A stretch of 64,000 nucleotides of DNA from Siphonodentalium dalli. Lineage: Eukaryota > Mollusca > Scaphopoda > Gadilida > Siphonodentaliidae. The notes below the pieces were generated by a model. The model saw only the letters and a list, made by a program, of their open reading frames with translations, was not told the DNA's origin and made no database searches. A program made the position numbers and the translations under genes. Shown in pieces: positions 1-64,000 of the stretch. How positions within the stretch are numbered: position 1 is the stretch's first letter; each line of letters begins with the position of its first letter. Where the stretch lies: NCBI GenBank assembly GCA_032622095.1, contig CP136065.1, forward strand, positions 220,328,151 to 220,392,150, in the 5' to 3' direction.

Positions 1-250
1 GTGGAGGTGGTCATAAACGAAACAGAACACTTCCTTGGATTCCACCAGCTAATCATTGGGATATCTTTATGACCGCCTAACATTGACAGGCCTGTTTTGT
101 CCGCCGAGCGATACGATGGTCGAATATATTGTCTGCAGACTTCCAAAATGCAACTCAGGCTTGTTTAGCATAAGGCAAATTTCTGCTACTTAACACATTG
201 TCTACCGACTACAATTTATCCCATAATTGAATGGGAGTCAGCAGTCAACT
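1..250. other. Left flank, no gene seen
   Basis: No convincing exon, splice pair or repeat boundary was seen here. It is probably intron of the plus-strand gene whose next exon begins at 692, because that exon opens in mid-codon and needs an upstream exon that is not visible. Confidence 0.4.
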
Positions 251-651
251 TTAACCCTTTATCCAACAAACCGGCCAAAACCGGCCAAATAAAGCTTCAA
301 CAGCCTAAAATATCTTCGGTTTGTCTCAATAGAACCATACAAATATGGATATCATTGGAACCAGCTCCTTGACCACATTGTGATGGTTACAGTTATGCCC
401 TGTGCCAATGCATTCTCTTATATATGCGAGTCGACCATAGGTCGCCTCGCATATATAAGAGAATGCATTGGCCTAAAAAAAATCTTTTTTTTAACACTTT
501 TGACCATTTTTTCTTACATTCTTTAATAATTTTATAATTTTTAATGTGTTAAGCCAATGCATTCTCTTATATATGCGAGGCGACCTATGGTCGACTCGCA
601 TATATAAGAGAATGCATTGGCACAGGGCCGTTCTGTTGGGTAAAGGCTTAA
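251..651 (+). mobile_element. TTAA-flanked palindromic MITE, family 1, copy 1
   Basis: This is a 401 bp element bounded by TTAA on both sides with terminal inverted repeats near CCCTTTACCCAACA (this copy has ATCC and a GC variant at the ends). Inside are two long hairpins that are inverted copies of each other, joined by an AT-rich spacer. A TTAA target and CCC/GGG ends fit non-autonomous piggyBac-like elements; no transposase is present. Its right end lies 40 bp before the acceptor of the exon at 692, so it sits just upstream of the polypyrimidine tract. Confidence 0.85.
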
Positions 652-691
652 CAGGGCTGGCATATTATTTTATATACCGTTTACATTGCAG

Positions 692-897
692 GCTCACAGT
701 CAGCAAGATGCATGAGTGGGTATGGCACTCCAGCTAATTTTAGGACTGCTAAAGAACTTGATATTGAGTATCTGAGAACCTACAATGACTTGCCTTCACC
801 TACAGGATCATATCAAGAGAAATCTAGCAAGCACCAGATGAAAATCAACATCGGCTTACTTCTCAGCATAGCATTTTGTGCATTCACTACATTTGTA
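692..897 (+). CDS. Internal exon of COX7B/Deltameth_res-like membrane protein
   Basis: The exon is bounded by a good acceptor (ttacattgcag) and a perfect GTAAGT donor at 898. It is read from its third base, with 68 full codons. The motif NDLPSPTGSYQE followed by a Lys/His-rich stretch and one hydrophobic helix (INIGLLLSIAFCAFTTFV) is the layout I associate with the Deltameth_res family (PF16020), small proteins related to cytochrome c oxidase subunit 7B of the mitochondrial inner membrane. The first exon, which should carry the start and a targeting sequence, is not in view. If the donor is not used, the frame runs on for eight codons to a stop at 919-921, so intron retention would give a slightly longer tail. 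Family assignment is from memory of motif layout, not a search. Confidence 0.65.
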
Positions 898-1037
898 GTA
901 AGTAAATCTCAAAGAGAATAAATTTTTTTCAGTAAAATTTTGTTTACCTACTTCACATGAAACCACACAAAGTTTATCTTCTGTTTTTTGGACACTTTTT
1001 TCTCAAAATGGGCAGACAGCCCAGTAGAAAGGTTTTT

Positions 1038-1356
1038 TAGCTCAACTTTCTTTGTAAGTTTGAGCTATTGCCATGGGTTGGCGTACGTGTGTGTGTGTGT
1101 GTGCGTGTGTCCAACGACAATTTCCTTTGGCGCGGGCTACAGGTTGTACCTTTGGTCTGATCTTTATGAAATTTGTCATGAATGTTGACATTGACATGTA
1201 AATGGGAACGAGTCATTTTGGGGTCATTCGGCCAAAAAACATGGCCGCCAGCAGCCATCTTGGATTTCAAAATCAAATCCATTGGCGCGGTCTACAGGTC
1301 GTACTGTTCTTCTGATCATCATGACATTTGTCATGGATTTTAATATTGACATGTAG
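1038..1356 (+). mobile_element. Helentron-like non-autonomous element F1, 5' part
   Basis: It begins TAGCTCAAC after a run of T, and the first 30 bases fold into a hairpin (AGCTCAACTT with AAGTTTGAGCT). A GT microsatellite and then about 160 bp tandem core monomers follow; a monomer carries the phrases GCCATCTTGGATTT and GAAATTTGTCATGGATGTT. The element is interrupted at 1357 by a hAT-like insertion and resumes at 2462. Short ORFs in this stretch are translated repeats, not genes. Confidence 0.75.
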
Positions 1357-2461
1357 CAGGCCTTATCATTCCCCCCAATTCAAGCCGACTACCGGTGTCC
1401 CCAAATTACGACAAAGTCCCCAAAATAAGAGTTTGTTTTATTGTTTTATCGATGTTTTTGACAGACTAAACACATTTTTTTTTTCGTTCGGAAACGGAAA
1501 CGGAAATCAAAATCGGAACATTGTAAAACGCGGAATACGAGTTCTAATTTAATAGTGAATTACCCCCCTTTGAAATTATCACACTCTTCTGTCTTGGAAA
1601 GATACGAATGTTTCAGCTTTGATTTTAGAATAAAATTTTGAAAATAATCATGAGTTCGCGAGGGAGGCCTCGAACAAGTGGCAAGTCTCACAATAAAACG
1701 AGCGGTACATACTCTTCCAAACGCAAACGAAAAGAGGAAGACAGTCAAACTGCGCCCATAACATCCTTCTTTACAAACATTGCCGCTGGCGAAACTGACA
1801 AAACGAAGGAAACTGAAAGTGAAAATTTCACTGAAACCGAAAGTGAGCCGACCGGCGACTGTCAGTCATTTTGTTCACTCTGTTCAATAAGGGGTTATTT
1901 AGCAAATTAGTGTTTGGTTAATAACCATCATCCCAAAATCCATATATATTATTAAATACACGATTTCATCATCAACTTCATTCTTGATAAGTTGATTAGA
2001 TTTAATTTTTAATCAATTCATTTATTTATATTTTCATCAGTTTGTGACTGTCACAATATACATAACTTAAGTTCACATAATTTTGAACACATTCAGCAAC
2101 AAGAATTAGATACTAAAATTATATTTATTAAATAATTGACTTAATAATATATTAGAATTATGCACAAGAATAAAGTCAAAAAGTGTTTTGGGATGATGAG
2201 TTTGCTATCCAATTCTGTAAATGGTACTGTATGAAACAATTTTCTGGATGTGACCTTGTATATTGCTCTGAAAATGTGAAATGGACTAGAAATGAAAGAT
2301 TCAATTCAATACAATTAGGTTGAAATAGATACTTATTATAGTCTGAGAAGCCAGGAAATGGCGTTTCGTGGACTTGAAATCTCAAATTTTCGCAAACCTG
2401 CCGGAACCATGGTCCGGCAGGTTTGTTCAGTGTCCCCAAATTAGACTAATGGAAAGGCCTG
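1357..2461 (+). mobile_element. hAT-like element M inserted in F1
   Basis: The ends are CAGGCCTTATCATT and, at the right, its near inverse AATGGAAAGGCCTG. CATGTAG is present on both sides (1350-1356 and 2462-2468), seven clear bases of the 8 bp duplication typical of hAT elements. The host reading GACATGTAGATGGGAACGAG is restored when it is removed. It carries one protein-like ORF at its 5' side and no recognisable catalytic domain, so it is probably an internally deleted copy. Confidence 0.75.
1650..1910 (+). pseudogene. N-terminal fragment of a transposon protein inside hAT-like element M
   Basis: The frame starts MSSRGRPRTSGK, is basic and Ser/Thr-rich, and contains KRKRKEED (nuclear-localisation-like) then APITSFFTNI. 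A basic tail plus an ITSFF-type motif is common at the start of hAT and related transposase-derived proteins, and resembles a degenerate PCNA-binding box. A possible donor (GTGAGC) lies at 1843. No DDE or zinc-finger segment follows, so this is a remnant or first exon of a decayed transposase. Confidence 0.45.
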
Positions 2462-3859
2462 CATGTAGATTGGAAAGAGTCATTTTGGGGTCGTTTGGTC
2501 AAAAAACATTTTTGGATTTTACTCTTTGCATGACTAAATCCTTTGGCGCGGGATACAGGTCGTAGCTTTGGTCGGATCTTCATGAAATTTGTCATGGATG
2601 TTAACAATGACATGTAGATGGGAACGAGTCCTTTTGGTGTCATTCGGCCAAAAAACATGGCTGCCAGCAGCCATCTTGGATTTTACTCTTTGCATGACAA
2701 CATCATTTGGCGCGGGCTACAGGTCGTACCTTTGGTCAGATCATTATGAGATTTGTCATGGCTGTTGACATGTAGATGGGAACGAGTCATTTTGGGGTCA
2801 TTCGGCCAAAACACATGGCCGCTGGCGGCCTTCTTTGATTTCAAAATTAAATCCATTGGCGCGGTCTACAGGTCATACTGTTCGTCTGATCATCATGAAA
2901 TTTGTCATGGATGTTAATATTGATATGTAGATGGGAACGAGTTATTTTGGGGTCGTTCGGCCAAAAAACATGGCCACCAGCAGCCATCTTGGATTTTACT
3001 CTTTGCTTGACTAAATCCTTTGGCGCGGGCTACAGGTCGTTGCTTTGGTCGGATCTTCATGAAATTTGTGATGGATGTTAACAATGACATGTAGATGGGA
3101 ACGAGTCATTTTGGGGTCATTCGGCCAAAAAACATGGCCGATTGCAGCCATCTTGGATTTCAAAATTAAATCCATTGGCGCGGTCTACAGGTCCTACCGT
3201 TCGTCTGATCATCATGAAATTTGTCATTCGGCCAAAAAACATGGCTGCCAGCAGCCATCTTGGATTTTACTCTTTGCATGACTAAATCCTTTGGCGCGAA
3301 CTACAGGTCGTACCTTTAGTCTGATCTCTATGAAATTTGTCATGAATGTTAACATTGACATGTAGATGGGAACGAGTCATTTTGGTGTCATTCGGCCAAA
3401 AAAAATGGCCGCCAGCAGCCATCTTTGATTTTACTCTTTGCATGACTAAATCCTTTGGCACGGGCTACAAGTCGTATTTTGGTCTGATCATAATGAGATT
3501 TGTCATGGATGTTAACAATGACATGTAGATGGGAAACGGGTCATGTTGAGGTCATTCGCCCAAAAAACATATTCGGCAGCAGTATTTTACTCTTTACATG
3601 ATTAAATTCTTTGACATAGGGTACAAGTCGTATCTTTTGTCGGATCATCATGAAATTTGTCATGGATGTTATCAATGACATGTAGATGGGAACGAGTCCT
3701 TTTGGGATCATTCGGCCAAAAAACATGGCCACCAGCAGCCATCTTGGATTTTACTCTTTGTATAACTAGGCCTTTCAACTTTCCTAATCACTCCATTGAC
3801 TGTAACACATGAAATTATTCCCTTTCGAAGTTGAGCTACAGTGTCATTGACACTTTCAT
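2462..3859 (+). mobile_element. Helentron-like element F1, core repeats and 3' end
   Basis: About nine core monomers follow one another; the phrase ATGTAGATGGGAACGAG recurs at spacings near 156-163 bp, with one irregular unit. The tail at 3772-3859 is different sequence and ends with GTTGAGCTA (inverse of the 5' TAGCTCAAC), then the perfect 6 bp hairpin AGTGTC-ATT-GACACT, then TTCAT. A subterminal inverse of the 5' terminus followed by a 3' hairpin is the asymmetric-terminus plan described for Helentrons and their HINEs. Confidence 0.75.
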
Positions 3860-4421
3860 ATTTTGTAAAGTTTGAGCTGTTGCCATGGCTTGGTATCCAT
3901 CGTGCGTGTGTGAGGTGTCAACAATACAGGCTACAGATCGTACCTTTGGTTGGATCATTATGAAATTTGACATATAGGTGGGAACTAGTCATTTTGGGGT
4001 CATTCTGAAAAAACATGGCCACCAGCAGCCATCTTGGATTTCAGAACTCAATCCATTAGCACGGGCTACAGGTCGTACTGTTCATCGTATCATCATGAAA
4101 GTTGTCAGGGATGTTAATATTGACATGTAGATAAATACATGGCCGCCAGCATCCATTTTGGATTTTACTCTTTGCATGAGTAAATCCTTTGGCACGGGCT
4201 ATAGGTCGTACCTTTAGTCGGATCATCATGAAATTTGTCACGAATGTTGACAATGACATGTAGATGGGAATGAGTAAATTTTGGGTCGTTCGGCCAAAAA
4301 ACATGGCCGCCAGTAGCCATCTTGGATTTAACTCTTTGCATGACTAAGTCCTTTGGCACGGACTACAGGTCTTACCTTTGGTCGGATCATCATTAAATAT
4401 GTCATGGATGTTAACAATGAC
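3860..4421 (+). mobile_element. Helentron-like element F2, truncated copy joined head-to-tail to F1
   Basis: It starts directly at the last base of F1, in the 5' region of a second F element (the TAGCTCAAC end is missing, the following TTTGAGCTGTTGCCATGG is present). Three core monomers follow, then the copy stops in mid-monomer at about 4421 without a 3' tail. Head-to-tail joins of this kind are known for Helitron-type rolling-circle insertions. Confidence 0.6.
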
Positions 4422-4593
4422 AGCTCCAGTGAGTGCATTCTAGTTGTGTTATGTTTTCATTTACATCAGGTTGAATAAATGCTTTTTAATAGAACTATTT
4501 AAATCTGAGCCTTTCCATGTCCCCTTAGTGTCTGTCACTATGACCGGCACAGACTGATTGGTGTCTTGTCATATCAAGTTCAGTACTCTTGGG

Positions 4594-6463
4594 CAGGGTT
4601 CGCGCTGCCACTTGCCAAATTTGCCAATGGCAAAAATAATTCACATTTGGCAAAAAATATTTTCATTTGGCAAAAGTTTTGGCAAGTCACTTTTTAATTC
4701 CTCAATAAAGTTGAAAAATATCGGTCAATCAATACCATTAATTTAGGAAACTATTACAATAGAATTATATTAGTGGTGTTTTAATGGTTTCGGAAAAGTT
4801 AACACCTCCATTAAGATGAAGTTAATCTGGTAACATTATTATCGATGGGTCAGGCCTGGCAATATGGCGCGAGCGATTTTATCGCTCGCGCGTCGCCCGC
4901 GCAATTTCAATTTGGCGTGGGCGATATATCGCTCGCGCAACATTCACTACCCAACATACTTTTGCAGTCGTAATTTTGATGAGTTATCCGTTTGAAAACA
5001 TATAAGGCAACGCGACATCGCATCTTTGAAGCAGGAGACACATGCTATGTTAACAGTCGGCTACCACCGGTATATCTAATTAGGCCAAACCATGCTACAC
5101 ACCCGTCACCAGTGACAGACTGACGATTACATGACCTAACTGTGAACGTGCAGTGCTACCCACAAATCATACCTTACCACAAGGTAGTTTGATGAGCGCT
5201 GTTGACAGCGATGGGTGGGGCTACGAAGGAATCTGCCAATCGCGCAACAGTGCTCGCTGACATGTAAACAAATGAAGTGAATGAAGTGACGAAAACAAAG
5301 AATAAATATCGCGATATCGTGCGATTAATTACATGAAATGAGTGATTTATACATAGCACGGATGGGTTATGAGATGATACAAACATAGAAGTGATTTAAT
5401 TTATGATATGTACGGAATAATGTATGTTTTGACGCGATAGAAGTGGACGAAATTTCACAAATGTACGGAAGCCGCGAATGTACCGATGGATTATATAGAT
5501 AAAAGTAAGGAACAAATAAATGCATGATATAATGATTGATTCTGGTTAGGTAACTTGGTCACTCAGGTATAAAGGAACAAACACAAACATATCATGTACA
5601 TGTATGTACAATATATGCATGGCATAATGATTGATTCTGGTTAACTTACAATAATATCTTACCATGATGTCACCTCATACATGTATTATACAGTATAACA
5701 GCATGTAATATATGATATAAATATATTATAATGATTGATTGATTCTGGTTAACCATTAGGTCACTTGGATCAGGCATAAAGGAACAAACACAACAATACC
5801 ATATATGCAAGACATGGTATAACATTTATAAAAGTACTTTATTAAACATTAATAAGTTATACAACATTCATTGATAATTTCACAATTAATATATGATTAT
5901 AAATTAATTAAATTTAAATATTATCACTTACCACATAATAATTTATATGCAATATGACATATGTCAGTTTACTTGTATTTCATATGTTACAACATAAATA
6001 CCCCATAAAACAGAAATTGCCCCCGCAAAAATATTTTAGCCCCTGCAAAGTATTTTGGCGAGGGCGAATTTTAACCCCTGCAGATTTTTCATAAGGCCAG
6101 CACTGATGGGGTGGATGGATTACCAGTATTTAGTGTGGTGGTGGTGGTGTTTAAATAGCTAACCATCTTGTGATGTTCCCTTCTGATGAAGCAACTCTTC
6201 TTCAATTTTATTGTTCAGTGATTGGTTTATTGTTGTATGATAAACCACAATAGATATGCGAGTATAATTATTAACTAACTAATTTCCTATCGATATCAAA
6301 CGTTGTTCAAACCGCGAGTGTCGAAATATAAAACTCAATCAAGGTTGCAGAAAATGATACTATCAGGGATAACATTTGGCAAATTCTAATTGAAATTGGC
6401 AAAAAATATTTTCATTTGGCAAATTATTTGGCAAAAGTAAATTTCGGTCCAGCATGGACCCTG
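4594..6463. mobile_element. hAT element K with perfect 8 bp target duplication
   Basis: CTCTTGGG occurs immediately outside both ends (4586-4593 and 6464-6471). The termini are CAGGGTTCGCGCTG and, inverted, CAGGGTCCATGCTG. Subterminal repeats of TTTGGCAAA and TTGGCAAAA flank both inner sides, a usual place for transposase binding. At 1870 bp with no transposase-like ORF it is non-autonomous. A second element lies inside it at 4851-6105. Confidence 0.85.
4851..6105. mobile_element. Second hAT-like element L nested in K
   Basis: The left end CAGGCCTGGCAATAT and the right end, inverted CAGTGCTGGCCTTAT, form hAT-like termini. The flanks GATGGGT (left) and GATGGGGT (right) are an imperfect target duplication. 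Near the left end is a dyad of GCGAGCGAT / ATCGCTCGC at 4867-4890. The interior includes an AATGATTGATTCTGGTTA motif repeated about three times between 5520 and 5755. No protein was recognised. Confidence 0.5.
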
Positions 6464-6471
6464 CTCTTGGG

Positions 6472-6802
6472 TGCTAAATAAATGTGCTGGAAGAATATGT
6501 TGGCCATCACTATTACTTGGTCATGATATAAATAGTGAAAATGCCATCACTATTAATAATTTTAGGGGTAAATGTAAGCCAGCATGTTTATTCAGCCATC
6601 ATGTTTATTTGGCACCTGAGAGTACCTGATATCGATTTTAAATGTAAACTGAGATTCCTGTACGCTTTCAAAACCCCTTAGTCTTCTCGCATCCAAACGG
6701 CCAAGAATTATTAAGCATTTGAGTTATTACCATGTTTTAGACCTAAATAGGTTCATGACTACATGATCCTTCCCAAGGTTCTTACCCGTAACATATCAGG
6801 GT
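6472..6802. other. Intron sequence, nothing recognised
   Basis: AT-rich sequence between the right end of hAT element K and the foldback element at 6803. I see no exon or repeat boundary in it. Confidence 0.4.
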
Positions 6803-7034
6803 CAAGCCTTGAAATAGTGTGTCTGTCATTTGCAGAATGAGGTCCCCAGAGGGTGAATTTAGTGATGCTACCCCGCATATCGGGCTAGCATTACCAAATT
6901 CACCATCTGGGAACCTCATTCTGCTGAGGTGTAAGCAGAATGAGCTCCCCAGAGGGTGAATTTGGTGATGCTAGCTCGCTATGCGGGGTAGGGACCTCAT
7001 TCTGCAAATGACAGACACACTATTTCAAGGCTTG
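6803..7034. mobile_element. Foldback element N, copy 1, with 8 bp target duplication
   Basis: The element starts CAAGCCTTGAAATAG and ends with the inverse. The perfect direct repeat ATCAGGGT lies outside each end (6795-6802 and 7035-7042). Inside, AGAATGAGGTCCCCAGAGGG and its inverse occur several times, so the 232 bp can fold into nested hairpins. An 8 bp duplication and CA...TG ends fit a hAT-type or P-type MITE. Confidence 0.8.
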
Positions 7035-7052
7035 ATCAGGGTTGTCTTGCAC

Positions 7053-7487
7053 AAAGCTGGATATAGTGTGTCTCATTTGCATAATGAGGTCCCCAGAGGG
7101 TGAATTTAGTGATGCTATCCAACACAGTGGGCTAGCATCATCAAATTCACCCTCTGGGGACTTATTCTTAGGCCTCATCTTCTGGAAAGTATCTATAGTC
7201 TCAAAATTAAAATTGTTTTTAGTCACTTTTTCCCATATGATCAGTTTCTATATCCCCTAATTTTCAGAAGATAAAATGCGTAAAAGTGAGTAATGGGTGA
7301 ATATCACCAATTTCAACTGGGGAACTTCAATCTGATCCTAGGTCTCCCATAGCAGTTGAGGCTGAAGCAGAATGAGGTTCCCAGAGGGTGAATTTGGTGG
7401 TGCTAGCCTGCTGTGCAGGATAACTTCGCTAAATTCACCCTCTGGGGGCCTCATTCTGCAAATGACACTATTTGCAGACTTGCAAGG
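7053..7487. mobile_element. Foldback element N, copy 2, longer form
   Basis: It begins about 10 bp after copy 1's target duplication and carries the same GAATGAGGTCCCCAGAGGG arms at both ends, with about 200 bp of unique spacer. The spacer phrases (GAGGCCTAAGCAGAATGAGG, CTCCCATAGCAGTTGAGG) recur in the copies at 21.3, 38.6 and 47.6 kb, so this is a longer subtype. Confidence 0.65.
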
Positions 7488-7586
7488 TTCTTTCTCATAA
7501 CATTGTATCAGGGTCGTTCTACATGTATTGTATTTTATCATTATAGAATATAACCCTCCTAATGCTGATCATGTTCTTTGCTTCAG

Positions 7587-7662
7587 GCGCACAAGAATGA
7601 CCTCTTCTATTTCCGACCTGAAATAAAATACAAGGATATAAAAATAAATGCAGATGCAGTAG
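7587..7662 (+). CDS. Second visible exon of the COX7B/Deltameth_res-like gene
   Basis: A pyrimidine-rich acceptor (tttgcttcag) precedes the exon and a consensus GTAAGT donor follows at 7663. It joins the exon at 692-897 in phase 0 and leaves one base for the next exon. It encodes AHKNDLFYFRPEIKY and a further ten residues: the short hydrophilic tail expected after a single membrane helix. The 6.7 kb intron before it holds two hAT elements, a Helentron-like element and foldback repeats. Only 80 bp after its donor a 2.2 kb minisatellite begins. Confidence 0.65.
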
Positions 7663-7743
7663 GTAAGTCAGAACTAAAATTAATACATAAGGTCGCCGAT
7701 CGGAAGACAAATTTTGAATGGAGCACGGTCTCAATGGCACAAT

Positions 7744-9945
7744 GCACATTACATACTGATTCCTAATTATATTACATACTGATTCCTAATTATATTACAT
7801 ACTGATTCACAACTATATTACAATCTGATTCACATTACATACTGATTCCTAATTATATTACATACTGATTCCTAATTATATTACATACTGATTCACAACT
7901 ATATTACAATCTGATTCACATTACATACTGATTCCTAATTATATTACATACTGATTCCTAATTATATTACATACTGATTCACAACTATATTACAATCTGA
8001 TTCACATTACATACTGATTCCTAATTATATTACATACTGATTCACAATGCATACTGATTCACAACTATAATACATACTGATTCACATTACATACTGATTC
8101 ACAATTATACATACTGATTCACAACTATATTACAATCTGATTCACATTACATACTGATTCACAACTATATTACAATCTGATTCACATTACATACTGATTC
8201 ACAACTATATTACAATCTGATTCACATTACATACTGATTCACAACTATATTACAATCTGATTCACATTACATACTGATTCCTAATTATATTACATACTGA
8301 TTCACATTACATACTGATTCACAAGTATACATACTGATTCACAACTATATTACAATCTGATTCACATTACATACTGATTCCTAATTATATTACATACTGA
8401 TTCACATTACATACTGATTCACAATTATACATACTGATTCACAACTATATTACATACTGATTCACAATTATACATACTGATTCACAACTATATTACATAC
8501 TGATTCACAACTATATTACATACTGATTCACATTACATACTTATTCACAATTATACATACTGATTCACAACTATATTACATACTGATTCACAACTATATT
8601 ACATACTGATTCCTAATTATATTACATACTGATTCACATTACATACTGATTCACAATTATACATACTGATTCACAACTATATTACATACTGATTCACATT
8701 ACATACTGATTCCTAATTATATTACATACTGATTCACATTACATACTGATTCACAACTATAATACATACTGATTCACATTACATACTGATTCACAATTAT
8801 ACATACTGATTCACAACTATAATACATACTGATTCACATTACATACTGATTCACAACTATATTACATACTGATTCACATTACATACTGATTCACAACTAT
8901 AATACATACTGATTCACAACTATATTATATACTGATTCACAACTATATTACATACTGATTCACATTACATACTGATTCACAACTATAATACCGCTGAGTG
9001 CTCAATACTTAAACATTTAAAATTAATACATACTGATTCACATTACATACTCATTCACAACTATAATACACGCTGAGTGCTCAATACTTAAAATTTAAAA
9101 TTAATACATACTGATTCACATTACATACTGATTCACAAATATAATACCGCTGAGTGCTCAATACTTAAAATTTAAAATTAATACATACTGATTCACATTA
9201 CATACTGATTCACAACTATATTACATACTGATTCACATTACATACTGATTCACAACTATATTACATACTGATTCACATTACATACTGATTCACAACTATA
9301 ATACCGCTGAGTGCTCAATACTTAAAAATTTAAAATTAATACATACTGATTCACATTACATACTGATTCACAAATATAATACCGCTGAGTGCTCAATACT
9401 TAAAATTTAAAATTAATACATACTGATTCACATTACATACTCATTCACAACTATAATACACGCTGATTCACATTACATACTGATTCACAATTATACATAC
9501 TGATTCACAACTATAATACATACTGATTCACATTACATACTGATTCACAACTATATTACATACTGATTCACATTACATACTGATTCACAACTATAATACA
9601 TACTGATTCACAACTATATTACATACTGATTCACAACTATATTACATACTGATTCACATTACATACTGATTCACAACTATAATACCGCTGAGTGCTCAAT
9701 ACTTAAAAATTAAAAATTAATACATACTGATTCACATTACATACTCATTCACAACTATAATACACGCTGAGTGCTCAATACTTAAAATTAAAAATTGATA
9801 CATACTGATTCACAATTGATACATACTCATTCACATTACATACTCATTCACATTACATACTCATTCACATTACATACTCATTCACATTACATACTCATTC
9901 ACAACTATAATACATTCTGAGTTCTCAATACTTAAAATTGCCTAT
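7744..9945 (+). repeat. Minisatellite S1, 17 and 23 bp units, in intron 2 of the COX7B-like gene
   Basis: The basic unit starts ACATACTGATTC and ends CACATT (17 bp) or CACAACTATATT / CTAATTATATT (23 bp). In the first 300 bp these are ordered as an 86 bp higher-order unit (23+23+23+17) repeated three times. From about 8990 a longer unit appears that adds CGCTGAGTGCTCAATACTTA and an AT stretch; it recurs about seven times. The right edge decays at 9830-9945 into simple 17 bp units with ACTCATTC. Confidence 0.9.
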
Positions 9946-10667
9946 CATAAACTTTTTATTGGGGCCTTCAGTAAATTTACATCACCTCTATGCCCAGATA
10001 TTGAGTTTTTGTCAAATAAAATAAAAATATTTTTACACTATTGGATTATATAACTAAACTTCACATTGATATATGTTGAATTTTATCCTAAGTACTTTGA
10101 GATCAAATAGACCACAGTATTTCAGAAAAATAAAAAAAAATATATATATATCTACCTACCCTAATTCTCAGAGAGGGTGGTACCCCAAACACAGGTATAA
10201 TTTTGTTTGGCCTTATGCAGTAACATACTAATCTGTTAGAGCTCTTGTTTGACTTGGATATTTGTGAATTTAGCTTGTAACACGAGCTTGAATGATCGGA
10301 TTTGGTTGTGCTTTGGTGTTTGGGGGAAATGATACCCACATTTAGAAAATAATATTTGTTTCCATCCATATGTGTACAAATATTTAGTATTGCCACTCTC
10401 TAAAATGAGCATTGGGGGAATATGCCACGCTTGGCGTTACACTTGTTTCATTGCATGTTGATTTTGTGGCCAACCCACGAAATGAACTAATAATAGATCC
10501 CCACATATTTTACAGCAATATGATCCACTTCCAATTGTTTCAAGTGATTGATTGTATGACAGACATTTCATTGCCTTCAGTTTAAGAATAATAATCTGTG
10601 ATATCTTCGTACCAGAACTGCTGTTCAATTTTAAGGAATGGACGATAAAAAATGTACTTTTTCATTT
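9946..10667. other. Intron sequence, nothing recognised
   Basis: AT-rich sequence without a convincing exon or repeat boundary. An imperfect TATATATA tract lies near 10140. Confidence 0.4.
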
Positions 10668-10938
10668 GGAGAATCAATTACCCTTTTCGTGAAGGGAGCT
10701 TCATTGTTGCATCATTAAAGGTCCTGTACCAGGGCATTCTCTTATGCAAGTCTCACATAGGGAGCCTCGCATATATAAGAGAATGCACTGGCTTACAAGG
10801 TCAAGGTAAACATTGTTAGGCGAATGTATTTTATTATATATGCAAGGCTCCCTGTGGGATACTCGCATATATAAGAGAAGTCATTGGCACAGGGTTTTTC
10901 GCAACATTTCAGGAAGCTCCAGTCATAGAAGGGTTAAA
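10668..10938 (+). mobile_element. TTAA-type palindromic MITE, family 2, diverged copy
   Basis: It has a degraded left end (TTACCCTTTTCGTGAAGGGAG) and a right end GAAGGGTTAA. It contains two inverted hairpins with the core CTCACATAGGGAG / CTCCCTGTGGGAT flanked by GCATATATAAGAGAATGCA. The copy is older than those at 39.4 and 48.5 kb because many paired positions no longer match. Confidence 0.65.
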
Positions 10939-11254
10939 TAACATAAGGATAATTCACAGAATTTAACATCAGCTGTTAGTGTTTCAGGGATAAGTTGTTG
11001 AAGTACATTTTACTACCTTATCATGTCTCTATTCTTGGTTCTCACAGGTTTACTAGTATTATATAATATTTACGACAATGGTGAGACCTCCAGTTCTTTG
11101 TTTTAAAAATGTTTAATTATTTTTCTTGTTTGTTATTTTCATTTATGTTTGTTCTGTTTCTCAATTCCAGTTGCATTTGAACATTTCCCATCAAAGAATA
11201 TGAATCCTTCTTCACTTCTATTATTTGTCATCTGCTTTTATTTCCTGAACATTA

Positions 11255-11858
11255 ATCGACAAGTAATCGACTCCTTAACCCTTTACCCAACAGAACGGCC
11301 CTGTGCCAATGCATTCTCTTATATATGCGAGTCGACCATAGGTCGCCTCGCATATATAAGAGAATGCATTGGCTTAACACATTAAAAATTATAAAATTGT
11401 TAAAGAATGTAAGAAAAAATGGTAAAAAGTGTTAAAAAAAAGATTTTTTTTAGGCCAATGCATTCTCTTATATATGCGAGGCGACCTATGGTCGACTCGC
11501 ATATATAAGAGAATGCATTGGCACAGGGCATAACTGTAACCATCACAATGTGGTCAATGAGCCGGTTCCAATGATATCCATATTTGTATGGTTTTATTGA
11601 GACAGACCCAAGATAATTTAAGCTGTTGCAGCTTTATTTGGCCGTTTTTGGCCGGTTTGTTGGGTAAAGGGTTAACCACAGCAGAATTATGGGTAACTTT
11701 TCAGGATTTAGTCGGAAATATGGCTTGTTGCCATTCATCGGAAAGCTCTCCTCGAGAGCTTTCCTATGAATGGCAACAAGCCATATTTCCGGCTAAATCC
11801 TGAAAAGTTACCCGTAATTCTGCTGTGGTTAAGAAGTTGATTACTTAGGGCATTACTG
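11255..11858. mobile_element. TA-type foldback MITE P, copy 1, itself interrupted
   Basis: The left remnant is AAGTAATCGACTCC; the right part resumes with CCACAGCAGAATTATGGG and continues as a near-perfect palindrome through GGAAAGCTCTC to GCATTACTG, followed by TA. Family P begins TA-CAGTAATGC and ends GCATTACTG-TA, as in Tc1/mariner-type MITEs. Family 1 copy 2 lies in its TTAA. Confidence 0.7.
11275..11675 (-). mobile_element. TTAA-flanked MITE, family 1, copy 2, inserted in P
   Basis: 401 bp between TTAA at 11275-11278 and 11672-11675. Other P copies read GACTCCTTAACCACAG without interruption, so the duplicated TTAA and clean insertion are demonstrated by comparison inside this window. 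Orientation is opposite to copy 1. Confidence 0.9.
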
Positions 11859-11935
11859 TACCATTCCAATGAATACTTTTATAACTGAGTCGGAGCATCA
11901 ATTTAGTGAAGAAAGGGTTAAAAACTCAACCTTCC

Positions 11936-12700
11936 ATTTACTCACAGTTAGAAAATTTGATCGGTAATGGCTAAAATGTTCTGAAAGATAAATTACACAT
12001 AATGTCTGCATAATGCTATAGGATTTCATTATGTAAAGTTAGTATCTATATGTACATTAATTTATAAAACATCAGTCAAAAGTAAGAACAAAGTTGAAAC
12101 AAACACAATCCAACTGTTTATAAGTGATGTGTTGTACTGGCTACTTCTGTCTTTTAGTGGGTTATATCACTCTCTTTCTCAAGGTACATCAAGCCAGTGA
12201 TGAATAAAATTCATAGATAATTCACATACATGTGTAGCTGCTTCAACCTAACCTAGTTATGTATGGTAGGTTGCTTGGCTGCATACAGCAACTATGACCA
12301 TATCATGATGTTGCCCCCCTCCCCTCTCAATACATTTTGTGGATATACTGGGTCACAGGTCCCTGACACAAAATTAGTCGCACATAACACTAAAAGTACC
12401 TATCCTGAGTCTGTGAATGAAACAATAATATTCTTTGAACAATTCCCTTCATTTTGGTCTATGAGTTTGATACCACTGGAGACGGGACAAAACAAAGACT
12501 CTGTCATACGATAGACTATAAAGACAATAATATAAGAACATGGAATACTAGTATATCAATTACGGTCATGAGAATGGATAGTCTAGGTCGCCCATTATTT
12601 CGATGGTCTCAGGGAAGATAATCCAACATGGTTGATCTATATAACAAAATGTAGGGAATTATTATAGGAATATGATTATACTACCATTATATTTTATATC
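11936..12700. other. Intron sequence, nothing recognised
   Basis: About 760 bp of AT-rich sequence. A frame at 12263-12514 has no splice context, motif or relation to the neighbouring exons and was not accepted as a gene. Confidence 0.4.
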
Positions 12701-12779
12701 TATTATTGCATCTCGGCCACATGTTGTGGACTCGTAGTGGACATTCTCAATTTGAAGAGTTAAGAACCTTGTCTTACAT

Positions 12780-13010
12780 ATATATCAGATTTATTGATGT
12801 ACGGACTCATTGTACGAGTGTTCATTGATTCAAATGTGCTTGCTTCAGCGAGCGCGAACAAATTCGCATTTCTTATCGAAATGTCCCTCAACTTTGATCA
12901 GACTTGAAAATCAGTCCTGATTTTCATCCATGTCGGGGTTAGAACCCGCGGCAGGGACCTGTGGACTGTGTTACTTATCTAGACTCTTCAGAATTCATAC
13001 CTCATTGGTC
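12780..13010 (-). mobile_element. Possible tRNA-derived SINE remnant
   Basis: On the minus strand CCGCGGGTTCTAACCCCGAC resembles a Pol III B box (GGTTCTAACCC against GGTTCGANTCC). It is followed by a GC-moderate body and then an AT-rich AATAAATCTGATATATAT tail. No clear A box was found, so this stays tentative. Confidence 0.3.
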
Positions 13011-13111
13011 AGTGTCTAATGACTTGATGCTCATTGCCTGTCTACTAGATACTGGTATGTATTTTTTCTATTGGGTGATTTTGTGACATCTTATTTCTTT
13101 TTCTATTGCAG

Positions 13112-13122
13112 GAAAAATGTAG
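13112..13122 (+). CDS. Probable terminal exon (three codons) of the same gene
   Basis: A strong polypyrimidine tract and acceptor (ttctattgcag) precede it. Joined in phase to the single base left by the exon at 7587-7662, it reads Gly-Lys-Met-stop, so the protein would end ...NADAVGKM. The rest of the exon would be 3' UTR. A second GT (gtaagtat at 13139) lies close by, so a non-terminal microexon is possible, but the phase-consistent frame already contains a stop. Confidence 0.4.
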
Positions 13123-13199
13123 CCATTATGAATTTTATGTAAGTATATTCTACTTATCCCAATTAGCCATTTCATTGCTCATTAGCTTTATGATAATTA

Positions 13200-13690
13200 T
13201 ACTTAAATGAAAATTGGGAGGTGAACTGACTTGACTTTGTCTGTCCATCCATCTGAGTATATATCTCTGCCATGGATTATTGAATGTTAATGAAATTGGT
13301 ATGGAGCTTGGCCATCACGATTGCTTTCAAAAGAGGTGCAAATGGTGTTCGCATTTTCCATTCTAGAGTTATTATTCTTTGTTTATCTAGAAATCTTTTT
13401 TTTTAGTTTCGTCAACATGGCTGCTGCCAAAAGAGGAGCAAGTGACATTCTCTTTTTCCATTCTAGATTTATCCTTCTTTGGAAATCTGGAAATCTTGGA
13501 GGTTTTTTTCCAACCGTGCAAATATCTCAGCCATAGTGTTTATCCAATCTTAATGAAACTATGGATGTTCGTCATAATGACTATTTCAAAAGAGTGCCCA
13601 ATGATGCTTTCATTTTCCATTCAAGAGTTATCCTTCCTTTTTTATTTTAAATTTTAGTTCCGTCCTGCCCATATTTCAATTTTGCACTGG
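13200..13690 (+). repeat. Diverged core monomers related to Helentron-like family E
   Basis: Three degenerate monomers share TTCCATTCTAGAGTTATTC and TTGTTTATCTAGAAATC with the core of E1 at 15 kb. They lack element ends and stop before a 19-base G run at 13690. Confidence 0.55.
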
Positions 13691-13967
13691 GGGGGGGGGG
13701 GGGGTGGTATGCCAGCAGCCGAGGTGCAACTTCCTGTTATGGCTGTAAAAATTCATAGTAATATGCTTGTATTGTGATAGGCTATTTCCGTAATGTTTTC
13801 CACAGCTTATTATAGACTATTTTGTGGCCTATTTATCCTCACAAAAATACCCTAGCTGCCATCACAGGAATTTTTTTTGTCTTTTCTGATTTGCTGAGAG
13901 AAACTATTTCCAAATAATTTTCCTTTCTCAAGTTGAGGTATAGTGCCATTGTCATTGACTAGATCTA

Positions 13968-14963
13968 CTACCATATCTCAGCTCCTAATCCTCGGGGTTA
14001 ATCTACTACCATATCTCAGCTCCTAATCCTCGGGGTTACTACCATATCTCACTCCTAATCCTCGGGGTTATTAAATCTACTACCATATCTCAGCTCCTAA
14101 TCCTCGGGGTTAATCTACTACCATATCTCAGCTCCTAATCCTCGGGGTTAATCTACTACCATATCTCAGCTCCTAATCCTCGGGGTTATTAAATCTACTA
14201 CTATATCTCAGCTCCTAATCCTCGGGGTTATTAAATCTACTACCATATCTCAGCTCCTAATCCTCGGGGTTATTAAATCTACTACTATATCTCAGCTCCT
14301 AATCCTCGGGGTTATTAAATCTACTACCATATCTCAGCTCCTAATCCTCGGGGTTATTAAATCTACTACTATATCTCAGCTCCTAATCCTCGGGGGTTAA
14401 TCTACTACCATATCTCAGCTCCTAATCCTCGGGGTTATTAAATCTACTACCATATCTCAGCTCCTAATCCTCGGGGTTATTAAATATCTCAGCTCCTAAT
14501 CCTCAGGGTTAATCTACTACCATATCTCAGCTCCTAATCATCGGGGTTAATCTACTACCATATCTCAGCTCCTAATCCTTGGGGTTAATCTACTACCATA
14601 TCTCAGCTCCTAATCCTCGGGGTTAATCTACTACCATATCTCAGCTCCTAATCCTCGGGGTTAATCTACTACCATATCTCAGCTCCTAATCCTCGGGGGT
14701 TAATCTACTACCATATCTCAGCTCCTAATCCTCGGGGGTTAATCTACTACCATATCTCAGCTCCTAATCCTCGGGGTTAATCTACTACCATATCTCAGCT
14801 CCTAATCCTAGACTAGATCTACTACCATATCTCAGCTCCTAATCCTAGACTAGATCTACTACCATATCTCAGCTCCTAATCCTAGACTAGATCTACTACC
14901 ATATTTCAGCTCCTAATCCTAGACTAGATCTACCATATCTCAGCTCCTAATCCTCGGGGTTAT
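13968..14963 (+). repeat. Satellite S2, left block
   Basis: The unit is ATCTACTACCATATCTCAGC then TCCTAATCCTCGGGGTTA (38 bp) or the same plus TTAA (42 bp). A third variant near 14800-14930 ends CTAGACTAG. About 24 units are present. Some units lack the ACTACC half, showing unequal exchange or slippage. Frames reading through it are not genes. Confidence 0.9.
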
Positions 14964-16188
14964 TATACCCCCTTTTAAAAAAAAAGGGGGGTATACTGTT
15001 TTGCACCTGTCCGTCCGTCCGTCCGTCCGTCCGTCCGTCCGTACGTCTGTCCGATGTCTGTTCGTGTCATAACTTGAACAGTAGTGCTCGGAACTCAATG
15101 AAATTAGGTATGGATGTTCACTATTATGAGGACATTTAATAGAGGGTTCCATCGTTTTGTTTGGATTTTCCATTCTAGAGTTATTCATCTTTGTTTATCT
15201 GGAAATAGTGGCTTTTTGGTACGTCTGGTGTCTGTTCATGTCGTAACTTCAACAGTTGTGCTGGGATCTCAACCAAATTTGGTGTGGATGTTCACAACTA
15301 TGAGGACATTAAATAGAGGGTTCCATCGTTTTGTTCCGATTTTCCATTCTAGAGTTATTCATCTTTGTTTATCTTGAAATGTTGGAGTTTTGGTCCATCT
15401 GGTGTCTGTTCATGTCATAACCTGAACAGTAGTGCTCGGATCTCAATGAAATTTTGTATGGATGTTCACTACTATGAGGGCATTCAATAGAGGGTTCCAT
15501 CGTTTTGTTCGGATTTTCCATTCTAGAGTTATACATCTTTGTTCATCTGGAAATGTTGGCTTTTTGGTTCGTCTGGTGTCTGTTCATATTGTAACTTCGA
15601 CAGTTGTACTGGGATCTCAATGGGATTTGGTATGGATGTTCACTACTATGAGGACATTAAAAAGAGGGTTCCATCGTTTTGTTCCGCTTTTCCATTCTAG
15701 AGTTACTCATCTTTGTTCATCTGGAAATAAATGTTGGCTTTTTGGTCCGTCTGGTGTCTTCATGTCGTAACTTCAACAGTTGTGCTGGGATCTCAATGGA
15801 ATTTGGTATAGATGTTCACTGCTATGAGGACATTCAATAGGGGGTTCCATTGTTCTGTTCTGCTTTTCCATTCTAGAGTAATTCATCTTTGTTTATCTGG
15901 AAATGTTGGCTGTTTGATCCATCCGATGTCTGTTCAGCTCATAACTTGAACAGTAATGCTCGGATCTCAATGAAATTTTGTATGGATGTTCACCACTATG
16001 AGGACAGTTAATGGCACATTCAAATGTTTGTTTTGGTTTTTTGTTCTATAGTTATTCATCTTTGTTTATATGAAAATGCTGATTTCTGGGTCCATATGTC
16101 TGAGTATAGCCATCATAAGTTATAGATGTGCCCACACTAGGCGGTATGCCATGAGGGGGTATGCACCGGACGACAGTCCATCTCTTGT
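14964..16188 (+). mobile_element. Helentron-like element E1 inserted in satellite S2
   Basis: It begins TATACCCCCTTTT with a strong 5' hairpin (CCCCCTTTT...AAAAGGGGGG), then a CCGT microsatellite (CCGTCCGTCC, about nine units), then about six core monomers of about 175 bp, then a unique tail. Near the 3' end GGGGGTATG (inverse of the 5' end) is followed by the hairpin GGAC-GACA-GTCC and ATCTCTTGT. S2 sequence GGGGTTAT on the left and TAAATC on the right rejoin exactly between two T residues. No Rep/helicase ORF is present. Confidence 0.8.
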
Positions 16189-16906
16189 TAAATCTACCAT
16201 ATCTCAGCTCCTAATCCTCGGGGTTATTAAATCTACTACCATATCTCGGCTCCTAATCCTCAGAGTTATTAAATCTACCATATCTCAGCTCCTAATCCTC
16301 GGGGTTATTAAATCTACTACCATATCTCAGCTCCTAATCCTCGGGGTTATTAAATCTACTACCATATCTCAGCTCCTAATCCTCGGGGTTATTAAATCTA
16401 CTACCATATCTCAGCTCCTAATCCTCGGGGTTATTAAATATCTCAGCTCCTAATCCTAGACTAGATCTACTACCATATCTCAGCTCCTAATCCTAGACTA
16501 GATCTACTACCATATCTCAGCTTCTAATCCTAGACTAGATCTACTACCATATTTCAGCTCCTAATCCTAGACTAGATCTACCCGGTACCATATCTCAGCT
16601 CCTAATCCTCGGGGTTATTAAATCTACCATATCTCAGCTCCTAATCCTCGGGGTTATTAAATCTACTACCATATCTCAGCTCCTAATCCTCGGGGTTATT
16701 AAATCTACCATATCTCAGCTCCTAATCCTCGGGGTTATTAAATCTACTACCATATCTCAGCTCCTAATCCTCGGGGTTATTAAATCTACTACCATATCTC
16801 AGCTCCTAATCCTCGGGGTTATTAAATCTACTACCATATCTCAGCTCCTAATCCTCGGGGTTATTAAATCTACTACCATATCTCAGCTCCTAATCCTCAG
16901 GGTTAT
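16189..16906 (+). repeat. Satellite S2, right block
   Basis: About 18 further S2 units continue in the same register after E1, including the CTAGACTAG variant at 16450-16580 and one unit with an extra CCCGG. The block ends at 16906 where element G begins. Confidence 0.9.
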
Positions 16907-17500
16907 TGTCCCCCGAATTTTTTTTCTTCGGGGGACTATTAAAATAGCCGGTGTCCGTCCGTGCGTCCGGAAATGGTTTCCGGATGATAACTTTAGTTTC
17001 GGTTATTATATCAAAAGCAAATTTCATAGGTGAGTTTATCAGCCCTATGTACAGGTCAAGTTCGAATATGGGTATGCTCCGCCCATTTTTGCGAGAGTTG
17101 TGGCCCTTTTTCGACTTGTTTTACTCAGAAAATTTCTCACTTTTTCGGTTTCCGGATGATATCTCAAGTTTGGATCCTTTAATTGCAAATACCGTTTTTA
17201 TGTGGATCAGTCATATCACGATACAGGTCAAGTTCGAATTTGAGTTTGAACCGATGATTTTTCTCAGAGTTATGGGCTTTTCGACTTAGAAAATTCAATT
17301 TTTCTTGTAATTTTCTTCATTTTGTGCCAATTTTAGGTTATATTTTGACTTTAAGAGTTTTTTAAAGATTTGGTTATTTGTATGCATGTCAGTATTGAGA
17401 CAATGCACAAGTGTCTTATCCATATAGTATACTTCTACAAAGCCTCCGCTCCAAATGAAGCCACCGGTTCGGGGGACACTGGCCGAGCGGCCTTTTATTT
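16907..17500 (+). mobile_element. Helentron-like element G
   Basis: It starts TGTCCCCCGAA after GGGTTAT of S2 and forms a 5' hairpin with TTCGGGGGAC. The interior has two diverged monomers sharing ATACAGGTCAAGTTCGAAT and TTTCCGGATGATA. Near the right end TTCGGGGGACA (exact inverse of the 5' end) is followed by the hairpin GGCC-GAGC-GGCC and a T-rich end near 17500. The S2 repeat does not resume on the right, so the exact 3' boundary is uncertain. Confidence 0.7.
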
Positions 17501-18216
17501 TTGTGTTGTATGTTTCAGGTATCACTATTTAGATGTTCAACATGACAGTACAACATCGCCTGTTTAAATCAGGCATAAAAACAGTCATCATATGAGACAA
17601 GAGATTATCCTCGACAAGTGGTCTGATTACAATCTGTGCAATGTGACATGTGATAAGATCTAGATCAGTGATTGGATGTTTCTCTATAGACATGTGATAA
17701 GAACTAGTAAGATCAGTGATTGGATGTTTCTAAATGTTGCTTAGCGGCGAATAAATTTATCACAACATTGTTCATATTTTCTGTTCTTTCTCCATACACA
17801 TGATTTTATGCCTGTTAACTTAATATATTTTGATATTTCAGTCTTTCCATGGGGGAAAAAATGTCATCGTGGGATACTCCCTTGGAAGTAATTACACTTT
17901 CACATGCCCATAATTAAATTGAGACTGAAACAGATCTAAACAATATACTAAACATTTCAATATTTGTTGAATGATTAGAGCCCAGATGAGCATATCTGAC
18001 AGGTGGAACTAGAGCGAATTTTAGCACCCATAAATTGAAACTTGTGGGTGCGACAGCAATTGCTCCCGCCATCTCATGGGAAGGACTATTACTTGATTTC
18101 CATTCATTCATTTGTAGTGATGTTCAGCTATTAAATTCAACAAAGAGCCCTAGACTACCGGTATTCATTGAACTTATTATATGAGCATCCTTACAAATCA
18201 ATGAGTGGGTGTTTTG
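17501..18216. other. Intergenic sequence, nothing recognised
   Basis: No exon or element was identified. GATCAGTGATTGGATGTTTC occurs twice near 17660-17730, a small local duplication. Confidence 0.4.
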
Positions 18217-18224
18217 TCTGCCTG

Positions 18225-18478
18225 CAAGCCTTGAAATAGGGTGTCTGTCATTTGCAGAATGAGGTCCCCAGAGGGTGAATTTAGTAATGCTACCCCGCAT
18301 AGCGGGCTAGCATCACCAAATTCACCCTCTGGGGACCTCATTCTGCTTACACCTCAGCAGAATGAGGTTCCCAGAGGGTGAATTTAGTGATGCTAGCCCG
18401 CTATGCAGGGTAGCATCACTAAATTCACCCTCTGGGGACCTCATTCTGCAAATGACAGACACCCTATTTCAAGGCTTG
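18225..18478. mobile_element. Foldback element N, copy 3, with 8 bp target duplication
   Basis: The ends CAAGCCTTGAAATAG and inverse are flanked by the perfect direct repeat TCTGCCTG (18217-18224 and 18479-18486). The interior is two dyads, each carrying GAATGAGGTCCCCAGAGGG or a close variant and its inverse. Confidence 0.85.
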
Positions 18479-18590
18479 TCTGCCTGTCATCTGCTTATAT
18501 TTATATATATGAAAAAACCATTCCCATTTATACTTATAGTACTGAAAGGGAGAATCTTTCTCACGAATAGTTGATAATCTGGCCGGCATA

Positions 18591-19651
18591 ACTTTAAAGG
18601 CCCACTTAATTTTCGAATGCCCAGATAACATTATTCCATATTATATACCACTAGCCGATGAGCCCGACATGTCCGGGCTATTCAAAAACCAAATTTCAAG
18701 TCGATAGCTCCACCCGTTTCCGAGATCTGGTTTGCGCATGCGCGAAGCTGGCGTCGCACGGGCTCGGCGACCCGATAAAATTCGTATCCGGGGCAAGATA
18801 CATTCACATAGCAAATTTCAAGTCGATAGCTCCACCCGTTTCCGAGATCTCGTCTGCGCATGCGCGAAGCTGGCGTCGCACGGGCTCGGCGACCCGATAA
18901 AATTCGTATCCGGGGCAAGATACATTCACATACCAAATTTCAAGTCAATAGCTCCACCCGTTTCCGAGACCTGGTCTGCGCATGCGCGAAGCTTGCGTCG
19001 CGCGGGCTCCGCGACCCGATAAAAATTGTATCCGGGGCAAGATACATTCACATAGCAAATTTCAAGTCGATAGCTCCACCCGTTTCCGAGATCTCATCTG
19101 CGCATGCGCTGCACGGGCATCGCACGGGCTCGCCAATATGACAAGGACGACTGCCTGGTCAAACTACACACACGTACCAAGTTTCGTCCCGATCGGTCGA
19201 GAATCGTAGATTTGTATAAATGACATACAGACAAACAAACAAACAGGTCTTCAAAATATATATGAGATTTGGAAGAGGTACCAAAAAATATATATTCCAC
19301 CAGAATACGAAGCAGCTGTGGCCTAGGACTGTCCACCAAGTGATAGAGATTCATTCCAAGACTCCCCCCCCCCCCTTTGTCAACCCAGAATGCATCAGAA
19401 TTCAAACTAAGAGATAGAGTTATTCCCCTTCCATTGAGTATAATATACTTTATAGTACAGGCCGCATCAAAATTAAATACAGGACGCACCTTGGTACCTC
19501 GACAAAAACAACATGTTCCCAGTTTATTCGACCGGATCAGTTAATAATACAATGTTTTGGAGCTTCCTCTTTCAAATGGTATATAACATGGTCATGGAAT
19601 ATGTTGTATATAATGTGATCTGGTGATTCGAAAATTAAGTGGGCCTTTAAC
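18591..19651. mobile_element. TTAA-flanked TIR element I, copy 1, interrupted
   Basis: The termini TTAA-AGGCCCACTTAATTTTCGA and the inverse bound the element. The right half (CCCCCC run, AGAGTTATTCCCC, ACAAAAACAACATGT) matches the intact copy at 23.05 kb. The left half is interrupted at about 18650 by the tandem-core element Q. Confidence 0.75.
18651..19275 (+). mobile_element. Tandem-core element Q, copy 1, inside element I
   Basis: It starts ACTAGCCGATGAGCCCGAC with a hairpin AGCCCG / CGGGCT. About four core monomers of about 126 bp follow, each with CAAATTTCAAGTCGATAGC, CGAGATCTGGTCTGCGCATG and ATCCGGGGCAAGATACATTC. It ends with a CAAA microsatellite and TTCAAAATATATATGAGATT. The core is GC-rich against an AT-rich background. 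Frames through it are repeat translations. Confidence 0.7.
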
Positions 19652-20720
19652 CATTCATTTACTAAATACTCATTGACGCATAGTAGAGTTCCTTTAGGAA
19701 ATGTTTAGATAATAAGTTCAATAAACAGCCACAGGCCGTTTAGGTAGCAGTACACGATTTCACGGGATGTAGGGGGGTCTGAAAAATAAGTATCTGGGCA
19801 ATAACAGCCAGTGTAGCCTGTGTTAAATGTGTCATTACTGGTTTGAAGGTTTAATTATTTTACAAGACTGGGAAAGTTCTCAAAAAAGTGGAAAATTTGG
19901 ATACGCAACAGGATTTTCGTATTCAGTGAAGGCCAACTCTGTGTTATTGGTTACAGGAAAATAGCCCGATTTCTCTCCCATGAATTCTGTTATCTGCGCT
20001 TGCAAGACATTTTTTTCAAATTGATATAATTTTTTTTCTATTTCAAATATTTCTGAGCTCTAACATACATGTAGTATCATGTGGAAGAAGCTTATTTACT
20101 GACTTCGCCCTGTCATGATTTGTTTTTGGGTTGAAAATGGTTAATTTGAGTCAAAAAATGGGTCAAATTGAGCGTTTTGTGTGTGCAAACCAATGGTCAT
20201 AACTCAATGACAAATTTTACAACGAAGCTAAAGTACAGACAAATGAGTACACCTAAAATTTCTGTCGAAATTAAAACATGCTTGATGGGACATAGGCCAA
20301 AGATAATCGCTCAGCATTGATTTGAAGTACAGTACACCCTCCAAGGTTGGCCAAAATTGCTGGAAATCGTGTATTGCTACCTTAGAGGGATGTTGAACAT
20401 ATCTCTCCATGAATAGGAGTTCTTCTGCACTTGAATAAACTAACGTCTGCTTATATTCCCTAAACATCCCTACAGATGAATAATAAACCATTCCAATGTA
20501 TACTTTTATAACTGAATGGAAGAATCTATTTAGCAAAGAAAGAGTTTAAAGATACGGATGACCTTCGCGGTTGGTATTGCTTTTAAAATCTGTTAAAACC
20601 GCCGTAAACAGAAAGAATATTAAAATATAGACAAATTTTGTTCTTATACCAATCATAAATATCACATAAATAGCATGTTATTGTCAAGATGGTACACAGT
20701 GTTAGTAAACATTAGTTCTA
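19652..20720. other. Intergenic sequence with fragments of family 3
   Basis: 19655-19730 (AAATACTCATTGACG, AGGAAATGTTTAGATAATAA) and 20440-20550 (CCATTCCAATGTATACTTTT) match pieces of the family 3 TTAA element and may be its two ends, with about 700 bp of unrelated sequence between. No gene was accepted. Confidence 0.4.
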
Positions 20721-20724
20721 TTAC

Positions 20725-20923
20725 AGTCCAGTACGTAAAGAGTACGATAAGCAAAACACTCAACACTGGGGAGATCTCACTAAGTCAGCCTTGGTTAAAA
20801 CTGTACCATGTTGTTTACAACATACCTTTATAGGGCTCGCTAATCCTCGCCACTCAATATTTTGGTCAGTGAATCAAGTGAGTGTTGAGTGTGTTGCTTA
20901 TCGCACACTCTTTATGTGCTGTA
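20725..20923. mobile_element. TA-type TIR MITE
   Basis: The left arm CCAGTACGTAAAGAGTACGA continues into TAAGCAAAACACTCAACACT. The right arm is its inverse (AGTGTTGAGTGTGTTGCTTA then TCGCACACTCTTTATGTGCT), ending GTA. Flanking TA on both sides suggests a Tc1/mariner-type MITE of about 200 bp. Confidence 0.65.
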
Positions 20924-21310
20924 TATAAACAAATGCTCGGCTTGCACAATTGTGTTTTGTGGATAATATATTCATACTATTATTATTCTATATTAGAATA
21001 TCCTTGAGGAAATTTTCATAATTAAACTTTTATTTCTAAATTATAACCTACAACCAAGGCCATCCGTGCCTTTAAAGAGTTTGATAAATGTCTTGCTACA
21101 GTTTGCTAATATCACCCTCACATGGATATTGTATCTTTAAACAGCAATGGCCCATCAAAGGATTAACAAGATTTCAGCAGTTAACTATTGCATCTACAAT
21201 AATATCATAAGTCAGATTTGAATGGTCTTGGGTAAGCTCATCAACCGCTATGGGGGAAGGGATATCCACATTGAAGCAACGTTTTCCGTCCATTCATTCG
21301 TTGCAGACTT
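20924..21310. other. Intergenic sequence, nothing recognised
   Basis: AT-rich sequence between the TA-type MITE and foldback element N copy 4. No exon or repeat boundary was seen. Confidence 0.4.
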
Positions 21311-21314
21311 CGCC

Positions 21315-21742
21315 AAGTCTGAGTTTAGTGTGCCTGTTATTTGCAGAATGAGGTTCCCAGAGGGTAAATTTAGTTACGCTATCCCACATAGCAGGCTACC
21401 ATCACCATCACCAAATTCACCCTCTAGGAACCTCATTCTGCATGGCCTCATCTGCTATGGGAGACATAGAATCAGATTGAAGTTCCCAAATGGTGAATAT
21501 TGTGATGTACACAAATTAGGAACCTCTATTATGCAATATGTCGTCTGCCAATTTGGGGACATAGAGAAACTAAACTAAAATGTTAATTAAGAAACTTTCC
21601 AGAGAAGATGAAGCCTAAGCAGAATGAGGTCCCCAGAGGGTGAATTTAGTGATGCTAGCCCACTATGCAGGATAGCATCACTAAATTCACCCTCTGGGGA
21701 CCTCATTCTACAAATGACAGGCACACTAAACTCAGACTTGGT
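21315..21742. mobile_element. Foldback element N, copy 4, long form
   Basis: Bounded by CAAGTCTGAGTTTAGTGTG and the inverse. Both arms contain AGAATGAGGT...CAGAGGG dyads, with the long-form spacer (CATCTGCTATGGGAGACATA) in the middle. No target duplication was seen. Confidence 0.7.
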
Positions 21743-21879
21743 TATGGCCCTACAGAGAAATATGCCTCTGTGCCAAACTTTGGATCTCGGTATCTGTCAT
21801 CATAGGTCATGTATGAATGATCTTCAGTATGCTCATGAGATTCATTACACCCCCATCCCAAAAGATGTGGGGTATACAT

Positions 21880-22250
21880 GCATCTGTCCGGCTGCGTGTC
21901 CATCTGCTCATATATCTCAACCATTGTTGATCAGATCTCAAATGAAATTTGGTATGCAGGTTTGTCATCAGGAGGGCTTTCAATCGATGGTTCATTGACG
22001 TTGTTCTCATTTCCCATTCAAGAGTTATCCCTCTTGGTTTATCTGTAAATGTTGGAATTCTGTCCATTCGCTCTTTTATCTCAACCATGGGTTATCGGAT
22101 TCCAATGATATTTGGTATGTAGGTTTGGCATCACGAGGGCTTTCATTGTTCATTGTTCATTGACGTTTTTCACATTTTCTGTTCAATAGTTATCCCTCTT
22201 TCTTTATCTGAAAATTTTGGATTTCGATCCGTCGTTTGATAGAATTGCCT
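21880..22250 (+). repeat. Two diverged Helentron-like core monomers
   Basis: Two units of about 175 bp share ATATCTCAACCATTG, AAATTTGGTATGCAGGTTT and CATTCAAGAGTTATCCCTC. They resemble family E core monomers but have no element termini. Sequence from 22251 to 22865 shows nothing further that I can identify. Confidence 0.5.
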
Positions 22251-22867
22251 GTAATTTGTTCGTTCATCACATTTTTAGCTTGATTTGCTATGTACGGAAA
22301 TATTCAGGTCAAGTGAGATAACTTTCCCGTCAAACAAACTCACTTCTGTCGTAATAGTTTGTCAAAACTGAAATGAAATTTGAACAAATACGATTAACCT
22401 GCGTTATAACGGGGTGAGCTTCAATTAAACGAAAAAAGCAATGCTACATAAACAATTTATCATGGACTCGGCCTGTATCATATATCTGTGTCAACTAAGG
22501 TCGCTTTACATGGTAAAAATGAAAAGTGAAAGTGAAAATTCTATCAAATTCAGAATATCCTATTGAAAGTGAAAGTATGATTCCGGGAATTCTATCAGAT
22601 TTCGCGACTGCTCGTTTTCGTGGTCATTGGCTATATATGGCCTATATCAACACGAGACGAGTCATGATACGTGCATAGGTACAAACAGATTGTGTGTATA
22701 TAACATACTAGCAGATTAGCCCGCCACTGGGGGGATTGGTCCCATGGCTTTGGTCGATCCATTAATTTTTGTTTTTCAAGGTAACCCCGTACAGGCACTA
22801 CCCACACGTCCTACATGGTCAATGACATCGCCCGTTAAAGCAGCACCCTTATGACGTCATACAAATA

Positions 22868-22976
22868 AAGCCTCTCGGGAGAGCTTTCCGATGAATGGCA
22901 ACAAGCCATATTTCCGACTAAATCCTGAAAAGTAATTCTGCTGTGGTTAAGGAGTCGATTACTTAGGGCATTACTG
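22868..22976. mobile_element. TA-type foldback MITE P, half copy
   Basis: Only the right arm remains, from CTCTCGGGAGAGCTTTCC to GCATTACTG-TA. A small deletion removed part of the GTTACCCATAA segment. Confidence 0.65.
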
Positions 22977-23052
22977 TATCTCTGTTGTCGTGGATGGATG
23001 TAAATTATCTTTGGTATGTTCATGAACCACAACAGGATGAAGGATATCTTAA

Positions 23053-23510
23053 AGGCCCACTTAATTTTCGAGTCGATTTATTTTGTTTATAGTGACTTGA
23101 TATACGGTTTTAATAACAATCTATGCCATAAAATACTATAATACATCACTATTTGAAATTTTTGTGTCGCAGAAGATGCCCATAGAGAAATAGAAAACTG
23201 CTGAAATCATAGAATGACTCCTCCCCCCCCCCCCCCTTGGCACCCAGAATGCAAACTTTTGGAAGGAGAGGAACACTATCTTTAATGTATAGAGTTATTC
23301 CCCCTGCATTGAAAATAATACTGATTTTTACTTCAAGCTTGACGACAAAATGTGTTGGCAACTCAACAAAAACAACATGTCCACAGTTTATTACACTGGA
23401 CAAGGTGATAATACAATGTTTTGAAGCTTGCTCTTTCAAATGCTATATAATATGGCATATATTTTATATAATGTAATCGGGGGTTTGAAAATTAAGTGGG
23501 CCTTTAATGC
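23053..23510. mobile_element. TTAA-flanked TIR element I, copy 2, uninterrupted
   Basis: TTAA-AGGCCCACTTAATTTTCGA at the left and the inverse at the right, about 455 bp, with a C run at 23223. Against copy 1 it lacks the Q insertion, which defines the insertion site. No ORF of note. Confidence 0.8.
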
Positions 23511-23837
23511 AGGTTTTGTCCAATCATCACAGACTAGATTAAGACATCTTTAAAATTAAGCCACCTCATAAAATTAATAAATCTTGGCGAAAAGCCACCT
23601 TTGGAGGGAATGCCTTGATGATGCCCTGGAGGACTTTCCGACATAGTGTTGAGGGGTCCATCCATCCAAACATTTCACCTTGTAACATGGTGTTCATTAT
23701 CACATTTGATACCTATTCTGTTCGCAGTTTCATAACAATGTGATCATAAATTTTATTTAAATAAAATATGAAATATTGGCTAGTTAAAATAAAAAAATAC
23801 CTTATTTTAAAAATGATAAAATTTACATCATCCAGCA

Positions 23838-24331
23838 TCACCTCTTAATAAGTTCTAATAAATAGTCCATTTCGAAGTAACCCATAGTTAGTAACCACCA
23901 GAAAACATAAATTCCACCAAGAATCGCGCTAATCACAACTAAGAATTTCTGTATATATCCACTGATATATCCCTGTGTTTGACGATCTGAAGAAGGCACA
24001 CATGCAGAAGGCACACATGCAGAAACTGTTTCACTTTTGTTTGAGAATTTGAAAACTTTGTAAGAATTGTTGACTACTTTGATTGACAGTTCAGTAGGGT
24101 CCATTTCTTTTGCCCATGCCACATATTCCAGGATTGCGGGTAGCCCACATGGTTCACTCCTCTTGTCTGTTGTATATTTATTGAGAAGGTGGCGGGCTTC
24201 TGGTGTTGGTTTAAATTGTTTCTTTTCATATTTTTTGTAATGGGGTAATAAGAATGTTGTTCGAGATCCAATCAGTATTTGATCATCTGGAATCAACTTG
24301 ATCCATTCGTAACAGCGCTTTCCAATATAAC
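23838..24331 (-). CDS. TATDN1-like: Terminal exon of TATDN1/TatD-like gene: C-terminal half plus membrane helix
   Basis: The acceptor (gatttttcag) lies at 24332 and the stop at 23838. The exon completes a split Gly codon from the exon at 25203. It reads GYIGKRCYEW, then IPDDQILIGSRTTFLLPHY at the place where TatD proteins have the conserved ETD motif, then KRSEPCGLPAILEYVAWAKE and SYKVFKF, matching the usual C-terminal helices and NxxxxF end of TATDN1. Beyond the family's normal end is a further ~70 residue tail with one strong hydrophobic helix (FLVVISAILGGIYVFWWLL), suggesting a C-terminal membrane anchor. The metal-binding Asp of ETD is replaced (GSR). An AATAAA lies at 23757-23752, about 80 bp past the stop. 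Confidence 0.8.
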
Positions 24332-24451
24332 CTGAAAAATCGTGATAAAATCAGTAATGTTGATGATCAGTGTCTATGTTGATATCACATTTAATAAATG
24401 CTACTACAATCAGCTACATCCATCAGTTATCTGATAAGGAATATGAAAGTA

Positions 24452-24671
24452 CAGTAATGCTCTAATTAATCGACCTCTTAACCAAAGCAGAATTATGGGT
24501 AACTTTTCAGGATTTAGTCGGAAATATGGCTTGTTGCCATTCATCGGAAAACTCTCCCGGTAACTTTTCAGGATTTAGTCGGAAATATGGCTTGTTGCCA
24601 TTCATCGGAAAGCTCTCAGGTTACCCATAATTCTGCTATGGTTAAGAGGTCGATTAATTAGAGCATTACTG
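24452..24671. mobile_element. TA-type foldback MITE P, copy in the last intron of the TATDN1-like gene
   Basis: CAGTAATGCTCTAATTAATC to the matching GATTAATTAGAGCATTACTG, flanked by TA. Both arms carry the same private changes (GACCTCTTAACC / GGTTAAGAGGTC). The left arm is partly duplicated in the same orientation around 24545-24615. Confidence 0.75.
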
Positions 24672-24752
24672 TATGTCACATAAATTTAAAGACATATTGT
24701 GGACTTATTTCACTGTATAAAACTGATGTTAGTACTCAAACACACTCCACAC

Positions 24753-24878
24753 TCGGAAATATGGCTTGTTGCCATTCATCGTATAGCTCTCAGTGAGAGC
24801 TTTCCAATGAATGGCAACAGCCATATTTCTGACTAAATCCTGAAAAGTTACCTGAGTCGATTATTTAGGGCATTACTG
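24753..24878. mobile_element. TA-type foldback MITE P, truncated copy
   Basis: It starts within the arm at CGGAAATATGGCTTGTTGCC, passes the CTCTCAGTGAGAG centre and ends at GCATTACTG-TA, with an internal deletion near the right end. Confidence 0.65.
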
Positions 24879-25202
24879 TAATTATGAATACGATCGATAG
24901 GATTTGACACTGCGCATTCTGTAGCACGTGATTTGCCACATTTTCCATAGAGGATTATGTAACCAAATAATCAAACAAGTTACCGGTATAGGTTTGTCTA
25001 ACATTTTAAGACCCCAATCTTCACACACAATATGCGCATTAGTTAATAATTTTGATAATAATTTAAAAATAAACTGTTTCTCCATCCATGAGGATGCATG
25101 AGGGGGCATCCGGTACTTTCGAGGGCGAGTTCGTCCTACCCATTGAACCCTAGCTGGGTACGGCCTTGGTCATTGACACTTTCATTATATGACACAACAG
25201 AC

Positions 25203-25380
25203 CTGTTATTTCAATATAGAAACCATTCTTCACATAAGCTGTAACGTCGTCTTTACCAAAACATTTATTAATTATGACTGGGGGTAGATTCTTGTATGTC
25301 TTTAGTATTGAGACAAGATCATCGTGGGCTTTGTCTCCGTAAGCGATAATAGGCTTCTGCAATTCACAGGCGAGCTCTAC
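25203..25380 (-). CDS. TATDN1-like: Exon 5 (visible numbering) of TATDN1/TatD-like gene
   Basis: The acceptor is ttgggttgcag and the donor is CAG|gtctgt. 59 codons plus one base in phase with both neighbours. VELACELQKPIIAYGDKAHD aligns with the TatD segment that normally reads ...KP(V/M)xxHxR..H, and PPVIINKCFGKDD with the segment that normally contains (V)HSF/HCF. Here the first His is Tyr and the second has no His, so two usual metal ligands are absent. NGFYIEITG matches the following strand. Confidence 0.85.
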
Positions 25381-25649
25381 CTGCAACCCAAGAAAAAGCT
25401 AAATTAAGATTGATACATAATAAGTAGGAGAGGCATCAATTATCATAAGTGAGGATTCAAATAAATTTTTTTATTTTTTTATTTTTGAGGTTCTCTTTTA
25501 TCTTCTACCAAGTAATAGAAACAGGATTTGTGCTGGCCAGATAATTCCTTTGACCAATTTTTTGGTCATCTCTGAATTTTTTACTCCATTTTTCAGAATT
25601 GTTTGCCAAGCTGAGAAACAAAATATCAGTCAGAAAATTTAAACTAAAA

Positions 25650-26035
25650 CAAATAAAAGTTGCCAACTACATGTCCCCCGAAAAGGTGGCTTTTTAGTAA
25701 CAGTAGCTTTTTTTTTAACTATGTCAAAATTCATCTGACCATGACCAAATTCAAACTTCGCCTTTGTCTTCTGTAATTTGAACCACGTACCAAATATCAA
25801 GAGATTCAGTTGAATTTAAAAACAATCAGATAACTAAAAGTAAATTAATATCTGTAAACCAAAATAATCGGCAAATTTTAAGTCAACAAGGACCATAACT
25901 CTGGCAAAAATGGGTGGACCAAACGCAAATTCGAACTTGACCTTTTGAGCTCATAAACTCACATACCAAATATGGTTTCGATCCGACAACCCAAAATAAA
26001 GTTATCATCCGGAAACCATACAGGTCACATCTCTA
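25650..26035 (-). repeat. Diverged G-type Helentron-like fragment
   Basis: It contains TGTCCCCCGAA-like sequence at 25673 and the monomer phrases AATTCGAACTTGACCTT and AAAGTTATCATCCGGAAACC, which are inverses of the G interior at 17.0 kb. No complete termini. Confidence 0.55.
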
Positions 26036-26039
26036 CAGG

Positions 26040-27155
26040 ACACATCACTCATTCAATCTTCTCCAAACTTCATATGGATCTTCGGGCTGACATCTAGATG
26101 GGAGCCTCTTATTTTTAGTTATCTTGGATTTCAAATTTGAATCCATCGGCACACCCTGAATTTATAGGAGAATTGTTTTGTAAATTTACAGGCAAGTTTA
26201 GAATCACCTCTGAATGGGAGCTATATAATTTGGACAATTTTCGTTGAACGATGTTGGAGCCGGCAGCCATCTTGGATTTTACTCTTTGCATGACTAAATC
26301 CTTTGGCACACCCTGCAGACAACATCCCTCATCCGATCGTCACCAAACTGCATATGGAACTTCGTGTTGACCTCTAGATGGGAGCCATAAAATGTTTTCG
26401 AGTTGAAAAATACGGCAGACAGTGGCCATCTTGGAATTTACTCTTTGTATGACTAAATCATTTGGCACACCCTACAAACGACATCCCTTGTCCGATCGTT
26501 GCTAAACTTCATATTGGTCTTCGGGATGAACTCTAGATGGGAGTCATCAAATTTCTCTGAATTTCGTTAAAAAACATGGATGGCCACCTGCAGCCATTCT
26601 GGATTTTACTCTTTACTGCATGACTAAATCCTTTGGCACACTCTACAGACCACACCCATCATCCAATCAAAAGCAAATTTTATATGGATCTGCAGGTTGA
26701 CTTCTAGATAGGAGCCATCATTTTTTTTTTCAAAATTCGTTGGAAAAACATTGCTTCCAGCAACCATCTTTGATTTTACTCTTTTCATGACTAAATCCTT
26801 CGGCACACCATACAGGCCACCAAACTTCATGCAGATCTTCAGGGAGCCATCGATGTAAAAAAAAAAAAAATAGCAGCCATCTTGGATTTAAAATTTGTAT
26901 CCATCCGCACATCCTGCAGCCCACATTTATCTGAGAAATTTTTTGGAAAATTTACAGGAATTTTTTTTTCAATTTCATTGGAAACTATGGCTGCCAGCAG
27001 CCATCTTAGATTTTACTTTATAAATATCGCTTCATGTTCACATCTAGAATTACTAAGATATTTAACTTTCCACATTCCTAATTGCTCCATTGACTGTAAC
27101 ACATGAAATTATCCCCCATCCAAGTTGAGCTACAGTGTCATTGACATTTTTATTA
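26040..27155 (+). mobile_element. Diverged F-type Helentron-like element, 5' end missing
   Basis: Six to seven degenerate monomers with GCAGCCATCTTGGATTTTAC and ATGACTAAATCCTTTGGCAC are followed by the F tail: CTCCATTGACTGTAACACAT, GTTGAGCTA and the hairpin AGTGTC-ATT-GACA. Monomers differ from F1-F3 by many substitutions, so this is an older copy. It lies in the intron between 27319 and 25380. Confidence 0.65.
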
Positions 27156-27318
27156 TTGCTATATAATATGGTTGATGTGGTCTTCATATAGCATAGATTC
27201 CTTCATGTGTGTATACTAGCTTAACAATTAAGTAGTTTTCTGTGTAGATCCATCTAAACATCCCACCTCCTGGCATAGCTCAGGCTTGGAAACCCCTTAA
27301 TTACATGCACATGCAAAC

Positions 27319-27473
27319 CTGTTTTATCAAATTGTTTTTCTGGAATTCCTTGGTGGGATCATCATGAGCATAATCAAGACCAATCTCTCCGATAGCAACA
27401 CAGTTTTGGTCCTGGGCCAGGGATCTCAGCTGGTTGCCGAGTTTCTTTGTCCAATCGTCCGAATAATACAGGG
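27319..27473 (-). CDS. TATDN1-like: Exon 4 (visible numbering) of TATDN1/TatD-like gene
   Basis: The acceptor is aatttcag and the donor AAACAG|gtttgc. It completes a codon split with the exon at 38437 and ends in phase 0. It encodes LYYSDDWTKKLGNQLRSLAQ then NCVAIGEIGLDYAHDDPTKE. The IGEIGLDY block is the most conserved TatD motif and keeps its metal-binding Glu. The preceding block, where family members often have HP, reads AALYYSDD here. A family 2 MITE begins only 28 bp upstream of the acceptor. Confidence 0.85.
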
Positions 27474-27500
27474 CTGAAATTAAAAAAAATACTGCACCAC

Positions 27501-30500
27501 TTAAATCCTTCCATGACCGGAGCTTCCTGAAATTTCTGAAAACCCTTTACCAATGCATGAGGGGGACCACCCCCTTTTCGTACGCCGGATTCCGGGGTCA
27601 ATATAGAGTATTCCGGATGCCGAATGTCAGTACGCCGGATGCCGAAACCTGTATATTTCGTATTCCGGATGCCGAAATTACAATGGCAGATATTATTTAG
27701 TAGGCCTACTGTTTTTTTATTGCATTCAACTATGGTTGTCACATAATTAATTTTATTTTCCTTTTGTAGCTTTTACGGTCGTACCCGTTGGAACGACGGC
27801 ATTTCACAATAGTCCCGCGTCAATAGAAACAATGACAACAATAGTGTAGATGGTGAACGCAAAATGTATAGTATGAGAGATAACTCGATCGCTTTTGAGA
27901 CTTCGACTTGTGACCTTGAAAATCTAACTTAGTAAACATGGCGCTCAAATTTGAGGCATCTAGTCCAGGAGATATTGGTCGACCTCTGCCCCACCAGGAC
28001 TCAACTTCATCCCACTAATTTTCTTTCTTAATGTCTCCTCTAATTTTTTTCGGTTAACCAGAAAAAAAGTGGCCGCAGAGACTTCAGACAAGATGGCGTC
28101 CATCATGACCTCCATTTTTTGATATGCACCAGGTCTCTTTGATCGCCGTTATAGTGAAAATGATATCACATGCGGTCTTGTTTTCCGCTCGATTCGTTAT
28201 GCTAATATACAACCCTTGCCAAAAATCCGATACCAGAATCCAATATGGCGGCAAAGATGGCCAAAAATTGGCGGCCTTATTGTTACGCGATTTGTACCCA
28301 CAATTACATGTTCATATGGAAAATAGTACTCAAATGAGTTTGGCAAATTCTCACAGTCAAGATGGCGACCAAACTGGTGGCCAGAAATGGAAAAGAAGTC
28401 GATATTATCACATACTAATTTCAACTTTTTGTCATTATTTCGATGGACAAAACGGTACATAATATAAGCCATCTCATAAGTCGTAGCCTTCTGGAAGAAT
28501 GGAAACCCACAATTAATAATCGTGATGTGGCATTTCAAAATCCATCATCCACTAACCACCCATAATGGCAGTAACCATATATAGGTGCGCCGAATAGTCA
28601 TAGTTTGACTTCCAAGAATCAAAACAACAGTACCTGAGTTCATTCTGATTTGCCACATTCATTATTATCTGGACCAGTTTCCGTCTCTTCGTCAGATTAA
28701 TCTAACTCTCTCACACCAACACAGTTTTCTAAACTTCTTTGTAGAATGGTCACACTAATCCGGTTGTTTCAAACAATGTATATGCCGGTGGCAGCCTCTA
28801 TCTGCGTATTTTCAGCTTTGGTGACCTAATGGGGATAACAACATGTACACCCTGGTGATCTTCCCAAACATCCACTTCTCAATATATGGTTCATCAATTC
28901 ACATACTCATCTAATTCACTGACGTACCCGGAAAACTTCTGTATATGGCTTCGAATGTTGAAAGCCTGACATTTGACGGATGCCTTACTGCTAAGGCGTA
29001 GAAGACCATAATGCATAATATACCCACATTTCTTAACCGCCTACATGTACTTGACTGTGAGTATCAATTGCCAACCTCAAATGAACACATACTTCATATC
29101 AATATTCCATATCAACATGTAATGGTGGGTAGAAATTGCGAAACAATAACGCCCATCGTAAGAAAGTAAATGAATGTAGGCATGTTTTCAAATTTTGGTC
29201 GCCATTTTTGCTGCCATCTTCTATTTGGAAAACAATTTTTTGTATGAGATGTAAGGTAATTACTTCACCTCAGTATTTCCAACTAAACTGTAAGAATCGG
29301 TGGAATTGTCTCGACAATAATGCTCAACGATGTGAATATGAGGGAATTTCGGTAATTCTTCAAAATATGTCCGCCATTGTGGGCGTCATTTTGGATTTGG
29401 GAGACCTTTATTTGGATATGGTACAAGGACAGTTCTTCGCCTAAGTGTTCCCAACTCACAATAGTAAGCAGATATGGAGTTGTCATGACAATAACGCTCA
29501 CTGATGTTAAAATCAGCGATTTTCGGCGATTTTTCTATTTCGGTGGCTATTTTGGCCGCCATCTTGGATTTGGGCGAATATTCCTCAACTCAGGTATAAG
29601 AGGAATCCTAGCTCGAGTATCTCCTGCACATATATGCATAGGTGTTGTTATGATGGCAATAATATTCATTGATTCGAAACATTACATCGCGTTATTAGCG
29701 TCGATTCGGACAATAATATCCCACAATGAATCTATATTATGGTCCCCTTGTGTTCGCCAATGACTCTTCTATACGACAAATGTATAAATTTACGTCAAGA
29801 TGCCACTATTTCCCCACAGAAACAAACGAAAGGTGGTGAAATGTCAGAAAAATAGCATATTTTCACATTCCGGTGGCCATCTTGACCGCCATATTGGATT
29901 TTGTGTCGGATTTCTGGCTAATTTGTAATGCATAACGAATCGAGCGGAAACAAGACCACATGTGATATCATCTTTGATATAATGGTGATCAAAGAGACCT
30001 GGTGCATATAAAAAATGGCAGTCATGATGGACGCCATCTTGTCTGGAGTCTCTGCGACCACTTTTTTCTTGTTAACAACAGAAACAAATTAGAGGAGACA
30101 TTAAGAAAGAAAATTAGTGGGGTGAAGTTGAGTCCGTGGGGGGGGGGGGGTGGGGGGGGGGGGCGTGCAGAGGTCGATCAATATCTCCTGGTCTAATCGT
30201 TCCGGGTGGAATTCAGTTCACCACGATGCCCGGAACAGCGGAATTTTTGTTTGTCTGTGTCAAATTGAACCAATATTTCATTATCGTAGCTAAAAAACCT
30301 CATCAATGGGTTACGGTGTTACTCGGTGGGCCGCATCGTTGGGTGTGGCGAATTTCAAAACAAAAATATCATTGAAGAGGCTAAAACCCGACCCAGAATC
30401 CCCCCATGGAAGGTGTTATGCTGTGGTGTGGAGACGGAATGGAGCAACGTAAAGGGATAGTTGCATAGCACTCCCACGTTTCATTCTAGCTTTGAGTATA

Positions 30501-30876
30501 TGGTCATATATAGAATGAATTGCACATTTGATACTACCGATGCGTTGTTTAGCTATAAACGGATTATATAAATGGGTTAAATTGGCATAAATAGTATTCC
30601 GGATGCCACCCCTCTGTTATGGAGTATTCCAGATGCCACCCCCGATTTTAGGCCGGATGCCAGAGGGGGTGGGGTGGTCCCCCCCTCATGTATCCTCTTA
30701 TATATGCGAGTCTCCCATATGGAGCCTCACATATATAAGATACAATGGCCTAACAATATTTACCTTGACCTTGTAAGACAGTGCATTCTCTTATATATAA
30801 AGAGTCTCCTAAAGAGAATGAACTGGCACAGGATCTTAATGCTGCACCAGCGCAGCTTCCGCCATGAAAGTGTTAA
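27501..30876 (-). mobile_element. Family 2 TTAA MITE hosting foldback element J
   Basis: On the plus strand it begins TTAAATCCTTCCATGACCGG, runs through GAAAACCCT...CCAATGCAT, is interrupted by J (27556-30690), and continues TCCTCTTATATATGCGAGTC to CATGAAAGTGTTAA. The order and hairpins match the intact family 2 copies at 39.4 and 48.5 kb in inverse orientation. Confidence 0.65.
27556..30690. mobile_element. Large foldback element J, 3.1 kb
   Basis: The extreme ends are inverse (TGAGGGGGACCACCCCC and GGGGTGGTCCCCCCCTCA), with several GTATTCCGGATGCC repeats inside each. A second, longer inverted repeat pairs about 27780-28210 with 29930-30230, for example ATGATATCACATG(C/T)GGTCTTG and its inverse and GGAGACATTAAGAAAG. 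The spacer has GCCATCTTGGATTT-like phrases. No transposase was seen; frames inside are accidental. Confidence 0.65.
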
Positions 30877-31273
30877 CCCTTTACCCAACAGAATGGCCCT
30901 GTGCCAATGCATTCTCTTATATATGCGAGTCGACCATAGGTCACCTCGCATATATAAGAGAATGCATTGGCTTAACACATTAAAAATTATAAAATTGTTA
31001 AAGAATGTAAGAAAAAATGGTAAAAAGTGTTAAAAAAAGATTTTTTTTAGGCCAATGCATTCTCTTATATATGCGAGGCGACCTAATGGTCGACTCGCAT
31101 ATATAAGAGAATGCATTGGCACAGGGCATAACTATAACTATCACAATGTGGTCAAGGAGCCGGTTCCAATGATATCCATATTTGTATGGTTCTATTGAGA
31201 CAGACCGAAGATATTTTAGGCTGTTGAAGCTTTATTTGGCCGGTTTTGGCCGGTTTGTTGGGTAAAGTGTTAA
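30873..31273 (-). mobile_element. TTAA-flanked MITE, family 1, copy 3
   Basis: 401 bp between TTAA at 30873-30876 and 31270-31273, in the minus orientation. Its left TTAA is also the end of the family 2 element, so it inserted at, or shares, that element's terminal target site. Confidence 0.85.
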
Positions 31274-31376
31274 GGCCTGGTTGCATACTTTGCATAAAAA
31301 ATTCTGAATGAGAATATAATGACAAATTCTATTTTGGTTCAAACTAAATGGGAACAAACTTAATTTTTTGTTTGTT

Positions 31377-31535
31377 AACCCTTTCATGACAGGAGCTGCG
31401 CTGGTGCAGCATTAAATATCCTGTGCCAGTTCATTCTCTTATATATGCGACTGTGGGAGACTCGCATTTATAAGAGAATTCATTGGCATAGGGTTTTCGC
31501 AAATTTTCAGGAAGCTCCAGCCATGAAAGGGTTAA
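31377..31535 (+). mobile_element. Family 2 TTAA MITE, short single-hairpin form
   Basis: TTAACCCTTTCATGACAGGA to CCATGAAAGGGTTAA, 159 bp, with one hairpin instead of two. The stem lost part of its CATAGG centre. Immediately to the right (31536-31625) is a fragment of foldback element N. Confidence 0.7.
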
Positions 31536-32088
31536 TCCCGGTTTCATTTATGCGCGGGATAGCGTCACTAAATTCACCCTCTGGGGGACCTCATTCTGCA
31601 AATGACAGGCACACTAAACTCAGGCTGGACAAGTGGTCGCATACAATGGCTATAGTTATCCATGGGTATACATGTAATAGAATAATAATAACTTTATAGA
31701 TATATTTGGATGTATCCAAGTTACATGTAGATTACATTGTAGGAGGATAGGCTAGTTATGGTCCAGTGCATTTATGAGAAAAAATGCCAAACCAGGAACT
31801 AATTGCAACAGATTTTTTTTTTGCTGGAATAAGTACATAAACCCTCCATAAACAACATACTAAAAATCGGAAAAATGGAAATTGGTGAATTTCGTGAAAT
31901 AAATTTGGGGAATTTGGTCAAATCATCAATTTATGGATTTTCATGGATGTATTTAAAAACAATCAAATTCACAAATCCTACAAATTCATACGTATTTTTC
32001 GAGTTGTGTGCCTTCAAATACGCGAGTTTACCTGATTTCGGCCCATTTTCGGGGCCTCAATTTCGAAGAAAGAGCCAAAATGCCTTAT

Positions 32089-33229
32089 TAGCTCAACTTT
32101 ACTTCGTAAAGTTTGAGCTATTGCCATGGCTTTGTCGTCCGTGTGTGCGTAAGGCGTCAACAATGCAGGCTGCAGGTCGTACCTTTGGTCGGATCATTAT
32201 GAAATTTGTCATAGCTGTTGACATCAACATTTAGACCATAATGATTAATTTTGGGGTCATTTGGAAAATAAACATGGCCGCCAGTGGCCATCTTGGATTT
32301 CAAAATTCAATCCTTTAGCACGGGCTACAGGCCGTACTGTTTGTCTGATCATCATGAAATTTGTCATGGATGTTAATATTGACATGTAGATGGGAACGAG
32401 TAATTTTGGGGTCATTCGGCCCAAAAACATGGCCGCCAGCAGCCATCTTGGATTTTACTCTTTGTATGACTAAATTCTTTAGCACGGGCTACAGGTCGTA
32501 CTTTTAGTCTGATCATCATAAAATTTGTCATGGCAGTTGAAATTGGAATGTAGATGGGAACGAGTCATTTTGGGGTCATTCGGACAAAAACATGGACGCC
32601 AGCAGCCATCTTGCATTTAAAAATTTAATCCATTAGCACGGGCCACAGTTCGTACTGTTCGTCTGATCATCATGAAATTTGTCATGGATGTTAATATTGA
32701 CATGTTGATGGGAACGAGTACTTTTGGGGTCATTTGGCCGAAAAACATGGCCGCCAGCAGCCATCTTGGATTTTACTCTTTGTATGACTAAATTCTTTAG
32801 CACGGGCTACAGGTCGTACCTTTAGTCTAATCATCATAAAATTTGTCATGGAAGTTAACAATGACATGTAGATGGGAACGAGTAATTTTGGGGTCAATCG
32901 GCCAAAAAACATGGTCGCCAGCAGCCATCTTGGATTTTACTCTTTGTATGACTAAATTCTTTAGCATGGGCTACAGGTCGTACCTTTAATCTGATCGTCA
33001 TAAAATTTGTCATTGATGTTAACGATGACATGTAGATGGGAACGACTCATTTTGGGGTCATTCGGCCGAAAACATGGCCACCAGCAGCCATCTTGGATTT
33101 TACTTTTCTCTTCATGTCTATAAACTAGTATTAGACATTCAACTTTCCACATTCCTAATCGCTCCATTGACTGTAATACATAAATTATTCCCTTTCCAAG
33201 TTGAGCTACAGTGTCATTGACACTTTCAT
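32089..33229 (+). mobile_element. Helentron-like element F3, complete, inserted in D1
   Basis: It runs from TAGCTCAACTTTAC (5' hairpin with TTTGAGCTA) through about seven 160 bp monomers to the tail GTTGAGCTA, hairpin AGTGTC-ATT-GACACT and TTCAT. The D2 copy gives the empty site (ATGCCTTATTTGTGATTAAT in inverse reading), so F3 entered between T and T. At 1141 bp this is the best full-length copy in the window. Confidence 0.85.
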
Positions 33230-34001
33230 TTATGAGTAATTATTAAAAAAACTAGAGCAAACTGAAGGGATTTTTCAGTGTTTTAGTAATTTCCTCACTA
33301 GATTAAACACAAAATATGATTAATATGTGCATCTATAATTAAGAAGAAGATTATATTCTCAAACAAAATGTGTGTTCCATTGTATGAACATGTGTGATGA
33401 AATTCAATATTTGAGGTCATGTAACTCAATAATTTAAACCCATATGCCATGCTTTTCTTATAACCTTTTAAGTATGTTGGATTGAACAAATTGTAAAGGT
33501 ATTAACAGGATATTATTTAAGAAAATCAACTTATGGCCCTTTGAATACTTAGTTTTAGCTTGTTTCCACAGATACCAGTTTGAGGCATTTTTGTCCATTC
33601 TAAAAGGTTTTGGGCCATAAAAACAAAAAACAATGGGTGTTTTAATGTGTAAAATTATTTGAACTTTCCTCCCACAACACTTTAGTGATAAAAAATTAGC
33701 CTTACATTGGTTATGCCATAGTATGTCACTTGATTTCTTTCATTTTTCAGGAAACTGACTCCAAATTTTAACGTTGTATAGGGGTAGGAAAAATCACAAA
33801 ATGCAATCTTATCACCAAATTACAGCCATTTCAGACACAATGTTGTTTTCTTCAAGTTTGTGTACATTCCTGTTGCATTATAAAACTGCTTAATACATTA
33901 TTGGACGTTGATTTAGAATTTTATGGTTATGTTAAAAATCTCAAAATGCCAATTTGACATTTCACTGCCAAATTATGACAAAAAATATTATAGCTCTATC
34001 A

Positions 34002-37000
34002 ACAAGAGATGGACTGTCGTCCGGCGCATACCCCCTCATGGCATACCGCCTAGTGTGGGCACATCTATAACTTATGATGGCTATACTCAGACATATGGCC
34101 CCAGAAATCAGCATTTTCATATAAACAAAGATAACTATAGAACAAAAAACCAAAACAAACTTTTAAATGTGCCATTAAATGTCCTCATAGTGGTGAACAT
34201 CCATACAAAATTTCATTGAGTTCCGAGCATTACTGTTCAAGTTATGAGCTGAACAGACATCGGATGGACCAAACAACCAACATTTCCAGATAAACAAAGA
34301 TGAATAACTCTAGAATGGAAAAGCGGAACAGAACAATTGAACCCCCTATTGAATGTCCTCATAGCAGCGAATATCCATACCAAATTCCATTGAGATCCCA
34401 GCACAATTGTTGAAGTTACAACATGAACAGACACCAGATGGACTAAAAAGCCAACATTTCCCGATAAACAAAGATGAATAATAGTCCAGTGAATTTATGG
34501 TTTTAACCCAGAACTAATTGCAACAGAATTTTTTTTTGCTGGAATTGGTACATTATACCCTCCATAAACAACATACTAAAAATCGGCAAAAATCGGTAAA
34601 AGGGAAATTAGTGAATTTCGTGAAAAAAAAATTGAGAAAATTTGGTCAAATCGTCAGTTTATGGGTTTTCATGAATGTATATAAAAAATTCAAATTTACA
34701 AGTCCTACAAATATCATGCCTATTTTGTCGATCACATTTTCCTGAATCCAGAACTGGAAACCATTCCCAGATTCCTTAAGTATTTTTCGAGTTGTGTGCC
34801 TTCAAAAACGCGAGTTTACCTGATTTCGGAGCCTTAATTTCTCAGAATGAGCCAAATGCCGTATTATATGGTTAATTATTTAAAAAACTAGAGCAAAATT
34901 AATTACTTTTACACTGTTTTAGTAATTTCCTCACTAGATAAAACACAAAATATGATTAATATGTGCATCTATGAATAAGGAGAATAAAATATTCTCAAAT
35001 AAAATGTGTGTTCCATTGTATGGACTTGGCCAAATTTGCCTTGACACATAACTCGTGTGATGAAATACCATATTTGAGGTCATGTAACTCAATAAATTAA
35101 TATCCATATGCTCTGCTTTTCTCATAACATTTTGAGAATACTAGATTGAACAAATTGTGAAGGAATTTCCAAATACATTGGTGAAGAAAATAAAATTATG
35201 GTCCTATGAACTCTTAGTCTAGCCTCTTTTCCGAAAATGCAATTGTGGGACGTTTTGGTCAATTTTAAAAGGATTTTAGGCATATTCAGAAAAATTAACG
35301 AAAGTTTATTGTGTAAAATTATGTGATCTGTCCTCTTAAATCATTTTTTTTGTTGAGAAAATAGCATTTCAATGGCTATACCAATGAATTTCACTGGATT
35401 TCACTCATCATTGTGGAAACATACTCCAAATTTGAACGGCAGAAAAATGGGGTAGGGGAAAGCATATCAACAAAATCTTCAAAATTATGCATCTTGAAGC
35501 AGAAAACTTTATATTAACAGTTTCTGCTTACATTGTTCTTTCATACATAATTTCATATTTCCTTTTTTTATGTTTATTGACAGAGCTATAATATTTTTTG
35601 TCATAATTTGGCAGTGAAATGTCAAATTGGCTATTTTGAGATTGTTTTATACAACATAACCATAAAATTCTAAATCAACGTCCGATAATGTATTAAGCAG
35701 TTTTATAATGCAACAGGAATGTACACAAAACTTGAAGAAAACAACATTGTGTCTGAAATGGCTGTAATTTGGTGATAAGATTGCATTTTGTGATTTTTCC
35801 TACCCCTATACCAACGTTAAAATTTGGAGTCAGTTTCCTGAAAAATGAAAGAAATCAAGTGAAATACTATGGCATAACCAATGTAAGGCTAATTTTTTAT
35901 CACTAAATTGTTGTGGGAGGAAAGTTCAAATAATTTTACACATTAAAACACCCATTGTTTTTTGTTTTTATGGCCCAAATCCTTTTAGATTGGACAAAAA
36001 TGCCTCAAACTGGCATCTTTGGAAACAAGCTAAAACTAAGTATTCAAAGGGCCATAAGTTGATTTTCTTAAATAATGTCCTGTTAATACCTTTACATTTT
36101 GTTCAATCCAACATACTTAAAAGGTTATAAGAAAAGCATGGCATATGGGTATTATATTATTGAGTTACATGACCTCAAATATTGCATTTCATCACACACG
36201 TTCAGTGTCAGAGGCAAAATTGGCCAGGTCCATACAATGGAACACACATTTTGTTTGAGAATATAATCTTCTTCTTAATTATAGATACACATATTAATCA
36301 TATTTTGTGTTTAATCTAGTGAGGAAATTACTATACCACTGAAAAATCCCTTCAGTTTGCTCTAGTTTTTTTAATAATTAATCACAAATAAGGCATTTTG
36401 GCTCATTCTTTGAAATTGAGGCCCCGAAAATGGGCCGAAATCAGGTAAACTCGCGTTTTTGAAGGCACACAACTCGAAAAATACGTAATGAATCTGGGAC
36501 TGGTTTTCAGTACTGGGTTCAGGAAATTGAGGTCGACACAATACACATACCATTTGTAGGATTTGTGAATTTGATTGTTCTGATATGCATCCATGAAAAT
36601 CCATAAATTGATGATTTGACCAAATTTCCCCAAATTTATTTCACGAAATTCACCAATTTCCATTTTTCCGATTTTTGCCGATTTTTAGTATGTTGTTTAT
36701 GGAGGGTTTATGTACTTATTCCAGCAAAAAAAAATTCTGTTGCAATTAGTTCCGGGTGTGGCATTTTTTTCTCATAAATGCACTGGACTATAACTCTAGA
36801 AAGGAAGAGCGGTGCAAAACAATGGAACCCCCTATTGAATATCCTCATAGCAGTGAACATCCATACCAAATTCCATTGAGATCCCAGCACAATTGTTGAA
36901 GTTACAACATGAACAGAAACCAGACGGACCAAAAATCCAACATTTCAAGATAAACAAAGATGAATAACTCTAGAATGGAATATCCGAACAAAACGATGGA

Positions 37001-37338
37001 ACCCTCTATTTAATGTCCTCATAGTTGTGAATATCCATACCAAATTTGGTTGAGACCCCAGCCCAACTGTTGAAGTTACGACATGAACAGACACCAGACG
37101 GACAAAAAAGCCACTATTTCCAGATAAACAAAGATGAATAACTCTAGAATGGAAAATCCGAACAAAACGATGGAAACCTCTATTTAATGTCCTCATAGTA
37201 GTGAACATCCATACCTAATTTCATTGAGATCCGAGCACTACTGTTCAAGTTATGACATGAACAGACATCAGACGGACGGACGCACGGACGGACAGGTGCA
37301 AAACAGTATACCCCCCTTTTTTTTTAAAAGGGGGTATA
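34002..37338 (-). mobile_element. Helentron-like element E2, inserted in D1 and split by D2
   Basis: In minus orientation it begins TATACCCCC (37338), has the CCGT tract and E monomers, is interrupted at 34481-36790, and ends GGAC-GACA-GTCC-ATCTCTTGT (34002). The D2 centre gives the empty site (TTTATTGACAGAGC), again split between T and T. Confidence 0.8.
34481..36790. mobile_element. Foldback element D2, second copy of D1 in inverted orientation
   Basis: The ends are TAGTCCAGTGAATTTATGG and CATAAATGCACTGGACTA, with TA on each side; the host E monomer phrase GATGAATAACTCTAG is restored across it. Its left arm matches the D1 right arm and its right arm matches the D1 left arm, more closely than its two arms match each other. 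D2 is uninterrupted, so it provides the empty site for both E2 and F3. Confidence 0.85.
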
Positions 37339-38436
37339 ATAAACATAAACAAAGGAAATATGAAATTACATATGAAAGAACAATGTAAGCAGAAGCTGTT
37401 AATTATAAAGTTTTATGCTTCAAGATAAATAATTTTGAAGATTTTGTTGATATGCCTTCCCCTACCCCATTTTTCTGCCGTTTAAATTTGGAGTAAGTTT
37501 CCACAATGATGAGTGAAATCCAGTGACATTCATTGGTATAACCATTGAAATGCTATTTTCTCAACAACAAAATGATTTAAGAGGACAGATCACATAATTT
37601 TACACAATAAACTTTCGTTAATTTTTCTGAATATGCCTAAAATCCTTTTAAATTTGACAAAAACGCCCCACAATAGCATTTTCGGAAAAGAGGCTAGACT
37701 AAGAGTTCATAGGACCATAATTTTCTTTTCTTCACCAATGTATTTGGAAATTCCTTCACAATTTGTTCAATCTAGTATTCTCAAAATGTTATGAGAAAAG
37801 CAGAGCATATGGATATTAATTTATTGAGTTACATGACCTCAAATATGGCATTTCATCACACGAGTTCTGTGTCAAGGCAAATTTGGCTAAGTCCATACAA
37901 TGGAACACACATTTTGTTTGAGAATATTTTATTCTCCTTATTCATAGATGCACATATTAATCATATTTTGTGTTTTATCTAGTGAGGAAATTACTAAAAC
38001 AGTGAAAAAGTCATAAATTTTGCTCTAGTTTTTTAAATAATTAACCATATATTAAATACGGCATTTGGCGAAATTAAGGCTCCGAAATCAGGTAAACTCG
38101 CGTTTTTTTGAAGGCACACAACTCGAAAAATACTTAAGGAATCTGGGAATGGTTTCCAGTTCTGGATTCAGGAAAATGTGGTCGACAAAATAGGCATGAT
38201 ATTTGTAGGACCTGTAAATTTGAATTTTTTATATACATTCATGAAAATCCATAAATTGATGATTTGACCAAATTTTCCCAATTTTTTTTCACAAAATTCA
38301 CTAATTTCCCTTTTTCTGATTTTTGCTGATTTTGTTTATGTATGTTGTTTATGGAGGGTATATGTACCAATTCCAGCAAAACAAAATTCTGTTGCAATTA
38401 GTTCTGGGTAAAACCATAAATGCACTAGACTATTAC

Positions 38437-38532
38437 CTGCAGCGTAGTACATGATTCCTTTATGATGTAAAGACAGTCGCCTCATTTCACTCTGGCTTTC
38501 TGGACGACCTAATACTATGATCTTCTCAGTCC
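38437..38532 (-). CDS. TATDN1-like: Exon 3 (visible numbering) of TATDN1/TatD-like gene
   Basis: The acceptor is tatgttacag and the donor CTGCAG|gtaata. 96 bp, in phase with both neighbours. It encodes TEKIIVLGRPESQSEMRRLS and HHKGIMYYAA, matching the TatD stretch in which G-V-x-K-(I/F)-(I/M)-(V/T)-(T)-G is followed by a helix and then the A-G-(V/C)-H-P strand. The normal HP pair would straddle the next junction and is absent here. The 11 kb intron after it contains the D1 nest and J. Confidence 0.85.
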
Positions 38533-38632
38533 CTGTAACATAGCAACATGCAATACAATATAACATGATTATTAAAGATTCCCAGCTAATAAATTTTGAA
38601 GCAACATTTACTATCAGCTTCCAGATCAAGCC

Positions 38633-39063
38633 TGAGTTCAGTGTGCCTGTCATTCGCAGAATGAGGTCCCCAGAAGGTGAATTTAGTGATGCTATCCCAC
38701 ATAGCGGACTAGCATAACTAAATTCACCCTCTGGGGAGCTCATTCTGCTTTGGCCTCATCTTCTCTGGAAAGTTTCTTTATTATGAAATTTTCTATAGAA
38801 ACTTCTTCACATAGATTCTATTTCTTTTTTAGTTTCATTTCTCTATATCCCCAAATCGGAAGACGACACATTTCATAATCGAGGTTCCCAACTCAATCTG
38901 AGTCTGTCTCCCATAGCAGATGAGGCCATGCAGAATGAGGTTCCCAGAGGGTGAATTTAGTGATGTTAGCCCGCTATGCGGGATAGCATCACTAAATTCA
39001 CCTTCTGGGGACCTCATTCTGCAAATGACAGGCACACTATTATATATATAAAACTCAGGCTTG
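38633..39063. mobile_element. Foldback element N, copy 5, long form
   Basis: CAAGCCTGAGTTCAGTGTGC at the left and the inverse (ACTCAGGCTTG) at the right. GAATGAGGTCCCCAGAAGG and GAATGAGGTTCCCAGAGGG dyads flank a spacer of about 190 bp. TATATATATA interrupts the right end. Confidence 0.7.
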
Positions 39064-39217
39064 TTCTAAATCATCATTTTTACATGACAATTTAATTTTT
39101 TGTAAAATTCCAAGCTGATCCAGGATAAGGATTATTTTTTGGACCTGATGATTACTAAATTTTATTATTTATCATTTCAATATGTTTGAGGAATTGTTTT
39201 TACCTTGATCTGTGGTA

Positions 39218-39369
39218 CAGTAATGCTCTAAATAATTGTTGCCATTCATTGGAAAGCTCTCAGTGAGAGCTTTCCGATGAATGTCAACAAGCCATATTTT
39301 CGACTAAATCCTGAAAAGTTACCCATAATTCTGCTGTGGTTAAGGAGTCGATTATTTAGAGCATTACTG
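39218..39369. mobile_element. TA-type foldback MITE P, deletion copy
   Basis: CAGTAATGCTCTAAATAAT jumps directly into TGTTGCCATTCATTGG, so most of the left arm is gone; the right arm is complete to GCATTACTG. Confidence 0.65.
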
Positions 39370-39401
39370 CATAAATATTAGGAGGTAGTTTAAAGGGACT
39401 T

Positions 39402-39664
39402 AATCCTGAGGTTCATGAAGGGAGCTGCGCTGGTGCAGCATTAAAGATCCTGTGCCAGTGCATTCTCGTATATATGCAAGTCTCCCATAGGGAGCCTCTC
39501 ATATATAAGAGAATGCACTGGCTTACAAGGTAAATATTTTTAGGCCAATGTATTCTCATATACATAATATGGGAGGCTCCCTATGGGAGACTGACATATA
39601 TAAGAGAATGCATTGGCACAGGGTTTTCGCAAAATGTCAGAAAGCTCCAGTCATGGAAGGGTTG
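39402..39664 (+). mobile_element. Family 2 palindromic MITE, two-hairpin form
   Basis: GGAGCTGCGCTGGTGCAGCA near the left and CAGTCATGGAAGGGTT near the right. Two inverted hairpins have CTCCCATAGGGAG centres. Seven bases further right is a family 1 copy. Confidence 0.75.
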
Positions 39665-39670
39665 AGGCCT

Positions 39671-40068
39671 TTAACCCTTTACCCAACAAACCGGCCAAAA
39701 ACGGCCAAATAAAGCTGCAACAGCCTAAATTATCTTGGGTCTATCAATAAAACCATACAAATATGGATATCATTTGAACCGGCTCATTGACCACATTGTG
39801 ATGGTTACAGTTATGCCCTGTGCCAATGCATTCTCTTATATATGCGAGTCGACCATAGGTCGCCTCGCATATATAAGAGAATGCATTGGCCTAAAAAAAA
39901 TCTGTTTTTAACACTTTTTACCATTTTTTCTTACATTCTTTAACAATTTTATAATTTGTAATGTGTTAAGCCAAAGCATTCTCTTATATATGCGAGGCGA
40001 CCTATGGTCGACTCGCATATATAAGAGAATGCATTGACACAGGGCCGTTCTGTTGGGTAAAGGGTTAA
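39671..40068 (+). mobile_element. TTAA-flanked MITE, family 1, copy 4
   Basis: 398 bp between two TTAA. Hairpin arms are intact apart from a CCAAAGCATT / GCATTGACAC pair of scattered changes at 39972 and 40032. Confidence 0.85.
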
Positions 40069-40515
40069 AGTGAGTTCATGCGATTAATTAGATTTACTTA
40101 TTTTCATTATTAATTACTCTCCAAAATTGAGATTTCGCTTGTCAAAGCCATTGTTATGTAAACATTATGGTTACAGTGGAATTACCGATAGAAGTCCAAT
40201 TAGCCCAATAAGATACCTAAGTTAAATAAAAAACTTGATGTTAACATTGGAGAATTTCAAACTATTGAAAAATATTCATAAAATCATATTCAGACAAAAG
40301 TATTTGAACTTAATTTATGATTAGCAATGTTTGATGACAAATGACTGAAACTGTTTTGTTTACATAACAATAGTTTCAACACGTGATATTTTATTATTGG
40401 AGAAATATCGATAATGCAGACTTTTATATTATTTGCACATTTACCCCACTGTGAGTGCCTTGGGTCCCTTTAATGACTGATATAGTGTTTAAACCCAAAA
40501 ATGACATTATATATC
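40069..40515. other. Intron sequence with a small dyad
   Basis: CATTGTTATGTAAACA at 40149 and the inverse TGTTTACATAACAATAG at 40358 could be the ends of a short unidentified element. Nothing else was recognised. Confidence 0.4.
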
Positions 40516-40518
40516 ATA

Positions 40519-40930
40519 CTAGCCGATGAGCCCGACGTTGTCCGGTCTATTCAAAAACCAACAGACGTTGTCCGGGCTATTCAAAAACCAAATTTCAAGT
40601 CGATAGCTCCACCCGTTTCCGAGATCTGGTCTGCGCATGCGCGAAGCTGGCGTCGCACGGGCTCGGCGACCCGATAAAATTCGTATCCGGGGCAAGATAC
40701 ATTCACATAGCAAATTTCAAGTCGATAGCTCCACCCGTTTCCGAGATCTCGCCTGCGCATGCGCGAAGCGGGCGCCGCACGGGCTCGCCAATACGACAAC
40801 GTCCACCGCCTGGTCAAACTACACACACGTACCAAGTTTCGTACCGATCGGTCAAGAATCGTAGATTTGTATAAATGACAAACTGACAAACATACAAACA
40901 GAGGTCTTCAAAATATATATGAGATTCTAC
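40519..40930 (+). mobile_element. Tandem-core element Q, copy 2
   Basis: It starts ACTAGCCGATGAGCCCGAC; the first ~40 bases with TTGTCCGG(T/G)CTATTC are duplicated. Two 126 bp monomers and the end TTCAAAATATATATGAGATT follow, as in the 18.65 kb copy but with fewer monomers. Confidence 0.7.
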
Positions 40931-42252
40931 ATTGTATACTATAGGAAATAGGATGTTCCAAATAAAAGATATAACAAAGTTATCTAGTTGAAAAAATTTA
41001 ATTAAATGTTATATAACTGATGTAACCTGAATGTTTGTTTTTGGGAGTTTCTATAATAATAGTCCAGTCAACATAGGGTTTGACCTAGAGTCCAAGAAAT
41101 GATTTTTATCATTTTTAGAATCAGTACACAATTCCGATCAACATATCAAAAATCTTCTACGAGATATGTGCATGATGTTTCATACTCGAGCATATTCTGG
41201 GGTTATCCCATATCAGAAATTCACCAATTATTGTTAAGGGTAGGTTAGGTATCAGGAGTATTTCGGGACAGTTTTGGAGAAAAACTGGCCACAAATGATT
41301 ACATTTGACACATGGATCACTGGTCATTTGAACAAAATTGTCTACTAAGAAACCGCATTGTAACAGCATGAAAATTAGTCTTACATACAGTGTATGATGT
41401 GCCGTCTCTTTGACCTTGTGTGGTGGGGTGCTAATCTATTAATGAGATGATTGTTTCTTTACAATATAATAGACAGATCCATCGAAATGTATAACTGTGT
41501 AATTCCTATGCTGCAATATATCATATAATGACTTATTTCAAGAATTGATGTAATATAGACAACCATGTTGGACGCCAACAAAGTTTCTCCAAAGCGGATT
41601 TTTAGATATTGTATACTGAAGACTCTCCTGCGTCTTTTGACATTAAAATCGCTTTCTTACCAATTTCTTTCGGGTTAACCCATCTTTTCACGTACAAACG
41701 CCACACTATCATTGTTTTGCACTCAGCGATATTTTTACCCATGTGACCTCTGCAGCAAAATGATGTCAGCTTCATGCCCAATCGTGAGGCAATTAGAAAT
41801 TCATTTACATCATTTTTATATATGACATGGCCCCATACTCCAAGCATACATCATGTTGGTGTGATTTTCTTACCCATATACACCTTAACAGAAACCACAG
41901 AAAACACCCATGGGCACTGCCAGAAAAGATGTCAGTTTTCATATTTTGCACACAGATCTCGCAGAGGTGTGGGAAAGGACCCCGCACACCATGAGAATAT
42001 ATAGTTTCAATTCTGTCAAATTTTGTCCAGGTTAGGCCATATTTCTCGTATTTTGACTGAACTATAATGTTTTGAGCTGGACTTGTTACCAGAAACTTGC
42101 AATGCATTGTGGAAGAAAAAGCGGGAAGTCACTGAGCGATTTTCCATCCCTTGTTGGACACTTCTAGGGCACAGATGTTCCATATCTTTGTGGAATATAC
42201 AATATTTCTTGATATGCACAAATAATGTAACTATTTCCAGACTAAATCTTAC
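40931..42252. other. Intron 2 of the TATDN1-like gene, no exon recognised
   Basis: Several overlapping minus-strand frames of 60-100 codons occur at 41602-42255, but none joins the flanking exons in phase or shows a TatD motif, while exons 42253 and 38532 join directly in phase. AATAGTCCAGTCAACATAGG at 41059 resembles the end of family D. Confidence 0.5.
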
Positions 42253-42485
42253 CACAAGTTTTAGCCCTGTTAATCATGACTGTCCATTCAGACATGTAGT
42301 TTTTGTTGGCCATACTTGTAGCAACATCCACCATTCTGTACATAAATTTTAATTTTGTTTCCAGCAGCCTCTCTGGTATTGTTATTGGCTTTGTCTGGTA
42401 GACACCCTGATCCGTCGTCATCCATGTTGTTTTGAAAATATCACCCAGTTCATGAGAAATGTCAATTAAATAATCGTCTACCTTC
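42253..42485 (-). CDS. TATDN1-like: Exon 2 (visible numbering) of TATDN1/TatD-like gene: start of the TatD domain
   Basis: The acceptor is ccatttttag and the donor TGTG|gtaaga. It is in phase with the exon at 44938 (2+1) and the exon at 38532 (1+2). DDYLIDISHELGDIFKTTW matches the first strand of TATDN1 (F-I-D-I-x-x-N-L-x-D), which already lacks the HxH of bacterial TatD. A ~30 residue insertion containing KPITIPERLLETKLKF precedes the helix WTVMINRAKTCG that leads into the next exon. Confidence 0.75.
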
Positions 42486-42564
42486 CTAAAAATGGAAATG
42501 TGTTGTCAAATATAATGACCTAAGCATTATTTTGGTTGTGCATGTAGTATGGAGAAGAATTCTT

Positions 42565-42720
42565 AACTGAAATTTTCGAAAACCCTGTGCCAATGCATTT
42601 CGTATATAACCGAGTCTCCCATAGATAAGAGAATGCATTGGCCTAAAAATATTTAACTTCACCTTGTAAGCCAGTGCATTCTCTTATATATGCGGGCACA
42701 GGATCATGAAAGAGTTTTAA
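42565..42720 (-). mobile_element. Family 2 MITE, decayed copy
   Basis: CGAAAACCCTGTGCCAATGC, a shortened first hairpin, TTCACCTTGTAAGCCAGTGC and a truncated second hairpin, ending GATCATGAAAGAGTTTTAA. Confidence 0.6.
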
Positions 42721-42939
42721 GATGCATAATCCAAATTAATGCTACTAAATTACTATTTCTTTGTCTTCCGGGGCCTAACAAATATTTTATTCGATTTGAG
42801 GAACGCACCCAACAAATCTCAAAGTTATCAGATATTTATTTTGTTTAAATCTGTTATTTTTCACCATCTGGAATATTTGGCAGCCTGGCAAATATTCGAC
42901 GATTGCTGACTGACATACTCTCGATACCAAATTGCGTTG

Positions 42940-43110
42940 AACAAAACGTTGATATATAACAATTTTTGGGCAATATTATACTATAGTTGACAGTGGTTAG
43001 CATTATCTATTGGCAATTAATCGATCTGATAACTGTAGCGGCATTTCAAGAAATATTGTTGTTGTGGATGGAATCTTATGATATGGAGACCATCAAATCT
43101 GATTGTGTGC
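42940..43110 (-). repeat. Repeat shared with the tandem array at 52.4, 56.9 and 61.8 kb
   Basis: The inverse of this segment reads AATCAGATTTGATGGTCTCC, then CGCTACAGTTATCAGATCGA and TAATGCTAACCACTGTCAAC, matching 52373-52495 with scattered differences. A run of the 12 bp unit AATATGTGATAA follows at 43130-43190. It may be a dispersed element or old shared sequence of the two TATDN1-like loci. Confidence 0.5.
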
Positions 43111-43355
43111 CTTTAAAGACCCATATAATATGTGATAATAATATGTGATAATAATATGTGATAATAATATGTGATAATAAACTTAGGATTCTATTTTTGA
43201 TTATTTCACCTTTGTTGTATTCCTTGCATTGAAGTTGACAGATCAATACATATTGATATTTATGTACTGTCCACTTCGACATGTTTATCACAATGTGTAT
43301 CGAATGAAACCTGCTCGTCAGGCCAAATTTCAGAATAAACCCACAAGACTACCTA

Positions 43356-43569
43356 CAGTAATGCCCCAAATAATCGACTCATTAGTCACAGTAGAATTAT
43401 GGATAACTTTTCAATATTTAGTCGGAAATATGTTATTATTGCCATTCATCAGAAAGCTTTCACTGAGAGCTTTCCAATGAATGGCAACAAGCCATATTTC
43501 CGACTAAATCCTGGAAAATTACCCATAATTCTGCTGTGGTTAAGGAGTCGATTATTTAGGGCATTACTG
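43356..43569. mobile_element. TA-type foldback MITE P, full copy
   Basis: TA-CAGTAATGCCCC to GGGCATTACTG-TA, near-complete palindrome around AGCTTTCACTGAGAGCTTTC. Confidence 0.75.
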
Positions 43570-43845
43570 TACAGCCACAAGACTACCTAATTTATTGATT
43601 GCTTTCAGCTCTCCATACAACAGTGTTAATGAATTCAATGCATTTGGGGACATATTGAGCTGAACCCCTATTTTACTTAGCAGCCCCATTTAACCAATGC
43701 TATTCTAAATACTCATTGACAAGTAGTTCGCAAAGGAAATGTTCAGGAAGCTCCATATGAAAGGGTTAATCCTGGTTTCCTTTAATGTTTATATACTTTT
43801 GGATTTTTAATGAATTAGATTAAATTATGCTTAGGATTAGAAATA

Positions 43846-44025
43846 CTGTAATGCCCTAAATAATGACTCCTTAACCACAGAAGAATTATGGGTAACTTTT
43901 CACGAATTAGTCGGAAATATGGCTTGTTGCCATTCATCGGCAACAAGACATATTTCCGACTGAATCGTGAAAAGTTACCCATAATACTTCTGTGGTTAAG
44001 GAGTCAATTATTTAGAGCATTACTG
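43846..44025. mobile_element. TA-type foldback MITE P, copy with arm-matched private changes
   Basis: Both arms carry CCACAGAAG / CTTCTGTGG, where other copies have CCACAGCAG / CTGCTGTGG, and TTCACGA / TCGTGAA in place of TTCAGGA / TCCTGAA. The centre is reduced to CATCGGCAACAAG. Confidence 0.75.
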
Positions 44026-44029
44026 TATT

Positions 44030-44250
44030 TCCCTTAGGAAATGTTCAGACATCCGGTTGTTTTGTTGAACTTATTATCTAAATATTTCCCACCAATGAAC
44101 ATGAATCATTCTGCATTTGTATTATGTGTTTTTCTGTCTGTTGTCTACTTTTGTTACCTGAACACCCCTCTAAATGAATAATAGACAGTTCCAATGTATA
44201 CTTTTATAACTGAATGGGAGAATCCATTTAGTAAAGAAAAAGGGTTAAAT
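44030..44250. mobile_element. Family 3 TTAA element, right part continuous
   Basis: AGGAAATGTTCAGACATCCG, then TTGAACTTATTATCTAAATA, then CCATTTAGTAAAGAAAAAGG and TTAA. It abuts the P element on the left. This copy shows the uninterrupted sequence that is split at 11.2 kb. Confidence 0.55.
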
Positions 44251-44262
44251 GAATCTGAAAAG

Positions 44263-44812
44263 AACTGCCATATTATAATAAAGGACACCCTACACCAAAT
44301 ACATGCTATATTACAATAAAGGACACCCTACACCAAATACATGCTATATTATAATAAAGGACAACCTACACCAAATACATGCTATATTACAATAAAGGAC
44401 AACCTACAACAAATACATGCTATATTATAATAAAGGACAACCTACACCAAATACATGCCATATTATAATAAAGGACACCCTACACCAAATACATGCTATA
44501 TTATAATAAAGGACAACCTACACCAAATACATGCTATATTATAATAAAGGACAACCTACACCAAATACATGCAATAATATAATAATTAATGGCAACCTAC
44601 ACCAAATACATGCTATATTATAATAAAGGACAACATACACCAAATACATGCTATATTATAATAAAGGACAACCTACACCAAATACATGCCATATTATAAT
44701 AAAGGACAACCTACACCAAATACATGCTATATTATAATAAAGGACACCCTACACCAAATACATGCCATATTATAATAAAGGGCAACCTACACCAAATACA
44801 TGCTATATAATT
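44263..44812 (+). repeat. Minisatellite S3, 38 bp unit
   Basis: About 14 copies of CTATATTATAATAAAGGACA followed by ACCTACACCAAATACATG. Variant positions (AACCT/CACCC, GCTAT/GCCAT) alternate irregularly. It lies just downstream (gene sense) of the exon at 44938, in the following intron. Confidence 0.9.
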
Positions 44813-44937
44813 TTACCCAAATACATGCTTATATCATTAAGTATATTTTTGATACATGCTTATATCATTAAAGTATGTTTTTTATACTCCTCTTCGTCCA
44901 TACATGCTTTGAAAGTGATACTTTCTTTATAACTTAC

Positions 44938-45109
44938 GTGTCAGTATATTTGAATATTTTATCAACCATTTTCTTTGGAACACTAAGCCTTCCAAATCCC
45001 CGACTTTTCCCTTTCTTGTCAGTGAATATTTCAATTTTGGTGCGTTCATTTTTAGGAAGCTTGAGAGCTTTCTTCAGAGTATCGACAGTTGTAATTTCAT
45101 TCAGGTTCA
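44938..45109 (-). CDS. TATDN1-like: Exon 1 (visible numbering) of TATDN1-like gene: RRM-like segment
   Basis: The acceptor is acaatttcag and the donor GACAC|gtaagt. It joins the exon at 42485 with a 2+1 codon. It encodes NLNEITTVDTLKKALKLPK then RTKIEIFTDKKGKSRGFGRL. KGKSRGFGRLSV resembles the RNP1 motif of RNA-recognition motifs, and the beta-strand IEIFTD precedes it. Only part of an RRM fits here, so at least one earlier exon must exist to the right; none was found before 51 kb. Confidence 0.65.
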
Positions 45110-45258
45110 CTGAAATTGTAATATATTGCTACAATACCCATCTTCATAATTCCTGATTCTCAAGTAACTATAATTTAAAATATCTGACAAACACCCAGGG
45201 TTTGTCTTGATGGTTGATGACGATGTCATATCGGGAATGTTCTTGGCAGTCATCTAAG

Positions 45259-45712
45259 TTAACCCTTTACCCAACAAACCGGCCAAAAACGCCCAAATAA
45301 AGCTTCAACAGCCTAAAATACCCTGTGCCAATGCATTCTCTTATATATGCGAGTCGACCATAGGTCGCCTCGCATATATAAGAGAATGCATTGGCCTAAC
45401 AATTTTTTATCATTTTTTTTAAATAAATGTTTCTGACAATTTTTAGGACATAAAATAAAAAACATCCATTACCCTGCAGGGAGCCCCACACATATATATA
45501 AGCATATAGAAGAGTGTTGTCTGCTCATGTTTGTCTGGGGCTCTGTATGGGTGAAATTATAAAATTGTTAAAGAATACAAGAAAAAATTATTAAAATTGT
45601 AAAAAATTGTTAGGCCAATGCATTCTCTTATATATGCGAGGCGACCTATGTTCGACTCGCATATATAAGAGAATGCATTGGCACAGGGCCGTTCTGTTGG
45701 GTAAAGGGTTAA
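45259..45712 (+). mobile_element. TTAA-flanked MITE, family 1, copy 5, altered spacer
   Basis: 454 bp. The two hairpins are present but the spacer is replaced by about 110 bp of different sequence (ATTACCCTGCAGGGAGCCCC region), and the left arm lost the CATACAAATATGGATATC segment. Outside the right TTAA is AGTGATGTGAAACACTCCG. Confidence 0.8.
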
Positions 45713-45824
45713 AGTGATGTGAAACACTCCGATGAGGTGTTCAGAACATTAAAATAAGGAATCATACCAAAATAAGTTCATATATAAGTTCCATATATTT
45801 TATCACAAAACAGAGCCATTGTTA

Positions 45825-46394
45825 CAGTAATGCTCTAAATAATCGACTCTTTAACCACAGCAGAATTATGGGTAATTTTTCATGATTTAGTCGGAAATAT
45901 GCTTGTTGCCATTCATCGGAAAGCTCTTTCCGAGAATGGCAACAAGCCATATTTCCGACTAAATCCTGAAAAATTACCCATAATTCAGCTGTGGTTAAAG
46001 TGATGTGAAACACTCCGGTAGGGTGATCAAATATAAATGGAGAATAATCTTGTTCAATTAGTAAATTTTACAATTATTATATCCAAATTGACAATACACA
46101 CCATCATTCTTATATATTAATTAAATACAGTGACCTCTCATTGGCGAAATCGTTTTCATTAATTATCACTGATTGATGCGTCCCGAACCGAGTAGTAAAT
46201 ATTTACAATTGAGCATTGTTCAAACGATGTTTTCTATGGAGTGTTATGGTCGATTTGCTTCAGATTTTCTGCGATGTTAGTTCTGCAATAATACATTCCT
46301 CCAGTTGGCATAGCGCCCGAATACTAACACATCGGTTTCACGCACCCGAACAAGTACATAATGTCTTTAAGGAGTCGATTATTTAGAGCATTAC
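45825..46394. mobile_element. TA-type foldback MITE P split by a TTAA insertion
   Basis: The left arm and most of the right arm lie at 45825-45998 and the right terminus at 46367-46394 (TTAAGGAGTCGATTATTTAG). Between them is a separate 368 bp element. Arms share GGGTAATTTTTC / GAAAAATTACCC. Confidence 0.75.
45999..46366. mobile_element. Unnamed TTAA-flanked insertion in P
   Basis: TTAA at 45995-45998 and 46367-46370. It starts AGTGATGTGAAACACTCCG, the same words found outside the MITE at 45713, and has no visible terminal inverted repeat (right end CATAATGTCT). Interior phrases TAGTAAATATTTACA and CAAACGATGTT recur at 46490-46520. Confidence 0.6.
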
Positions 46395-46611
46395 TTTATA
46401 ATCAAATTACATGCAGTGACTGTTGTAGGCGGAATCATTGTCGTAAGGTTTATGCCCAATAACTTGTCCCAAACAATATAGTAAATATTTACATTTGTGC
46501 ATAGTTCAAACGTTGTGTTGAATGATACAGTCGATGTCGTTGGAATTTTCGATAATATTATTTTATTGCTACATTCTTTCAGTGGAGATAGTGTTTGAGT
46601 ACAAGCCTGAG

Positions 46612-46735
46612 TTTAGTGTGTCTGTCATTTGCATAATGAGGTCCCTAGAGGGTTAATTTAGTGACGCTATCCCTGCAATGTGGGCTAACATCACCAAATT
46701 CACACTCTGGGGACCTCATTCTGCATGGCCTCATC
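46612..46735. mobile_element. Foldback element N fragment
   Basis: CAAGCCTGAGTTTAGTGTG and one dyad, then the long-form spacer; the right half is missing. A family 2 fragment (46785-46860) and a family 3 copy (46860-47101, with AATAAGTTCAACAAAC and its inverse) follow. Confidence 0.6.
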
Positions 46736-47236
46736 TGCTATGGGAGACATAGACTCATATTGAAATTTCCAAATTGTGAATATTGCCTTCCTGAAATTTA
46801 GAAAAAACCCTGTGCAAATGCGTTCTCTTATATATTAGAGTCTCCCATAGGAAACTCAGTTGTTCCCTTTGGAAATGTTCATATAATAAGTTCAACAAAC
46901 GACCATTTTTGAACTTATTATCTGAACATTTCCTACCAATGACAATAGCAATGAAGATATATGACTCCTTCTGCATGTGTTTTATCGTTTCGTCAGCCTG
47001 TATTTCTCTGAATATGAATACCCCTCCAGATGAATAATAGTCCATTCCAATGTATACTTTTATAAATGAATGGGAGAATCCATTTAGTATAGAAAGGGTT
47101 AAAGATACCTATCTCTTTACGGCAACACTTCAAACAACAACAACAACAACAAAATTGTTATAGAACTTCTTTTAAAGGCATCATTCAACTATTATTACCA
47201 AAAAATATGCAAGAAAAACATCGGTTGTTGCACATA

Positions 47237-47534
47237 CAGTAATGACCTAAGTAATGGACTCCTTAACCACAGCAGAATTATGGGTAATTTTTCAGGATTT
47301 AGTCGGAAATATGGCTTGTTGCCATTCATCGGAAAGCTCTCTTTTATGCTGTGGTTAAAGGAGTCGATTACTTAGGGCATTACTGTATATATTGGAAAGC
47401 TTATATGGAATAAATTTAAACATCTCGGGGAGAGCTTTCCGATGAATGGCAACAAGCCATATTTCCGACTAAATCCTGAAAAGTTACCCATAATTCTGCT
47501 GTGGTTAAGGAGTCGATTATTTAGAGCATTACTG
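47237..47534. mobile_element. TA-type foldback MITE P, rearranged pair
   Basis: 47237-47385 has a full left arm and only the terminal part of the right arm; 47424-47534 is a right arm alone. Each ends GCATTACTG-TA or similar. Both look like partial products of one family. Confidence 0.65.
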
Positions 47535-47590
47535 TATTTCAATATTTTAAATCATAGATTTCTAATAAAATATGCTGCAATGTAACAATC

Positions 47591-48185
47591 AAGCCTTGAA
47601 ATAGTGTGTCTGTCATTTGCAGAATGAGGTTCCCAGAGGGTGAATTTAGTGACGCTATCCCGCACAGTCGGTTAGCATCACCAGATTCACATTCTGGGAA
47701 CCTCATTCTGCTTAGTCCTCAACTGCTATGGGAGATCTGGGATCAGATTGAAGATCCCCAGTTGAAGTTGGTGATGTTCACTCATTAGTCACCTCGATTA
47801 TGCATTTTACCCTGTGCCAATGCATTCTCTTATATATGCGAGTCGACCATAGGTCGCCTCGCATATATAAGAGAATGCATTGGCACAGGGTAAAAAAAAT
47901 CCTGACTTCCGACTGGATTTGATATGGCGGGTCACATATATGTATTAAGTCAATGTAAATTAGGGGATATAGAAACTGAACCGTCACTGGAACAGAAGGG
48001 AAAAAGTAACTAAAAACAATGTTAATTTGAGACTATAGATAATTCCCAGAAGATGAGGCCTAAGCAGAATGAGGTCACCAGAGGGTGAAATTAGTGATTA
48101 TAGCCTGCTGTGGAGGATAGCATCACTAAATTCACCCTCTGGGGACCTCATTCTGCAAATGACAGACACACTATTTCAAGGCTTG
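47591..48185. mobile_element. Foldback element N, copy 6, with a hairpin inside
   Basis: CAAGCCTTGAAATAGTGTG to the inverse, about 595 bp. It encloses the solo hairpin at 47808-47895, and the spacer has the same phrases as copies 2, 4 and 5. Confidence 0.75.
47808..47895. repeat. Solo family 1 hairpin
   Basis: TTTTACCCTGTGCCAATGCA through the CGACC-ATA-GGTCG centre to TGCATTGGCACAGGGTAAAA: one hairpin without the family 1 termini, TTAA or spacer. It is almost perfectly self-complementary. Confidence 0.8.
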
Positions 48186-48196
48186 GCAATGTTCTA

Positions 48197-48438
48197 CAGT
48201 AAAGCCCTAAATAATCGACTCCTTAACCACAGCAGAATTATGGGTAACTTTTCAGGATTTAGTCGGAAATATGGCTTGTTGCCATTCATCGGAAAGCTCT
48301 TGGCTTGTTGCCATTCATCGGAAAGCTCTCACTGAGAGTTTTCCGATGAATGGCAACAAGCCATATTTCCGACTAAATCCTGAAAAGTTACCCATAATTC
48401 TGCTGTGGTTAAGGAGTCGATTATTTAGGGCTTTACTG
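48197..48438. mobile_element. TA-type foldback MITE P, copy with duplicated arm segment
   Basis: TA-CAGTAAAGCCC to GGGCTTTACTG-TA; both termini carry the same change (AAAGC for AATGC). The segment TGGCTTGTTGCCATTCATCG is repeated in the left arm. Confidence 0.75.
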
Positions 48439-48539
48439 TAATAGAAAATAATAGAATAAAAATATATTGTTATGACAGAAGGTCCTGTTCTCTCTATTTC
48501 AAACATTAATATATATAATACCGAATATATACAGAAAGT

Positions 48540-48940
48540 TAACCCTTTCATGACAGGAACTGTGCTTGTGCAGCATTAAATATCATGTGCCAGTGCATTC
48601 TCTTATATATGCGAGTCTCTCATAGGAAGCCTCGCATATAAAAGAGAATGTACTGGCTTAGAAGCTCAAGGTAAATAGTGTCAGGCCAATGTATTCTCTT
48701 ATATATGCGAGGCTCGATCCCTATGGGCGACACATATATAAGAGAATGCATTGGAACAGGGTTTTCGCAAAATTTCCCACCAAATAATATTAATCCTTCT
48801 GCACTTCTACTCTCTTTTCATCATACTGTCATCTGCTTTTTTTTCCTGAACATCCCTCCAAATGTATATTGGACCATTCCAATATTTACTTTTATAACTG
48901 GATGGGAGAATCTATTCATTATATAAAGGGTTAAACATCT
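48540..48940 (+). mobile_element. Family 2 MITE joined to a family 3 tail
   Basis: TTAACCCTTTCATGACAGGA and two hairpins to GGTTTTCGCAAAATTTCCCA, where the sequence changes to family 3 (CCTTCTGCACTTCTA, TATTTACTTTTATAACTGG) and ends AAAGGGTTAA. The two TTAA families share the junction phrase TTTC(C/A), so this is a chimera or a nested remnant. Confidence 0.6.
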
Positions 48941-48944
48941 CTGC

Positions 48945-49785
48945 TAAAGTTTCCCACTTTTATTAATATTAGTAAAATATTGCATAAGCACTGTACATGT
49001 ATGTATGGGAGTATCCAGCTGAACATATGTAGTGTGTGTAATGCAATAAAACTCATACAATTCACTCACACACCTTTGTGTGCAAATCATACAACTTTTA
49101 AAAGTATTTGAAGCATTATACTAAGCTTCTGCAGGTGAGACGTGACTGAGTGCAACAATGTCACATATGAATGAATCTGTATGAATAGTGCAAACAGGAA
49201 GTTATATAAATTTCTCACTTATATAAAGCGTGCGGTAATCCTTCCTCATTTTGATGAGAATTGTATCCCGTTTAAAAAGAATTAGTGAGTTTGTCTCATT
49301 TTTACACCATTTAATAAAACTAGAGATTTATTGATTACACAACCGTCTGCTCAAACCTGTCTGATGTTTCTACAGTAAACAAATGTTGGATTATCTCTCT
49401 TAGATTAACCATCTAGGTGCTGGACCTCATACTGACTGATTTGATTTTGATGTATTGGTATTTAATGACCTGTTCATCATGAAACAACAACAAGGGACAT
49501 GTTATAATGTTGGCCCTTTGATCCTCCATTTGCAGATAATAAACCTTATACAATGGAGTTTATACATTGGCTCCTCAAAAAGGCAAGTTTTCCTCGAATA
49601 TTTCTGTTTTCTTTTTCTCGAAAAATGAAGTGTTCCATTGAATGAACAATAATAAGCAATTAGGCATAGGAATTCTCTATCTGAAAACTAATTCACTAAC
49701 TGAATGATGACCATAGGGGTACGTAGTGGTGTGTTTGGATGAGTGCCAGTATTAAACAAGAACATTGCTAGGGCGTGGCAAAATA
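48945..49785. other. Intergenic sequence, nothing recognised
   Basis: AT-rich, no accepted exon or element. The promoter and first exons of the TATDN1-like gene could be here or further right, but no CpG-rich or start-like region was seen. Confidence 0.4.
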
Positions 49786-49789
49786 CACC

Positions 49790-50150
49790 TGTGGTAATTC
49801 CAACAAAGGGCCATAACTCTGGTGTAAATTGTTGGGCGGAACCCGAGTTCGAACTTGAGCTCTATTTGTGATAATAAACTCGCATACCAAATTTCAGTTC
49901 AGACTTAACTAAAGTTATCATCAACGAATATTGATGCAAATTTCAGACAAACAGGGCCATTACTCTGGTGATATTTGGAACCTGAATTTGAACCTGACAT
50001 GTATTTTTTGCTAGTAAACCCACATACCAAATTTCATTCCATTTAGTTGAGACTATCTAAAGTTATCATCTGGAAACCAAGCGCGAATGGACGGACAGAC
50101 AGACAAATAACATAATACATCCCATTTTTTTTTAAACGAAAAACAGGCTA
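49790..50150 (-). repeat. G-type Helentron-like fragment
   Basis: Two monomers with AGGGCCATAACTCTGGTG and TAAAGTTATCATC(A/T)(A/G)(C/G) phrases, then GACGGACAGACAGACA and TTTTTTTTTAAACGAAAAAC, the inverse layout of the start of element G. Exact ends are not clear. Confidence 0.55.
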
Positions 50151-50190
50151 TAAAAATCACATAAAGAAAGTTAGAGCACAATAGCATGGG

Positions 50191-50587
50191 TTAACCCTTT
50201 ACCCAACAAACCGGCCAAAACCGGCCAAATAAAGCTTCAACAGCCTAAAATATCTTCGGTCTGTCTCAATAGAACCATACAAATATGGATATCATTGGAA
50301 CCGGCTCCTTGACCACATTGTGATAGTTAGTTATACCCTGTGCCAATGCATTCTCTTATATATGCGAGTCGACCATAGGTCGCCTCGCATATATAAGAGA
50401 ATGCATTGGCCTAAAATAAATCTTTTTTAACACTTTTTACCATTTTTTCTTACATTCTTTAACAATTTTATAATTTTTAATGTGTTAAGCCAATGCATTC
50501 TCTTATATATGCGAGGCGACCTATGGTCGACTCGCATATATAAGAGAATGCATTGGCACAGGGCCCTTCTGTTGGGTAAAGGGTTAA
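50191..50587 (+). mobile_element. TTAA-flanked MITE, family 1, copy 6, at the left edge of the tandem array
   Basis: 397 bp between TTAA. About 100 bp to the right another TTAA (50691-50694) marks where sequence shared with the array units starts. Confidence 0.85.
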
Positions 50588-50690
50588 CCTCTTACCAATC
50601 ATACTTACCAATCATAGTAAGTATTTTGTACTAAGTTGTATGTACACACTTAGAATAGCCAATTTTAACTATGTACACCTCCCCCCAGGA

Positions 50691-51251
50691 CTTAACTTCA
50701 AACCTCTCATTTTCTTCCTTATTATTTCCCCCAAATGTTAACATGAAACAAATTTTTTGCTTTCTTTAGGGTATTAAATTAAACTGTTTCTTATCAATGT
50801 TTATGTATTTGGGCATTAAATTTATATGTGTGCCTTACCAAACATGACGCACATCCGACTTTGACCAATTATGAACATAAGGTCATGAACGACTCCTGGA
50901 AAGCAGCTTCTTAATCTTACTTACCCTTAATTCCCATGAGTTCCAACCAAATTTACATGATAAGTCAGGTACACTATTCTTACTTTCCCTTAATTCCCAT
51001 GAGTTCCAACCAAATTTACATGATAAGTGGATATACCATTATTACTTACCCTTAATTCCCATGTGTTCCAACCAATTTACATCATAAGTAGGTATACCAT
51101 TCCACTGTTTCGAATAACTCACCATGTCACAACTATGCAAGTTCCATGTCTGCAAGTTTAGGAGAGATGTGGGCACTCACTGAGCACATTGGTAATTGCA
51201 ACACAGCAAGCCTGAGTTTAGTGTGCCTGTCATTTGCAGAATGAGGTCCCC
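50691..51251 (+). repeat. Partial array unit (unit 0)
   Basis: This matches 54087-54644 and its counterparts almost base for base, including a three-fold local repeat of TTAATTCCCATG(A/T)GTTCCAACC. It runs into unit 1 without the 1.46 kb insertion H. Confidence 0.85.
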
Positions 51252-51370
51252 CCAGAGGGTGAATTTAGTGACTCTATTCCGCATAGTGTGCTATCATCAC
51301 TAAATTCACTCTCTGGGGACCTCATTCTGCTTAGGCCTCATCTTCTCTGGAAAGTTACTTTATTATAAAA
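51209..51370 (+). mobile_element. Foldback element N, copy 7, at the array unit boundary
   Basis: CAAGCCTGAGTTTAGTGTGC with the dyad GAGGTCCCCCCAGAGGG / CTCTCTGGGGACCTC. The right half is absent. In later units this element is split at CCAGAGG by H (54652-56115 and 59192-60656). Confidence 0.75.
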
Positions 51371-51781
51371 TTCCAAATTCGAATGTACGATTCTATGTTG
51401 AAAAAGGGCAATAACTCTGCAAAAATTAGTCCCACCAAACTCAAAATTGCAGGTGCGCAGGTTCCCATGCTGGTTAACATCTGGGCCAAGTTTTTAAACT
51501 TTTTACTGGAACATGGCTTGGACAAAAGATGCATCCCAGGATGTACGATTCTATGTTGAAAAAGAGCAATAACTCCGCCAAAATGAGTCTATTGCAAGTC
51601 TGTTCGTACTAAAACCAGCTAAGATATTGGAATAGCGGGATGTTTGTTTTAGTACGAGAATGTCCCAGGGTTGGTGGCGGGAAGGGGCTAATTCTATAAA
51701 TGAGCAGAACTGTGTGATGTAAGTGAGGCATACCATTACCCAATGAATATTCCAAAATTCTTACATTGGCTCAAAATAAAT

Positions 51782-52190
51782 AAAACTAGCTGATGTTTCC
51801 AACTTCATCTGGGCTATTTAGGGATTTCTTTGCAACAAACATGCCTATATGAGCATATATGAGCGAGGACACAGTCGCACGTGAAATTTGACCTGCCCAT
51901 ATTGTTCCCGGGATCAAATAGGCCTACATACCAAATTTGAGTCGGATCGATCGAAGTCCAGAAACATGCCTATATAAGCATATATGAGCAAGGTCAAGGA
52001 CATGGTTGCACATGAAATAGGATCCACCCATATTGTTCCCTGGATCAAAGTACGCCTACATACCAAATTTGAGTCGGATTGGTCAAGCAGTTTTTGAGTC
52101 TATAACACACATACACACACACACACACACACATACATACATACAGACAGACAGAAGTTCATAAATATATAATAGAAGATATAGAAAATG
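51782..52190 (+). mobile_element. Tandem-core element Q2 in unit 1
   Basis: ACTAGCTGATGTTTCCAACT, two core monomers with ACATGCCTATATGAGCATAT and TACCAAATTTGAGTCGGAT, then CA, CATA and GACA microsatellites and ATAAATATATAATAGAAGAT. Layout parallels Q (18.65 kb) but the monomer sequence is different. The copy at 61190-61587 is the same; unit 2 has lost its 3' part. Confidence 0.65.
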
Positions 52191-52835
52191 TAAGTCCCTT
52201 ATAAGTTGTGGTTGATGAATAATATTAGCTATTCTGCATTCTATACATTGAAAACTAACAACTTGGTTAATTGTTACTATTGAATTGAAAGAACCAATTC
52301 TAGTGAGAAACAGTTGCAAGTGCTAGACATGAGCATGCACACATAAAATCCATCAGAATTAAAGATACTCAATCCGATTTGATGGTCCCCATATAATCAG
52401 ATTCCAACAACAACAACATTTTTAGAAATGCCGCTTCGGTTATCAGAATCAATTAATTGCCCAAAAATAATGCTAACCACTGTCAACTATAGTATAAAAT
52501 TGCCTGAAACGTGTTATTTATCAACATGTTGGTCGATGAAATTTTGCCTTATTATCAACACAAAGCCTCTTGATTTTAGAGTTATCCATCTTCATCCGCA
52601 ATTTGGTCCGAGACGGTCAACTCTTTACTGGGCTACTATAAATCTCGATGGTGAAAAATAATTTATTTCAAAAATCGATATATAATAACTCTGAGGTGGG
52701 TTCCTCGACTTGAATCAAATATTTTTTACCCCCGAATCCAAATACATAGTAATTGAGGGGCCCTTAATCGGATTGTGTTGTGGGTAACAGTACATGTTTT
52801 TATATAGGATATAAAATATTTTGTATGAAAAACAT

Positions 52836-53350
52836 TTAAAAAGAAAGTTTAATAATGTTTGAATGATAAAATTGATATAATCCATTAAATAAGTCAAATA
52901 AATGGTCCATTTTAAAGCAACACAGAGTTATTAAGCACCAGAGAACATAACTTCCAGCAAACATCACACAAGTCACAGTAATAAATCTCTTTATCCGTGT
53001 ATAGCCTCTATGTTCTGAAGAATGCACACACATAGGAACTGTTTCATTTTGCTTGTCACTAACATTTGAGAATTTGAAAACTTTGTAAGAATTGTTGATA
53101 ACTTTGATTGACAGTTCCGTAGGATCCATTTCTTTTGCCCATGCAGCGAACTTGAGAAATGCAGGTAATCCACACGGTTCACTCCTCCTATCTGTTTTAT
53201 CGTGAAGACTGCGAGCTTCGGGTGTTGTTTTAAAGTGTTCCTTTTCAGCGTTTTTGTATTTAGGCATTAACAATGTTATCCGACTTCCTAGAAGTAGTTG
53301 ATCATCTGGAATCAATTTCACACATTTCCGACTGTAAGTTCCAAAATAAC
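52836..53350 (-). CDS. TATDN1-like: Terminal exon of a TATDN1-like paralogue, array copy 1
   Basis: The acceptor (aattttttcag) lies at 53351 and the exon completes a split Gly codon exactly as in the 24331 exon. It reads GYFGTYSRKCVKLIPDDQLL, LLGSRITLLMPKYKN in place of the ETD motif, TPEARSLHD, RRSEPCGLPAFLKFAAWAKE and SYKVFKF, then a tail with the helix FITVTCVMFAGSYVLWCLI and stop at 52836. It differs from the 24 kb exon throughout but keeps the motif order, the GSR substitution and the membrane tail. No earlier TatD exons lie between this exon and the next copy. Confidence 0.75.
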
Positions 53351-53689
53351 CTGAAAAAATTGTGAAGGGATTATGCAATTATTAGTGATTAGTGTTCAAT
53401 ATTAATATTTAATGAATGCTGCCAGATCAACCAGTAATTGGGCAAATATTTCCTGTATGATAAATGAAACATGAATAACTGATTGAAAGAAAGAAAGTGT
53501 CTATACTCTTGCGATTACATTTTCTCTAAATTTTGTTTAATTTTTAACGTTCAAAGATGTATTCAGGGTGCCAAACTATTTTTTACAAGTTTACAATTGG
53601 AATTCCATATGCAACGTCAGCCGCGTCGGTGAATATATCTGCAAATATACTGAGTATTTTTATATTAAGTACTGTACTCGTAGCAGTAA

Positions 53690-54090
53690 TTAACCCTTTA
53701 CCCAACAAACCGGCCAAAAACGGCCAAATAAAGCTGCAACAGCCTAAATTATCTTGGGTCTGTCTCAATAAAACCATACAAATATGGATATCATTGGAAC
53801 CGGCTCATTGACCACATTGTGATGGTTACAGTTATGCCCTGTGCCAATGCATTCTCTTATATATGCGAGTCGACCATAGGTCGCCTCGCATATATAAGAG
53901 AATGCATTGGCCTAAAAACAAAACTTTTTTTAACACTTTTTACCATTTTTTCTTACATTCTTTAACAATTTTATAATTTTTAATGTGTTAAGCCAATGCA
54001 TTCTCTTATATATGCGAGGCGACCTATGGTCGACTCGCATATATAAGAGAATGCATTGGCACAGGACCCTTCTGTTGGGTAAAGGGTTAA
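53690..54090 (+). mobile_element. TTAA-flanked MITE, family 1, copy 7
   Basis: 401 bp, identical in position within the unit to copies 8 and 9. The spacer has CCTAAAAACAAAAC here and a pure A run in the other two. Confidence 0.85.
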
Positions 54091-54651
54091 CTTCAAACCT
54101 CTCATTTTCTTCCTTATTATTTCCCCCAAATGTTAACATGATACAAATTTTTGGCTTTCTTTAGGGTATTAAATTAAACTGTTTCTTATCAATGTTTATG
54201 TATTTGGGCATTAAATTTATATGTGTGCCTTAATACCAAACATGACGCACATCCGACTTTGACCAATTATGAACATAAGGTCATGAGCGACTCCTGGAAA
54301 GCAGCTTCTTAATCTTACTTACCCTTAATTCCCATGTGTTCCAACCAAATTTGTAACATGATAAGTCGATCAGGTATACTATTCTTACTTTCCCTTAATT
54401 CCCATGAGTTCCAACCAAATTTACATGATAAGTGGATATACCATTATTACTTACCCTTAATTCCCATGTGTTCCAACCAATTTACATCATAAGTAGGTAT
54501 ACCATTCCACTGTTTCGAATAACTCACCATGTCACAACTATGCAAGTTCCATGTCTGCAAGTTTAGGAGAGATGTGGGCACATTGGTAATTGCAACACAG
54601 CAAGTCTGAGTTTAGTGTGCCTGTCATTTGCAGAATGAGGTCCCCCAGAGG

Positions 54652-56115
54652 CAGGCCTCAGCTCACAAGGCGACTCGGGCGAGATTGTCGCCTTACTGTC
54701 GCTGACTTCGCCCTATCGTCGCTCTAAGGTGAAATCGAAGTCGCATTCAATTTTAGGGCGAATTATTATTTATTTTTTTCTTTATTTTTTTTCTAGTTTT
54801 TTTCCCGGACATGTCTGGACATGTCCGTATATAGATGAATTGTGGCGGCCATCCCAAAAAGAAACAGACGATGCAGAGCCAAAGACCCAAGTGTTTAAAA
54901 TAAAAAAATAAAATATGACCTATTGTTTTGTGTTGTTATTCCGTCGCCTTTGTGCCCTTTGCGGTAATGAATGTTAATCACGAATGTTTTGACACGCTGA
55001 AAACACGATGAGATGTTCGCATCTGTGTTGTTACTGATCATCGTGAGTGTCACAAATAAATGTTTTAATTAACTTAAAAGACCGCCGTCCCGCTTTTCAG
55101 ATATAAAACAATATACGACATTATCAGAGTATGTACCAGGCGCTTCGGAAGTTCGTTTCGGTAACGCGTCAGACTTTTTGAAGAGACCGTGTCGGACTTT
55201 TTGAAGAGACCGACTTCCGTAAATAAAATAATGTCAAGTTTATTGCTTTAATCGGATTATACCAGTGATGTTGGCATTAATTAAGGGAGGCCATTAATTA
55301 ATAAAAGCTTTTGCAACTCCTTTGTTAGTTAGTCCTTATTGTTTATTTTAGCGGACACCCACATTACAGCCGTGACCAACTTAAAAAGTTACATGCATCA
55401 TGATTCAGACTGTACAAACGTATCTTCCAAGCTGCAGTCTAGGTTACATTGAAGTAATTATTTCCCATAGGCCTCAGTGTTAACATATAATGGCCTGCAG
55501 CCCTGACTATCCAAAAATTGTGATAAATGAGTACACGGTCACCGGAATTGGCATCTGCGCAAAGTTTCTGCATGAAAAAAATCATATCGTCGAGCATGGA
55601 ATGTACCTTTAAATTTGGGATTTATAATCGAGAGTCAGAATTGCATGAAAAAAATATTGACATTTTTTACCTCACACCAAAAAAATTAAATCTAGGAACC
55701 ACGTGCTTTACAATGTGCCAATGTTTTGTTTGGAGTCTGAAATTTCAAGAGGAGTGATTGCATGTATTTTATATGTTTAAATATCGAATCTACTATTAAC
55801 CAACCAGAGCCCAGAATTTTTTTAATTCTCTCCTGCATCTTGGTCCAAAATCCGTTGGAGGGCGCTACCAATCGAATTACTTCACTGTAACCTAAATCTA
55901 GGAAATAATACTACTTTCATTTAGTTAAAAAAGTAACTATTACTGTAACTTGATAATTGTCTTGCTTAAATGATAGCTACACAAAACATTTCCAAAAATT
56001 TTAAATGTATAATAACAATTAATTAAGCTAATTTCAGATAAAGTCAAATTTTTTTAGTTTTATTTGTTATTTTATCTTTTTAAATTTTTTATTGTCAGAT
56101 GTTATAAAATAAAGG
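54652..56115. mobile_element. Insertion H in unit 1 (1464 bp)
   Basis: The flanks are CCAGAGG on both sides (54645-54651 and 56116-56122), present once in unit 0. The left end is CAGGCCTCAGCTCACAAGGC with a GGCGACTCGGGCGAGAT / GTCGCC dyad, like hAT elements L and M. The right end (TTATAAAATAAAGG) has no matching inverse, so the element's class is undecided. A Gly-free 76-codon frame at 55527 has no support as a gene. Confidence 0.6.
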
Positions 56116-57375
56116 CCAGAGGGTGAATTTAGTGACTCTATTCCGCATAGTGTGCTATCATCACTAAATTCACTCTCTGGGGACCTCATTCTGCTTAGGC
56201 CTCATCTTCTCTGGAAAGTTACTTTATTATCAAATTCCAAATTTGAATGTACGATTCTATGTTGAAAAAGGGCAATAACTTTGCAAAAATTAGTCCCACC
56301 AAACTCAAAATTGCAGGTGCGCAGGCAATAACTCCGCCAAAATGAGTCTATTGCAAGTCTGTTCGTACTAAAACCAGCTAAGATATTGGAATAGCGGGAT
56401 GCTTGTTTTAGTACGAGAATGTCCCAGGGTTGGTGGCGGGAAGGGGCTAATTCTATAAATGAGCAGAACTGTGTGATGTAAGTGAGGCATACCATTACCC
56501 AATGAATATTCCAAAATTCTTACATTGGCTCAAAATAAATAAAACTAGCTGATGTTTCCAACTTCATCTGGGCTATTTAGGGATTTCTTTGCAACAAACA
56601 TGCCTATATGAGCATATATGAGCGAGGACACAGTCGCACGTGAAATTTGACCTGCCCATATTGTTCCCGGGATCAAATAGGCCTACATACCAAATTTGAG
56701 TCGGATCGATCGAAGTCCAGAAACATGCCTATATAAGCATATATGAGCAAGGTCAAGGACATGGTTGCACATGAAATAGGATCCACCCATATTGTTCCCT
56801 GGATCAAAGTACGCCTACATACCAAATTTGAGTCGGATTCTAGTGAGAAACAGTTGCAAGTGCTAGACATGAGCATGCACACATAAAATCCATCAGAATT
56901 AAAGATACTCAATCCGATTTGATGGTCCCCATATAATCAGATTCCAACAACAACAACATTTTTAGAAATGCCGCTTCGGTTATCAGAATCAATTAATTGC
57001 CCAAAAATAATGCTAACCACTGTCAACTATAGTATAAAATTGCCTGAAACGTGTTATTTATCAACATGTTGGTCGATGAAATTTTGCCTTATTATCAACA
57101 CAAAGCCTCTTGATTTTAGAGTTATCCATCTTCATCCGCAATTTGGTCCGAGACGGTCAACTCTTTACTGGGCTACTATAAATCTCGATGGTGAAAAATA
57201 ATTTATTTCAAAAATCGATATATAATAACTCTGAGGTGGGTTCCTCGACTTGAATCAAATATTTTTTACCCCCGAATCCAAATACATAGTAATTGAGGGG
57301 CCCTTAATCGGATTGTGTTGTGGGTAACAGTACATGTTTTTATATAGGATATAAAATATTTTGTATGAAAAACAT

Positions 57376-57890
57376 TTAAAAAGAAAGTTTAATAATGTTT
57401 GAATGATAAAATTGATATAATCCATTAAATAAGTCAAATAAATGGTCCATTTTAAAGCAACACAGAGTTATTAAGCACCAGAGAACATAACTTCCAGCAA
57501 ACATCACACAAGTCACAGTAATAAATCTCTTTATCCGTGTATAGCCTCTATGTTCTGAAGAATGCACACACATAGGAACTGTTTCATTTTGCTTGTCACT
57601 AACATTTGAGAATTTGAAAACTTTGTAAGAATTGTTGATAACTTTGATTGACAGTTCCGTAGGATCCATTTCTTTTGCCCATGCAGCGAACTTGAGAAAT
57701 GCAGGTAATCCACACGGTTCACTCCTCCTATCTGTTTTATCGTGAAGACTGCGAGCTTCGGGTGTTGTTTTAAAGTGTTCCTTTTCAGCGTTTTTGTATT
57801 TAGGCATTAACAATGTTATCCGACTTCCTAGAAGTAGTTGATCATCTGGAATCAATTTCACACATTTCCGACTGTAAGTTCCAAAATAAC
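57376..57890 (-). CDS. TATDN1-like: Terminal exon of a TATDN1-like paralogue, array copy 2
   Basis: The encoded protein is identical to copy 1 and the splice acceptor and stop are preserved. See the 52836-53350 entry for motifs. Whether it is spliced or silent cannot be told from sequence. Confidence 0.75.
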
Positions 57891-58229
57891 CTGAAAAAAT
57901 TGTGAAGGGATTATGCAATTATTAGTGATTAGTGTTCAATATTAATATTTAATGAATGCTGCCAGATCAACCAGTAATTGGGCAAATATTTCCTGTATGA
58001 TAAATGAAACATGAATAACTGATTGAAAGAAAGAAAGTGTCTATACTCTTGCGATTACATTTTCTCTAAATTTTGTTTAATTTTTAACGTTCAAAGATGT
58101 ATTCAGGGTGCCAAACTATTTTTTACAAGTTTACAATTGGAATTCCATATGCAACGTCAGCCGCGTCGGTGAATATATCTGCAAATATACTGAGTATTTT
58201 TATATTAAGTACTGTACTCGTAGCAGTAA

Positions 58230-58630
58230 TTAACCCTTTACCCAACAAACCGGCCAAAAACGGCCAAATAAAGCTGCAACAGCCTAAATTATCTTGGGTC
58301 TGTCTCAATAAAACCATACAAATATGGATATCATTGGAACCGGCTCATTGACCACATTGTGATGGTTACAGTTATGCCCTGTGCCAATGCATTCTCTTAT
58401 ATATGCGAGTCGACCATAGGTCGCCTCGCATATATAAGAGAATGCATTGGCCTAAAAAAAAAACTTTTTTTAACACTTTTTACCATTTTTTCTTACATTC
58501 TTTAACAATTTTATAATTTTTAATGTGTTAAGCCAATGCATTCTCTTATATATGCGAGGCGACCTATGGTCGACTCGCATATATAAGAGAATGCATTGGC
58601 ACAGGACCCTTCTGTTGGGTAAAGGGTTAA
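58230..58630 (+). mobile_element. TTAA-flanked MITE, family 1, copy 8
   Basis: 401 bp, part of array unit 2. Confidence 0.85.
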
Positions 58631-59191
58631 CTTCAAACCTCTCATTTTCTTCCTTATTATTTCCCCCAAATGTTAACATGATACAAATTTTTGGCTTTCT
58701 TTAGGGTATTAAATTAAACTGTTTCTTATCAATGTTTATGTATTTGGGCATTAAATTTATATGTGTGCCTTAATACCAAACATGACGCACATCCGACTTT
58801 GACCAATTATGAACATAAGGTCATGAGCGACTCCTGGAAAGCAGCTTCTTAATCTTACTTACCCTTAATTCCCATGTGTTCCAACCAAATTTGTAACATG
58901 ATAAGTCGATCAGGTATACTATTCTTACTTTCCCTTAATTCCCATGAGTTCCAACCAAATTTACATGATAAGTGGATATACCATTATTACTTACCCTTAA
59001 TTCCCATGTGTTCCAACCAATTTACATCATAAGTAGGTATACCATTCCACTGTTTCGAATAACTCACCATGTCACAACTATGCAAGTTCCATGTCTGCAA
59101 GTTTAGGAGAGATGTGGGCACATTGGTAATTGCAACACAGCAAGTCTGAGTTTAGTGTGCCTGTCATTTGCAGAATGAGGTCCCCCAGAGG

Positions 59192-60656
59192 CAGGCCTCA
59201 GCTCACAAGGCGACTCGGGCGAGATTGTCGCCTTACTGTCGCTGACTTCGCCCTATCGTCGCTCTAAGGTGAAATCGAAGTCGCATTCAATTTTAGGGCG
59301 AATTATTATTTATTTTTTTTCTTTATTTTTTTTCTAGTTTTTTTCCCGGACATGTCTGGACATGTCCGTATATAGATGAATTGTGGCGGCCATCCCAAAA
59401 AGAAACAGACGATGCAGAGCCAAAGACCCAAGTGTTTAAAATAAAAAAATAAAATATGACCTATTGTTTTGTGTTGTTATTCCGTCGCCTTTGTGCCCTT
59501 TGCGGTAATGAATGTTAATCACGAATGTTTTGACACGCTGAAAACACGATGAGATGTTCGCATCTGTGTTGTTACTGATCATCGTGAGTGTCACAAATAA
59601 ATGTTTTAATTAACTTAAAAGACCGCCGTCCCGCTTTTCAGATATAAAACAATATACGACATTATCAGAGTATGTACCAGGCGCTTCGGAAGTTCGTTTC
59701 GGTAACGCGTCAGACTTTTTGAAGAGACCGTGTCGGACTTTTTGAAGAGACCGACTTCCGTAAATAAAATAATGTCAAGTTTATTGCTTTAATCGGATTA
59801 TACCAGTGATGTTGGCATTAATTAAGGGAGGCCATTAATTAATAAAAGCTTTTGCAACTCCTTTGTTAGTTAGTCCTTATTGTTTATTTTAGCGGACACC
59901 CACATTACAGCCGTGACCAACTTAAAAAGTTACATGCATCATGATTCAGACTGTACAAACGTATCTTCCAAGCTGCAGTCTAGGTTACATTGAAGTAATT
60001 ATTTCCCATAGGCCTCAGTGTTAACATATAATGGCCTGCAGCCCTGACTATCCAAAAATTGTGATAAATGAGTACACGGTCACCGGAATTGGCATCTGCG
60101 CAAAGTTTCTGCATGAAAAAAATCATATCGTCGAGCATGGAATGTACCTTTAAATTTGGGATTTATAATCGAGAGTCAGAATTGCATGAAAAAAATATTG
60201 ACATTTTTTACCTCACACCAAAAAAATTAAATCTAGGAACCACGTGCTTTACAATGTGCCAATGTTTTGTTTGGAGTCTGAAATTTCAAGAGGAGTGATT
60301 GCATGTATTTTATATGTTTAAATATCGAATCTACTATTAACCAACCAGAGCCCAGAATTTTTTTAATTCTCTCCTGCATCTTGGTCCAAAATCCGTTGGA
60401 GGGCGCTACCAATCGAATTACTTCACTGTAACCTAAATCTAGGAAATAATACTACTTTCATTTAGTTAAAAAAGTAACTATTACTGTAACTTGATAATTG
60501 TCTTGCTTAAATGATAGCTACACAAAACATTTCCAAAAATTTTAAATGTATAATAACAATTAATTAAGCTAATTTCAGATAAAGTCAAATTTTTTTAGTT
60601 TTATTTGTTATTTTATCTTTTTAAATTTTTTATTGTCAGATGTTATAAAATAAAGG
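59192..60656. mobile_element. Insertion H in unit 2
   Basis: One base longer than the copy at 54652 (a T-run difference near 59313), same flanking CCAGAGG. Confidence 0.6.
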
Positions 60657-62240
60657 CCAGAGGGTGAATTTAGTGACTCTATTCCGCATAGTGTGCTATC
60701 ATCACTAAATTCACTCTCTGGGGACCTCATTCTGCTTAGGCCTCATCTTCTCTGGAAAGTTACTTTATTATCAAATTCCAAATTTGAATGTACGATTCTA
60801 TGTTGAAAAAGGGCAATAACTTTGCAAAAATTAGTCCCACCAAACTCAAAATTGCAGGTGCGCAGGTTCCCATGCTGGTTAACATCTGGGCCAAGTTTTT
60901 AAACTTTTTACTGGAACATGGCTTGGACAAAAGATGCATCCCAGGATGTACGATTCTATGTTGAAAAAGAGCAATAACTCCGCCAAAATGAGTCTATTGC
61001 AAGTCTGTTCGTACTAAAACCAGCTAAGATATTGGAATAGCGGGATGTTTGTTTTAGTACGAGAATGTCCCAGGGTTGGTGGCGGGAAGGGGCTAATTCT
61101 ATAAATGAGCAGAACTGTGTGATGTAAGTGAGGCATACCATTACCCAATGAATATTCCAAAATTCTTACATTGGCTCAAAATAAATAAAACTAGCTGATG
61201 TTTCCAACTTCATCTGGGCTATTTAGGGATTTCTTTGCAACAAACATGCCTATATGAGCATATATGAGCGAGGACACAGTCGCACGTGAAATTTGACCTG
61301 CCCATATTGTTCCCGGGATCAAATAGGCCTACATACCAAATTTGAGTCGGATCGATCGAAGTCCAGAAACATGCCTATATAAGCATATATGAGCAAGGTC
61401 AAGGACATGGTTGCACATGAAATAGGATCCACCCATATTGTTCCCTGGATCAAAGTACGCCTACATACCAAATTTGAGTCGGATTGGTCAAGCAGTTTTT
61501 GAGTCTATAACACACATACACACACACACACACACACATACATACATACAGACAGACAGAAGTTCATAAATATATAATAGAAGATATAGAAAATGTAAGT
61601 CCCTTATAAGTTGTGGTTGATGAATAATATTAGCTATTCTGCATTCTATACATTGAAAACTAACAACTTGGTTAATTGTTACTATTGAATTGAAAGAACC
61701 AATTCTAGTGAGAAACAGTTGCAAGTGCTAGACATGAGCATGCACACATAAAATCCATCAGAATTAAAGATACTCAATCCGATTTGATGGTCCCCATATA
61801 ATCAGATTCCAACAACAACAACATTTTTAGAAATGCCGCTTCGGTTATCAGAATCAATTAATTGCCCAAAAATAATGCTAACCACTGTCAACTATAGTAT
61901 AAAATTGCCTGAAACGTGTTATTTATCAACATGTTGGTCGATGAAATTTTGCCTTATTATCAACACAAAGCCTCTTGATTTTAGAGTTATCCATCTTAAT
62001 CCGCAATTTGGTCCGAGACGGTCAACTCTTTACTGGGCTACTATAAATCTCGATGGTGAAAAATAATTTATTTCAAAAATCGATATATAATAACTCTGAG
62101 GTGGGTTCCTCGACTTGAATCAAATATTTTTTACCCCCGAATCCAAATACATAGTAATTGAGGGGCCCTTAATCGGATTGTGTTGTGGGTAACAGTACAT
62201 GTTTTTATATAGGATATAAAATATTTTGTATGAAAAACAT

Positions 62241-62755
62241 TTAAAAAGAAAGTTTAATAATGTTTGAATGATAAAATTGATATAATCCATTAAATAAGTC
62301 AAATAAATGGTCCATTTTAAAGCAACACAGAGTTATTAAGCACCAGAGAACATAACTTCCAGCAAACATCACACAAGTCACAGTAATAAATCTCTTTATC
62401 CGTGTATAGCCTCTATGTTCTGAAGAATGCACACACATAGGAACTGTTTCATTTTGCTTGTCACTAACATTTGAGAATTTGAAAACTTTGTAAGAATTGT
62501 TGATAACTTTGATTGACAGTTCCGTAGGATCCATTTCTTTTGCCCATGCAGCGAACTTGAGAAATGCAGGTAATCCACACGGTTCACTCCTCCTATCTGT
62601 TTTATCGTGAAGACTGCGAGCTTCGGGTGTTGTTTTAAAGTGTTCCTTTTCAGCGTTTTTGTATTTAGGCATTAACAATGTTATCCGACTTCCTAGAAGT
62701 AGTTGATCATCTGGAATCAATTTCACACATTTCCGACTGTAAGTTCCAAAATAAC
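62241..62755 (-). CDS. TATDN1-like: Terminal exon of a TATDN1-like paralogue, array copy 3
   Basis: Protein identical to copies 1 and 2. As the rightmost copy it is the nearest to any upstream exons beyond 64000, so it is the one most easily used by a transcript coming from the right. Confidence 0.75.
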
Positions 62756-63094
62756 CTGAAAAAATTGTGAAGGGATTATGCAATTATTAGTGATTAGTGT
62801 TCAATATTAATATTTAATGAATGCTGCCAGATCAACCAGTAATTGGGCAAATATTTCCTGTATGATAAATGAAACATGAATAACTGATTGAAAGAAAGAA
62901 AGTGTCTATACTCTTGCGATTACATTTTCTCTAAATTTTGTTTAATTTTTAACGTTCAAAGATGTATTCAGGGTGCCAAACTATTTTTTACAAGTTTACA
63001 ATTGGAATTCCATATGCAACGTCAGCCGCGTCGGTGAATATATCTGCAAATATACTGAGTATTTTTATATTAAGTACTGTACTCGTAGCAGTAA

Positions 63095-63495
63095 TTAACC
63101 CTTTACCCAACAAACCGGCCAAAAACGGCCAAATAAAGCTGCAACAGCCTAAATTATCTTGGGTCTGTCTCAATAAAACCATACAAATATGGATATCATT
63201 GGAACCGGCTCATTGACCACATTGTGATGGTTACAGTTATGCCCTGTGCCAATGCATTCTCTTATATATGCGAGTCGACCATAGGTCGCCTCGCATATAT
63301 AAGAGAATGCATTGGCCTAAAAAAAAAACTTTTTTTAACACTTTTTACCATTTTTTCTTACATTCTTTAACAATTTTATAATTTTTAATGTGTTAAGCCA
63401 ATGCATTCTCTTATATATGCGAGGCGACCTATGGTCGACTCGCATATATAAGAGAATGCATTGGCACAGGACCCCTCTGTTGGGTAAAGGGTTAA
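63095..63495 (+). mobile_element. TTAA-flanked MITE, family 1, copy 9
   Basis: 401 bp, part of array unit 3. One substitution (GGACCCCTCTG) distinguishes it from copies 7 and 8. Confidence 0.85.
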
Positions 63496-64000
63496 CTTCA
63501 AACCTCTCATTTTCTTCCTTATTATTTCCCCCAAATGTTAACATGATACAAATTTTTGGCTTTCTTTAGGGTATTAAATTAAACTGTTTCTTATCAATGT
63601 TTATGTATTTGGGCATTAAATTTATATGTGTGCCTTAATACCAAACATGACGCACATCCGACTTTGACCAATTATGAACATAAGGTCATGAGCGACTCCT
63701 GGAAAGCAGCTTCTTAATCTTACTTACCCTTAATTCCCATGTGTTCCAACCAAATTTGTAACATGATAAGTCGATCAGGTATACTATTCTTACTTTCCCT
63801 TAATTCCCATGAGTTCCAACCAAATTTACATGATAAGTGGATATACCATTATTACTTACCCTTAATTCCCATGTGTTCCAACCAATTTACATCATAAGTA
63901 GGTATACCATTCCACTGTTTCGAATAACTCACCATGTCACAACTATGCAAGTTCCATGTCTGCAAGTTTAGGAGAGATGTGGGCACATTGGTAATTGCAA

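Follow-up and report, generated by a model that had tools for sequence, protein, structure and literature searches.

The 64,000-nucleotide stretch of DNA analysed here (the window) contains, on its minus strand, a seven-exon gene (49249-23838) that encodes 452 aa. Its product is read as a divergent RRM (residues ~7-78) and a TatD barrel (~118-383), followed by a C-terminal hydrophobic segment (418-436) and a further 16 residues. Taking this arrangement and its function together, we lean towards the view that the protein belongs to a family of tail-anchored, non-catalytic RRM-TatD proteins, which would bind nucleic acids at a membrane, to which they are tethered, without cutting them. A narrower version, to which we give rather less than even credence, is that of a lineage-specific tandem family of pseudonucleases in which the metal site has become an internal Glu-Arg pair, and whose members act as membrane-bound sensors or tethers of RNA or DNA. 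Seven copies of the gene carry the same domain arrangement, and hence the arrangement is not a product of chance.

Structure of the gene

The first-pass annotation described six exons in phase. That description holds for what is now exons 2-7, which when joined give 1328 nt in phase with one terminal stop, and which have AG at all six acceptors and GT at all five donors. However, the first exon had been missed and the gene is longer than was proposed. Exon 1 was located by DNA comparison in a block that is conserved upstream of six copies; the 206-bp stretch containing it has 7 matches in the assembly at 76-100% identity, the window's own included. One of these, at C5:218814098-218814303, belongs to the copy designated c2, whose exon 1 is identical to that of the window copy. 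For exon 4, a filter on reading frame, phase and donor score left 72 candidates; the one chosen resembles a TatD strand, and this choice was borne out by the other copies.

Table 1. Positions of the gene's exons and associated features in the window.
Feature	Position	Strand	Content
Conserved exon 1 and upstream stretch	49420-49215	-	Common to the copies; possible promoter or 5' UTR
Exon 1	49249-49219	-	MRKDYRTLYI plus one base; most of RNP2 (LYIMNL); donor gtgaga
Exon 2 (A)	45109-44938	-	Remainder of RRM-like domain; RNP1-like KSRGFGRLSV at 45008-44979
Exon 3 (B)	42485-42253	-	Linker and start of TatD barrel; (G/A)xN motif is ATS (Ser125 codon 42316-42314)
Exon 4 (C)	38532-38437	-	TatD strand KIIVLG; matched in other copies
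Exon 5 (D)	27473-27319	-	IGEIGLDY; retained Glu207 (codon 27387-27385); GxHP His lost
Exon 6 (E)	25380-25203	-	KPIIAY (Tyr243, 25341-25339) and PPVIIN (Asn267, 25269-25267) replace two metal His
Exon 7 (F)	24331-23838	-	GSR replaces ETD (Arg312, 24263-24261); end of TatD domain; hydrophobic segment 23945-23889; stop
Stray exon F copy	52839-53378	-	tblastn 96% to exon F of copy c3; separate from the gene itself

Active-site residues of the TatD barrel

The homology to TatD that was originally noted for this gene now extends to the whole family. Pfam TatD_DNase (PF01026) matches residues 110-372 of a 441-aa model with E=1.2e-28 (100.6 bits versus a cut-off of 27), while a profile built from five copies matches both E. 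coli TatD (E=1.3e-27, over ~205 profile positions) and human TATDN1 (4.5e-20, over ~252). Unlike these two Class I TatD nucleases, the present family has an RRM-like front and a C-terminal hydrophobic tail.

The metal ligands of TATDN1 are Glu112, His149, His174 and Asp222 (PMC10085689). The intact IGEIGLDY motif with its Glu, as first described, is seen in the spliced model, and the equivalent of Glu112 (the Glu of GEcGLD in TatD and TATDN1, Glu207 in the window protein) is kept in 7/7 copies. The equivalents of His77, His174 and Asp222 are missing in 7/7, with Asp replaced by Arg, and that of Arg119 is likewise lost in 7/7; the Asn of (G/A)xN and the His149 equivalent are missing in six of the seven, GTN occurring in copy c6 alone. 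The ligand losses reported earlier for the window copy, namely Tyr for His in KPIIAY, Asn at the HCF His in PPVIIN and GSR for ETD, were found again and, apart from the His149 equivalent of c6, hold across the family; beyond that original observation, the window copy also lacks the His of GxHP and the Asn of (G/A)xN. Set against the features of a Class I TatD nuclease, it has ATS at (G/A)xN, and it keeps the Glu with Tyr, Asn and Arg at the other three ligand positions. At the His174 site, MAFFT shifts the sequence of a related TatD gene (C5:164.19 Mb, described below) by one residue, while tblastn pairs Asn with His; under either alignment, the residue of the window copy at this site is something other than His.

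Loss of catalysis is, from these residues, likely yet unproven, because the Glu that is kept corresponds to the residue of the metal site at which an alanine substitution reduced both activities of TATDN1 (PMC10085689). Its retention in every copy would also suit an unusual nuclease that is still active, its residual or altered activity relying on Glu207 while other side chains or nucleic acid help to hold a metal. In TATDN1, H149A and H174A reduce AP endonuclease activity only 2-fold, and the effect of D222A is not significant (PMC10085689). Copy c6 points the same way, as it retains GxN and the His149 equivalent; it keeps three of the six active-site residues and the other copies one, a count that weighs against our preferred reading. 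Nevertheless, we consider an active nuclease unlikely: the His77, His174 and Asp222 equivalents are gone together in all copies, the Asp has given way to Arg and not to a neutral residue, the Arg119 equivalent is lost throughout, and H77A alone decreased the AP endonuclease activity of TATDN1 10-fold (PMC10085689).

The RRM-like front and the predicted membrane tail

An RRM-like segment had been proposed to precede the TatD domain, and for the family as a whole this is supported by profile-profile comparison although it lies below the Pfam cut-off. With hhalign, the match to RRM has a probability of 93.5% and a score of 38.2, whereas the best of 200 column shuffles reached 20.0 (0/200 as good). 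Pfam RRM_1 (PF00076) aligns to the same place in 5/5 copies given, with E of 0.0043-0.12 and 12.7-17.3 bits, under the gathering cut-off of 20.7; for one of the copies a family unrelated to RRM_1 did equally well, which counts against an RRM. When the front profile was compared with the PDB, 39 of the 44 matched sequences were RRM proteins by name, but even the first-ranked match had no single-domain E better than 5.5. Judged by the consensus motifs, RNP2 fits in 7/7 copies and RNP1 fits partly. Since exon 1 supplies the RNP2 motif LYIMNL, the front is a credible, though divergent, RRM. It resembles RRM proteins such as nucleolin, PABP and U1A in its RNP2 (LYI[MTV]NL), its RNP1-like KSRxFG and its weak profile matches; it differs from them in falling below the Pfam cut-off, in a basic residue at RNP1 position 5, and in the later part of the fold, which has no Pfam match. 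A genome search with the front for an RRM donor gene gave 14 rows for the seven genes of the family; outside them it gave six weak matches, with E of 0.8-9.5.

A protein-protein scaffold, in which the RRM-like fold and a dead barrel make contacts with other proteins at the membrane and nucleic acid plays no part, would be consistent with two of these features: RNP1 position 5, an aromatic position, is Arg or Lys in 7/7 copies, and the RRM match ends before the later part of the fold. On the other hand, the copies read all have the same tyrosine in RNP2 and the same phenylalanine in RNP1, and the RRM and TatD domains both derive from nucleic-acid binders. We therefore give the scaffold little weight, and continue to prefer a protein that would bind nucleic acid without cutting it.

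The hydrophobic helix described after the domain proves to be a single segment near the C-terminus. In the six copies measured (all but c2), it has a KD19 of 1.93-2.83 and is followed by 14-25 residues, while the best KD19 window starting before residue 380 reaches at most 1.34. With one hydrophobic segment near the C-terminus and none earlier in all six, a tail-anchored membrane protein is predicted, its RRM and barrel facing the cytosol.

The gene family, its selection and its possible origin

All seven full copies, the window's included, are on C5; they share a 5' block, and each has open frames and usable splice sites. Six copies were compared in pairs, and whole-gene dN/dS is 0.32-0.56 in all 15 comparisons, the highest dS being 0.67; for the window copy and copy c8, the Fisher test gives p=1.4e-17. 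By these ratios the family is under purifying selection, although two values count against our preferred reading: in one pair the RRM part reaches 0.97, and in one pair the tail reaches 1.08. A decaying pseudogene family, its frames open only through recent duplication, might explain why the window copy and c2 differ at just 3 of 439 residues and why partial copies (an exon-F array and exon-F fragments) lie nearby, but the open frames and usable splice sites of all seven copies and the dN/dS below 0.6 in every pair make it very improbable, and it was set aside.

The related TatD gene at C5:164.19 Mb, on the same chromosome, shares four intron positions and phases with the window gene (those at which exons C, D, E and F begin), and 88 of 242 aligned residues are identical. 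Unlike the window protein, it has GVHPHD, IHERDA, IHCFTG and ETDAPY intact, and it stops directly after the domain, with no tail. The RRM-like exon was unmatched in the 14.5 kb read at this gene and is absent there among the genome-search matches listed. We infer a history in which an ordinary TatD nuclease gene was duplicated, after which one copy acquired an RRM at the front and a membrane tail at the end, and its two-metal site disappeared, with Arg in the position of the Asp. This Arg may pair with the retained Glu, taking the place of the metals. Serving as a tether, sensor or decoy, the protein would then bind RNA or other nucleic acid at the membrane and leave it uncut. Subsequently the family would have multiplied on C5.

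TatD proteins have been studied as nucleases. A text search of the open-licence literature found no paper pairing TATDN1 or TatD with 'pseudoenzyme', and of the three open-licence papers with TatD, RNA recognition motif and transmembrane, none was on such a protein by its title and the start of its abstract. If the preferred reading is correct, this multigene family under purifying selection, with most of the active site lost and an RRM and membrane tail gained, would be a natural experiment on how a nuclease becomes a binder. One genome holds seven paralogs with differing sets of losses, along with a relative in which the residues are intact, and the order of the losses is therefore open to testing. 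The present tree of the seven copies, with support of 57 and 59 at its deep nodes and an outgroup branch of ~2 substitutions per site, is too weakly rooted to settle this order.

It should also be noted that the stray exon F is the first of three in the window (the others are near 57379-57918 and 62244-62783) that belong to a tandem array with a 4.5-4.9 kb repeat. Upstream of the gene, exon-F matches alone passed E 1e-3 in tblastn, and the array comprises nine copies in the assembly.

Gene structure and the seven-copy family

The six exons proposed in the first-pass annotation (A-F) are present in the window and join in phase into 1328 nt with a single stop at the end. Exon A opens in mid-codon, and a start exon was therefore missing from this set. 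When the DNA upstream of six copies of the gene was compared, one non-repeat stretch was found to be common to all six; in each it holds a 31-nt exon 1 with an initial ATG and a GTGAG or GTAAG donor. With exon 1 joined, the window gene product is 452 aa long. At 23757, 81 bases past the final coding base, lies the start of an AATAAA. Two donors are non-consensus, namely the one after exon D (27318-27313; gtttg in 7/7 copies) and the one after exon E (25202-25197; gtctgt in five copies, gtatta in two).

Positions of the features described (window positions unless a contig of the assembly searched, G000, is named)
Feature	Position	Strand	Basis or content
Exon 1	49249-49219	minus	stretch common to upstream DNA of six copies
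Exon A	45109-44938	minus	in-phase joining
Exon B	42485-42253	minus	in-phase joining
Exon C	38532-38437	minus	in-phase joining
Exon D	27473-27319	minus	in-phase joining
Exon E	25380-25203	minus	in-phase joining
Exon F	24331-23838	minus	in-phase joining
Exon-F array, window part	52839-64000
Exon-F match	G000:C5:218891002-218891118		solitary/broken
Exon-F match	G000:C5:218868029-218868574		solitary/broken
L036	G000:C5:240193500-240203400		reverse transcriptase, RNase H, integrase and TatD in a single open frame
L037	G000:C6:156538500-156546500		integrase-PHD frame adjoining a 1371-codon frame
Minisatellite	7745-9920		units about 22-80 bp (TACATACTGATTCACA...)

Searched against the genome (2.23 Gb, 9 contigs), the 441-aa model of exons A-F gave 61 matches, of which 54 lie on contig C5 at two places (218.78-218.94 Mb and 220.35-220.42 Mb); the other 7 fall outside these two places. 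A non-exhaustive search with a 206-bp stretch that includes exon 1 returned 7 matches, corresponding to the seven full genes win (the window gene), c2, c3, c4, c6, c7 and c8. This stretch (window 49215-49420) is conserved in all seven (76-100% over 206 bases), and the retention of a stretch 5′ of exon 1 in every copy suggests a putative shared promoter.

Six copies read through completely have one stop apiece, and c2 is made complete by its own exon 1. Given that splice sites were sought only in the window gene's phases, the most window-like ones being chosen, the equal intron phases are partly by construction; this does not apply to the open frames or to the presence of AG and GT at every site. 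Of 439 aligned residues, win and c2 share all but 3. For the six copies other than c2, whole-gene dN/dS is 0.32-0.56 in 15/15 pairs; by part, it is 0.19-0.97 (RRM), 0.24-0.53 (linker), 0.28-0.71 (TatD) and 0.18-1.08 (tail). An excess of silent changes was assessed by seven Fisher tests on hand-picked pairs and parts: whole gene, p=1.4e-17 (win-c8), 5.0e-11 (c7-c8) and 1.2e-4 (c3-c6); RRM, p=6.6e-4 (win-c8); TatD, p=1.9e-13 (win-c7); tail, p=0.027 (win-c8) and 0.0095 (c7-c8).

The TatD barrel and its altered active site

Pfam TatD_DNase matches the 441-aa model (E=1.2e-28), and a TatD-part profile built from five copies (c2 and c4 left out) matches E. coli TatD (1xwy; E=1.3e-27) and human TATDN1 (8efg; 4.5e-20). 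PMC10085689 gives the TATDN1 active-site residues as Asn12 (GxN motif), His77, Glu112, His149, His174 and Asp222. When the seven copies are aligned, the equivalent of Glu112 is kept in all, that of His77 is lost in all, and those of His174 and Asp222 are uniformly Asn and Arg. The Asn12 equivalent is kept only by c6; at the His149 position five copies (win, c2, c3, c4 and c8) have Tyr, c7 has Phe and c6 retains His. For the window copy, this agrees with the first-pass annotation: Glu intact, Tyr for His, and the HCF His and ETD missing. Arg119, tied to DNA binding in that paper, is replaced by His, Glu or Lys among the copies, and is Arg in a same-genome TatD relative at C5:164.19 Mb.

Among the metal-coordinating residues tested in TATDN1, E112A alone brought a significant drop in both activities; the effects of H149A and H174A were mild and that of D222A was not significant, and H77A reduced AP endonuclease activity 10-fold without lowering exonuclease activity (PMC10085689). 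These results call for caution about catalytic loss in the window family; we infer it because the losses are combined and Asp is changed to Arg. A Glu-Arg pair may occupy the old metal site.

Exons of the C5:164.19 Mb relative, in C5:164184500-164199000, read GVHPHD, VAIGECGLDY, FIHERDAHDD, IHCFTG and ETDAPY, and in these motifs the active-site residues are intact. It is identical to the window copy at 88/242 aligned residues, with like intron positions and phases at the starts of exons C, D, E and F; unlike the tailed window gene, its final exon stops directly past the TatD domain. The fetched interval yielded no N-terminal exon for it, and no RRM-like exon was matched in these 14.5 kb, nor there by genome search.

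RRM-like front, hydrophobic tail and putative function

With exon 1, the front of the window protein reads MRKDYRTLYIMNLNE...KIEIFTDKKGKSRGFGRLSV. RNP2 fits the RRM consensus; RNP1, which fits only in part, has Arg/Lys at position five across the copies, and its position eight is non-aromatic. Pfam lists RRM_1 in 5/5 copies submitted, from residue 8 to 50-53, with E of 0.0043 to 0.12, all below the cut-off. For c6, the HHA family has the same E-value as RRM_1; among the other fronts, weaker unrelated families are also listed in three, and RRM_1 stands alone in c3. Against PDB, the front profile matched 44 sequences (39 RRM proteins by name, 5 other proteins); the two lowest E-values for whole sequences, 6.5e-4 and 9.2e-4, are sums across several RRMs, the best single-domain E of the top match being 5.5. 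Profile-profile comparison with same-genome RRMs gave a score of 38.2 (probability 93.5%, 46 columns), versus a maximum of 20.0 in 200 column shuffles. For this set, 14 loci were fetched, one with an internal stop was dropped, and 11 of the remaining 13 yielded a peptide, two peptides being identical.

The hydrophobic segment previously proposed to follow the TatD domain is indeed present: residues 418-436 of the window copy form its most hydrophobic 19-residue window (mean hydropathy 2.32), followed by 16 residues. Across the tails of six copies, the values are 1.93-2.83, with 14-25 residues after the segment. As in such proteins generally, the predicted tail would presumably act as an anchor that leaves the other domains on the cytosolic side. 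The RRM and the metal-free barrel would retain RNA or DNA on the surface of an intracellular membrane. Binding without cutting is most likely the working mode; a function in immunity or in localising RNA would be a guess. No report of an RRM-TatD-tail arrangement was found among the literature matches listed, as judged by title and start of abstract.

Other TatD loci and features of the window

A genome search with PF01026 returned 529 candidates, of which 150 were scored, many in long frames of up to 2082 aa. In the two examined, L036 and L037, retroelement-like frames carry the TatD domain, and its active-site residues look intact; the 1371-codon frame of L037 combines a Tpt1/KptA RNA 2'-phosphotransferase domain with a C-terminal TatD. 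Neither locus showed an LTR pair within the sequence fetched. No paper in the literature searched pairs TatD with gypsy and integrase; two hold TatD together with LTR retrotransposon, as judged from the entries listed. In the giant squid, a TATDN2-labelled gene is listed as one of the non-Hox genes that lie within the Hox cluster (PMC6962438).

Tandem units of 4.5-4.9 kb form an array that runs on beyond the window to G000:C5:220419569. Its units are near-identical (self-matches of 99.8-99.95% within the window), and it is matched by exon F alone of the gene family, with 96% identity to c3; the assembly holds nine such copies. The array may be a recent amplification or an assembly effect. Extra solitary or broken exon-F matches lie amid the full-length genes in the main cluster. 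The window also contains a long minisatellite, and GC skew is strong (-0.577) at 8001-10000.
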